Shown piece after piece: positions 1 to 64,000 of a stretch of 64,000 nt of DNA. The position numbers and the translations under genes were made by a program. Where the stretch lies: NCBI GenBank assembly GCA_021234155.1, contig JAJEKV010000034.1, positions 5,222,028 to 5,286,027 on the forward strand, in the 5' to 3' direction. Origin of the DNA: Isoetes taiwanensis (Eukaryota; Streptophyta; Lycopodiopsida; Isoetales; Isoetaceae). The notes under the pieces were generated by a model. The model was not told the origin of the DNA. It worked only from the letters and a program-made list of their open reading frames with translations, and searched no databases. Numbering within the stretch: position 1 is the first letter of the stretch; the number at the start of each line of letters is the position of its first letter.

Positions 1-372
1 ATCCGAGTTTCTTGAAGCATTACAACACGGTATGAAGTTTTGCTAAAATTGGATGAGGATAGATTTGATGCGTAAAACTTCAATCTACTTAAGAAGGCTA
101 GGAGTGCAGCAGCTTTTAAAGCAGCTCACAAGCTCCAGGATAGATTTGCTCCATTGGAACTCGTGCTCAAATGGGATGTTGCAAATGAAGGTAAGCTATC
201 TAAATTTGAAAATCCTTGGGAAGGCCCTTACAGATTGTAAAGAAGTCGGCTGTTCATCCTATTGGCTTAAGGATCTCAAAACAGGTTTGGAATTACCAAA
301 TCCTACAAATATCCAGCATTTGAAAAGATATTGGCCTCAACATGCATGTTTAGGCCTTTTTGCTCCTATATG
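1..372 (+). pseudogene. Ty3/gypsy polyprotein C-terminal remnant
   Basis: Conceptual translation, with at least one frame change near 230-240, gives the typical end of a gypsy integrase/pol polyprotein. A segment reading KWDVANEGKLSKFENPWEGP resembles the family's W-x-G-P-(F/Y) motif, and it is followed by a tail containing LKDLKTGLELPNPTN and HLKRYWP, like the usual '...L(D)G..LP..WN..HLK(R/K)Y(Y/F)' ending. Only the last ~110 codons lie in the window, so the rest of the element would be to the left. Stops and frameshifts make it non-functional as read. The family call is from recognised motifs; the lineage cannot be assigned. Confidence 0.6.
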
Positions 373-654
373 AATACTTATTTTAACTTAGAGTAGGTTA
401 ATTGTTGTTGAAAATTGAAGATTTAAAACTCTTTTGATTGGTTCCTGTTCATTTCCCTTTAGGCTTAAGTCGTAGATTCTTGTTGATTGGATTTGCTAAG
501 TTGTTTTGGTTAGTTGTATTCAAGGTTCTTAATACTTGTACCATCAAGACCATTTTTCCTTTGAGGTGAGCTAATTGTGTGTGTTTACGTTTGAAGCGTA
601 AATATTTTTTCAAGACCGGACAATTTCAAAAAGAGCAAGAGAATTTCTATTCGC

Positions 655-682
655 CAAAAAAAAAAAAAAAAAAAAAGGGGGG
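655..682 (+). repeat. A-tract followed by G-run
   Basis: A run of about 21 A is followed directly by about six G. It could be the polypurine tract of the gypsy remnant to its left, but the following bases (TACACAAATT) do not start with the TG expected of an LTR. It is therefore recorded only as a low-complexity purine tract. Confidence 0.5.
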
Positions 683-2089
683 TACACAAATTTACTGGAT
701 GATCGATCCCTCATAGGAAGCCAATGCTATCAAGATTCCCCTGAAGGGATAGTAGGAATCTTGTCAAGGAGGAGAGCCATCCGCAGCATCCAAGAGACCA
801 TTATATCTGGTAAAAAATTGTTCATGGTACCAAAACATACCGATCTTCACTCCGTAGATTCTCTTTTTTGAGTTTGAAATGCATCTCTTTTATCATGAGA
901 AGCATCAAGGAACCATAGCTATATCGCTAGCATCCTGTGGGAGTAGTATAACGCCTATACCTGTCAAATTGAGCATCCGTCACTCATGATGATGCTTACA
1001 CAAAAAGTAGTGCATATGTAGCATCCAATACATTCCCTTGTAAAAATTCTCGCCCACGAGCCTTTGTGTTCTCGATACACGTGCGGTCTTTCGCTAGTTT
1101 CTCTTGATAAGTCTTTTGCCCAAGGAAACACTCCATGGCAAGGTGATCATGGTTCATGTCTTTTTGTAGAGTTCCTTTTTCGAGAGGGGTAGTTTTGGTC
1201 AACATTTGTGCTTTCCCATATACACCGCCGTAAATGCATGTGCAATCGAGTAAATTTCCACGAGGAAGAGGTTCTTCATTAATTAAAACATTGTCCCATT
1301 CTCAGATCAGATGCATTTCTTGCAGACAAGGTCGATTACACCATAAGGAATAGGTACTCTCAGCTGGATCAAGCTCGTGAAGCACTCCTAAATTGCTCGG
1401 ATCAGCTGTTACATTGTCCCGGATAGGTGTATGGTAAGAAAAGGAGCCATGATCGGCAAGGGAGGTCGAAGTTTTCGAGCACGAGCGGAGGAGGAGCAAA
1501 TTAGGGTTCGAGCTCGATGGTTTGAATTTTTTGGTTTGAAGGTTTGAATTTTTAGTTTGAAATACATTCAATGGTTGTATGAGCCAAATTTCTTGAATAG
1601 TAGAAGTTTAGTTAAATAGGGTAGAGATTTGCTATGCTTTTAACAATTTTGAGTGTTGTCATTTTCAGTCCATTTGCTCATTACTCTTATTTGTCTTAAG
1701 TTGGCCTCTTTCCATCTAGCCCCTTGCTTCCATATGAAATTTTAAGAGTGCTAATCCTACATTGTTACTCATCCCTTTATTTGGCACTCATGCTAATTTG
1801 ATTATCATTGTCATATGCAGGTTCATCCACTTCTTCTCCATATTCACTGCCTTGAGTTGTCCTACCCTCCATTTGATCTTATTTTCTTATCACTCTCTCC
1901 ATTACCTTATACTGCCTCATATTTCCCACCACCGCAGAAAGTAATTCTATTCCCTCCACCACTTGTTGATATTTTGAAGACCTTCAGTTAGCATTTTTTT
2001 CCTTTGAGGCTGAGGGGACCAGCCTCATTCTTTTCTTTGAGGGAGATGTTGCCCCTTTTTGGGCAACATGGACCATCATGATACCTAGA

Positions 2090-2510
2090 GTTTCAAGATT
2101 GGAAGATACTTGTCGAGTTTGGAAGACTTGTGGTTTCTTTTGAGGTTTCATCTTAAGTTACTTTCCTATTACTCATATGGTAAGAGTTAGTGTTATTTTG
2201 ATCCCTAGAGTTTGGAAGAAATTGGCTCAAGTTTGGAAGACCCTTGGGATCTTGGTTGTATAGCCTAATTCTTTCCTTTGAGGAAATTTTCTAGTTACAT
2301 TCTTATTTCTTGAAGACCGGGCAAAGGATATAGCAAGCTATACAAGGAGTTATAAGCATGTTGCTCATATTTACTCATATGGAGCTAAATGGAGTTGCAC
2401 CAATGGTTTGGAAGTCACACCTATGAAGATGTCACTTTAAAGGTGAATTTTGCTCTTGTTTAGGCCTTGAAGATTGGAAGACCTTTTTAGAAGTTTGGAA
2501 GACCCTAGGG
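2090..2510 (+). repeat. Dispersed TTGGAAGAC motif cluster
   Basis: The 9-mer TTGGAAGAC or a close variant recurs about eight times in 420 bases (near 2100, 2120, 2213, 2236, 2313, 2411, 2470, 2491) at irregular spacing. It looks like a decayed minisatellite or a repeat-rich LTR/UTR segment. No coding role is seen. Confidence 0.4.
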
Positions 2511-3099
2511 CCTTGAGCAAAGTTATGAGGTATGATTTGAGCTTTGGAGATAAGATCATGTGTGCTGAGGGTTTTCCATCCTTTATCCATTTCATCCATT
2601 CCATATCCACTTTCCTTTCATCTTTTTATACCCCATTTCCACCTTGTCATGCCTTCTTTCATTACTTCACTACCTATATTTTTATTGGCCTCACCTCCAC
2701 TTTGTGAATTGCTCTCAAGAGATCATGAAAAACTTCAAGAGCAAGGAGGCTTGAATTTTACTTTCATCTTATTTCCCTAAATCCCGCCATAGCCTTTTTT
2801 TTTTCCTATCTTTTCACCCCTCTTCCTATGATTTTTTCACCATTCCCCTGTTGAAAACTCATTGACCATGGTCAAAATGGGCAAAATTTCAAGTATCTCA
2901 ATTTGACTTGAAAACACTCTAGATTTGAGCTTGGCAAAAAAAATAGCTATGTTGGCCTTTCCAAAATTCAAAAAGACTTTGGAAAATTCCTCAAATATTA
3001 TTTCTTGGGATGCGTGCCATAAAAATAAAAAAAAAAAACCTATTCTAGCCTATTTACCCTATCTATTTCTACATCATTCCACGCCACCCCCATTTCCAT

Positions 3100-3700
3100 T
3101 CTCATTTCCACGTGGCAGTGGTATGGGGGGGCGGTTTCTGGCCGGGTGTCCCCTCTGCGTATGCGGGCACGATTATTATTAGCCGGGTCAGCATTAAGCC
3201 TTATATACATGAGCCTCCGGAATCATTTTAGCCTCCCGTGGGATATATGGCCTTCAAGAATTTTTCGATGAACCCTAAGAAATAGGGGAACGCTAAACAA
3301 CCGCCAATTAGGTGCCATAACTTGATTGAATCTCGCCAATTTTCTCCGAAATCGGCTCCACGAACCTTTTCCGAGACCTCGGTGATCCTCTGTGGCACTT
3401 GGTTTGATAGAAATTGCTCAAATTAGGCCCTAAAATCACTTTCGGTAGTAGAGCTAGTTTTTGGGAAGAACGGTTCTTAAGCAAGGCATCAGATCAAATC
3501 ATCACCCCTGGGAGATATACTGCGTGATCCGGGCGATTTCTATATTCCGATATTCTCTTGATCCGTTTCTACCTCAAATTTCGCTAATCCTCGCCGAGAT
3601 TGAAGATTGACTGTATTTTGATTGAAGACCCATTTCTGTTGTGACTTATTTGACATCAAAACTCCTCTTTTGCTACTCAAATTATCTTATTATTTTCTCT
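3100..3700 (+). promoter_or_regulatory. Possible LTR promoter/leader region (TATA at ~3201)
   Basis: A GC-rich segment leads into TTATATACAT at 3201-3210, followed by a leader-like sequence without open frames. This resembles the U3-R-U5 layout of a plant LTR. No matching second LTR, TG..CA ends or target duplication could be found, so this is a weak inference. Confidence 0.25.
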
Positions 3701-4510
3701 TTCGATAATTTTTGGGTTTTCGAGTTGACAATGCCTTGGGATCTGTTCTCAAGCATTATCACGGTATTACTTGGCGGAGAATTCTAAACTCCCTGTGATA
3801 TCTTATGATTTGAATGCATATTCATTGCACGGACAAATAGTGTTTCCATCTTCTTTTGTTTCAAGTTGTTCGCTTTGTCTAAACTAATAGAAACCGGATA
3901 TTTAAAGTAGAATCCAAATTAAATAGTCGGTCCCATTCTTTAAAAGGTTTGAGTATTGCTTATATGTAAAGAAAACAAAGAAAAAAATAGTTTTTTCCAT
4001 AACCGGTCATAACCGTGATGTAAATCGAGACTTTGGCCCATCTCATAAAATATCATAGTGTTTGCTTGTCAAGAAAACCTTATGCACATGATCTAGAGTT
4101 TATTTTGAAGTTGTTTATACAAATTCCAACTCAAGATTCATCACCAAACTATATTTGCAAATTTTGGCTCTGTTTTGGCATTGACCAATTTTTTTTGAAC
4201 TTTGACATAGATTTTTTGGCCTTCCTCTATCCAAATCGAGTCAGGACTTTCACCAATAGCTTCCTCCACTTGTCTATAAACCATACCAAAAATCAAAACT
4301 CAAAAATCTTAAAAGGGTGTGATCTAAACTGATTTTTGTTCGGACTTTTTTTTTTGCTGGGGGGATCAGAGTGATTTTGAGAAATCTAGCATTTCAAATT
4401 GAGTTCTTTTGCTTTTATATGATCGAGGATTGATCACCCTAAGTGATCTGGAGGTCCTGACCAGTTTGTTTGCACTTCCTTTGAGGTTAGACTAAAATTC
4501 CAGGTTTTAG
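3700..4510. other. AT-rich DNA with no recognised feature
   Basis: AT-rich sequence with only short chance open frames. The longest, at 4033-4332 on the plus strand, has low-complexity Phe/Leu/Ile content and no known motif. Nothing supports a gene here. Confidence 0.4.
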
Positions 4511-4712
4511 GCTAACACCTTGCCTGTAGGCAGAAAGAATGCTGATGAAGGTACCCTTATTTGGCTTCAAGCCTTCCAACTGCATTTCTTGCATTTCCAG
4601 ATAGATTTATAATTTTAATTTCTGGAAATTTTAGGGTAGTAGTTATGGCCTTGCAGATCAGCCTATCATTCACCGAGATGTTAATCAACAAACATTCTCC
4701 TAGGTATTCAGA
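4510..4712 (+). pseudogene. Receptor-like kinase fragment (copy 0)
   Basis: Paralogous to 20017-20215 and 22734-22926. Codons from 4656 read DQPIIHRDV, the catalytic-loop motif (subdomain VIb, HRD) of plant receptor-like kinases. One A is missing relative to the other copies just after this (GTTAATC against GTTAAATC), so the frame breaks and a stop follows. The homology ends at about 4711, where LINE-0 begins. This copy keeps the catalytic His that is Tyr in the two downstream copies. No other kinase subdomain is present. Confidence 0.6.
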
Positions 4713-5044
4713 GGGTGTGATACCATCCAATCACCTTGGATTAAAGCATTCACATGCTAAAGCCTTGCAGACGGGCGTCTGTAAGAGGGAAAACCATTGC
4801 TTATTTTCAATTCAGACAAGCGTCTGTAAGGTGGCAGAGGTTGCACTTGAGGCTGCGCTTGATTTATGCACTTGGTGTTTGTAAGGTGAAAGAGCCTGCA
4901 CTTGCTTCTTGCACTTGGAAGCATCGCGCTACCCGACACGCGGAAGCTTTCTGGACCGGGCATCCGTGGAAGGGACGAGGTTGTGCGTGATCAAAGTGCT
5001 TGAAGGCTTTGAGACAAGCGTCGTCAGAGGGTGACACCCTATTC
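4711..5044 (+). promoter_or_regulatory. LINE-0 5' UTR with CAGACRRGCGTCTG dyads
   Basis: The non-coding leader before the ORF1 start holds 14-bp dyads, CAGACGGGCGTCTG at 4768-4781 and CAGACAAGCGTCTG at 4813-4826 (6-bp inverted arms, 2-bp centre), and a damaged third near 5010. The phrase TTGCACTTG also recurs. The longer copy at 31769-32338 shows these belong to ~222-bp monomers, as in promoters of some animal L1 families. A promoter role is inferred. Confidence 0.5.
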
Positions 5045-5824
5045 ATGGCAACTCCAGGGATAGAAGAGACCGAGCCACGCGTCCCTTCATCCAACCCCAC
5101 GATATGCATGTGGATGGTGCGTATACGCATCCCCTCTACCTAGCCAGATATGGCAAACAAAACTTCTCTTGGGGAGAGTACATAGATGCCATCCCCAATC
5201 CTTGAACGGTGATGACACCGGCAAAATTGATAGGTGCACATTGAAAAGAGAAGCGGGCAAAGTCTCGTGCAACAAACATAGCTCGACAGGCCTATGACAG
5301 ATACTCTAGCCTAGCGGCAAGCCGATCGGGGCTTCACCACCACCAAAGCCGGTGGGTTGAGGAGCACCGAAACGGGTTCAAGCAATGGGCGAGGGCAACA
5401 AAGCTCGAATTGCAAGCTTGGCAGAGGAAATGCAGCCTCCGCACCCAAATTGCTCAAGAGGCGGTTAAGCTCGAAAAAAACAGAGTTTCGCGATGGAGAT
5501 CCGCGATACAAACACCTAGAAGATCTTCTTCGCCTAGTGCACTCTGAAAGGCAGAAGGACAAGAAGAGTCTTGCTGACATACAGGCCCGCATGGATTCCA
5601 TGTCCACTGCCATTGAAACCATGACACATAACAAGCAACGTGTTGAGCAAGAGACAATGGCAACCATCTCCCGTCTTCAATTAGAGGCTGAGGAGGCTGC
5701 TACTGTGATACGAAAAGTTCAGGTCGCTTTTGAAGAGAGCTAGTCACAATTGAGAGCCCTTCAAACTAGGGTTGAGACACAAGAAGTGGCCTCATCTGCA
5801 ATGAACCCTATCTTTGGACTCTAA
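5045..5824 (+). pseudogene. LINE-0 ORF1 (coiled-coil protein), broken
   Basis: An ATG at 5045 starts a frame (MATPGIEE...) matching that at 32339. The longest clean piece, 5357-5743 (128 codons), is highly charged. It includes KHLEDLLRLVHSERQKDKKS and a heptad-like stretch ending QLEAEEAATVIRKVQVAFEE, consistent with a coiled coil, the usual trimerisation part of LINE ORF1 proteins. Family role: RNA-binding chaperone in the retrotransposition particle. Stops at 5220-5300 and a TAG after 5740 interrupt it. Copia inserted ~80 bases downstream. Confidence 0.55.
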
Positions 5825-5899
5825 ACTGCAGAATCTGACCCGGAGCATAGCTCCAGCTTCGAGATCGGAAGGTGCAGGAGCCGAGGGCAGCCATCACTG

Positions 5900-5904
5900 A
5901 ACAA
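5900..5904 (+). repeat. Copia target-site duplication, left (AACAA)
   Basis: AACAA directly precedes the TGTCAAGG start of the left LTR and is repeated at 10942-10946 directly after the right LTR. A 5-bp duplication is standard for Ty1/copia integrase. It shows the element sits where it inserted, inside LINE-0. Confidence 0.9.
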
Positions 5905-6255
5905 TGTCAAGGTTGCACCAAGAAAGGGAGAGAAGGGGATGCACACCAATATCCGAGAGCGCAAGCTCCCAAAACAAAAGCAAAATGGAATTGTCTTGAA
6001 CGTATGTATGAATACAAGATATAAAAAGGGGCAGTAAATAATAACTGCTCCCGTTACCAACCACACATAATTATCAAAAAAACTAATTAAGGCAAGTAGG
6101 TGCCGAGCTAATTAAGGCAAGTGGATGGGCTGGTGTAGGTGCCGATGAAGTCTTTGATTGAAGACATAGTCGCGACCTATGTGCCGAATGTCTTTGTCGG
6201 TCTTTGTCAAGCATGTCTAGACAAGATGGTGATCTCGATATCATATATCTCGACA
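5905..6255 (-). repeat. Copia 3' LTR
   Basis: 351 bp from TGTCAAGG to TCTCGACA, with inverted ends TGTC/GACA. It pairs with 10592-10941. It contains two copies of CTAATTAAGGCAAGT about 25 bp apart (from ~6082). Differences from the other LTR are clustered, for example CCGAG here against CAGTAG there, and AGACAAG against AGCAGCAAG. Confidence 0.92.
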
Positions 6256-6264
6256 CTCCTCCTT
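6256..6264 (-). other. Copia polypurine tract
   Basis: On the minus strand AAGGAGGAG abuts the 3' LTR. It is the expected primer site for plus-strand DNA synthesis; short but correctly placed. Confidence 0.65.
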
Positions 6265-6830
6265 GATGAGAGGTCACCATCTCCATGCTCAACCTCCTCC
6301 TCCCCGGAGATGAGATCCGGAATCTATCAAGACCAATACCAAGTCGATGTCGCTCAAAGAGCTCACGAGCCAAAGGCTTAGTCAAGAGATCTGCGGTATT
6401 GTCCCGTGTAGGAACATGCTCAATCTGAACCACGCTTATCGCCCACAAGGTCCCTTACAAAATGATAATGCTTGGGAACATGCTTAGATTTTGATGTCGA
6501 ACTTCAGCGGAGCACCAATCAATGCCACCTTTGTTATCCATGAGCATCCTTTTTGGTCCGTAATTGTGCGTTGCCCAATGCCGGCAAGAAAGTCCTTGAA
6601 ACTAATGATCTCACGGCCGTTGTAGATGCCGCAACATACCGCCTGATTGGATGAAAGAGATACATGCCCTTGTTTCTTGCTGATCCAAGCAATGGTAGCA
6701 TTGGCAAGCGTAAAACAAATGCCGATGTGGACTGAGTTGTCGGTGAGGAATCACTATATGTCAAGAATGAAAAAGCATCACTATTCTTTGCGATATGTAA
6801 GGCCATAATCAGCAGTACCCTTTAAGTAGC
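6265..6830 (-). pseudogene. Copia RNase H domain, broken
   Basis: Minus-strand pieces give the typical copia RNase H tail: IEHVPTRDNTADLLTKPLAR (about 6364-6425) and, upstream, SKKQGHVSLSSNQA (about 6640-6690) and HILRYLKGT near 6820. In the family this domain degrades the RNA strand of the RNA:DNA hybrid. At least three frame changes separate the pieces. Confidence 0.7.
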
Positions 6831-6913
6831 GGAGAATGTGCTTGGCCATTTCCCAATGCTTATGACCTGGATCTGCTGAAAATTGGCTGAGAGCTATAAC
6901 AACAAATGCAATA

Positions 6914-7762
6914 TCAGGTCTGGTGCAAACCATGCAATACATGAAATTTGCCAATCAATTGCCGAAATGGAACTTTTGCCATAGAAAGACGTTCAACATC
7001 AGATTGTGGACAATCTTTCTTAGTGAGAAGAGTACCTGGATTCATAGGAACTTTAGATGGATTGCAATCAGCCATGCCAAAGCGCTCAAGCATTTCTTCG
7101 ATGTACTTCTTTTGAGAGATATGAAGAATCCCATTTTTCCGGTCTCTTGCAATTTGTAAACCCAAACAATAGCGAGCTTCTCCCAAGTCTACCATTGGAA
7201 ACTTAGCAGCAAGCCTTGTCTTGAATTCAGCAATGTGCTCATTATTGTTGCCTATGAGCAAGGAATCATCCACATACAAAGCAATGATGAGTAAGAACTT
7301 GCCTTGACGACGGATGTAGACATTAGAATCAGCCTCAATAGGCTGGAATCCTTGGTCTTTGAAGAAAGAATCTATGGTCTTGTACCAAGCACGTGATGCT
7401 TGCTTTAACCCATAAAGTGCCTTCGACAATTTGCATACTAAATGCTCAGCACCAGCTTTGACATAACCCTGAGGTTGCTTCATATATATTTCTTCATCAA
7501 GTTTGCCATTAAGAAATGTTGTTTTGACATCTGTTTGATGAACCTCAAGATTATAATGAGCAGCAAATGCAAGAAGAATGCGAATGCTCATCATTTTGAC
7601 CACTGGAGAAAATGTTTCCAAGTAATCAATGCCATATTGCTGGCTGAAACCCTGTGCAACCAAGTGTGCTTTGTAGCTGCTGATGGTGCCATCAGGATGG
7701 AGCTTGCATTTGTAGACCCATTTGTTACCAACGACCTTTCGATCATGAGGAAGAGGAACCAA
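6914..7762 (-). CDS. Copia reverse transcriptase domain (RVT_2), longest open part
   Basis: An open frame of 282 codons with the standard Ty1/copia reverse-transcriptase landmarks: VGNKWVYKCK near the start, QGFSQQYGIDYLETFSPV, the region around DVKTTFLNG, LYGLKQASRAWY, and the catalytic YVDD at 7265-7276 (minus strand). It is followed by LGLQI and the connection to RNase H. It lacks the polyprotein's usual start and is flanked by frameshifts at both ends. The family makes cDNA from element RNA in cytoplasmic particles. This is the best-preserved coding part of the window. Confidence 0.88.
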   Translation of the reverse strand: MVPLPHDRKVVGNKWVYKCKLHPDGTISSYKAHLVAQGFSQQYGIDYLETFSPVVKMMSIRILLAFAAHYNLEVHQTDVKTTFLNGKLDEEIYMKQPQGYVKAGAEHLVCKLSKALYGLKQASRAWYKTIDSFFKDQGFQPIEADSNVYIRRQGKFLLIIALYVDDSLLIGNNNEHIAEFKTRLAAKFPMVDLGEARYCLGLQIARDRKNGILHISQKKYIEEMLERFGMADCNPSKVPMNPGTLLTKKDCPQSDVERLSMAKVPFRQLIGKFHVLHGLHQT

Positions 7763-9060
7763 ATCCCAAGTGACATTTTGACAATAGAATCCATTTCGTG
7801 GTCCATTGCCTCATCGATAATGAGGTGCGGAAGACATGAAATAGCTTCCGCGATAGGCGGGTGGGTTCACCGATAATAGCAACACCACAAAACTCTATAA
7901 TGCTGGGCATAATTTCAGCATAGAAGGCAAACCTTTGAGGAGGAAAACATTTCCTTTTGCCTCGACCAAGTTCTTCTTCAACTCCTCCTTGATCAGGAGG
8001 ATCAAAATCACCCTCGGATCCGGATGGATCAAGATCTCCTCCTTGATTGGATGTGTCAAGATCTGTAGTGATCAAGAAAGCAGTCTTTGTAAACGCGCGG
8101 TGCTAGGACCATTGCAAGTGCTAGAACTAGCTGCAGAATGCGGAACTGCTGCCAGTCTTTGGAATATCGGCCCGAGTTCGATGGATTGGAAGCTATGGTG
8201 TCATCTGTTATCCATGCAGAGATATCAAGAAATTCCACATTAGGAGTTTTTGAACCTTGCTGAAATGCCGAAACATCTTCATGAAAAATAATATCCCGAC
8301 TAACACAAAGCTTCTTGGTATCCGGGGGATCAATCGACCTATAACCATGCTTGCAATCGGGTCGAGAAACCCACAAAGATCGTTTTCTTGCTGGTATGCT
8401 CAAGTTTCTTGCGATTAGCTTTTGGAATAAGCATAAAGGCAGCACATCCAAAGGGCATAAAGCCAAATTTGTCTCGCTTGCGTGTAGTGAAAGCTTGTTC
8501 AGGAGTCTGATTTTTCACAGCAACAGTGGGCAATCTATTGAGAAGGTGAACCGAGAACCTTCTTCGCTTCAGCCCAAAATTGAATGGGTGCCGAGGATTG
8601 AGCGAGCAAACAGCGTGCCATGTCAACAATCTTTGCGATTCTTCCGTTCAAACAACGCCATTATGTTGTGGAGTATGAGGCTCGGTAAGTTGGTGCTCAA
8701 TACCATGATCGGCCACAAAAATGATTGAATGCTTGGTCGGTAAATTTTCCACCATTATCAGATCGAGCTTCTTAATCTGATGGGCTACTTGATTCTCAAC
8801 AAGCGCTTTCCATTCTTGGAAATGAGCAAATGCATCGATTTTTCGCTTCAAGAAATAGACCCATGTTTTCCTGCTCAAATCATCAATGAATGTCGGAAAA
8901 TAATAGGCACCCGCGAGAGAAGGAACATGAGTTGGACCACAAAGATCCGTGTGTACTAGTTCAAGAAGAGCAGTAGCACGAGATCCAATGAGAGTAAAGG
9001 ATCTGTGGTGCTGTTTGCCTAATGCACAAGCCTCACAACTTGCAAGAGTAGGGTGCTGAT
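7763..9060 (-). pseudogene. Copia integrase region, broken
   Basis: Minus-strand pieces carry the integrase order: CEACALGKQHHRSF (zinc-binding HHCC end, ~9010-9050), LVHTDLCGPT with the first catalytic Asp (~8930-8970), RKTWVYFLKRK (~8840-8875), HTPQHNGVV (~8648-8675) and the C-terminal CAAFMLIPKANRKKLEH region (~8400-8460). The DNGGEF-like segment around 8720-8760 is disturbed. The frame shifts at least four times. The family role is insertion of cDNA with a 5-bp stagger, consistent with the AACAA duplication. Confidence 0.75.
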
Positions 9061-9065
9061 GAAGA

Positions 9066-9287
9066 TCAAAACCGATCTACAAGTTGAGGCAGCTGGTTGA
9101 GTGCTTTAAGACTGATGTGTCCAAGCCTCTTATGCCATAGATCACATGTACCATTACCAGCAGCTACAAGAACAACTTGATCAGGATATTCTTGGCCCAA
9201 ATGGTAGAGATTACCCGTCACGAAATAGCACAAGCAAGGCTCTTTCTCGTAACTTTGTTCGCGAACAATGCAGGTCATCACTATCAA
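9066..9287 (-). pseudogene. Copia GAG-pre-integrase segment
   Basis: The minus-strand frame includes CDLWHKRLGHISLKALNQL, the conserved LWHxRLGH motif found between protease and integrase of copia polyproteins. The His residues are part of the integrase zinc-binding unit. Confidence 0.75.
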
Positions 9288-9308
9288 AAGGAAACTATTG
9301 TGCCCATA

Positions 9309-9851
9309 TCAAGAAGACGCAAGCACAGAAATCAGATCTTTACGCAAAGTAGGAGCATACATTACCCCTTTTAGAGTGAAATTACCAAGACTTGTGGGTA
9401 CTTGAATGTCACCCATTCCGCAGATTTGATGCTCACTATTGTCGCCAATTTGAACAATGTGATTGGAAGAGATAGGTCTGAAACTTTCAAACCAATCTTT
9501 GTGCCAACTAATATGAGTTGTAGCACCAGAATCCATGATGAATTTGATAGAGCGAGGGGCTGCCACTTGTTTACAAAGATAAACATAATCCGGGCTGCAA
9601 GGAACCACATTGGCTACGCTTACTTCTTCAACAATTTGGGCCACATTGGCTAAAGCTTTGTTTGTCTCCAAAGCTTTCAGTTTGTGCTCAAGATCCTTCA
9701 TCTTCTTCCTACATTCGCTGCTTGGTATGATTGCCTTTCTTGCAATAGTCACAAACTTTGCTTGCTTCTTTGATCCGTGCCTTTCTTTGTAAAAAGCACC
9801 CTTAAAGCCATGCTTTATCATTGTTATTCTTCTTTTTCTTAGCCTTTTCAT
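9309..9851 (-). pseudogene. Copia protease and end of gag
   Basis: The catalytic aspartic-protease motif DSGATTH lies at 9513-9536 (minus strand), followed by an FRPI...GDIQVP segment and LKGVMYAPTLRKDLISV, as in copia proteases. The N-terminal part holds a Lys/Glu-rich linker (LEHKLKALE). In an overlapping frame at ~9700-9770 a CCHC-like knuckle (CDYCKKGNHTK) is visible, showing a frameshift between gag and protease. Confidence 0.75.
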
Positions 9852-10545
9852 TTCCTTTTTGCATAGGATTTAGGCTCGAGAATGACCCTGCAAAAGAAAG
9901 CATTGTGCTCGTCTTTGATAATCCCAAACATCCTTCCTCATCATGATCTCCTCCTGACGGAAGTGATTGTAACGATTGAGATCCATGTCGGCAATTTGCA
10001 TGAGATTGCTGCAGAAAGCATAGAAAGAATTGGGTAAGGATCTAAGAAAGAAGAATAATTGCAATGAAGGAGAGATCTTATTCTCTTCTCGAGGAGGCTT
10101 CAATCTGCCGAAAGGTGTTCTTCATGCGGTCTGTGAATTTATCAAGACTCTCGGTCTCTTCAGTAAGATATTCACCACTTCAAAACATACAAATGCCCAA
10201 TTTGTGTATGGGTCTTCTTTTCATGCTCTTGGATGAGAGCATTCCATAAATCATATTGTTCTCCTTCCGAGCCTCATCAAGAAGAGATTCAAAGAATGAA
10301 AGCCCAATCGTAGCCATAGCCTTGTCATCCCGTGCCGCCAAGCATCAAGAATAGATTTATTCTTGCCATCTGTGCAAAGCTCGGTGCTGGTTTTTGGCCA
10401 CTAACAATTCCCCAAACTCCTTCAGCCTTAAGAATGAGAGTCATTCTTCTCTTCCATTCTTTGGAAACACGTGCCATCGAAGATTTGAATCATACGACCG
10501 AGGGGAAGGTAATCACAGTTGTAGCTTGCGTCCTTCTCCATTCTT
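9852..10545 (-). pseudogene. Copia gag, broken
   Basis: Minus-strand pieces resemble UBN2-type copia gag: WKRRMTLILKAEGVWGIVSG (~10405-10465), the region around SLDKFTDRMKNTF (~10110-10160), and FFLRSLPNSFYAFCSNLMQI with HFRQEEIMMRKD (~9930-10060). The family protein forms virus-like particles. Two or more frameshifts are present. Confidence 0.65.
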
Positions 10546-10573
10546 TGTGTTGATCTTGAATCAATCTCGACAC

Positions 10574-10591
10574 CCTAATCTTTCGATACCA
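10574..10591 (-). other. Copia primer-binding site (tRNA-iMet type)
   Basis: Directly next to the 5' LTR (minus strand) the sequence starts TGGTATCGAAAG. The usual plant initiator-Met PBS starts TGGTATCAGAG. The match is exact for seven bases, then CAG reads CGA. The disturbed bases are again a CAG site. Confidence 0.75.
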
Positions 10592-10941
10592 TGTCAAGGT
10601 TGCACCAAGAAAGGGAGAGAAGGGGATGCACACCAATATCCGAGGCGCCAAGCTCCCAAAACAAAAGCAAAATGGAATTGTCTTGAGCGATATGTAGAAT
10701 ACAAGATATAAAAAAAGGAAATAAATAATAAGCGCCCCGTTACCAACCACACATAATTATGCCGTAACTAATTAAGGCAAGTAGGTGCAGTAGCTAATTA
10801 AGGCAAGTGGATGGGTGGTGTAGGTCTTCTTTGAAGTCTTTGATTCAACACATAGTCGACCACCTATGTCCGAAAGGGCCGCGGTCTTCGTCAAGCATGT
10901 CTAGCAGCAAGATGGTGATCTCGATATCATATATCTCGACA
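10592..10941 (-). repeat. Copia 5' LTR
   Basis: 350 bp, TGTCAAGG...TCTCGACA, partner of 5905-6255. The first ~50 bp and last ~35 bp are identical between LTRs, while the middle carries clustered multi-base differences. Confidence 0.92.
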
Positions 10942-10946
10942 AACAA
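10942..10946 (+). repeat. Copia target-site duplication, right (AACAA)
   Basis: Matches 5900-5904. Joining the two sides restores the AACAAGGCAAGG phrase found uninterrupted near 33193 in the other LINE copy. Confidence 0.9.
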
Positions 10947-13900
10947 GGCAAGGGTCTCAAATGCGAGGCTCATGAGCAATTGCGCCGGTGCATGCGTGAA
11001 TTGACAAAGGCGACAACAATTTGTGGGGAGCTAAGCTCCGGCCGAAGGAAGGAGAGACCACTATACCGCCCCGGCGAGCCCCACCCGCCTTCTAAGAGTC
11101 GCAAAGGCGTCGGCCGGGGCCGTCTGCCACTCGCACCCCCAAGCCACTCCATACCACCCCCGCCCCAACATAGGCCATAGCCTATGCCCTGCTGACAACA
11201 AACAACTCCTGTTGTGCCGGGCAGGATTGACCCAAAAATCGAGAGTTCCAGTTCCGGGCGGAGAAGCCACAATGTGGTGGTAATGGCACGAAGAGGCGGG
11301 GGAGGACCTCGTGCCGGCTCCAAATGTTGATTCTTGCTCGAATGACATTTCCCCATGCGATTACATATTATTATTGGAGGCATGCCATGGCGTGGCCCGG
11401 GGAGCCCCTGGTAGTCGCGTTCCGCGATGCGAGATCGCCAAGTGGCGGCTATCCTACGCCCGGGGTAGGCGGTGAAGGGACTTCTGCCTTGTATGTTGGC
11501 CAAGACGACCCGGCCCAACAAGAAGACCCAAACCGCGAGAGTTGGCCAAAGTTAAAAGCATTCGTGAGCGGGGAGGGCTGCGGGGGCGGTGATTCGAGGT
11601 AAGATGCAAAATTTTCAAGCGTAAATGCTGCTGCCCGAATCACGCTAACCCTCCGGTGACCCACGACCATGCCGCCCCGCTACTTTCTGTGCCATGCTGC
11701 TCAAGTTGCTTCACCTTACATTTGCTCTCGGCGCATCTCGGTACGCCTCTACGCCACGCCATTCCCCATACTGCTGCCCTGAATCCCCAACTCATTTTGC
11801 CAAAAAAGGGATTGTGCCTCCGATGGTCTCCCGGAATTGTCGGGGCTTCCCATAGCGAGAAGGGAGATAGTCTCAACTCTGCTGTCGCAGAGATATGGAT
11901 CTCATCTTCCTTATGGAAACATGGGAGTATGCGAGGACCACGGGATACCCAACTTGCCGGGATACCGGTGCTACTCAATCTTCAATGATTGCACAGAAAG
12001 CGGGGGCATGGGGAGTTACTGCTACTATCGAACGCCTTGGCACAATCAATCTCCTTGTTCAAGACGGACAAGCATAACCGGGTACTTGTGGGTGCGCAGG
12101 CAAAACTGCAAGAGGGCACCTCTTTGTGGCGACCGCTACTTTCCACATGCGTAAAGCAACTTCTATCACACCCTTTCGGATGTGGATAGGTGGACCGCTA
12201 TGTCGATCTATATGATGACATCTGGCCAAAGATAACAAGTTGGGCGGTGTCATACTCCTTGGAGACTTCATGCGCGCGACCGGGTAGAACAACCCATGAG
12301 ATTTGATCCCTTGATCGATGATATATTGAACCGGCCCCCTGAAGGAGCTTGGCCACGGACACCGGATGACAATCAGGTCCGCAGCTATGGTAGACAATTG
12401 CTTTTGCTCTGTGGTATCTTTGACACGGTAATCTCGCAATGGGTGGCATAAATGGCCGAATCCACCTTAAGAGCACTTGTAGACAGGAAAACCAGGGGGA
12501 GGATCTAGTGTGGTGGACTATGTACTGGTGCCGAGCAGGGATATGCATGTCGTCAAGCACTTCGGTGGGAACAACTAATAGGGATGAAGAGATCACTCGG
12601 ACCACTTACCACTTTACTTGAAGTTGGCTTGGCGGGGTTGTGCGAACCCCCCAGGCCTTGACTCCTCACATGCCTCAATTTGCGATTGGATTATGAACAT
12701 GCGGGGCTTATGCCCGGATGCTTATAGATGACATGGCAGAAATTTTGCAATATCCTACACTAGAGCAAATGCTTGACAAAAGTACCGACCGATGTGCTTA
12801 GGATCTGCGGCAGAGATGCTTTGGGATAAGCTGCCCGCGACGGACCTCCAAGAATACAACCTTCCCTCGTAATCAATGGTTTGATGCGAATGCAAGGAAC
12901 ACAAATGCTGGCTCCGCCAAGTCACAGACCCTACTCCCACATGCGGTCCAGCATGATGCGTCTTCCTTAAAGCTAAGAAAGCGGATACATTGCGCGGTGC
13001 ATCAAAGGAAATGTTTTATCTCCTAGAGCGTCCCGGGACCTTCGGCGAAGGGTTCTTAGAAAGCGATGTCATGGGGCCACAGGAACATCACTCCCCGGCG
13101 GTGGAGGCAATACTTGCAGCAGACTATCGACCCTCGGGGTGCACATGCGGCATTACCCCCCCGCAAGAAGGCCCAATGCTAGAAATCACAGATTAGGATG
13201 TGGAACAAGGCTTCTGCCTTGCCAATGGGAAAGCCCGGGACTGGATGGTATGCGCGGAATCGCTTAAGTGGGCGGGGCCGTCCATAATACCGATCTTGAC
13301 CGCCTTGTTCAACAAGGCATTCTGGGGAAGGCTTCCCTTTGCGGTGGACCAATAGCGAGTTGTTCCCATCTATAAAGGCAGATGACCCAGCGCTTGCTTA
13401 GCCAATTACCGAACAATCATAGTCGGTTCGGTGTTTGCAAAATTTCTTTGGGATTCTCGAGCAACGGTTCACGGTGGCCAGCAGAGGCAGCAGAGAGATA
13501 CGGGCCATCACCCGGGCAGGATTCAGACCCGACACTCAACCATTGACCACATCTTCACATTGCGAACTTCGTTTGAAGACAGCGAGGAACCGCCGTCGGG
13601 ATCTATATTGTTGCCGCGGGATTTTGCGAAGGCATTTTGCTTGTGCCGCAGGAGCCTCGGGAAAAACTATGGGCAAGATTGCGATAGGTGGGGGTTCCTG
13701 TAGATTTGCAGAATGCAGTGTACAGGCTATATGAAAGATGCTCGGGTTGGTTGTAGCCGACAAGCCAACCATTTGATAGTAGTATTGGGGTTCGTCAGGG
13801 ATGCCCTCTCTCCCCAACATTGTTTGGGCTTTACATTGATCAATTGGAGAGCTGGCTTGCTAATAATGGGGGCGACGGGGCTCACCTTCTATATCAGATC

Positions 13901-14950
13901 ATCAAGCAGTTAATATATGCTGATGATGTGGACCTCCTAGCTTATACACCAGCAAACATGCAACGCCATCTCGAAGCCCTGGACACATTTTGTCAAGCGA
14001 CTGATATGCGCGTCAACTTGGCCAAGACTAAGGTGGTTTTCATATCATCTTCACGGTACCGTAGGATCCCCTCCTTCGATTATCGAGGGGCAGAATGTGG
14101 AAGTAGCATCCACATACAAATATTTGAGAGTGGAGTTTCCTTCTACTATGCACTGGGACACATCTATATGGCTACGAGTTACGGCGGGCTGGAAGGCACT
14201 ATATGCAATGCAAAACAATAGTCATAGAGCGGAGTTGTATGATTGGACCCATCGACCACACACTGTTCAAGGTCTTAGTGGAGCCCGTCCTTTTATCACG
14301 GGGTTGAAGTATGGGGCCCAGTGGTATGCCTCGCTACTTGGAATGACTTGGAGCAGTGCGTAAAGCCTTCTTGGTACGAGCACTAGGGGTGAAGTCCACG
14401 GTCCCATATCAAATTCTCCGCGGGGAGGCAGGATTCTTGCCTCTTGAGGGCGACCCTTGATCGCCACATCGTCTATTTTCGAGGAAGATGGTCAATATGG
14501 ACGATGCTCGTCTCCCTAAACTAGCTTATATCATGGCATGGGGCCAAATGGCGTCTCAAGGCCCTGCTGGAGGGAAAAGAGAGCTCAATGGATGGCTAGA
14601 TGGAATGTGCGAGAACACAGTGCATACATGTGCAAACAGAGGCGGATCGCCATAGCTTGAGGCAATATCTTGGCGCTTGCTTCATCGGCAAGCTTTGGGA
14701 TGCCTGACACCTTTGAACAGTCAAGATTGCACACTACCGGTAGCCACATAAATCCCACATTGGAACGAGGCCCACAATGCTACCCTGCGCACCCACTTGC
14801 CCATGAAAAAGCCTTGAGACTCATTGCCTCCATTCGCACAGGGGCACATCATCTTCGAATTGAGACATGTAGATGGATTGGTGAGCCACGTCAGGACAGG
14901 CTCTGTCAATGCTGCCAAATGGGAGTCATTGAGGATGAATCTCATACCCT
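10947..14950 (+). pseudogene. LINE-0 ORF2: endonuclease + reverse transcriptase, broken
   Basis: The spacer/ORF1 tail to ~11640 is Pro/Arg-rich. The endonuclease part follows: LIFLMETW (~11897-11920), GDF of the GDFN motif at 12261-12269, and the catalytic SDHLPL at 12597-12614. The reverse transcriptase follows: STIDHIFTLRTSFED (~13537-13581), the palm region around DFAKAF (~13619-13636), GCPLSPTLFGLYIDQLESWL, and the catalytic YADD in LIYADDVDLLA (~13910-13942). A C-terminal CQCCQMGVIEDESH at 14904-14945 fits the Cys/His motif ending many LINE ORF2s. The family nicks the target and primes cDNA on it. At least ten frame breaks occur. The longest open piece is 13820-14221. Confidence 0.75.
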
Positions 14951-15300
14951 TCAAAGAGACCCATTTCTCTATATCAGTATCAACTTTTAAGTTCCTGATT
15001 TGAAGTAGATTCGTGATGCTGATGGAACCGCATATATCTCTCTCCATCCATGTTATCCTTGATCTTCTAGTATTGTATTGATTTATTCTTAATGTATATG
15101 TTCACTTTAATCACAGTTCAAGTTGTGCCATGAACTTGTATACATTTGCTTGACCACAAAATTGTGAAATATAACACATACTGATTTTTCATTGACATTG
15201 CAGAACTTGCAAAGACCTTTCAAGAAGCTTAAAGCGTTAGAGATTTGGACACAGAGGTGAGGAAGATCGTGGAGAACCTTAAGGCATAAGTTTTTTACAT
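14951..15300 (+). pseudogene. Kinase-locus intron/exon fragment (H2 segment, copy 0)
   Basis: Homologous to 21237-21497 and 23950-24213. It is mostly intron-like and ends in a good acceptor (TTTTCATTGACATTGCAG) followed by AACTTGCAAAGACC. Only in this copy does the sequence continue past the point where the other two are cut by the tandem-duplication junction. The exon is too short to identify. Linkage to the kinase rests on co-occurrence with the kinase segment in all copies. Confidence 0.45.
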
Positions 15301-17443
15301 CATACCGACGTGGATTTCTTGTCAGCACTCAGCTATTGATTTAACACTTTCTGTTGCTACTATTTGGAACTCATTTCACACCAAAATCCAAGGGATGAAT
15401 TTACCATGATGCTGCATACAAGACGATCTAGCAGTTGGGAGATTTAAACTTAAGATCCATTTGCAAAATTCTGTAAATGTAATTGTCAAAGACTAGTGCC
15501 ATTTAGTTAGTTAGGTTACCTGACGGTTAGGTTTCCTTGCCTTTTACATACCCCTTTGGTCTGTACTTTTCTTAGCGCATCTTCATCTCCAGGATTCTGG
15601 CTTTGTTCCCTTCCTTGTCTTTATCGCTTTCTTACTCTAAACCATGTGGAGTTTTTCCTTGCAATTTTTGTCTTGTCAGCCCTTTTCTTGTTGTGTTCTC
15701 TTCCGGTCCTGGTGCTTTCGCCGGGTTCAGAAGACGCTTCTTTTTCTTTTACTATTTGCCTCTTTTTTGCATCTTTGATGCAGGGTCTGTGGAAGATCTT
15801 TTTTTAAGTGCCTAATTTGACTTTCGGCCATAATGGGCCTTTTCTGCGATCATTTTATTTTGGCCTTCTATTCTGCTGCATTGAGATGCTGTTCAACATT
15901 TCTTCCTTGGCAGTTTTATAGCCTGCAGAGCTGTTCAGTCCTAGGGGGCGGACAGCAAAATCAAATCTGAGTAACAGTTGTTACCTCAGAGCCCATCAGT
16001 TTTCCGCCTTCGTTGCGTTCAGGTTGAATATGGCTATAGAAGCAAGACCATTAGAATGGAGCACCTATGGCATAAAGCAGGGCCAGATGCAGGGCCAGAA
16101 GCAGGACCAGAAGAGGCCTTTTTTCTAGCGAGGATGAAGAAGATCTGGATATAGTGGTTAGATCAAGGCGCAGGTTAGATCAAGGCGTTAAGGAATGAAG
16201 CAGGGCCGGAAGCAGGGGTGGTGGCTGGAAGCAGGACCGTGGCAGGAGTTTGAAGATTGGATGGATTGCCTCGGATTTGTACAGTTCTTTCTGTCTTTAT
16301 TTTATGTTGAATAGTATGGTAGTGAGCTTTTATTTTGTGTTTCTTTAGCTTATTCTTACACTTGATTCTACTAAGTTTTTCAGCCTCTGATTTTGTCTAT
16401 ACTGAGTTTGCAGCCTCTGATTTTCAGTTGGTTTTACAACTCAGTCTGAGATTGAGAAATCACTGAAAAACACATTTAATTAGTGAAAAACATACCGAAA
16501 CTTTTTTTTTGAGAATTAGTAATTCCTGAAAAATGGACTTGAAGAATCACTGATTCTTGGAAAGAATGTGTGCCATGTGGCACACAGGGATAGGCGGATG
16601 CAGCAGAAAATGCTCCACCCAAATTTTACGTGCCATTTGGGATCTTTGGATCCAGTCATATTCTCCTGAATATGCCAGATGAAGGGCAAAATATATGCCT
16701 CATACCCATGTATGATAAAATGCTCCTCATATAGTACAAATACGTACATATACATATTCAGATATGAATACCGCAACACCAACCATTGATGGGCCATAAC
16801 TAAAAGCATTACAACATAGTAAAACAAATCACATTGCACATATAGAAAATGCATATTTAGCATTGATGGAAAATATCTTCTCTTGTTCTCCATTTCTGGT
16901 GCCTCATCAACCTACATGCAGAAACGACAATTAAACCTTAGTAGTTAAATGATAGAGTGAACTCTTAAATTAATGATGATTGCAAAATGCATTGTAACTC
17001 CATAATTGTTCAAAGGGGAACAAGCGGCCAATGTTTTCTGCCACAACAAATTTGCCCAGGCAACGAGCACATTTTTGGGTTGCCCCTAGGGGAGCAAACC
17101 CTCGCTTATGTGGGCTTGTGGCATATACAAGAATATACCTAGGATATGCTGGTGACTGCTCCAAACCTACTATTCCTTGTAAACTGGCAATCACCTGGGC
17201 AGCCGCTGTGCAACATTCGGCAGTTTTTGCAACATTTTCAGTAGCAACAGAGTTTGCAGCATTTTCGGTGTTAGCAGTTATTCTGGTCTTATCAAGATCA
17301 TCCCAGGTCAAAATAGAAAGGCATTTTGGCGATCATATTTCATTTTACATGCTGGACAAGACGAGTTCCGAAAGGCAAGAATCGATCCTCAGAATGTGTG
17401 CTGCAAGTTCCTGTTTACACATTGGTTGCATATGCGTCTATAG
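15301..17443. other. Unassigned DNA
   Basis: No gene is recognised. A pyrimidine-rich stretch lies at 15550-15800. A short-repeat patch lies at 16075-16250. There is a perfect 16-bp inverted repeat TGTGCCATGTGGCACA at 16567-16582. A minus-strand open frame of 125 codons at 16516-16893 is hydrophobic, Tyr/Phe-rich, and like nothing known. Overlapping open frames at 16970-17311 (minus) and 17031-17447 (plus) are Ala-rich and also unrecognised. Some of this could be intron of the transporter gene whose exons follow. Confidence 0.4.
16075..16250 (+). repeat. GCAGGRCCAGAA short-repeat patch
   Basis: Variants of GCAGGGCCAGA(T/A) and GAAGCAGGACC occur at least six times between 16078 and 16240, partly back to back (16078-16115). 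The pattern is an imperfect ~12-bp minisatellite. Confidence 0.5.
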
Positions 17444-17647
17444 TTAATATTCTCAAAGCAATTCAAGCTATACAGATCCAGTAGCTTCATCTCTCTTGTT
17501 GACATTGGTACTCCATCAATATCTGGTAACGACCAGTGTCGTGTATGTCTTTCGCAAATTGAAAACTTGACTTTCAAAACACCACAAGGTATGGCAACGT
17601 TGGTGGAAGATTTGTCTCTAACTTTCCATGAAGGAGAACATTTGTTG
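17444..17647 (+). CDS. ABCD2-like: ABCD2-like ABC transporter exon (start of nucleotide-binding domain)
   Basis: An open frame ends in IENLTFKTPQGMATLVEDLS followed by LTFHEGEHLL, closely like the beginning of the nucleotide-binding domain of plant ABC transporter D family member 2 (plastid-type half-transporter of the PMP70/SbmA-like group). The true exon start is unclear: the frame opens at 17444 and an AG acceptor candidate lies at 17474-17475. It ends at a GT donor (17648 GTGAGT). Joining it to the next exon puts Walker A directly after EHLL, as in the family. No further upstream (membrane-domain) or downstream exons were found, so this is a gene fragment or a gene cut by insertions. Confidence 0.6.
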
Positions 17648-17714
17648 GTGAGTTTTCTGTACATCTTGGAGTGTGAAGATTGAGCTAATTTTGAAAGCAA
17701 TTTGATTGTTACAG
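17648..17714 (+). other. Intron of ABCD2-like fragment
   Basis: 67 bases with GTGAGT donor and TTGTTACAG acceptor. It sits between EHLL and the Walker A exon. A preserved intron argues against a processed (cDNA-derived) copy. Confidence 0.55.
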
Positions 17715-17797
17715 ATAATGGGTTCCAGTGGAACTAGTAAGACGTCACTTTTAAGAGCAATTGTTGGATTATGGCGCTCAGGAAGTGGCATAACCAG
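17715..17797 (+). CDS. ABCD2-like: ABCD2-like ABC transporter exon with Walker A
   Basis: Encodes IMGSSGTSKTSLLRAIVGLW then RSGSGIT, ending at a GT (17798). GSSGTSKTS is Walker A (GxxGxGK[ST]) with Ser in place of the last Gly, next to the catalytic Lys. That Gly is nearly invariant, so ATP binding would be impaired if the base is right. The following intron-like DNA runs into unrelated sequence at ~17900. High similarity elsewhere suggests recent loss, a single-base error, or a young gene fragment. Confidence 0.6.
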
Positions 17798-17899
17798 GTC
17801 TTTCTCCCTTTTTTTGGTGATGCTTCTTGTCCTTATCCCTGTCTTTGTGCTTTTCAACCTTTCCTGAACTTCCATGTTTCTCTTGGTGGGTTGCCATAA

Positions 17900-18064
17900 G
17901 CTAATGCAGAACTATACTTCTCTTTTTCCTTTACACACTTCTCTGGACCTACAATAGCAAGTGATGGATAAGCTGCATGTAGTCCCAAGGGAGATTGCGC
18001 TGATTGCATTGTGCCATAATAATTAGTAGCAGGAGGAGGATATGCACCAGATGCGGACTGACGA
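17900..18064 (-). pseudogene. Candidate host exon, left part (interrupted by solo LTR)
   Basis: The minus strand reads through about 50 codons rich in Ala, Tyr, Pro and Gln (for example SASGAYPPPATNYYGTMQSA, AAYPSLAIVG). This is plausible coding sequence of low complexity. It continues in the same frame across the solo-LTR insertion to 19642-19680. I do not recognise the protein. Confidence 0.3.
18060..18064 (+). repeat. Solo-LTR target-site duplication, left (GACGA)
   Basis: GACGA precedes the LTR start TGTGACGCTCC and is repeated at 19637-19641. It is also found after the second LTR fragment at 22351-22355, as expected for a later duplication. Confidence 0.88.
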
Positions 18065-19636
18065 TGTGACGCTCCTTGCGCTATATACGGCAGCCTGCGG
18101 TATACAACGAAGGACCTTCCCCATCCAACGGATACCCATCGTATGGGCCCTCTGTCTAACTCGCGTCTAGGGTTGCCAGTCTATCGAGTAGAGGACACAG
18201 AGGTGTCATTCTGTCCCGTCCTCTAGGGGTCCCTATATCAGCGGAAGCAAAACATATAAACATAAGCACTAGCAATAACATACCAACAATAAACTACCTC
18301 AAAGGGTAGTGATAATTTACCCATCCATGTCATCAAATACAACAATACAATAATGCATCAAATACATCAAATAGAGGCTCCTACCCTGGGCTCAGACTCA
18401 AGGGGGAGTCGACTGACGTCTGGGGGCCTCCAGATAGAACAGACCGAGTTATGGCAATGACTTGGGCTGGCAATAGACAATGTAGGGTTGACCACTCCAT
18501 CTGGCCCTCCTGTGCATACTTTGCAGATAGGCTAAATCAGGGGAGACGTAATCCCCCAACGAGACTACTCCAGGTTGCATCTCCCTGGTCTGATGAGGTA
18601 GGAAGGGTTGCATCTCCCCCTCCCGGAGTGCAGTGGCTCCATGGGTGGCTAGAGTGGCGACACACGTCCATACCCGACTGAACTCCCCAAAACAAGAGCC
18701 AAGCCGACACTTGCAACTCTTGGGAGTCCGGGCGACACCATTGACCCAGGAAGTGTCGGACCCATACCCGGCCCACACGAAGTGACCGACTATGAGCCTA
18801 GCCCGCTATGGGACCCTAGTAGCCGCGCTCAGCAAGGTCCTCCCTCCACTTTGCCACTGACCCCGTTGTGTGGTGCTCAGTCATTCCATAGCCTCCGTAG
18901 CCAAGTGGGCCCTATGCACAGGCCGCATAATAATGGGAACTCCATCATCTAAATAATGGCTACTAGGTCTCTACCCCCCTTCCCAATAGACAAGAGATGC
19001 AAACATAAGATCAACCATCATCATATATCAACGTAACATGACAAATAACAAGAATAACAACTGAACCTAATCACATACAACTAAGTTATAGTTAGGGTTC
19101 ATTGATTAGGGTTCATGCTCAGAACTATAGGTTGTAGAATGGCTCTACTAGGACACAATGTGCAACACAACTGGAGCCCACTCGAAGTACCTTCTCCTGA
19201 CGAGCTGCCTCTGACTCCCTGGTTCTCCATCTCTAGCAGGTGGTTCGAGTAGATGACCTTCGTCTGCTACCCTGCGCTTCTGGACTGCTACTGCAACCTT
19301 GGCTATCGAAGACAATCCTCGAATCGGAGCTGTGGCCACGTGCTGGTGGATCAGAAGTTGGTGGAGCCAAAAGTGGTCTAGGTTTAGGGTTTGGCCTTTT
19401 ATGTGTTAGGGTTCACATGAGGGCCACTTGGCTCCAATAGGGCGCGTCCATGTGGCGGGTCACCTATAGAGTGAAGCCACGTGGAAATGGGTCACCTCCT
19501 AAGGTTGGCTAAGTTATGTAAATAACTTGGCCATGCCCCCACACTTGGTGCATACAAGTCTACTAATGTAGATTTGTATAGTGACGTGGGCCTAGGATAT
19601 ACGTATTTATATCGTATACTCTAGGGGAACGTCACA
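18065..19636 (-). mobile_element. Ty3/gypsy solo LTR (1572 bp)
   Basis: Begins TGTGACG and ends GGGAACGTCACA, giving inverted ends TGTGAC/GTCACA, flanked by the perfect 5-bp duplication GACGA and with no internal sequence. This is the product of LTR-LTR recombination. The orientation is minus, because at 25083 the same LTR end is followed by a reversed polypurine tract and minus-strand pol. The 3' half (18772-19636) is repeated at 21498-22350 and 24217-25082. Confidence 0.88.
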
Positions 19637-19641
19637 GACGA

Positions 19642-20010
19642 GGATGTGAAGATGATCTCCTGCTGCAGGATAAGGGGCATTCTCCAAATGGCCTGGAGGT
19701 GAGTAAACCCTCTACTGCGCAGGTGGATAGCCAGTACCTTTTTCAGTTCCATGTGCACGAACATTCGCAGCAATAGGCTGACCCAACATAGAAGAAAGAT
19801 ATTTGTACACCACTAGTGCAAGACAAAGGAATGTGAAGATATCTAGTAAGCCATTGGCTTGCTCAGTTGAATGCCTTTCTCATGGTTTGAGGAATCTGAA
19901 TTTTTTCATTACATCATCATGATGTCTAGAACCATGTCATTGTGTTTTGATAGTGGAACCAGTGCCATAATGCGGCATCGTTGATGCAGAGTAGCAATAA
20001 CCAATATCTA
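19642..20010 (-). other. Host DNA after solo LTR; possible exon at 19642-19800
   Basis: Minus-strand continuation of the exon candidate at 17900-18064 (PYPAAGDHLH in one frame, MLGQPIAANVRAHGTEKGTG in a further open piece at 19720-19800). A stop and frame change separate the two pieces, near CTGCGCAG. No family is recognised. Confidence 0.25.
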
Positions 20011-20016
20011 CTAACC

Positions 20017-20270
20017 CCTTGCCTGTAGGCAGAAAGAATACTGATTTAGGTACCCTCATTTGGCTTCAGGCCTTCCAACTGCATTTCTTGCATTTCCAGA
20101 TAGATTTATAGTTTTAATTTCTGGAAATTTTAGGCTGGTAGTTATGGCCTTGCAGATCAGCCTATCATTTACCGAGATGTTAAATCAACAAACATTCTGC
20201 TAGGTATCCTTCTTTTGGAGTTTGTGACAGGGAAGGCGACCTATAGAGATAGAGAGGGAAGCTGAGAAAA
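20017..20270 (+). pseudogene. Receptor-like kinase remnant lacking the activation loop (copy 1)
   Basis: The open frame 20134-20265 gives GLADQPIIYRDVKSTNILL immediately followed by GILLLEFVTGKATYRDREGS and a stop. The first part is kinase subdomain VIb (HRDVKxxNILL, here with Tyr for His). The second is subdomain X of receptor-like kinases (LLLE(F/L)(V/L)TGK). About 60-70 residues normally between them, with DFG and APE, are absent and the join is in frame. An enzyme with this sequence could not be an active kinase. Upstream bases to ~20017 are conserved with the other copies but unidentified. Confidence 0.65.
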
Positions 20271-20439
20271 TTACAGTTAAATCGCAATGTGATCATGTGG
20301 CTGTTGATTCCTAAACTATCTTGTAAGAAAACAAATAGATGAATTTGCAGTTTGGAAATGCAGTACTTAGCTCTGTAGCCTATTTTTCTTCTGAATCTCT
20401 TATCTCAAGTGGTGGTATTGAAGTATGCAAATCATTTAT

Positions 20440-21091
20440 TTTATGTAATCGGAAAGCAGTCTGGCGATGGGTATGGGATAAATTGCTCCATCCTAAGCTA
20501 TCTATCTTATGGTGGCAGATCATTCATAGATGCATGCAGGTAAACATTGTTGTTCATAGATTTCGTCCAAAAGTCTCTGTGATCTGCCCTCTTTGCATGC
20601 AGAGGAATGAGACAATTGAGCACTGCTTTTTCTTGTGTCACCACGTTCGACTTGCTTGGAAGTGGCTTTTGAGCCTTTTCCATTGTGACTTGAATAGTCA
20701 ACAGGTTCTATTGTCAGTCTATCCTAGTTCTTGGGACAAGTTGGCAAAGAGGGCTTTCCACTTAGCATCTGCTTGGATCATCTGGTCCATCTGGAAGAGA
20801 TGAAATCTTCTCATCTTTAAGGGACAAGTCTTTTCAGATACGCAAGTGCTTAGTGATGCTCGTAGTCGCATTGTAAAGGGGTACAAGTGTTCTTCTTAAA
20901 AGACGACGTCAAGAGTGTCATTTGGGAGCGATATCTTCAGATTCAGACTTACTCATAGCAAATAGTTGTGCTCGAGGTGAAATGTATTCTCTGCTTTTCT
21001 GTGTAATGTATATGGCTTCTCCACTGGGTTTTGAGCTCCCCATAGTAATAAAGGTCCACGTTCATCCCAAAAAAAAAAAAATTTATGTAAT
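20440..21091 (+). mobile_element. 5'-truncated L1-type LINE (copy 1) with target duplication
   Basis: Insertion 20450-21081 flanked by TTTATGTAAT at 20440-20449 and 21082-21091, with a ~13-A tail. The open frame to 20803 encodes the reverse-transcriptase zinc-binding end (zf-RVT) of a plant L1 ORF2: WDKLLHPKLSILWWQIIHRC, ICPLCMQRNETIEHCFFLC (a CxxC...HC..C pattern), then LASAWIIWSIWKR. About 280 bases of 3' UTR with AATAAA (~21046) precede the A-tail. This family is distinct from LINE-0. Confidence 0.85.
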
Positions 21092-21497
21092 ATGTATTAG
21101 TACTTAACAGGACTATAGAGATGGGGGATATAAATACTGAAAGAATATATTGCTTTCCAGAGAGATCATCCCAGTATAGATTGAATTGCAGACGTTTTAT
21201 CCAGCATAGAAAAGAGTATCAGCACAACACATACCTTTAGAGACCCATTCCTCTACATCAGTATCAACTTTTAAGTTCGTGATTTAAAGTAGATTCGTGA
21301 TGCTGATGGAACTGCATACATCTCTCTCCATCCATGTTATCTTTGATCTTCTAGTATTGTATTGATTTGTTCTTAATGTATATGTTCATTTTAATCACAG
21401 TTTAGTTGTGCCATGAACTTTTATACATTTGCTGGACTACAAAATTGTGAAATATAACACATACTGATTTTTCATTGATGTTGCAGAACTTGCAAAG
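21092..21497 (+). pseudogene. Kinase-locus intron segment H2 (copy 1)
   Basis: From about 21237 it is homologous to 14951-15205 and 23950-24213. It ends at the splice-acceptor-like TTCATTGATGTTGCAG plus AACTTGCAAAGACC, then is cut by the tandem-duplication junction. Confidence 0.5.
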
Positions 21498-22350
21498 ACC
21501 CACACGAAGTGACCGACTATGAGCCTAGCCCGCTATGGGACCCTAGTAGCCGCGCTCAGCAAGGTCCTCCCTCCACTTTGCCACTGACCCCGTTGTGTGG
21601 TGCTCAGTCATTCCATAGCCTCCGTAGCCAAGTGGGCCCTATGCACAGGCCGCATAATAATGGGAACTCCATCATCTAAATAATGGCTACTAGGTCTCTA
21701 CCCCCCTTCCCAATAGACAAGAGATGCAAACATAAGATCAACCATCATCATATATCAACGTAACATGATAAATAACAAGAATAACAACTGAACCTAATCA
21801 CATACAGCTAAGTTATAGTTAGGGTTCATTGATTAGGGTTCATGCTCAGAACTATAGGTTCTAGAATGGCTCTACTAGGACACAATTTGCAACTCAACTG
21901 CAGTCCACTCCTGATGAGCTGCCTCTGACTCCCTGGTTCTCCATCTCTAGCAGGTGGTTCGAGTAGATGACCTTCCTCTCTACGCTTGCACTTCTGGACT
22001 GCTACTGCAACCTCGGCTATCGAAGACGATCCTCGAATCGGAGCTGTGGCCACGTGCTGGTGGATCAGAAGTTGGTGGAGCCAAAAGTGGTCTAGGTTTA
22101 GGGTTTGGCCTTTTATGTGTTAGGATTCACATGAGGGCCACTTCGATCCAATAGGGCGCGCCCATGTGGCGGGTCACCTATAGCGTGAAGCCACGTGGAA
22201 ATGGGTCACCTCCTAAGGTTGGCTAAGTTATGTAAATAACTTGGCCATGCCCCCACACTTGGTGCATACAAGTCTACTAATGTAGATTTGTATAGTGACG
22301 TGGGCCTAGGATATACGTATTTATATCGTATACTCTAGGGGAACGTCACA
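21498..22350 (-). mobile_element. Gypsy LTR, 3' half (copy 2)
   Basis: Repeats 18772-19636, with a deletion around 21890-21915 and changed CTG-rich stretch near 21975. It is followed by GACGA (22351-22355). It exists because the whole 2.7-kb segment was duplicated, not by a new insertion. Confidence 0.85.
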
Positions 22351-22733
22351 GACGAGGATGTGAAGATGATCTCCTGCTGCAGGATAAGGGGCATTCTCCA
22401 AATGGCCTGGAGGTGAGTAAACCCTCTACTGCGCAGGTGGATAGCCAGTACCTTTTTCAGTTCCATGTGCACGAACATTCGCAGCAATAGGCTGACCCAA
22501 CATAGAAGAAAGATATTTGTACACCACTAGTGCAAGACAAAGGAATGTGAAGATATCTAGTAAGCCATTGGCTTGCTCAGTTGAATGCCTTTCTCATGGT
22601 TTGAGGAATCTGAATTTTTTCATTACATCATCATGATGTCTAGAACCATGTCATTGTGTTTTGATAGTGGAACCAGTGCCATAATGCGGCATCGTTGATG
22701 CAGAGTAGCAATAACCAATATCTACTAACCCCT

Positions 22734-22979
22734 TGCCTGTAGGCAGAAAGAATACTGATTTAGGTACCCTCATTTGGCTTCAGGCCTTCCAACTGCATTT
22801 CTTCCATTTCCAGATAGATTTATAGTTTTAATTTCTGGAAATTTTAGGCTGGTAGTTATGGCCTTGCAGATCAGCCTATCATTTACCGAGATGTTAAATC
22901 AACAAACATTCTGCTAGGTATCCTTCTTTTGGAGTTTGTGACAGGGAAGGCGACCTATAGAGATAGAGAGGGAATTTGA
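22734..22979 (+). pseudogene. Receptor-like kinase remnant lacking the activation loop (copy 2)
   Basis: Same as copy 1: the frame 22848-22979 reads YRDVKSTNILL directly joined to GILLLEFVTGKATYRDREG, ending in a stop one codon later than Gly. The identical internal deletion means it predates the tandem duplication. Confidence 0.65.
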
Positions 22980-23156
22980 GAAAATTACGGTTAAATCGTA
23001 ATGTGATCATGTGGTCATTTGATTCCTAAACTATCTTGTAAGAAAAACAAATAGATGAATTTGCGGTTTGGAAATGCAAATTGCTTAGCTCAGAGCCTAT
23101 TTTTCTTCCGAATCTCTTATCTCAAGTGGTGGTATTGAAGTATGCAAATCATTTAT

Positions 23157-23808
23157 TTTATGTAATCGAAAGCAAACCGGGCGATGGGTATGGGATAAAT
23201 TGCTCCATCCTAAGCTATCTATCTTATGGTGGCGATCATTCATAGATGCATGCGGTAAACATTGTTGTTCATAGATTTAGGTCCAAAAGTCTCTCGGATC
23301 CGCCCTCTTTGCATGCGAGAGGAATGAGACAATTGAGCAACTTTGCTTTTTTTGTGTCACCACGTTGACTTGCTTGGAAGTGGCTTTTGAACCTTTTCCA
23401 TTGTGACTTGAATAGTCAACAGGTTCTATTGTCAGTCTATCCTAGTTCTTGGGACAAGTTGGCAAAGAGGGCTTTCCACTTAGCATCTGCTTGGATCATC
23501 TGGTCCATCTGGAAGAGATGAAATCTTCTCATCTTTAAGGGACAAGTCTTTTCAGATACGCAAGTGCTTAGTGATGCTCGTAGTCGCATTGTAAAGGGGT
23601 ACAAGTGTTCTTCTTAAAAGACGACGTCAAGAGTGTCATTTGGGAGCGATATCTTCAGATTCAGACTTACTCATAGCAAATAGTTGTGCTCGATGTGAAA
23701 TGTATTCTCTGCTTTTCTGTGTAATGTATATGGCTTCTCCACTGGGTTTTGAGCTCCCCATAGTAATAAAGGTCCACGTTCATCCCAAAAAAAAAAAATT
23801 TATGTAAT
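23157..23808 (+). mobile_element. 5'-truncated L1-type LINE (copy 2)
   Basis: Copy of 20440-21091 with the same insertion point and flanking TTTATGTAAT (23157-23166, 23799-23808), carried along by the tandem duplication. Unlike copy 1, its ORF is broken by small changes (for example GTCTGG to ACCGGG, CAGAGG to GAGAGG), mostly at CTG/CAG sites. Confidence 0.85.
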
Positions 23809-24216
23809 ATGTATTAGTACTTAACAGGACTACAGAGATGGGGGATATAAATACTGAAAGAATATATTGCTTTCCAGAGAGATCATCCCAGTATAGATTG
23901 AGTTGCAGACGTTTTATCCAGCATAGAAAAGAGTATCAGCACAACACATACCTTTAGAGACCCATTCCTCTACATCAGTATCAACTTTTAAGTTCGTGAT
24001 TTAAAGTAGATTCGTGATGCTGATGGAACTGCATACATCTCTCTCCATCCATGTTATCTTTGATCTTCTAGTATTGTATTGATTTGTTCTTAATGTATAT
24101 GTTCATTTTAATCACAGTTTAGTTGTGCCATGAACTTTTATACATTTGCTGGACTACAAAATTGTGAAATATAACACATACTGATTTTTCATTGATGTTG
24201 CAGAACTTGCAAAGAC
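23809..24216 (+). pseudogene. Kinase-locus intron segment H2 (copy 2)
   Basis: Nearly identical to 21092-21497 and ends at the same junction. Confidence 0.5.
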
Positions 24217-25082
24217 CCCACCAAAGTGGCCCAGACTATGAGCCTAGCCCGCTATGGGACCCTAGTAGCCGCGCTCAGCAAGGTCCTCCCTCCACTTTGT
24301 CGTTGACCCCGTTGTGTGGTGCTCAGTCATTCCATAGCCTCCGTAGCCAGGTGGGCTCTATGCACAGGCCGCATAATAATGGGAACTAATGGGTCTAAAC
24401 TAGGAGCATCATCTAAATAATGGCTACTAGGTCTCTACCCCCCTTCCCAATACACAAGAGGTGCAAACATAAGATCAACCATCATCATATATCAACGTAA
24501 CATGATAAATAACAAGAATAACAACTGAACCTAATCACATACAGCTAAGTTATAGTTAGGGTTCATTGATTAGGGTTCATGCTCAGAACTATAGGTTCTA
24601 GAATGGCTCTACTAGGACACAATTTGCAACTCAACTGCAGTCCACTCCTGATGAGCTGCCTCTGACTCCCTGGTTCTCCATCTCTAGCAGGTGGTTCGAG
24701 TAGATGACCTTCCTCTCACGCTTGCGCCGGACAAGCACGCAACCTCGGCTATCGAAGACGATCCTCGAATCGGAGCTGTGGCCACGTGCTGGTGGATCAG
24801 AAGTTGGTGGAGCCAAAAGTGGTCTAGGTTTAGGGTTTGGCCTTTTATGTGTTAGGATTCACATGAGGGCCACTTCGATCCAATAGGGCGCGCCCATGTG
24901 GCGGGTCACCTATAGCGTGAAGCCACGTGGAAATGGGTCACCTCCTAAGGTTGGCTAAGTTATGTAAATAACTTGGCCATGCCCCCACACTTGGTGCATA
25001 CAAGTCTACTAATGTAGATTTGTATAGTGACGTGGGCCTAGGATATACGTATTTATATCGTATATTGTAGGGGAACGTCACA
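24217..25082 (-). repeat. Gypsy LTR, partial (copy 3), directly joined to internal sequence
   Basis: Same LTR portion as 18772-19636, ending AACGTCACA at 25082. Here it is followed not by GACGA but by a reversed polypurine tract, so this copy is a real 3' LTR of an element on the minus strand. It carries changes at CTG runs (24719-24741) relative to copies 1 and 2. Confidence 0.85.
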
Positions 25083-25098
25083 TTCTCCCCCCCTTAGC
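25083..25098 (-). other. Gypsy polypurine tract
   Basis: On the minus strand GCTAAGGGGGGGAGAA directly precedes TGTGACGTTCCCC of the LTR. This fixes element orientation and LTR boundary. Confidence 0.85.
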
Positions 25099-25864
25099 AT
25101 AATATCGTCCCCTCAAGATTACGTAAGGTGAAACGGTTTGCATCAACATTATTCGACAACAACAGTATTTAAGTTAACACTTAGAGTTTATTATGAAAAT
25201 AACTTATGATATTTAATTACATCAATAAATGTAAAGGCTATATTCACATACATACAGACTTATATAGCCTTAACAAGTCTTACAATATAATAGCATAATA
25301 ATGTATTTAGAAGCCAAATCTAAGACAAAATCTTATAACTCATATTAATGTCGTGATGTGCTCCCATCCGTTTGTTGCCATTGCTTCTATTGGCCTAGCA
25401 CGTCACGTTAGTTTAATTAATAGATTGTGGTTTTTTCTTTTTTTTTTTCTTTTTTTTTAGGGTCCACCCCCTTTAATTTAAGCTACATGAATGCAACATT
25501 TCCCCAGCATAGGGGGAGGATGCTTCCCCCATAATGGCCGTGGAGATGTATCCTATCATGCCTAAGATGAATGCATGTCTAATGCCTACACCTTTCGTCA
25601 CCCTTGGCATAGGAAGTGGCTTATCCTCCATAATAGCCATAGACTCTAGGTGGTTCCTATCATGCACTTATCCATGATCTCTGTTCTAGGACTCGTGCGT
25701 GCTTACTTAATCTATAGGCATTAAATCATGGCATAAGGAACATTATAGATGATCCCATCATCGCTCATGACCACATGCTTTCCTCTACATGCATCATGAA
25801 CTCATAGATGAATGCATACACTCTTTTGATCCTTGACTGCCAGATCTTTGCTGAATGCATGCAC

Positions 25865-26430
25865 TCACCTTCTCTTTTGATGTCGACAATATCGATGGCG
25901 AGTTGTCCCTTGCATTGTTCGTAAACTGTGGGTACTGCATTTAATGATCAAATTTAAGTACACACGTCGCGTCTTCACTGATAAATGTTTCCACTTGACC
26001 AAATATTGGAGGACTTGAGATCTTCTTGTTTTCTTATATGTTTTATCAAGAAGAGCTTCTGGAACAATCTCAAGTTGTTCTTTAATCATTACTAATAAAA
26101 TTGGACTCTCCAATATCTCCTCTGGATTAGGAGTATGATTCTTAAGAAGGCTTATGTGGAAGGCTTTATGAACTATCAAGTGTGCGGGGAGATCCAACTT
26201 ATAGGATTGATTACCTATCGTTTGAATGATTTGGAATGGTCCCGCCCACCTTGAAACAAGCTTCTTGCAATTGCCGATGTGGAGGTTTGCTTGTTTGACT
26301 TTTATTTTGAGTCAAACATTATCCTCTACTTGGAATTTTCTTTTGGTCCTGTGCTTATTGGCTATGCTCTTTTGTCTACTTCTTGCTGCCACGAGCTGGC
26401 GTCAAACTTCTTAAATCAATTGCTACATCT
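25865..26430 (-). pseudogene. Gypsy integrase C-terminus with chromodomain
   Basis: Read from 26430 down: LVSRWAGPFQIIQTIGNQSY, then LDLPAHLIVHKAFHISLLK, the GPY/F-like end of gypsy integrase. After a short linker comes EIVPEALLDK...LQYLVKWKHLSV, the core of a chromodomain ('I(L)D.R...YLVKWKG'). Chromodomains guide integration to heterochromatin in chromoviruses. The open part spans 25865-26197; the Trp after VKWKHL.. is lost to a frame change. Confidence 0.78.
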
Positions 26431-27110
26431 CTATCCAGCATTTATTGAGAAAGTTCTACCTTGGACAACACTGTAGTATGTCAAGTGTCTGGTGTTAAGC
26501 ATTGATAACCATAATTTATCATAAGGGGAAACATTTGTGAGGATTCTTTCTTCGCACTATTATCTGCAAACTCTATAGTCACCCCATTTTGACTGCATAT
26601 TGCATACATAGTTCCTCAGCATGTCTTCTAATATACGATTTGTACGTTCTGCTTGCCCACCATCAGTTTGGAAATGATATGTTGTACTCCAAAACAACTT
26701 TGCGTGGGTCGTGTTGAAGATGTCCTTCCAGAAGGCACTTATGAACTTAGGGTCTCTGTCGAAGGTGATTTCCCTTAGAATCCCGTGCGATCTGAATATT
26801 TCCTTTGCTTAAAGCAAGACGGTGTGCAAGATTGTATCTGTAGTTTAAGACGACAAAAAGTGAGTCATCTTTGATGCTCGTCGAGCAGTATTACTAAGGC
26901 ACCATGGCCCCTTGTTGTTCTTGAAAGTCTGGTTATAAAATCCATGCTCGCAACCTTCTTTTTCTCATTTGGCACTGCCAAAGGTTCTAAGGTTCTCGGA
27001 ATTCAGAGGTGCTCTGTTTTCGTTCCTTGAAGTAGCTGACGCTGCCAAATGTAGTTGGTGATGTCCTTCTCCATGCCAGCCAAAAGTAACTACTTTTTAT
27101 CTTATCATAA
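26431..27110 (-). pseudogene. Gypsy integrase core, broken
   Basis: Minus-strand pieces: PLAVPNEKKKVASMDFI (first catalytic Asp region, ~26930-26990), ITFDRDPKF at 26743-26769 (second catalytic Asp in DRDxxF), and FQTDGGQAERTNRILEDMLR (~26620-26675) with the catalytic Glu position. Several frame breaks and stops are present. Confidence 0.75.
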
Positions 27111-27389
27111 ATCCCGTGTGGCCGGCTATTGGGCTATTATGAGTATCATGAAGAATTAACTTCCTTACTCCTGATGCCTCTGGGACGCAACGATTGTCCT
27201 TGTGATATAAAGGTTTCCTTCCTTTGTATATCTTTTATACGCTTCTCTTGCTTTATCTGTCCTTGCTTCCTTGCAAGGACTAGCCCATACTTCCTTGAAT
27301 TCTTTGCTTGAGTGCAAAACCTCTTCAATTTTCTTTCCGTTGAATTCATTAGTTTATAAACTATCTCGAAGTCCTACTCTTTGAGGAAT

Positions 27390-27680
27390 TTCATCCATCA
27401 TTTCACCTCAAATTGAAGATATATTCGAGGCTTTGATGGTCTGTATCCAACTGTAATCGCCTCCAAGCAAATAATGCCTCATATGCGTAAAGCTCTTATG
27501 ACCTTTAGACATTCCTGATCATGGGTGAAGCAATGTTGCTCGCCATCGTTCATCTTTTTGGAGTCGTATGAGATTACTCTTCCTTCTTGCATGAGGGCTC
27601 CTCCAGTTGCTCCTCACTTGCATCTGTTGGTAATGCACAACCCAATCTTTGACTTTGTTGTGCTTAGTAATATCCGAGAA
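27390..27680 (-). pseudogene. Gypsy RNase H domain, broken
   Basis: Reads GRVISYDSKKMNDGEQHCFT, HDQECLKVIRAL, and further on LDTDHQSLEYIFN, matching the order of gypsy RNase H ('YxSRKLN..E.NY..HD.E.LA.V.AL...TDH.SL.Y'). Confidence 0.75.
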
Positions 27681-27729
27681 AGGGGCTGCTCATGTCATTT
27701 GCCTATAATAGTCCGCAATGCATAAGAAG

Positions 27730-28330
27730 CTTCTCTCTTCAGACACGTTCTTTGGAGCTGGCCAATTGACTATCACTTCAATCGTTGCTGGATCAGTGGA
27801 GATTCCCTCTGGTGAGACTACATGCCTGATGTATTCCATCTTACATGTTGCAAAAATATATAGCACTTCTAGAGTTTAGCATAAAGATGGTGCCGTCTCA
27901 ACTTTGCTAATACTATTCTCAAATGAACCGGATGTTCCTCCATGGACTTAATGTAATTTAGAAGCATCCAAAAAGAATGGTGACAAACTCGTCTAAAAAG
28001 TTTATAAAGACGTCATTCGTCAGACGCATAAATGTTGTCAATGCATTTGATAGAACAAAAGGCGTCATTGTACCTTATAATGACCATATTGTATTTTAAA
28101 ACCTATTTTATGGATGTTTCCTCCTTGTTGATTTAATGACATCCAGATCTTAGATTGATTTTGAAGAATTGCTCCATGCAGCTGGTCCATTAAGTCATCT
28201 AGCCTTCGCAATACGTACTTGTTCCTTATCGTATGCTTATTGAGTTGGCATTATACTTCCATATTTCTTCTTCCCAAAGGATACAGTTGCCACAAATGGT
28301 GATATTCTTGGTCTATGGAACCCAAGTTCC
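27730..28330 (-). pseudogene. Gypsy reverse transcriptase, strongly decayed
   Basis: Pieces recognisable as the palm/connection: SMEEHPVHLRIVLAKLRRHH and LYAKL (~27880-27950), EYIRHVVSPEGISTDPATIE (~27785-27845). The catalytic (Y/F)xDD is not preserved in the expected place (~27985). Upstream fingers are not clearly readable. Confidence 0.65.
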
Positions 28331-28705
28331 AATAACTTCTTCCATTGCCTCTTGAGTTCTATTATCTAGCTTGCATCTGGTGCAAAAGTAATTCTGCATT
28401 TGATTTTTTTTTTTTATTTTCATCTGAAAGGATGTCATGAAGCTCTTTAATTAGATCACAATTGCCTTAGATAACTGATTGAAACTAAGGTCTTCCTTTA
28501 TATACTTGCAATTGGGGTCGACAGCTTACAGCTTATGATGTATGTGACCTTATCTCTTTTGATGTACTTACCTAGCTTTTTGGGTGACATCATGCATTGC
28601 ATGACTGAAATGACTTCCTTAACTTTAATTGTAAGGTGCTTGCCATTTGGTACTAGGATGTACATTTCTTGCTCACGGCAATCAATTATTCCCTTAGCCG
28701 GGTTT
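28331..28705 (-). pseudogene. Possible gypsy protease/linker remnant
   Basis: The minus strand includes DCREQEMYILVPNGKHLTIK, like the hydrophobic, Gly-containing strands before gypsy reverse transcriptase. It is short and uncertain. The element ends where the 4-kb array begins. Confidence 0.35.
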
Positions 28706-30788
28706 TAATTACTACATGTATTTCAGATTTTCCCATTGGAAAAAAGTTACACCTAGTCAATTTAACCCAAGGTAATCCTGCACAGAGTCAGGTTGCAATT
28801 GAAACTATGCCCAATTAGAATGCATGACATCTAGTTTATGCCAATCTGTCTATCTATCTTTGTTCAAGTAGCTGTATGTGCAAATACACTAATCAACTGC
28901 TAAATTATTGTCATTCATGCATTATGCCTTTTAACAAATATCATTACATTGTTCGAACATTAAATAAGACATAACTGCACATGCAAATAACAACGCAAAA
29001 CACTGGCATATTAACATTATTGTGCAACAAGCATGGTGAAGCTATTAGCAGATATGTGTAATAAGCTAGCTTTTACAATCTGTGGCAATACTATTTATAG
29101 CAACCATCAAAAAGGCTGGCTTAATCAAAGAGCCTAACTGTCTGTAGCACCAAGTTGCACTGGTTCATCATGCAAATTATTATGAGATACTAACATACCG
29201 ACCTAGAGAGGAGACCCTCTCATATCAAGATCCCAAATCTACGATACAATATAAAGATGTAGGTTTCAGCATCATGCAAAGGAGAAGTAGATTTGATGCT
29301 AAAAGTACATCAGATAGCATGCACGAATTTAAGAACTTATTTCTAGCAAGAGCTTAGGTCATGAATATTGGGACCTGTTTCTGGGTACAGCAAATGCTAA
29401 GCAATTTGCTAAGCTACATTAGAACCATCACACCTATTTTAATGCATTGCAAACACAATCATCACTAAATAACATAAGTGCTATTCTCGATGAGCAAGCA
29501 GATATCCAAAATAGTTGCAAATAATGCACCCATATTTATTGTGGAAAAAAGCATCAATTAAAATAACTTAGGCAGACCTGAGTGAAGCCCTTTGTGCCAG
29601 CTTTATGTCATGCGCATTGTGCATTTATTTGACAAGAAGACTATTGTCTGTAGCTCCATTGTTGTCTTGTATTTCCAATGTAGCATCGGTGAATGTTAGA
29701 TGAGCTTTGCATTGCCCATTATTCGTGCGATTTTCAACCTTTGGATTACAAGCGGGCAATATGGTAATGTGGCAAATAGATGCCTATACAATTTGACTAT
29801 CTAAACATGAGAAAAAAATCGAATATCTATTGACCTTTGCTTTCAAATTGACAAAGAACTATACCCCTTCTTGGCTAAGTGGTATCGGATCTAAAGCTCA
29901 ATAGAGCAATCTCATGCAAACCCAATAAATCCACATGTCTACTCTATTGTTACCTTAAATATCCTCTTAGCTTATGCTAGTTCTAAATCCACCAAGGGAC
30001 AATGCAAATGCTTTCGGTACATCTTTGGACCAGCTCTCATATATTCAGTGCATAACACAATCATCTAGAATAAGGATCTAAAATCTCTATGGTACCAACT
30101 GGACTTAGCTTAATGCAATAAATTAGAGCAAATTAATATTAAGCTATCAATGTAATTTTTCCAGCTTAAGTAATGGAATGGAGTATTACTATTTTATTAC
30201 AATGAATTAACATAAAGACCGAGCAAACTGTTGAGCTTGATCCATAGTGCCAATGCCATAAGTAGATGCGTTGATGTCCTTTTTGTGGTGAATCCGTCAT
30301 AGTTGCTCAACTCCAGTCCACTACACTGGCTTTATAATCTCCATTTGAGCAGTTGAGTTTGGATCTGTTGCCATCTCCATCGTCTACAGAGTTTACCATG
30401 GATCTACGGCAATCGTTTGCACTCCTCTGATCAACCCTTGGGCTAGAAGCAAGATGATTCTGCCTTAATAAATCCGTGCTAACCACAACCTATCTGTAAG
30501 GCGCTGTGCATAATCCCTGTTTTTAGAGTTCTTTTATAAACCAGAGGCCTGCCCTTGCTACCGTCAGTACCAGGATGTGCGCTTTAGATCCATACCTAAA
30601 AGAGGCCATGCCGGAGTCCTGTACAAACGAATTCCCTTGCAAAAGTTCCAGGTCAAAAAACCTAAATCGGCATGGTAGATCAGCATATATCCGAAATCCT
30701 ACCTTTTTCTAAACTTGCTATTTCTTTTTCCATATCTTTGTCACTATTTGCAAAAGCCATTAGTCATACAATATAATCATATACTTTA

Positions 30789-31768
30789 CTCTGCTACCCA
30801 AGGCGCTCTGAAAGCTGTAGGCGCTCTGAAACCCTAGGCGCTCTGAAAGCCGGTCACACGTTTTCAATCATAACTGGAGATCTGGAAGTCCGTTTCAGCC
30901 GAAATCTGTTGCGTTGGAAAGCCATCTCAGAGTTCTTTCTATCGGTATGTGATTTGCATATGTTTCACTGATTATTTTACATCAGAAACACAGATTTTCG
31001 GGCTGCAAATTGGGGTCCCAAAAAACCCTGAAGTGCTGTTGATGCTGCCCAAACACTTTTGATCATATCTGGAGATCAAGGACTCCGTTTTTGCTGAAAT
31101 TTATTGCGTTGGAAAGTCATCTCAGATTTCTTCCTATTGGTATGTAATTTTTATATGTTTTCTATGATTTTTCCTCTGCAAAAACTCGAACTTTCTGGCT
31201 GCAGATCGGGCTAAAAAAAAAAAAACCCTGAAGTGCTCGTGGTATTGTCCACATATTTTCTATCATTATCGGCAGATTTTAACTCCGTTTCAGCTGGAAT
31301 TTGTCACGTTCGAAAGCTCCCTCAGCGACCTTTCTGAAGGTATGTGATTTGCATGTGTTTGAATGGTGTTTCCAGCAAAAACACATATTTACAGCCTGCA
31401 CCACCAGTTTGTGGTTCATATTACATTTTTGTTCATATCTCTTTCTCTGTTCGGTTTCTCATGAAATTTATATCTTTGGAAAGCTCTCTCAGAGTTCTTT
31501 CAAAGATATTTTATGTTGCTAATGTTAGACAGGATTTCAGAGCAAAAACAACAGATTTTTCAGTCTTTGGCTTTAGGGTTTCCATTGTTTGATTTTTCAA
31601 GACTATATACTTTTCTTCATATCTATTGATCGGCGGCTGTTTTGGGATCAATGCATATCATTGGAATTCTTGTTACGTGATGATTATAAAGACATATGGT
31701 TTGTACACATTCGCTTAAGATCCGAGAGGAGAAAACAACAAGTTTTGCAACCCGATTTTAAGGCGGAT
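30789..31768 (+). repeat. Degenerate 170-200-bp tandem repeats before LINE-A
   Basis: Opens with three copies of AGGCGCTCTGAAA spaced 17-18 bp (30801, 30819, 30836). About five diverged repeats follow, each with a '..TCATATCTGGAGATC...CTCCGTTT..GCTGAAATTT.TTGCGTTGGAAAG..ATCTCAGA' plan, starting near 30860, 31057, 31257, 31426 and 31592. The same block, more decayed, precedes LINE-B at ~41540-42345 but is absent before LINE-0. Confidence 0.7.
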
Positions 31769-32338
31769 TGAGGGTGTGATACCATCCAATCACCTTGTCT
31801 TAAAGCATTTACATGTTGAAGCCTTGCGCACGCGCCGCCCGTAAGGGGAAAACCATTGCTTATTTTCATTTCGGACAAAAAGCGTGAAGGTGGCAAAGGT
31901 TGCATTAGATTTTGCGCTTGATTTATGCACTTGAACACTTTCGGGCGGTAATCAGAAGGTGAAAGAGCCCGCACTTGCTTCTTGCACTTGGAAGCCCGCG
32001 ACCGCCGACGACCGCGTGGAAGCTTTCAGACGGGCGTCTGTAAAAGGATAGAGGTTGTGCATCATCAAAGTGCTTGGAGGCTTTCAGACAAGCAAATGTG
32101 CATCCGTAAGGTGGCGAGAGGTTGCACTAGAGGTCGCGCTTGATTTATGCACTTGAACACTTTCGGGCGGTGTCCGTAAGGTGAAAAGAAAGCACACTAC
32201 TTCTTGCACTTGGAAGCCCGCGGTGTCCGCCGACATCGTGGAAGCTTTCAGACGGGCGTCTGTAAAAGGATAGAGGTTGTGCATCATCAAAGTGCTTGGA
32301 GGCTTTCAGACAAGCGTCTGTAGGGTGACACCGTATTC
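31769..32338 (+). promoter_or_regulatory. LINE-A 5' UTR, ~222-bp monomers
   Basis: Two consecutive monomers repeat a block containing TTGCACTTGGAAGC, TTTATGCACTTGAACACTTT and the dyad CAGACGGGCGTCTG (32027-32040 and 32249-32262, 222 bp apart). A final dyad CAGACAAGCGTCTG lies at 32307-32320 just before the ORF1 start. LINE-0 has essentially one monomer. Monomer-number variation suggests a promoter array. Confidence 0.6.
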
Positions 32339-33125
32339 ATGGCAACTCCGGTGATAGAAGAGCCGGACGAGCCCTGCGTCCCTTCATCCAACACCACAGA
32401 TATGCATGTGGATGGTGCTGATACGCAGTCCCCTCTACCTAGCGCAGACATGGCAGCAAAACTTCTACTGGGAGAGTACATAGATGCCATTCCCAATCGC
32501 AGGCCAGATGACACTGGCAAAATTAGCCAGTGCATAATCGAAAAAGAGAAGCGGGCAAAGTCTCGGCAACAAGCATAGCTTCGGCAGGCATATATGAGAT
32601 ACTCTAGCCTAGCGGCAAGTCGTATCCGTGCTTCACCACCACCAAACCAGGTAGTTGAGGAGCACTGGAAACAGGTTCAAGCAATGGCAGAGGGCAACAG
32701 CTCGAATTGCTTGCTTGGCGAGGAAATGCAGACCTCGACCCAAATTGCTCAAAGAGGCAGCCGGTAGCTCTTGAAAAATAGTGTGTTTCAAAGATGGAGA
32801 CCCAAGATACAAAGACTGAAGATGGCCTTCGCCAGTGCACTGGAAGGCGTAAGGATAAGAAGAGTCTTCGACATGCAGGCCCGCGATAGACTCCTTGTAC
32901 ACCGCCATGGAAACCATGACACGGGACAAGCAACGTGTTGAGCGGGGAGACAATGGTAACCATCTCCCCGCCCGATCGAGGTCGAGGAGGCTGCATCGTG
33001 ATGCGAAAAGTCCGTAGCTTTTGAAGAGAGAGGTCCACAATTGAGAGCCCTTCAAAGTAGGGTCGAGGACACAAGAAGTGGCCTCATCATCTGCAATGAA
33101 CCCTATGCTAGACTCGCTTGCGTAA
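32339..33125 (+). pseudogene. LINE-A ORF1 (coiled-coil protein), broken
   Basis: ATG at 32339. The clean frame to 32578 (79 codons) is acidic then Lys/Arg-rich (MATPVIEEPDEPCVP..., KLLLGEYIDAIPN). The remaining coiled-coil part, parallel to 5357-5823, is readable only across frameshifts (SVAFEERGPQLRALQSRVED near 33015-33070). Compared with LINE-0, the damage is at different places, so neither copy alone shows the whole frame. Confidence 0.55.
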
Positions 33126-33199
33126 CCGGAGCATAGCTCCAGCCCAAGATCGAAGATGCAGATTTCGAGGCAGCCCATTCTTGAACAAGGCAAGGGCCT

Positions 33200-36100
33200 C
33201 AATGCAACGCTCATGAGCAATTGCAACGGTGCATGCATGAATTGACAAAGGCAACAACAATTTCAGCGAGGGCTAAGCTCCGGCCGGGGAAGGAGAGACC
33301 ACTACACACACCGCCAGGCTATCCCCACCTGCGCAGTGGCGTCGGCCCGGGCCGTCTAGTCTCGCACCCCCAAGCCGCTCCATGCCACCCCCGCCCCAAA
33401 GCGTAGGCCACAACCTATGCCCCGGCGACAAACAACTCCGTTGTGCTGGCGGGGATTGACCCAACGGTCAGAGAGCTTTAAGAGTCGAGACGGAGAAGCC
33501 ACAATGTGGTGGTATGCGGTGGCCTAATGAAAGAGGCGGGGAGGACCTCATTAACCGCTCCAAATGTTGATTCTTGCTCGAATGACATTTCCCATGCCTG
33601 TAAACATTATTAGGGCGAGGCGCCATGGCGTCCAAACCGAACCGCCCACGGGTGGTCCACGTTCAGACACGAGATGCACAAGTGAAAGCAGCCATTTTGC
33701 GCCGGGGTAAGCGACTAAAGGGAACCGCCACTCATGTTGGCCGAGACCTGACCTCGCCCAACAAAGAAGACCGCAGTGCACGAGTTGGCCAAAGTTAAAG
33801 CATTCTGAGCATGGGAGGAGCTGCGGGACTGATTCGGGCAAGATGCAAATTTCCGGGCGTAGAATCTTTGCTGAATCTTGCTAACCCTCCGGCGACCTAC
33901 GGCGGGGCCAGCGCTTTGCACATGCTACAAGCCCATGCGGCTCAAGTTGCCTCACCTTCTGTTGCTCTCACATCTCAGGGCTGCTCAAAGTTGCCTCACC
34001 TTCATTTGCTTTCGCACATCTGTTTGCTTCCGCTACGCCACTCCCCCGCCTTGCCGCCATGCCCCGAATCCCCACCGCCGCCCGCGCCAACAAATAGGAA
34101 TTGTGCCTCGCATGGTCTCCACGGAATTGTCGGGGCTTCCCATGGCGAGGGAGATAGTCTCAACTTCGGTTACCACGGACATGGATCTCATCTTCCTCAT
34201 GGAAACATGGGAGCATGCGGGACCGGGGATGCGACTTGCCGGGGATACCAAAGACTACTCAATCTTCAATGATTGCACAGAAAGGGGGCATGGGGAGTTG
34301 CACTACTACCGAACAACCTTGGCACAATCAATCTCCTTGTTCAAGGCGCATAAGCACAACCGGTACCGGGTGCTGTATGCAAAACCGCAGTAGAGACCCT
34401 CTTTGTGGCAGCCCGCTACTTTCCACATGCGAGAAAGCAACTTCTATCACACCCACCGGATGTGGATAGGCCGGACCCCTATGTCGATCTATATGATGAC
34501 ATACATCAACATAAGCGGTTAGGCGTTGTCATACTCCTTGGGAGACTTCAATGCCGCGCACGGGGTAGAACAACCCATGAGATTTGATCCCTTGATTTGA
34601 TGATGATATATTGCAGTTCGTCCCCCCGAAGGAGCTTGGCCACCGGACATCGATGACAATCGGGTCACGCTATGGTCGACAGTTGCTTTTGCTCGCAAAG
34701 ATCTTTGACCCGGTAATCCGCAATGGGTCGGCACAATGGCCTTCCACCCTTAAAGAGCACTTGTAGGCGGGGAAAACCGTGGGGCGGATCTAGTGTGGTG
34801 GACTATGTGTTGGTGCTCGAAAGGCAGATATGCATGTCATCAAGCCACTTTCGTGTGGGAACAACTAATTGGGATGAAGAGATCGACTCAAGACCACTTA
34901 CCACTTTACTTGAAGTTGGCTTGGCAGGTTGTCGCGAACCCCGGTGCAACAACTCCTCACATGCCTCATTGCGATTGGATTATGAACATGCGAGGGGCTT
35001 ATGCCCGTGATGTTTATAGATGACTGGCAGAAATTTTGCAATATCCTACACTAGAGCAAATGACACGTTACCGGGGACCGATGTGCTTAGGGCTCGGCGG
35101 CAGAGAGGTGCTTTGGGATAAGCCACCCCATGACGGACCTCCAAGAACACAACCTTCCCACGTAATCAATGGTTTGATGCGAGTGCAAGGAACACAAACG
35201 CCGGCTCCGCCAAGTCATGCACCGCGCTTTAAGCCCACATGCGGTCGACAAGCCGCAGCATCTTCCTTAAAGCTAAAAAGCCGGGGTACATTGCAAGACA
35301 TCAAAGGGAAATGTGTTACCTCACTCGGCGTCACCCTAGGACCTTCGGCGAAGAGGGTTCTTAGAAAGCCGATGCAGCCCCCGGGGAATATCATTCCCCA
35401 AGCGATGGAGGCAATACTTGCAACAGGCTATCGACCCTCGGGGTGCACATGCGGCATTACCCTTGCAAGAAGGCCCGATCTTTGGAAATCACAGATTCGG
35501 ACGTGGAACAAGGCCATAACGTCTTGCGAATGGGAAAGCTCCGGACTTGGATGGTATACGAGGCAGAATTGCTTAAATTAGGCGGGCAGTCCATAATACC
35601 GGTCTTGGCCGCCTTGTTCAACAAGGCATTACATGAAGCTTCCCTACCGCGGTGGATCAATAGCCAGAGTTGTTCCCATCTATAAAGGCGGGGGTGACCC
35701 GCCTTTGCCAGTACCGAACAATCATGGTCAGTTCGGTGTTTGCAAAACCGCTAACGGGATTCTCGGCGGCGGTTATTGGCGGGGCGAGGCGGCGGAGAGG
35801 TCGCGGGCCCTCACCCAGGCGGATTGAGACCTTCGACTACATCTTCACGTTCACCGAACTCGATTGAAGACGGGAACGCCCGTCCGGGATCCTATATTGT
35901 TGCTTTGTGGATTTTCGCGGCGTTTGACAACGCGCCTCGGGGAAAAACTATGGGCAAGGCGCAACGGTGGGGTTCCTGTAGATTTGCAGAATGCGATTAT
36001 CAAAGCTATATGAAAGATGCTCTGCGGTTGCGGCCGGACAAGCCAACCATTTGATAGTAGTATGTCGGGGTTCGTCGGGATGCCCTCTCTCCCCAACATT

Positions 36101-37460
36101 GTTTGGGCTTTACATTGATCAATTGGAGAGCCGGGCTGGCGATAATGGGGCGATGGAGCTCACCTTCTCTATCGAGATCATCGCGGTTAATATATCGCGA
36201 TGATGTGGACCTCCTAACTTACACACCCGCGGACGTGCAGCGACATCTCGATGCCCCCGGACACGATCGCCAAGCGCCCGATATGCATCAACCCCGCCAA
36301 GACTAAGGTGGTTTTCATATCATCTTCCACGTCAGAGGTTCCCCTCCTTCCGGTTACCAAGGCGAATGTGGAAGTTGCATCCACATACAAGTATTTGGGA
36401 GTGGAGTTTCCTTCTACTATGCACCGGGACACATCCATACGGCTACCAGTGACCGCAGTGGGAAGGCACTATATGCAATGCAAAACAATAGTCATACCAA
36501 GCGGAGTTGTATGATTGGGCCCATCCATCCACACCGTTCAAGGTCTTAGTAGAGGTCGTCCTTTTATACCGGGGTGGAAGTATGGGGCCCAATAGTATCA
36601 CTTGCTACTTGAATGACTTGGGCAGTCGAGAAAGCCTTCTTGAAATGCGAGCACTAGGGGTGAAGTCCACAGGTCCCATATCAAATTCTCTTGCGAGGGA
36701 GGAGGATTCTTGCCTCTTAGAGAGGGTGGCCCTTGATCGCCACATTGTCTATTTTGGAAGGTGGTCAATATGGACGATGCTCGTCTCCCTAAACTAGCTT
36801 ATATCATGGAAATGGGGCATAGCGCCTCAAGGCCCTGGAGGGAAAAGAGAGCTCAATGGTTGGCTAGATGGAATGTGCAGGACCGCAGTGTGCATACATA
36901 TGCAAACAGAGGCGGTCGCCATAGCTTGAGGCAATATCTTGGCGCTTGCTTCCCTCAGCAAGTTTTGGGATGCCAATGCCCTTGAACATGTCAAGGCAAA
37001 GACACTATCGGTATACATAAATCCCACATTGGGCGAGGCCGCGAATGCTACTGGCGTACCCACTTGCCCATGAAAAGGCGCAGACTCATTGCCTCCATTC
37101 GCGCAGGGGCACATCATCTTGGTGAGGCGGGCCCGCCGCGACAGGCTCTGTCAATCGCCGCCAAATGGGGAGTCATTGAGGATGAATCTCATACCGCCAA
37201 AGATATGATCAAATTGACGCCTTTATGCCGAGTTGGTGGGGGCTTTCGCCCGCCCATTACATGTGACATTGAGCACGACATCCGTCTGCGGGTCTTGCGG
37301 GATCATACCTTCGGAGGTTATGGACATGCGAGATCAGCTATGTCCTCGGGCACACACTTGACATGTATATATACATTGATGTATACTTATGCGGTTTTGA
37401 TTCTTATTATCGCCCGCGGTTTTCCCTCGAAAACCTTCGGGTGGGGTTTTCTTTCCCGGT
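33200..37460 (+). pseudogene. LINE-A ORF2: endonuclease + reverse transcriptase, broken
   Basis: Endonuclease: TDMDLIFLMETWEH (~34177-34218), GDFNAAHG at 34541-34564, SSVVDYVLV (~34786-34812). The SDH triad is disturbed here (GACTCAAGACCAC) but intact in LINE-0. Reverse transcriptase: GCPLSPTLFGLYIDQLES near 36080-36130. The YADD site reads TATCGCGATGAT (YRDD, ~36187-36198) where LINE-0 has TATGCTGATGAT. C-terminal part: HLPMKRRRLIASIRAGAHHL and GVIEDESHTAKD (~37055-37200). Frames change many times. Confidence 0.72.
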
Positions 37461-37522
37461 AATAAGTTCTTTAGCTCATAATGGGTCCCATAGGTCGATT
37501 GGCCTCAGTGGACGATAAAAAA

Positions 37523-37550
37523 TCATTCTCATTCATTCTCATTCTCATTC
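37523..37550 (+). repeat. LINE-A 3' tail, CATTCT-type short repeat
   Basis: Five CATTCT/CATT units end the LINE and abut TTAATTATTACCC of the array unit. Some non-LTR clades end in short tandem repeats instead of poly(A). Confidence 0.65.
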
Positions 37551-38952
37551 TTAATTATTACCCACAACGCTCTTGAATATGAGATTATGTCTTAGAATGT
37601 TTTCTCTGTCCTTCAGACCATGTTTGCTCCTTGTGTAACCAAGTAGGTCTATCCCATGCTTGCCTGCAAGATAACTTCTTGCATATAGATATCTACACTT
37701 GGCCAATACTCTTATACTTTTGAAATTTTCCACAACCCTGTCCAATTTTATCAATGCCATCAAATTATTTACGTTACTACAATATCTCATCAATATCTCA
37801 TCATTACCATCGACAAAAGGACATTATAAAATCACGCCTTAGATATCGGACCATATTTACTCCTTATGTAACTAAGTATAGTATGCACAGCCATTAATTG
37901 TAAAATAAGCATTGTGGATGAAAATAGTACCATTGACTTGGCATAAAATCTTTTAATCCACCATGAGCTTTGAGGCCTCGCATGTCAATTTTTGGAAAGT
38001 TCCCCATACATCACTTTACAAAACAAACAAAGGCCAACATTTCCCATGTTTATCGCCACATAAATAAAGATATATGTCTCAGTATCAAAGTGTACATGCA
38101 TTTCACCATTAGTTATAATAAAAAAGCCTGCCTCCTACGTAGGTCGGGGTGGGCCATTAATCATAAATAGAGTTAGCAACAAGGAGCGGGGACCTTGTTG
38201 CCAAAGCCAAACTCTACCTATATTGCCTAACTCTTATTGTGCAATAAAGAGACACATTATTTCTTTTTTTCTCACAAAGCCAAATGGCAGCATCATAAGC
38301 ATAAGAATACCCATATACATGAGAGACTCACCTTCAAGACCTTTTGTAGATATCGGGACCAAATCTTCCTTGGAGGCAAGCGTGTATGAGCCAGTAGCTA
38401 TCAATCAAATGTTAGTTGAAAGCCATCAAAATTTCCATTATAAATCAAGATGCACACAATGTTAATGAAAGTCACCAAAAGTTTGAGAGTATCATATTCA
38501 AAGGAGCCCAATGGCATTTTTTCACCGAGCCCAATGGCATTTTCAGCCTATCTTAGTGGATTTTCAGTCTATGCATTATTTGTATCGGGAATCATCATTT
38601 CCAATGCCAATTCTAATAGATATCCATGTATTAGTAAGAAATTATAAAACACAATATTTTAACCATTTTAAGGCCCCTAGTATAACTAGAGAAGGCGAAG
38701 TTAATGAAAAAACCTTTTAAAATCTGTTCATAGACTTTTACCTTCCATGGACTTTTGCAAAGACCACTTAGGTCAATATGCTCTTTAAGCCAAAACATGT
38801 GTAATTTTTTGACTTAAGCCTTAAGAATGGTTAAAATCAAAAAAATATACCACAATCTATAGCCAATAACAATTTCCTTTTGTCAATCATATTAAAATTT
38901 TGTCCAATACATCATATTTACCTTTAGGAGAGTTCAATAGAACAGTCTACGA

Positions 38953-39207
38953 TTAAAAATATTTTGGGATTAATCCCATAGAACTCAGCAGACTTGATAT
39001 CATAAATATATCTTCAATGTCATCATGTAGTATAGCTTTTCCAACTTGAATAAATAGGAAAACCAACCAAGGAGCAAGAAACCCGTTACTAAAGAGAACC
39101 AGAGGCCGATTAGCCTTAATCGGGGGGTAAGAGCCTAAGCTACTAGCAGGGTAAGCTATAGGTTTCTTGAGCTTATCGCCCTTCACCTCATTTGTTAACC
39201 CAAACAC
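38953..39207 (-). other. Open minus-strand frame in array unit A
   Basis: 84 codons: a polar start (GLTNEVKGDKLKKPIAY), a hydrophobic stretch (FLAPWLVFLFIQVGKAI) and an acidic/hydrophobic end. The C-terminal ~45 codons are kept in frame in the other units, but the middle differs or contains stops. It could be a decayed exon of a membrane protein or chance. No family is recognised. Confidence 0.2.
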
Positions 39208-41272
39208 AATAGAAAGATGTAAATTTGCTGCAGATTAAATGTACATGTGACAAACCATCAACATTAATTTAATTATGCATGCACATGCACACAAAAAGGT
39301 GAATCCTGGTGGATAGGTCACTAGCGATGCGCCATAAAGCAAATATGTTCCAAAGACATAGCAATTGTTTCATAGCAACAACCAGAAAGTACATGTTCCA
39401 CGATCTTAGTAGGCACCGGTCCAAAGTATAAGCAAACAAATTTCACATGGGCCTACATGTATTTCAGATTTTCCCTTTGGAAAAAGTTACACCTAGTCAA
39501 TTTAACCCAAGGTAATCCAATTGCGTAGTGGGTTGCAATTGAAACTATGCCCAATTAGAATGCATGACATCTAGTTTATGCCAATCGTCTATCTATCTTT
39601 GTTCAAGTAGTCAGGATTGCAAAAATACACTAATCAACTGCTAAATTATTGTCATTCATGCATTATGCCTTTTAACAAATATCATTACACTATTGAACAT
39701 TAAATAAGACATAACCGCACATGCAAATAACAGCATAAAAACACGGCATATTAAAATTATTGTGCAACCAAAGATGGTGAAGCTATTAGCGGATATGTAT
39801 AACAAGCTAGCTTTTACAATCTGTGGCAATACTATTTATAGCAACCATCAAAAGGCTGGCTTAATCAAAGAGCCCTAGCGTGCGTAGCACCAAGTTGCCT
39901 TTGGTTCATCATGCAAATTATTATGAGATACTAACATACCGACCTAGAGAGGAGACCCTCTCATATCAAGATCCCAAATCTACGATACAATATAAAGATG
40001 TAGGTTTCAGCATCAAAAAGAAGAAGTAGATTTGATGCTAAAAGTACATCAGATAGCATGCACGAATTTAAGAACCTATTTCTAGCAAGAGCTTATGTCA
40101 TGAATATTGGGACCTGTTTCTGAGTACAGCAAATGCTAAGCAATTTGCTAAGCTACATTAGAACCATCACACCTATTTTAATGCATTGCAAACACAATCA
40201 TCACTAAATAACATAAGTGCTATTCTCGATGAGCAAGCAGATATCCAAAATAGTTGCAAATAATGCACCCGTATTTATTGTGGAAAAAAACATCAATTAA
40301 AATAACTTAGGCAACCTGAGTGAAGCCCCTTGTGCCAGCTTTATGTCATGCGCATTGTGCATTTATTTGACAAGAAGACTATTGTCTGTAGCTCCATCAT
40401 TGTCTTGTATTTCCAATGTAGCATCAGCTGAATGTTGCAGACTGCTGCATTGCTCATTATCTGTGCGATTTTCAACCTTTGGATTACAAGCAGGCAATAT
40501 GGTAATGTGGCAAATAGATGCCTATACAATTTGACTATCTAAACCGCAGAAAAAAATCGGAATATCTATTGACACTGCTCAGCCCAGCAAAGAACTATAC
40601 CCTTCTTAGCTAAGCAGGGTATCAGATCTAAAGCTCAATAGAGCAATCTCATGCAAACCCAATAAATCCACATGTCTACTCTATTGTTACCTTAAATATC
40701 CTCTTAGCTTATGCTAGTTCTAAATCCACCAAGGGACAATGCAAATGCTCAGTACATGCTGGACCAGCTCTCATATATTCGATTACATAACACAATCATC
40801 TAGAATAGCGGATCTAAAAAATCTCTATGGACTGCAATTAACCGGACTTGGCTTAATGCAATAAATTAGAGCAAATTAATATTAAGCTATCAATGTAATT
40901 TTTCCGGCTTACAGAATGGAATGGGTATTACTATTTTATTACAATGAATTAACATAAAAGACCAAACAAACCTGTTGAGCTTGATCCATAGTGCCAATGC
41001 CATAAGTAGATCGTTGATGTCCTTTTGTGGTGAATCCGTCATAGTTGCTCAACTCAAATCCACTACACGGGCTGGCTTTATAATCTCCATTTTTGCGGTT
41101 GAGTTTGGATCTGCATTTGCCATCTCCATCGTCTACGAGTTTACCATGGATCTACCCGTCGTTTGCACTCCTCGATCAACCCCGCGGGCTAGAAGCAAGA
41201 TGATTACGCCTTAATAAATATGTTGCTAACCACAACCTATATCGTAAAGGTATTTGTGCATAATCCTCTGTT

Positions 41273-41512
41273 TTAGAGTTCTTTTATAAAACCGAGGCAC
41301 GCCCGCTTGCTATCGTCGTCGGGGATGTGCGCTTTAGATCCATACCTAAAAAGAGGCCATGCAGTCACGCATGTTCCGAATTCCCTTGCAAAAGTTCGGT
41401 CAAAAAAACCTAAATCGGCATGGTAGATCGGCATATATCCAATCCTACCTTTTTCTAAACTTGCTATTTCTTTTTCCATATCTTTGTCACTATTTGCAAG
41501 TTTCATTATCAT
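41273..41512 (-). other. Open minus-strand frame in array unit B
   Basis: 79 codons beginning with a charged stretch (NSDKDMEKEIASLEKGRIGY), then PIYHADLGFF. In units C-F the first ~20 codons (ANSDKDMEKEIASLEK) are kept and end at a GTAGGA that could be a splice donor, but the rest is in another frame. No family is recognised; it may be a decayed first exon. Confidence 0.2.
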
Positions 41513-41534
41513 ACAATATAATCATATATACTTA

Positions 41535-42345
41535 CTCTGCTACGAAGGCGCTCTACGAAAATTTGTAGGCGCTCTGAAACCTAAGCTCTGGGCGGGTCAC
41601 CGTTTTCATAGCCCCGGAATCTGAGTCAGTTTGGTAGAAATCATTGGGTCTGGAAAGCCATCTGAGTTTCTGTCAAGACCATACAGGTTGCATATAACAG
41701 TTATTTACATCAGAAACCTGTAAGATTTTCGGGCTGCAAATTGGGGTCCCAAAAAACTCTGATCTTTTATTGATCTTTGACATGGTCTGCCGGAGATCGG
41801 GACTCGGGTTTTGCTGAAATTTATTGGTTTGAGAGGTCATCTCAGTTCTTCCTATTGGTCTTAATTTTTATATATGTTTCTGATTTTTCTCTGAACTCAA
41901 ACTTCTGGCTGGTCAGAAACAAAAAAACAAAGTGCTGGTATTTTCATATCGTGATTTTAACTCCGTTTATTTCGAATTTGTCCATTTCTCAATACAGAAA
42001 TTATGTGATTTGCATGTGTTTGAATGGTGTTTCAAACAAACACATATTCTGTGGTTCATATTGTTTATCTCTTTCTCTCAATTTATCTTTGAGCTTTCTC
42101 TCAGGGTTCTTCCAGAATATTTTATTATCAGGCAGTTTGGAGCAAAACAGTTACTGATCAGCTTTAGGGTTTCCATTGTTTGATTGCATATAACATCTGT
42201 TGACTCTGTTTTGAGGGATCAATGCATATCCCGTCTAAATTCTTGAAGTGATTATAAGACATATGGTTTGTACACATTAAGCAAGATCGAGAGGAGAAAA
42301 CAACAAGTTTTACCTTGGAGTTTTAAAGGCGGGATTCCGGAGGAG
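41535..42345 (+). repeat. Degenerate repeats before LINE-B
   Basis: Counterpart of 30789-31768, with two GGCGCTCT copies (41547, 41568) and shortened, heavily altered 170-200-bp repeats. Confidence 0.6.
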
Positions 42346-45300
42346 TGTGATACCATCCAATCACCTTGTCTTAAAGCATTTACATGTTGAAGCCTTGCGG
42401 ACGGGCGTCTGTAAGGGAAAAAACTCATTAACTTATTTTCATTTAGGACAAGCGTCTGTAAGGTGGCAAGGTTGCATTTAGAATTGCGGCAGTTTATGCA
42501 CTTGAACACTTTGACGGTGTCATGGTGAAAAGAGCTGCACTTCTTGCTTGCGCGGAAGCACTGCACAGCCACGACCGTGGAAGCTTCCAGACGTCGCAAA
42601 GGTTCAGTTGCATCCGTCATGGTCTTGGAGCTTTGGGATAATAAACAGACATCTATGGAGTGGCGGAGGTTTGCACTAGAGGGCTGCTTGCGCTTGATTT
42701 ATGCACTTGAACACTTTGGGCGGGTGTACATGGGTGAAAGAGCACACTGCTTCTTGCACTTGGAAACTTTGTGTACCGCCCGTGTGGAAGCTTTCAGACG
42801 GGCGTCTGTAAAAGGATAGAGGTGGTGCATCATCAAGTGGCAATGCCCGTAGGGTGATACCGTGTTCATGGCAACTCACGGTGATAGAAGCGGCGGGGCC
42901 GAGCCCTGCGTCCCGCTTCGCTTCAACACCGCGGATATGGATGGTCGTCTGTGTTGATCCCCTCTACCTGTATGAGACATGGCGACCAAAACTTCTCTTT
43001 TTGGGAGAGTACATAGATGCCATTCCAATGCCAGGCCGGATAATGGCAAAATTAGCGGAGTGCCTGCGAAAAGAAGGCGCGGGCAAAGTCTCATTGTAAA
43101 CATATAGCTTCGGCGGGCATATAGCGGATACTGCAGCCTAAGCGGCCAAAGCGAAGTAGCCATGTACACACACGGGCCAGTTGAAGAACCTTTGAAGCAG
43201 GTTCAACAATAAGCGAGGAGACATGAGCTGAATTGCTTGCTTGGCGGAGGAAATCTGAGGCCTCACCCCATTGCCAAGAGGCGGTGGCTCTTGAAAAATA
43301 GTGTGTTTCCGGCATGGGGCATAAACTGGAAGATGGCCTTGCTGGTACTCTGAAAGGCGGGAAGGATAGAAGAGTCTTCTTGACATGCGGACGCATAGAC
43401 TCCTTACCGCCATGGAAACCATGACACAGGACCATGTTGGGCGAGGAGACAATGGTAACCATCTCCCGCGCCCGATCGGAGGTGGGCGTTGCCTCTTGGT
43501 GCGAAAGTCGGTGGCTTTTGAAGAGAGCCGGTCTGGTGCAGTAAGATTGAGGACACGAAGTGGCCTCATACGCAATGAACCCTATGCTGAACTCTGCGCT
43601 TACGGCCCAGACATAGCTCATGACCCAAAAGATATTAGGAAGATCTGAGGCGGGGCATGCATTCTTCGAACAAGGCAAGGGCCTCAATCACAGGGCCTCA
43701 TGAAGCGGTGCATGATTGCATGCGCCCGTTGAGCAAAGCGGCAACAATTTATTGGGGGCTAAGCTCCAGAAGCCGGGGAAGGAGAGACCACTACACACCT
43801 TGCAGCTCCCACCTGCCAAAGATTAAGGCGTCGGCCGAGGGCCGTCTAATCTCTCTTGCACCCCAGTAGCTCCATGCCACCCACACACACACACTTTAGC
43901 AGTAGGCCACAACCTCTGTCGTGACAAACAACTCCTGGTGAGGATCCGACTAACATTCAGAGCTTTAAGAGGCTGAGGCAGATACCTGATGGCATTGATG
44001 CGTGGCGGAAGGCGAGGGAGGACCTCGATAGCAGGCTCAAATGTTGATTCGCTTAGAATGACATTTTCCCATCTTAGGTAAACATTAATAAATGAGGCGC
44101 CATGGCGTCCGGCGGACCATACGGGTGATCCTGCGGTTCCGATCAGGATGCAAAAGGTAAGCAGCCATTACTGCGCGGTGCGGCCGAGGCGCCACAGCCA
44201 TGTTGTTGAGACACGGCCCGACCAACAAGAAGGCCGCGAGGCACGGGTTGGCCAAAGTTAAAGCATTATGAGCGGGGAGGGCTGCGGGGTGATTCGGGGC
44301 AAGATGCAAATTTCGGGCCGCGCCCGAATACGCTCTGAATCTTGCTAACCCTAAAGGCCTCACGGCCCGGGGCCCGCTTTTCGTGCCATGCCAGTTGCCT
44401 CTACGGCCGCCATCTCGGTTGCTCAAGTTACCTCTCACCTTCCCATTGCTCGCATCTCGAGCTGCTTCACTTAACCCTCCCCTTCTGCGCCCTTTGGTCC
44501 CCTGCTGGCACGCGCCGTGGGGTACCATGGTCTCCACCAGGTGTCGGGGCTACAGAGAATAGTCTCTTCAGTTACCACGGGGACATGGATCTCATCTTCC
44601 TCATGAAACATACAGGGGAGCACTCACAGGGTTGCAGGGGGACCTGACTTGCAGTGCAGGCACCCTCTCAATCTTCAGCCCGGTGCAGAAGCAGGGCATG
44701 GGGAGTTGCACTACTACCCGAGGGCTTGTGCCCGGCACAATCAATCTCAAGCATTCCAGGCAGACAAAGCCTGGCAAATTTTTGTGGAGTGCGTATACCA
44801 TGCGATGTGAGACCCCTCTTTAATGGCGACTGCTACTTTCCACATCACGAAGCAACCATCACACCCCTTTCCCGGATGTGGATAAGGCTGGACCCCCTAT
44901 GTGATCTATATGATTGACGCACATCAACACTCATGATTGAGTGTCAACTCATGAGGCTTTAATCTTGGTAGAACCCATGAGATTTGATCCCTTGTTGATA
45001 TATTATTGCGATTCGTCCTGCGAAGGAGCTTAGCCACGGACGCCGGATAGCCAATCGGGTCACGCTATAGTCGGCGGTTGCTTTTGCTGCGATATCTTTG
45101 ACTTCAGTGTCTATGATGGCGCAATGGCCACCGCCAAAACGCCTTAGGCGGAAAACCGGTAGGATCTAGTGTGGTGGACTATGTGTTGGTGCACAGGCGG
45201 AAGGATATGCATGTCTAGCCGAAACCACTTCGGTGGGAGCGACTAATTGGGATGAAGAGATGGGCGTTTCGGACCACTTACCACTTTGCAAGTTGGCTTA

Positions 45301-47522
45301 GCGGGTTGGTAGAGCTTGGGTGCTGGCTTTCCTGCATGCCTCGACTGCGATTGGATTATATGAACATGCGAGGGGCTTATGCCGGATGCTTATAGATGAC
45401 TGGCGAAATTTTGCAATATCCTACTGAAACATGAGCGGTAGGTGGCTGATGTGCTTAGAGGCTGCAGCGAAGAGAGGTGCTAGAGGATATGCCATGACGA
45501 GACCTCCGAGACACAACTTGCATGGCAATCAATGGTTTGATCACGAGTGCAAGGAACACAAGCAGCGTCATACGTCCACGAGACCACAACTACGCCCACA
45601 TGCGATTGACGGGCGATGCATCTTTCGCCAAAGCTAAAAAGCAGGTACATTGCATCAAAATGTGTTACCCCACGGAGCGTCACCCTAGGACCTTGGCGAG
45701 AGGGTTCTTAAGCTTGATCTGACCCACAGAATATCATTTAAGCGATTGAGCAATACTGTGACTATAAAGACCCTCGGGGTGCACATGCGGCATTACCCTT
45801 GCAAGAAGGCCCGGTCTTTGAAATCACCAGTTGAGACGTGGAACGAAACACAACGTCTTACCCGAATAAACTCCGAACTTACTGGATATGGTACTCGGTA
45901 CTTAAGTGGGCGGTAGTGTAATACCGGTCTTGTGCTTGTTCAACAGGCATTACATGAAAGAGCTTCATTTGCGGTGGATCAGCCATGATTGTTCCCGCGC
46001 TCCCCATAAAGCGGTGACCCTGCTGCCCGGCGTTCTAGAACAATCGCGAGTCGATTCGGTGTTTACCAAAAAGCGCTGCTGGGATTTCGGCGGCCCAGTG
46101 CAGGCGAAGCGGTGGAGCCCTCACCAGGCGGAGATTCGAGACCCGGCTACATCTTCACGTTGCGAACTACGATTGAAAACCCAATGAGGAACCGCCTCGG
46201 GATCTATGTTGTTGGCACATTGGATTTGCGAGATTGCTGTGCCTCGGGAAAAACTATGGGCAAAGCGCAGCGGTACAGGGGTTCTACATGGAATTTGCAG
46301 TCACGATATCTGAGGAGCTATATAGTCTTTCATGAATTCGATTCTACGTGGACAAAACCCAACCATTTGATAGTAGTATCAGGGTTCGTCGGGATGCCCT
46401 CTCACCACAACATTGTTTGGGCTTTACATTGATCAGTGGAGAGGTGGCTTCTAGCGATAATGGAAGCGATGGAGCTCACCTTCTCTATGAGATCATGGAA
46501 CCCGGTTAATATGTCGCGATGATGTGGACCTCTAATACACACGGTGAGACACATCGATGCTGGACACACATTCGCCCAGCGGTGATATGCGCATCTTGGC
46601 CGAGGCTAAGGTGGTTTTCATGTCATCTTCACCGTCAGTGGGGTTCGCCGATTACCAAAACTGGTGGAGTTGCATCCACCTCTAAATGTTGGGTGGGTTT
46701 CTTCCTACTATCTGCTTGGGATACATCACTCTGACTCACAGTGTGTTGGTGGAAGGCACTATATATGCAATGAAAACAATAGTCATAGGCGGAGTTGTGT
46801 GATTAGGCCCATCGAGTCACACTGTTCAAGGTCTTGGTAGGTACGTCCTTTTTATCACGGGGTGGAAGTATGAGATGCAATGTAAGGTATCCTTGCTACT
46901 TGGATGACCGGCAGGGGTAGGTGGTCTCACAGGAGCAGAGACCTGAGGGTGGCCTGTTCCTTGTGTCTTGAGGTGGTCAGCCTGGGCGATGCTCTCTCAA
47001 ATGGGGCCCACTCAGAGCCCCTCACTAGAAAAAAATATAATAGATTGCTTCAAATAAAATCTGGCTCCCAAGTCTCTCTCTGTAAGCAGTGAGATCGCCC
47101 GCAGGGGCAATATCTTGGCGCTTGCTTCCTCGGCAAGTTTTGGGATACCAATACGCGCCGACGTAATAAAGACGGCACACTATCGAGCGCCGCCATTCCA
47201 CGTGGAGCGAGGCCGCGCTGCTACCTGCGTACCCACTTGCCCCATGAAAAGTGAACTGTTGCCTCCATTACGCTTGGGGCATCATCTTGGTGGAGCAGAC
47301 ACGCCCGGGGCAATCTCACATCAATCTTTGCCAAGTGAGTCCATTGAGGATGAATCTCCCAGCCTTGACATATGATCAAATAAATCTGGATCCTGGTTGC
47401 CAGATATTCTGTCAGCCTGTGTGGTGCCTGAGGTGAGGTTCAGTGATTGTACCCCTGGCTCACAGATAGCAGTTATGTCTTGGGTGTTTCGTGTGTGGTT
47501 GCTCTTGTGTGGCAGTGGGTCT
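42346..47522 (+). mobile_element. LINE-B, decayed copy of LINE-A
   Basis: Same order as LINE-A: a dyad-bearing 5' UTR (one perfect dyad at 42795-42808, one with CGG for CAG at 42398), ORF1 from an ATG at ~42868, the GTGGTGGACTATGTG segment at ~45172, RT signature TCGCGATGATGTGGAC at ~46512, and GAGGATGAATCTC near 47345. It lacks the CATTCT tail; instead unrelated Gly/Val-type sequence (47380-47522) leads back to the array unit. Hardly any open frame survives. Confidence 0.75.
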
Positions 47523-49324
47523 GTCCCATGCTTCAACAAGCAAGATAACTTCTTGCATATAGATATCTACACTTGGCCAATACTCTTATACTTTGAAATT
47601 TTCCACAACCCCTAATTTTTTTTTATCAATGCCATCAAATTCATTTACGTTACTACAATATCTCATCACTATCTCATCATTACCATCGACAAAAGGACAT
47701 TATAAAATCACGCCTTAGAATTCTTTCCATGCCTATCGGACCATATTTACTCCTTATGTAACTAAAGTATAGTATGCACAGCCATTAATTGTAAAATAAG
47801 CATTGTGGATGAAAATAGTACCATTGACTTGGCATAAAAATCTTAATCCACCATGAGCTTTGAGGGCCTCGCATGTCAATTTTTTGGAAAGTTCCCATAC
47901 ATCACTTTACAAACAAACATTGCCAACATTTCCCATGTTTATCTGCCACATAAATAAGATATATGTCTGTATCAAAGTGTACATGCATTTCACCATTAGT
48001 TATAATAAAAAGCCTGCCTCCTACCGTAGGTCAGGGTGGGCCATTTTATCATAAATAGAGTTAACAGTGGAGAGTAATGTAGGACCTTGTTGCCAAGCCC
48101 TACCCTACCTATATTGCCTAACTCTTATTGTGCAATAAGAGAGACATCGCTTTTCTCTCACAAAGCCAAATGGCAGCATCATAAGCATAAGAATACCCAT
48201 ATACATGAGAGACTCACCTTCAAGACTAGCCTCCATGAATGTCGGACCAAATCTTCCTTGGAGGCAAGCGTGTATGCGGTAGATATCAATCAAATATTGG
48301 TTAAGCCATCAAAATTTCCATTATAAATCAAGATGCACAATATTGTTGAAAGTCACCAAAAGTTTCAGATATCATCATATTCAAAAGGGCCCAATGGCAT
48401 TTTCTTGGCCCAATGGCATTTCAGCCTATCTTTGTGGTGGATTTTTCCGATTCTATGCATTATTTGTGCTCGGAATCATCATTTCCCGTGCCAATTCTAA
48501 TAGATAGATATCCATGTATTAGTAGAAATTATAAACACATATTTTAACCATTTTAAGGCCCTAGTATAACTAGGGGCAGGTTAATGAAAAACCTTTTAAA
48601 ATCATTCCAGCAGGACTTTTACCTTCCATGGACTTTTACCCAAAAGACCACTTAGGGTCAATATCGTGTAAGCCAAAAGCAATTGTAATTTTGACTTAAG
48701 CCTTAAGAATGGTTAAAATCAAAAAATATACAATCATAGTAATAACAATTTCCTTTTTGTCAATCATATTAAAAATTTTGTCAATACATCATATATTTAC
48801 CTTTAGGAGGTTCAATAGAAGCGGGTCTCGATTACAAATATTTTGGGTTAATCCATAGAACTTCGTGAACTTGATATCATAATATCTTCGGTGTCATCAT
48901 GTGGTATGGCTTTCCAACTTGAATAAATGGAAAACCAACCAAGGAGGCAAAACCTGGTTACTGCGGTGCGACGGAGGCCGGTTAGCCTTAATCGGGGTAG
49001 AGCCTAAGCTACTAGCAGGGTAGCCCCATGGGTTTCTTGAGCTTATCGCCCCTTCACCTCATTTGTTAACCCAAACCTGATAGAAAGATGTAAATTTCTT
49101 TGCAATTAAATGTACATGTGACAAACCATCAACATTAATTTAATTATGCATGCATGCACACAAAAGGTGAATCTGGTGGATAGGTCACTAGCGTCTGCCG
49201 CGGCAAATATGTTCCGGCACATAGCAATTACATTTCATAGCAACGGTCGAGAAAGTACATGTTCACGATCTTGGTAAGTCGGTCAAAGTATAAACAAAAC
49301 CAGAGGAATTTCCACCACGAGGCT

Positions 49325-52300
49325 TCACATGTATTTCAGATTTTCCCCGGAAAAAAGTTACACCTAGTCAATTTAACCCCGGTAATCTGCCTTGCAGTTA
49401 GTTGCAATTGAAACTATGCCCAATTAGAATGCATGACATCTAGTTTATGCCAATCGTCTATCTATCTTTGTTCAAGTATTTTGTATGTGCAAATACACTA
49501 ATCAATCTGCTAAATTATTGTCATTCATGCATTATGTTTTTTAACAAATATCATTACTTTATTAGAAAATTAAATAAGACATTTGACATGCAAATAACAA
49601 CATAAAATGGCATATTAAAATTATTGTGCAACCAAACATGGTGAAGTTTACTAGCGGATATGTGTAACAAGCTAGCTTTTACAATCTGGCAATACTATTT
49701 ATAGCAACCATCAAAAAAGGCTGGCTTAATCAAAGAACCTAACTATCAGAAGCACCAAGTTGCCTTTGGTTCATCATGCAAATTATTATGAGATACTAAC
49801 ATACCGACCTAGAGGAGACCCTCTCATATCAAGATCCCAAATCTACGATACAATATAAAGATGTAGGTTTCAACATCATGCAAAGGAGAAGTAGATTTGA
49901 TGCTAAAAGTACATCAGATAGCATGCACGAATTTAAGAACCTATTTCTAGCAAGAGCTTATGTCATGAATATTGAGACCTGTTTCTGGGTACAACAAATG
50001 CTAAGCAATTTGCTAAGCTACATTAGAACCATCACACCTATTTTACATCACTAAATAACATAAGTGCTATTCTCGATGAGCAAGCAGATATCCAAAATAG
50101 TTGCAAATAATGCATCCGTATTTATTGTGGAAAAAAGCATCAATTAAAATAACTTAGGCAGACCTGAGTGAAGCCCTTTGTGCCAGCTTTATGTCATGCG
50201 CATTGTGCATTTATTTGACAAGAAGACTATTGTCTGTAGCTCCATCATTGTCTTGTATTTCCAATGTAGCATCAGCTGAATGTTGCAGACTGCTGCATTG
50301 CTCATTATCTGTGAGATTTTCAACCTTTGGATTACAAGTAGGCAATATGGTAATGTGGCAAATAGATGCCTATACAATTTGACTATCTAAACCGCAGAAA
50401 AAAATCGGAATATCTATTGACCTTTGCTTTCAGCCCAAAGAAAGAACTATACCCTTCTTAGCTAAGCGGTGGTCGGATCTAAAACTCAATAGAGCAATCT
50501 CATGCAAACCCAATAAATCCACATGTCTACTCTATTGTTACCTTAAATATCCTCTTAGCTTATGCTGGTTCTAAATCCACCAAGGGACAATGCAAATGCT
50601 TTCGGTACATCTTTGGACCGACTCTCATATATTGGTGCATAACACAATCATCTAGAATAAGCGGATCTAAAATCTCTATGGTACCAAGCTGGACTTAGCT
50701 TAATGCAATAAATTAGAGCAAATTAATATTAAGCTATCAATGTAATTTTTCGGCCGTAATGGAATGGAGTATTACTATTTTATTACAATGAATTAACATA
50801 AAAAGACCGACAAACTGTTGAGCTTGATCCATAGTGCCAATGCCATAAGTAGATGTGTTGATGTCCTTTTTGTGGTGAATCCGTCATAGTTGCTCAACTC
50901 CGGTCCACTACTGCGGCTTTATAATCTCTATTTGGGCGGTTGAGTTTGGATCATTGCCATCTCCATCGTCTCTGAGTTTACCATGGATCTCTGACAATCG
51001 TTTGCACTCCCTCGATCAACCCTTGGGCTAGAAGCAAGATGATTACGCCTTAATAAATATGTGCTAACCACACCCCTATCACGTGTGCATAATCCCTGTT
51101 TTAGAGTTCTTTTATAAACCGAGGCACGCCCTTGCTACCGTCGATTACCGAGGATGTGCGCTTTAGATCCATACCTAAAAGAGGCCATGCCGGAGTCCTG
51201 TACAAACGAATTCCCTTGCAAAAGTTCCAGGTCAAAAAACCTAAATCGGCATGGTAGATCAAAGATATATCGAAATCCTACCTTTTTCTAAACTTGTTAT
51301 TTCTTTTTCCATATCTTTGTCACTATTTGCAAAAGCCATTAGTCATACAATATAATCATATACTTTATTTCAATATCTCTTAATTATTACCCATAACGCT
51401 CTTGAATATGAGATTATGTCTTAGAATGTTTTCTCTGTCCTTCAGACCATGTTTGCTCCTTGTGTAATCAAGTAGGTCATCCCATGCTTTGCAAGATAAC
51501 TTCTTGCATATAGATATCTACACTTGGCCAATACTCTTATACTTTTGAAATTTTCCACAACCCTGTCCATTTTTTTTTTTATCAATGCCATCAAATTATT
51601 TACGTTACTACAATATCTCATCAATATCTCATCATTACCATCGACAAAAGGACATTATAAAATCACGCCTTAGAATTCTTTCCATGCCTATCGGACCATA
51701 TTTACTCCTTATGTAACTAAGTATAGTATGCACAGCCATTAATTGTAAAATAAGCATTGTGGATGAAAATAGTACCATTGACTTGGCATAAAATCTTTTA
51801 ATCCACCATGAGCTTTGAGGCCTCGCATGTCAATTTTTTGGAAAGTTCCCCATACATCACTTTACAAACAAACAGTGCCAACATTTCCCATGTTTATCTG
51901 CCACATAAATAAAGATATATGTCTGTATCAAAGTGTACATGCATTTCACCATTAGTTATAATAAAAAAAGCCTGCCTCCTACCGTAGGTCAGGGTGGGCC
52001 ATTAATCATAAATAGAGTTAGCAACAAGGAGAGTACGTAGGACCTTGTTGCCAAAGCCCTACCCTACCTATATTGCCTAACTCTTATTGTGCAATAAGAG
52101 ACACGTATTTCTTTTTCTCACAAAGCCAAATGGCAGCATCATAAGCATAAGAATACCCATATACATGAGAGACTCACCTTCAAGACTAGCCTGTAGATAT
52201 CAGACCAAATCTTCCTTGGAGGCAAGCGTGTATGAGCCGTAGATATCAATCCAAATGTTAGTTGAAAGCCATCAAAATTTCCATTATAAATCAAGATGCA

Positions 52301-53308
52301 CACAATGTTAGCTGAAAGTCACCAAAAGTTTCGGAGTATCATATTCAAAGGAGCCCAATGGCATTTTTTTTTGAGCCCAATGGCATTTTCAGCCTATCTG
52401 CCGTGGATTTTCCGGTCTATGCATTATTTGTATCGGAATCATCATTTCCAATGCCAATTCTAATAGATATCCATGTATTAGTAAGAAATTATAAACACCT
52501 GTATTTTAACCATTTTAAGGCCCCTAGTATAACTAGAGAACTGAGTTAATGAAAAAAACCTTTTAAAATCTGTTCCAATGGATTTTTTACCTTCCATGGA
52601 CTTTTGCAAAGACCACTTAGGTCAATATCACGACCTTAAGCCAAAAGCAGGTGTAATTTTGACTTAAGCCTTAAGAATGGTTAAAATCAAAAAAATATAC
52701 CACAATCTATAGCCAATAACAATTTCCTTTTTGTCAATCATATTAAAAAATTTTGTCCAATACATCATATTTACCTTTAGGAGAGTTCAATAGAACGATT
52801 CTACGATTACAAATATTTTGGGATTAATCCCATAGAACTCGGCCGGAGACTTGATATCATAAATATATCTTCGGTGTCATCATGTCGTATAGCTTTTCCA
52901 ACTTGAATAAATAGGAAAACCAACCAAGGAGCAAGAAACCGGTTACTGCGGTAGAACCCGGAGGACGATTAGCCTTAATCCCGAGGGGTAAGAGCCTAAG
53001 CTACTAACAGGTAAGCTATAGGTTTCTTGAGCTTATCGCCCTTCACCTCATTTGTTAACCCAAACACAATAGAAAGATGTAAATTTCTTGCAGATTAAAT
53101 GTACATGTGACAAACCATCGGCATTAATTTAATTATGCATGCACATGCACACAAAAGGTGAATCTGGTGGATAGGTCACTAGCGATGCACTTACAGCAAA
53201 TATGTTCCAAAGACATAGCAATTACGTTTCATAGCAACGGTCCAGAAAGTACATGTTCACGATCTTAGTAGGCACGGTCAAAGTATAAGCAAACAAATTT
53301 CACGAGGC
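49325..53308 (+). repeat. Tandem array unit C (3.98 kb, no LINE)
   Basis: An uninterrupted unit. At the position of the LINE insert in A/B it reads ATACTTTATTTCAATATCTCTTAATT (~51359-51385), giving the empty-site sequence. Contains the hairpin cluster at 51975-52100. Confidence 0.88.
51975..52100 (+). repeat. Hairpin/foldback cluster inside each array unit
   Basis: A perfect hairpin CTCTTATTGTGCAATAAGAG (52081-52100; 9-bp arms) lies beside GCAACAAGG (52021-52029) pairing with CCTTGTTGC (52043-52051), and AGAGTTAG pairs with CTAACTCT. Flanking GGTCAGGGTGGGCC and GCCCTACCCTACC extend the symmetry imperfectly. The same structure is present in the other units (about 38135-38240, 48025-48140, 55985-56110, 60800-60925). 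It could be a remnant foldback element or a structured transcript. Confidence 0.55.
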
Positions 53309-56300
53309 CTACATGTATTTCAGATTTTCCCACTGGAAAAAAGTTACACCTAGTCAATTTAACCCAAGGTAATCCTGCACAGAGTCAGGTTGCAATTGAA
53401 ACTATGCCCAATTAGAATGCATGACATCTAGTTTATGCCAATCTGTCTATCTATCTTTGTTCAAGTAGCTGTATGTGCAAATACACTAATCAACTGCTAA
53501 ATTATTGTCATTCATGCATTATGCCTTTTAACAAATATCATTACACTGTTCGAACATTAAATAAGACATAACTGCACATGCAAATAACAACATAAAAACA
53601 ACGGCATATTAAAATTATTGTGCAACTTGACATGGTGAAGCTATTAGCAGATATGTGTAACAAGCTAGCTTTTACAATCTGTGGCAATACTATTTATAGC
53701 AACCATCAAAAAGGCTGGCTTAATCAAAGAGCCTAACTGTCTGTAGCACCAAGTTGCACTGGTTCATCATGCAAATTATTATGAGATACTAACATACCGA
53801 CCTAGAGAGGAGACCCTCTCATATCAAGATCCCAAATCTACGATACAATATAAAGATGTAGGTTTCAACATCATGCAAAGGAGAAGTAGATTTGATGCTA
53901 AAAGTACATCGAGATAGCATGCTAATTTAAGAACCTATTTCTAGCAAGAGCTTATGTCATGAATATTGGGACACTTTACGGGTACAACAAATGCTAAGCA
54001 ATTTGCTAAGCTACATTAGAACCATCACACCTATTTTACATCACTAAATAACATAAGTGCTATTCTCGATGAGCAAGCAGATATCCAAAATAGTTGCAAA
54101 TAATGCATCCGTATTTATTGTGGAAAAAAGCATCAATTAAAATAACTTAGGCAGACCTGAGTGAAGCCCTTTGTGCCACTTTTATGTCATGCGCATTGTG
54201 CATTTATTTGACAAGAAGACTATTGGTGCGTAGCTCCATCATTGTCTTGTATTTCCAATGTAGCATCGGTGAATGTTTGCACTCTTTGCATTGCTCATTA
54301 TCTGTGAGATTTTCAACCTTTGGATTACAAGCAGGCAATATGGTAATGTGGCAAATAGATGCCTATACAATTTGACTATCTAAACCGCAGAAAAAAATCG
54401 GAATATCTATTGACACTGCTCAGCCCAGCAAAGAACTATACCCTTCTTAGCTAAGCAGGGTATCAGATCTAAAGCTCAATAGAGCAATCTCATGCAAACC
54501 CAATAAATCCACATGTCTACTCTATTGTTACCTTAAATATCCTCTTAGCTTATGCTAGTTCTAAATCCACCAAGGGACAATGCAAATGCTCAGTACATGC
54601 TGGACCAGCTCTCATATATTCAGTGCATAACACAATCATCTAGAATAAGCAGATCTAAAATCTCTATGACTGTACCAACTGGACTTAGCTTAATGCAATA
54701 AATTAGAGCAAATTAATATTAAGCTATCAATGTAATTTTTCCAGCTTCGTAATGGAATGGAGTATTACTATTTTATTACAATGAATTAACATAAAAGACC
54801 AGCAAACCTGTTGAGCTTGATCCATAGTGCCAATGCCATAAGTAGATGTGTTGATGTCCTTTTTGTGGTGAATCCGTCATAGTTGCTCAACTCCAGTCCA
54901 CTACACTGGCTTTATAATCTCTATTTGAGCAGTTGAGTTTGGATCTGTTGCCATCTCCATCGTCTACAGAGTTTACCATGGATCTACGGCAATCGTTTGC
55001 ACTCCTCTGATCAACCCTTGGGCTAGAAGCAAGATGATTCTGCCTTAATAAATATGTGCTAACCACAACCTATCTGTAAGGCGCTGTGCATAATCCCTGT
55101 TTTTAGAGTTCTTTTATAAACCAGAGGCCTGCCCTTGCTACCGTCAGTACCAGGATGTGCGCTTTAGATCCATACCTAAAAGAGGCCATGCCGGAGTCCT
55201 GTACAAACGAATTCCCTTGCAAAAGTTCCAGGTCAAAAAACCTAAATCGGCATGGTAGATCAGCATATATCCGAAATCCTACCTTTTTCTAAACTTGCTA
55301 TTTCTTTTTCCATATCTTTGTCACTATTTGCAAAAGCCATTAGTCATACAATATAATCATATACTTTATTTCAATATCTCTTAATTATTACCCACAACGC
55401 TCTTGAATATGAGATTATGTCTTAGAATGTTTTCTCTGTCCTTCAGACCATGTTTGCTCCTTGTGTAATCAAGTAGGTCATCCCATGCTTGCCTGCAAGA
55501 TAACTTCTTGCATATAGATATCTACACTTGGCCAATACTCTTATACTTTTGAAATTTTCCACAACCCTGTCCAATTTTTTTTTTTATCAATGCCATCAAA
55601 TTATTTACGTTACTACAATATCTCATCAATATCTCATCATTACCATCGACAAAAGGACATTATAAAATCACGCCTTAGAATTCTTTCCATGCCTATCGGA
55701 CCATATTTACTCCTTATGTAACTAAGTATAGTATGCACAGCCATTAATTGTAAAATAAGCATTGTGGATGAAAATAGTACCATTGACTTGGCATAAAATC
55801 TTTTAATCCACCATGAGCTTTGAGGCCTCGCATGTCAATTTTTTGGAAAGTTCCCCATACATCACTTTACAAACAAACAGTGCCAACATTTCCCATGTTT
55901 ATCTGCCACATAAATAAAGATATATGTCTGTATCAAAGTGTACATGCATTTCACCATTAGTTATAATAAAAAAAGCCTGCCTCCCTACCGTAGGTCAGGG
56001 GTGGGCCATTAATCATAAATAGAGTTAGCAACAAAGGAGAGTACGTGGGACCTTGTTGCCAAAGCCCCTACCCTACCTATATTGCCTAACTCTTATTGTG
56101 CAATAAGAGACACGTATTTCTTTTTCTCACAAAGCCAAATGGTAGCATCATAAGCATAAGAATACCCATATACATGAGAGACTCACCTTCAAGACTAGCC
56201 TGTAGATATCAGACCAAATCTTCCTTGGAGGCAAGCGTGTATGAGCCGTAGATATCAATCCAAATGTTAGTTGAAAGCCATCAAAATTTCCATTATAAAT

Positions 56301-57306
56301 CAAGATGCACACAATGTTAGTTGAAAGTCACCAAAAGTTTCGGAGTATCATATTCAAAGGAGCCCAATGGCATTTTTTCACTGAGCCCAATGGCATTTTC
56401 AGCCTATGCCGTGGATTTTCCAGTCTATGCATTATTTGTATCGGAATCATCATTTCCAATGCCAATTCTAATAGATATCCATGTATTAGTAAGAAATTAT
56501 AAACACCTGTATTTTAACCATTTTAAGGCCCCTAGTATAACTAGAGAACTGAGTTAATGAAAAAAACCTTTTAAAATCTGTTCAACAGACTTTTACCTTC
56601 CATGGACTTTTGCAAAGACCACTTCCGGTCAATATGCAGCCTTAAGCCAAAAACATGTGTAATTTTGACTTAAGCCTTAAGAATGGTTAAAATCAAAAAA
56701 ATATACCACAATCTATAGCCAATAACAATTTCCTTTTGTCAATCATATTAAAAATTTTGTCCAATACATCATATTTACCTTTAGGAGAGTTCAATAGAAC
56801 AGTCTACGATTAAAAATATTTTGGGATTAATCCCATAGAACTCAGCAGACTTGATATCATAAATATATCTTCAGTGTCATCATGTCGTATAGCTTTTCCA
56901 AATTGAATAAATAGGAAAACCAACCAAGGAGCAAGAAACCCGGTTACCTGCAGTAGAACCAGAGGACAGTTAGCCTTAATCAGGGTAAGAGCCTAAGCTA
57001 CTAACAGGTAAGCTATAGGTTTCTTGAGCTTATCGCCCTTCACCTCATTTGTTAACCCAAACACAATAGAAAGATGTAAATTTGCTGCAGATTAAATGTA
57101 CATGTGACAAACCATCAGCATTAATTTAATTATGCATGCACATGCACACAAAAAGGTGAATCCTGGTGGATAGGTCACTAGCGACACCGCGACAAAGCAA
57201 ATATGTTCCAAAGACATAGCAATTACGTTTCATAGCAACGGTCCAAAGTACATGTTCACGATCTTAGTAGGCGGTCAAAGTATAAGCAAACAAATTTCAC
57301 ACAGGC
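53309..57306 (+). repeat. Tandem array unit D (4.0 kb)
   Basis: Uninterrupted and very similar to E and F over long blocks. Differences to other units are mostly short replacements at CAG/CTG positions, for example 54268-54300. Confidence 0.9.
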
Positions 57307-59778
57307 CTACATGTATTTGGATTTTCCCCTTTGGAAAAAAGTTACACCTAGTCAATTTAATCCCCAAGGTTATTGAAACTATGCCCAATTAGAATGCATG
57401 ACATCTAGTTTATGCCAATCTGTCTATCTATCTTTGTTCAAGTAGTCAGTATGTGCAAATACACTAATCAATCGCTAAATTATTGTCATTCATGCATTAT
57501 GCCTTTTAACAAATATCATTACAATTATTCGAACATTAAATAAGACATAGCGCACATGCAAATAACAACATAAAACAACGGCATATTAAAATTATTGTGC
57601 AACCGGCATGGTGAAGCTATTAGCGGTATATATGTAACAAGCTAGCTTTTACAATCTGTGGCAATACTATTTATAGCAACCATCAAAAGGCTGGCTTTTA
57701 ATCAAAGAGCCTAACTGTGCAGAAAGCACCAAGTTGCACTGGTTCATCATGCAAATTATTATGAGATACTAACATACCGACCTAGAGAGGAGACCCTCTC
57801 ATATCAAGATCCCAAATCTACGATACAATATAAAGATGTAGGTTTCAACATCATGCAAAGGAGAAGTAGATTTGATGCTAAAAGTACATCGAGATAGCAT
57901 GCCTAATTTAAGAACCTATTTCTAGCAAGAGCTTATGTCATGAATATTGAGACCTGTTTCTGGGTACAACAAATGCTAAGCAATTTGCTAAGCTACATTA
58001 GAACCATCACACCTATTTTACATCACTAAATAACATAAGTGCTATTCTCGATGAGCAAGCAGATATCCAAAATAGTTGCAAATAATGCATCCGTATTTAT
58101 TGTGGAAAAAAGCATCAATTAAAATAACTTAGGCAGACCTGAGTGAAGCCCTTTGTGCCAGCTTTATGTCATGCGCATTGTGCATTTATTTGACAAGAAG
58201 ACTATTGTCTGTAGCTCCATCATTGTCTTGTATTTCCAATGTAGCATCAGCTGAATGTTTAGATGACTCTTTGCATTGCTCATTATCGTGAGATTTTCAA
58301 CCTTTGGATTACAAGCGTGGGCAATATGGTAATGTGGCAAATAGATGCCTATACAATTTGACTATCTAAACCGCAGAAAAAAATCGGAATATCTATTGAC
58401 ACTGCTCAGCCCAGCAAAGAACTATACCCTTCTTAGCTAAGCAGGGTATCAGATCTAAAGCTCAATAGAGCAATCTCATGCAAACCCAATAAATCCACAT
58501 GTCTACTCTATTGTTACCTTAAATATCCTCTTAGCTTATGCTAGTTCTAAATCCACCAAGGGACAATGCAAATGCTCAGTACATGCTGGACCAGCTCTCA
58601 TATATTCAGTGCATAACACAATCATCTAGAATAAGCAGATCTAAAATCTCTATGACTGTACCAACTGGACTTAGCTTAATGCAATAAATTAGAGCAAATT
58701 AATATTAAGCTATCAATGTAATTTTTCCAGCTTCGTAATGGAATGGAGTATTACTATTTTATTACAATGAATTAACATAAAAGACCAGCAAACCTGTTGA
58801 GCTTGATCCATAGTGCCAATGCCATAAGTAGATGTGTTGATGTCCTTTTTGTGGTGAATCCGTCATAGTTGCTCAACTCCAGTCCACTACACTGGCTTTA
58901 TAATCTCTATTTGAGCAGTTGAGTTTGGATCTGTTGCCATCTCCATCGTCTACAGAGTTTACCATGGATCTACGGCAATCGTTTGCACTCCTCTGATCAA
59001 CCCTTGGGCTAGAAGCAAGATGATTCTGCCTTAATAAATATGTGCTAACCACAACCTATCTGTAAGGCGCTGTGCATAATCCCTGTTATTATGCTACTTA
59101 TTTCTAAACTGGGTGCACCCTGAACTACCACAGTCGTTGGATCTGTCGATCCTACGGCCCATATTGTATGTTGGAGCCTCAGGGTGCCTCTCGTTTCGCT
59201 TATGCTCAGTTATGATGGGGTTTCCTATGATTTTGAAATGTCAAATACGAGTTTGCCTAAGGTTTTGATGCGATATCGAGACTCTATACGGCTTTGTATA
59301 CGGATTTAGAAGATGTATTTGGGTCTTGAACCTCTACCAAAAAAAACTCAATATCCGATAAGTCTACATTAACCAACATTTCTCTATGAGCTCATGTAAC
59401 TATTTTCTATCTTGAGTCTATGTTTTTTTTTTCTTTTTTTTTTTTTTTTTATAACAACCCATTCAATTATCTTAGGAATATATGGCCTATGGTTCTAAGA
59501 TTTGTCATTTTAACATCCATATGAAATCCCCCTGGAACCCCCTGTTATTATGCTATTATGCTCAGTTATGATGGGGTTTCCTATGATTTTGAAATGTCAA
59601 ATACGAGTTTGCCTAAGGTTTTGATGCGATATCGAGACTCTATACGGCTTTGTATCACATTTAGAAGATGTAATCTCTGGGGTCTTGAACCTCTACCAAA
59701 AAAAAACTCAATATCTGATAAGTCTACATTAACCAACATTTCTCTATTTGCTCATGTAACTATTTTTTATCTTGAGTC

Positions 59779-59814
<36 letters not shown>

Positions 59815-62117
59815 CAACCCATTCAATTATCTTAGGAATATATGGCCTATGGTTCTAAGATTTGTCATTTTAACATCCATATGAAATCCCCCTGGAACCC
59901 CCTGTTATTATGCTACTTATTTGTTCTTTTATAAACCAGAGGCCTGCCCTTGCTACCGTCAGTACCAGGATGTGCGCTTTAGATCCATACCTAAAAGAGG
60001 CCATGCTTAGGAGTCCCAGACAAACGAATTCCCTTGCAAAAGTTCCAGGTCAAAAAACCTAAATCGGCATGGTAGATCAGCATATATCCGAAATCCTACC
60101 TTTTTCTAAACTTGCTATTTCTTTTTCCATATCTTTGTCACTATTTGCAAAAGCCATTAGTCATACAATATAATCATATACTTTATTTCAATATCTCTTA
60201 ATTATTACCCTAGCAGCTCTTGAATATGAGATTATGTCTTAGAATGTTTTCTCTGTCCTTCAGACCATGTTTGCTCCTTGTGTAATCAAGTAGGTCATCC
60301 CATGCTTGCCTGCAAGATAACTTCTTGCATATAGATATCTACACTTGGCCAATACTCTTATACTTTTGAAATTTTCCACAACCCTGTCCAATTTTTTTTT
60401 TTATCAATGCCATCAAATTATTTACGTTACTACAATATCTCATCAATATCTCATCATTACCATCGACAAAAGGACATTATAAAATCACGCCTTAGAATTC
60501 TTTCCATGCCTATCGGACCATATTTACTCCTTATGTAACTAAGTATAGTATGCACAGCCATTAATTGTAAAATAAGCATTGTGGATGAAAATAGTACCAT
60601 TGACTTGGCATAAAATCTTTTAATCCACCATGAGCTTTGAGGCCTCGCATGTCAATTTTTTGGAAAGTTCCCCATACATCACTTTACAAACAAACAGTGC
60701 CAACATTTCCCATGTTTATCTGCCACATAAATAAAGATATATGTCTGTATCAAAGTGTACATGCATTTCACCATTAGTTATAATAAAAAGCACGCGCCTC
60801 CCTGGTAGGTCGGGGTGGGCCATTAATCATAAATAGAGTTAGCAACAAAGGAGAGTGCGTAGGACCTTGTTGCCAAAGCCCTACCCTACCTATATTGCCT
60901 AACTCTTATTGTGCAATAAGAGACACGTATTTCTTTTTCTCACAAAGCCAAATGGCAGCATCATAAGCATAAGAATACCCATATACATGAGAGACTCACC
61001 TTCAAGACCTTTTGTAGATATCGGACCAAATCTTCCTTGGAGGCAAGCGTGTATGAGCCGTAGATATCAATCCAAATGTTAGTTGAAAGCCATCAAAATT
61101 TCCATTATAAATCAAGATGCACACAATGTTAGCTGAAAGTCACCAAAAGTTTCGGAGTATCATATTCAAAGGAGCCCAATGGCATTTTTTCACTGAGCCC
61201 AATGGCATTTTCAGCCTATGCCGTGGATTTTCCAGTCTATGCATTATTTGTATCGGAATCATCATTTCCAATGCCAATTCTAATAGATATCCATGTATTA
61301 GTAAGAAATTATAAACACCTGTATTTTAACCATTTTAAGGCCCCTAGTATAACTAGAGAACTGAGTTAATGAAAAAAACCTTTTAAAATCTGTTCAACAG
61401 ACTTTTACCTTCCATGGACTTTTGCAAAGACCTCTTCCGGTCAATATGCAGCCTTAAGCCAAAAACAGGTGTAATTTTGACTTAAGCCTTAAGAATGGTT
61501 AAAATCAAAAAAATATACCACAATCTATAGCCAATAACAATTTCCTTTTGTCAATCATATTAAAAATTTTGTCCAATACATCATATTTACCTTTAGGAGA
61601 GTTCAATAGAACAGTCTACGATTACAAATATTTTGGGATTAATCCCATAGAACTCAGCAGACTTGATATCATAAATATATCTTCAGTGTCATCATGTCGT
61701 ATAGCTTTTCCAACTTGAATAAATAGGAAAACCAACCAAGGAGCAAGAAACCTGGTTACCTGCAGTAGAACCAGAGGACAGTTAGCCTTAATCAGGGTAA
61801 GAGCCTAAGCTACTAACAGGTAAGCTATAGGTTTCTTGAGCTTATCGCCCTTCACCTCATTTGTTAACCCAAACACAATAGAAAGATGTAAATTTGCTGC
61901 AGATTAAATGTACATGTGACAAACCATCAGCATTAATTTAATTATGCATGCACATGCACACAAAAAGGTGAATCCTGGTGGATAGGTCACTAGCGATCTG
62001 CACAGCAAATATGTTCCAGCACATAGCAATTCTGTTCATAGCAACAGTCCGAAAGTACATGTTCACGATCTTAGTAGGCACAGTCCAAAGTATAAGCAAA
62101 CAAATTTCACACAGGCC
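57307..62117 (+). repeat. Tandem array unit E (4.8 kb with 0.84-kb insert)
   Basis: Like unit D but with an insert at 59087-59922 after CATAATCCCTGTT. Confidence 0.9.
59081..59922 (+). mobile_element. Unclassified insert with 23-bp terminal direct repeats and a 356-bp internal duplication
   Basis: Bounded by CCCTGTTATTATGCTACTTATTT at 59081-59103 and 59900-59922. Inside, a 356-bp segment starting TATGCTCAGTTATGATGGGG is present twice in direct order (59201-59556, 59557-59912) with ~95% identity by eye. Each copy holds a T-tract (59423-59450, 59780-59810). No coding motif, no terminal inverted repeat. The other units read CCCTGTTTTTAGAGTTC at this point. Confidence 0.7.
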
Positions 62118-64000
62118 TACATGTATTTCAGATTTTCCCACTGGAAAAAAGTTACACCTAGTCAATTTAACCCAAGGTAATCCTGCACAGAGTCAGGTTG
62201 CAATTGAAACTATGCCCAATTAGAATGCATGACATCTAGTTTATGCCAATCTGTCTATCTATCTTTGTTCAAGTAGCTGTATGTGCAAATACACTAATCA
62301 ACTGCTAAATTATTGTCATTCATGCATTATGCCTTTTAACAAATATCATTACACTGTTCGAACATTAAATAAGACATAACTGCACATGCAAATAACAACG
62401 CAAAACACTGGCATATTAAAATTATTGTGCAACCAGCATGGTGAAGCTATTAGCAGATATGTGTAACAAGCTAGCTTTTACAATCTGTGGCAATACTATT
62501 TATAGCAACCATCAAAAAGGCTGGCTTAATCAAAGAGCCTAACTGTCTGTAGCACCAAGTTGCACTGGTTCATCATGCAAATTATTATGAGATACTAACA
62601 TACCGACCTAGAGAGGAGACCCTCTCATATCAAGATCCCAAATCTACGATACAATATAAAGATGTAGGTTTCAACATCATGCAAAGGAGAAGTAGATTTG
62701 ATGCTAAAAGTACATCAGATAGCATGCACGAATTTAAGAACCTATTTCTAGCAAGAGCTTATGTCATGAATATTGAGACCTGTTTCTGGGTACAACAAAT
62801 GCTAAGCAATTTGCTAAGCTACATTAGAACCATCACACCTATTTTACATCACTAAATAACATAAGTGCTATTCTCGATGAGCAAGCAGATATCCAAAATA
62901 GTTGCAAATAATGCATCCGTATTTATTGTGGAAAAAAGCATCAATTAAAATAACTTAGGCAGACCTGAGTGAAGCCCTTTGTGCCAGCTTTATGTCATGC
63001 GCATTGTGCATTTATTTGACAAGAAGACTATTGTCTGTAGCTCCATCATTGTCTTGTATTTCCAATGTAGCATCAAATTTGAATGTTGTGATGTTTTGCA
63101 TTGCTCATTATCACGTGAGATTTTCAACCTTTGGATTACAATTAGGCAATATGGTAATGTGGCAAATAGATGCCTATACAATTTGACTATCTAAACCCTG
63201 AGAAAAAATCGGAATATCTATTGACCTTTGCTCATTGACAAAGAACTATACCCTTCTTAGCTAAGCAGGGTATCAGATCTAAAGCTCAATAGAGCAATCT
63301 CATGCAAACCCAATAAATCCACATGTCTACTCTATTGTTACCTTAAATATCCTCTTAGCTTATGCTAGTTCTAAATCCACCAAGGGACAATGCAAATGCT
63401 TTCAGCATTACATCTTTGGACCAGCTCTCATATATTGATTGCATAACACAATCATCTAGAATAAGCGGATCTAAAATCTCTATGGATAGTACCTAACTGG
63501 ACTTAGCTTAATGCAATAAATTAGAGCAAATTAATATTAAGCTATCAATGTAATTTTTCCAGCTTCGTAATGGAATGGAGTATTACTATTTTATTACAAT
63601 GAATTAACATAAAAGACCACAAGAAACTGTTGAGCTTGATCCATAGTGCCAATGCCATAAGTAGATGTGTTGATGTCCTTTTGTGGTGAATCCGTCATAG
63701 TTGCTCAACTCCAGTCCACTACAAGCGGCTTTATAATCTCCATTTGGCGGTTGAGTTTGGATCTGTTGCCATCTCCATCGTCTCTGAGTTTACCATGGAT
63801 CTACGGCAATCGTTTGCACTCCTCTGATCAACCCTTGGGCTAGAAGCAAGATGATTACGCCTTAATAAATATGTGCTAACCACAACCTATCTGTAAAGGT
63901 ATTTGTGCATAATCCTTTTTTTAGAGTTCTTTTTATAAACCCGAGGGCTGCGCCCTTGCTACCGTCAGTACCAGGATGTGCGCTTTAGATCCATACCTAA
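62118..64000 (+). repeat. Tandem array unit F (partial, runs off the window)
   Basis: The first ~1.88 kb of the unit, up to the window end. The array therefore extends to the right. Confidence 0.9.

Follow-up and report, generated by a model that had tools for sequence, protein, structure and literature searches.

The copies of a tandem repeat in the Isoetes taiwanensis assembly differ from one another mainly at CAG and CTG trinucleotides (CWG), which raises the question of whether this pattern belongs to the plant or to its assembly. The stretch that was analysed, here called the window, is 64,000 nucleotides long (C1039:5222028-5286027) and comes from a genome of 1.66 Gb in 1110 contigs. 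It contains LTR and LINE fragments together with a direct array of units of about 4 kb, which extends beyond the window end; another, unlinked copy (Y) lies on contig C1047. Self-alignment placed six units on the forward strand, and in each of them CWG was broken far more often than other trinucleotides: the partial unit F of ~2.1 kb at 28712-30788 (12 of 33 CWG vs. 5% of others), A at 37549-41528 (41 of 69 vs. 12%), B at 47514-51367 (49 of 73 vs. 17%), C at 51378-55368 (21 of 53 vs. 3.5%), D at 55379-59091 (12 of 50 vs. 3.1%), and E, which continues past the window, at 60196-64000 (18 of 62 vs. 3.3%). Between units D and E, at 59199-59920, a 360-base unit occurs twice in tandem (95% alike), with 30 consecutive T at 59781. 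An 8-kb repeat (28712-36617 vs. 39453-46908, ~75% identity) reaches outside the 4-kb unit; the alignment suggests an older, larger duplication whose identity is lowered by CWG errors. Elsewhere in the window, transposon domain pieces lie at 6914-9869 (reverse strand), 13757-14221 and 20339-20803 (forward), and 25865-26311 (reverse). They include Copia-type RVT_2, integrase, and Pol_BBD pieces with shifted frames, as well as LINE RVT_1, zf-RVT, Tf2-1 SH3, and chromo domain pieces, and the assembly error discussed below may account for some of the frame breaks.

The units were aligned, and the positions of variant clusters were compared with shifted masks as the expectation. A preliminary description of this DNA had held that differences between copies are focused on CAG/CTG, and this is borne out: variant clusters held 35% of CAG/CTG occurrences in pairs among units C, D, and E, vs. 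9% expected (3.7-fold, z 19.9), with a 2.8-fold enrichment across all array pairs. In an alignment of eight copies, CAG/CTG sites defined by majority rule were broken in 31% of copies, compared with 8% for all trinucleotides, and the deviation rate was 22% at the CWG centre, falling to 2–5% at a distance of at least 4 bases. Tabulated by trinucleotide, as had been suggested, and compared with an expectation from shifts, CWG was clearly enriched, with 260 deviating bases observed and 108 expected, the maximum over 2000 shifts being 160. None of CAA, CAT, CAC, GAC, GAG, AAG, TAG, or GCA had a central deviation peak in the same alignment. CCG/CGG did have one, smaller than that of CWG, and was enriched in variant clusters against shifted masks as strongly as CAG/CTG, in part since CAG/CTG is most often replaced by CGG/CCG. 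The CWG-focused pattern is therefore real within the assembly. The majority consensus is unreliable as truth, given that the majority in the 5S rDNA arrays described below is itself wrong, so the CWG rates in the window are probably underestimates.

The pattern was also found in a duplication with a 2.7-kb offset on the forward strand (copy 1 at 18772-22350, copy 2 at 21499-25082), where CAG/CTG enrichment in variant clusters was 2.0-fold (z 4.4, shifted masks) and the CWG-centred differences lie mostly at ~20260-20680. Other repeat pairs in the window gave mixed results, with a strong CWG focus at 61–76% identity and a null result in some short pairs. The variant strings quoted in the preliminary description were recovered, namely CCCACTGGAAAA at 53329 and 62137, CCCATTGG at 28732, CCCTTTGG at 39473 and 57327, and CCCCGGAAAA at 49345, along with TTAGCAGATATG at 29045, 53644, and 62450 vs. 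TTAGCGGATATG at 39786, and AACTGCACATGC vs. AACCGCACATGC at 39713. The CTG cluster that it had reported in the 2.7-kb duplication (21975-22010 vs. 24719-24741) is likewise present. Its statement that a CAGCTG...GCAGACTGCTGCATTGC block near 40425-40450 differs in every unit was incorrect: the block, at 40425-40455 on the forward strand, is intact in A, B, and Y in the eight-copy alignment and variously scrambled in C, D, E, F, and X.

The replacements themselves have a distinctive spectrum. Among 152 broken CWG in the array copies, 68 (45%) had a CpG in the replacement (CAG to CGG, CG, or CGA), compared with 0–6% for replacements of CAA, CAC, CAT, AAG, GAG, or TAG. Length was altered in 36 of the 152, CAG and CTG were broken equally, and the flanking base had little influence. 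In the eight-copy alignment, 34 of 507 CAG cells read CGG; the corresponding changes CAA to CGA (3 of 1326), CAC to CGC (1 of 531), and CAT to CGT (1 of 1389) were rare. As had been noted from the letters, the changes are not simple C-to-T: deamination-type outcomes (TAG, CAA, or TAA) account for 21 of the 152 (14%), and in both the window array and the 5S arrays the spectrum instead consists of indels and recurring wrong strings, many of them creating CpG.

The 5S rRNA gene offers a sequence of known truth against which such differences can be judged, and the genome's own recurrent copy was used as the reference. An identical 119-base 5S gene occurs in 11 copies across contigs C13, C907, C936, and C1103, and long 5S rDNA arrays lie on C13 and C907, where exact canonical copies are interspersed among damaged ones. 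Under the Rfam 5S model the canonical copy scores 110 bits, while bad copies neighbouring it in the same array score 41–55 bits. Across 84 copies in the two long arrays, breakage of the four CWG sites of the gene averaged 61%, and the CAG at position 39 had become CG in 52 of the 84 copies (CATCAGAAC to CATCGAAC). In a genome-wide motif search, the CG form of a strict 5S motif was found only in the C13 array. Indels make up 61% of the differences in the long arrays, and C-to-T/G-to-A changes 14%. The difference between copies per base was 0.20 in the 5S gene vs. 0.088 in its own spacer, the reverse of what evolution produces, and no evolutionary process known to us would let a conserved gene outpace the spacer next to it in an array under concerted evolution. 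The simplest reading is therefore error, and the array copies contradict the known 5S rRNA by Rfam score, by comparison with the canonical copies, and by gene against spacer. In the long array at C13:276000-306000, most copies look like damaged 5S genes.

CWG is nevertheless not the whole story, as 5S errors also occur at other sites, such as the AAGCGCGC stretch, and one CTG in the 5S spacer showed no variation among 69 units; sequence context must therefore also matter. The proposed focus on CWG stands as an enrichment of CAG/CTG, with the corrections that this CTG is invariant and that CCG/CGG is equally enriched.

The effect was absent from the genes and uniquely mappable loci tested (histone H4, dispersed 5S copies, and copy Y). 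Copy Y has 13% of its trinucleotides broken, as much as unit A, yet it shows no CWG focus, with a ratio of 0.9 (4 of 33 CWG broken) vs. 4–11 in every array copy. With a plant-type H4 query, which found 100% identical genes, all 16 full-length H4 copies had open frames, and a CAG-bearing 18S motif was intact at all 13 places found, although the strict search pattern would miss badly damaged copies. In the dispersed and small-cluster 5S copies, 60–71% of differences were C-to-T/G-to-A and 1–15% were indels, with CAG/CTG mostly intact. The small clusters on C1041 and C1103 show clean C-to-T/G-to-A decay, which contrasts with the error spectrum of the arrays. Since Y, the H4 genes, and the 18S motif are unaffected, the error is limited, in the places tested, to tandem or duplicated DNA.

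We are confident that systematic consensus error in the assembly accounts for the CWG-focused differences, most likely through basecaller or consensus miscalls at 5-methylcytosine in CHG context in native long reads, left uncorrected in tandem repeats. Genuine divergence is also present, chiefly in units A and B; the CWG-focused pattern is almost certainly absent from the plant itself. Native plant DNA carrying 5mC at CAG/CTG would be misinterpreted by a basecaller or polisher untrained on 5mC in that context. The misreads would often contain CpG (CAG to CGG or CG, CTG to CCG) and would otherwise be short scrambled or length-altered strings; models trained on human DNA, which meet 5mC mostly in CpG context, could favour such output. 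Because it is systematic, a miscall of this kind would survive read depth. Correction with accurate reads would succeed at uniquely mappable loci and fail in tandem arrays, where short reads map ambiguously, so that errors would persist in many copies and a few would be clean. We infer that the affected CWG sites carry 5mC and that short-read polishing failed in the arrays; the platform was probably nanopore.

The closest documented case is that of ONT errors at the Dcm sites CCAGG/CCTGG of Enterobacteriaceae (Wick et al. 2019, PMC6591954). In Klebsiella, ~70% of ONT consensus errors with default models lay in Dcm sites, and these errors almost disappeared after training on methylated DNA (PMC6591954). 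Both cases would involve systematic, depth-resistant error where a C-W-G core carries 5mC and the training data lack that modification; they differ in that the Dcm motif is affected across whole bacterial chromosomes, while here any CWG with any flank is affected, in a eukaryote, and mainly in tandem repeats. The pattern also resembles the poor accuracy of nanopore reads from native plant DNA, where non-plant models degrade plant reads, plausibly via methylation: a review describes ONT model training without native plant DNA and the need for accurate-read polishing (PMC7501810), and a second report describes improved plant accuracy with species-specific models (PMC9749173). The CAG-to-CpG signature found here in array copies is not described in the parts of PMC7501810 and PMC9749173 considered, and we identified no paper with this signature in the literature searched for CHG-specific ONT errors.

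Ordinary deamination of 5mC, by which CCG/CGG would become CTG/CAG, or CAG become TAG/CAA, through CpG and CHG decay, acts on the same methylated contexts and has points in its favour: CGG and CAG formally differ by a CpG transition, some broken CWG do read TAG, CAA, or TAA, and the dispersed 5S copies show such decay. We nevertheless consider it very unlikely as the cause. Such decay yields only C-to-T/G-to-A, and these transitions do not dominate in either the 5S arrays or the broken CWG; many replacements alter length or several bases. Decay would moreover reach all CpG contexts, and for this reason it fails to explain the pattern, as almost no matching change between CAN and CGN was seen in the other three contexts. 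Finally, CAG is the functional, ancestral form in the 5S gene, so the change there runs from CAG to CG. Even less credible are true sub-families of diverged units with gene conversion, in which the CWG focus is a chance of composition. Units A and B do have considerable non-CWG divergence, but chance is rejected by the shift permutations, and the copies carry differing short strings at the same sites amid long identical blocks, with no shared haplotype blocks.

The remaining explanation is that methylated CWG in tandem arrays undergo genuine mutagenesis or error-prone repair, through translesion synthesis or through excision of 5mC followed by faulty gap filling. DEMETER-type glycosylases excise 5mC in plants, and the restriction of the effect to tandem copies would fit. 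Such a process would, however, have to drive variation in a functional 5S gene above that of its spacer, hit the same sites in most 5S copies of two unlinked arrays yet leave neighbours perfect, generate CpG specifically, and leave the equally diverged, unlinked copy Y untouched, and we give it very little probability. It is similarly improbable that a real tandem-array-specific process acting on methylated CWG rewrites CAG/CTG into CpG-containing strings, 5S genes included. The preliminary description had preferred systematic consensus error at 5mCHG over mutagenesis, and the 5S comparison, copy Y, the intact H4 genes, the replacement spectrum, and the parallel with Dcm CCWGG all favour that choice.

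The CWG-focused pattern is almost certainly an ordinary artefact. Estimates of divergence, dating, gene annotation, and CpG counts are unreliable in the repeats of this assembly, as are rRNA gene counts or pseudogene claims drawn from it. The CWG artefact is itself useful as a quality signature: comparison of the 5S gene with its spacer, combined with CAG-to-CpG replacement, provides an internal test by which other long-read plant assemblies could be screened for this error without access to the reads.
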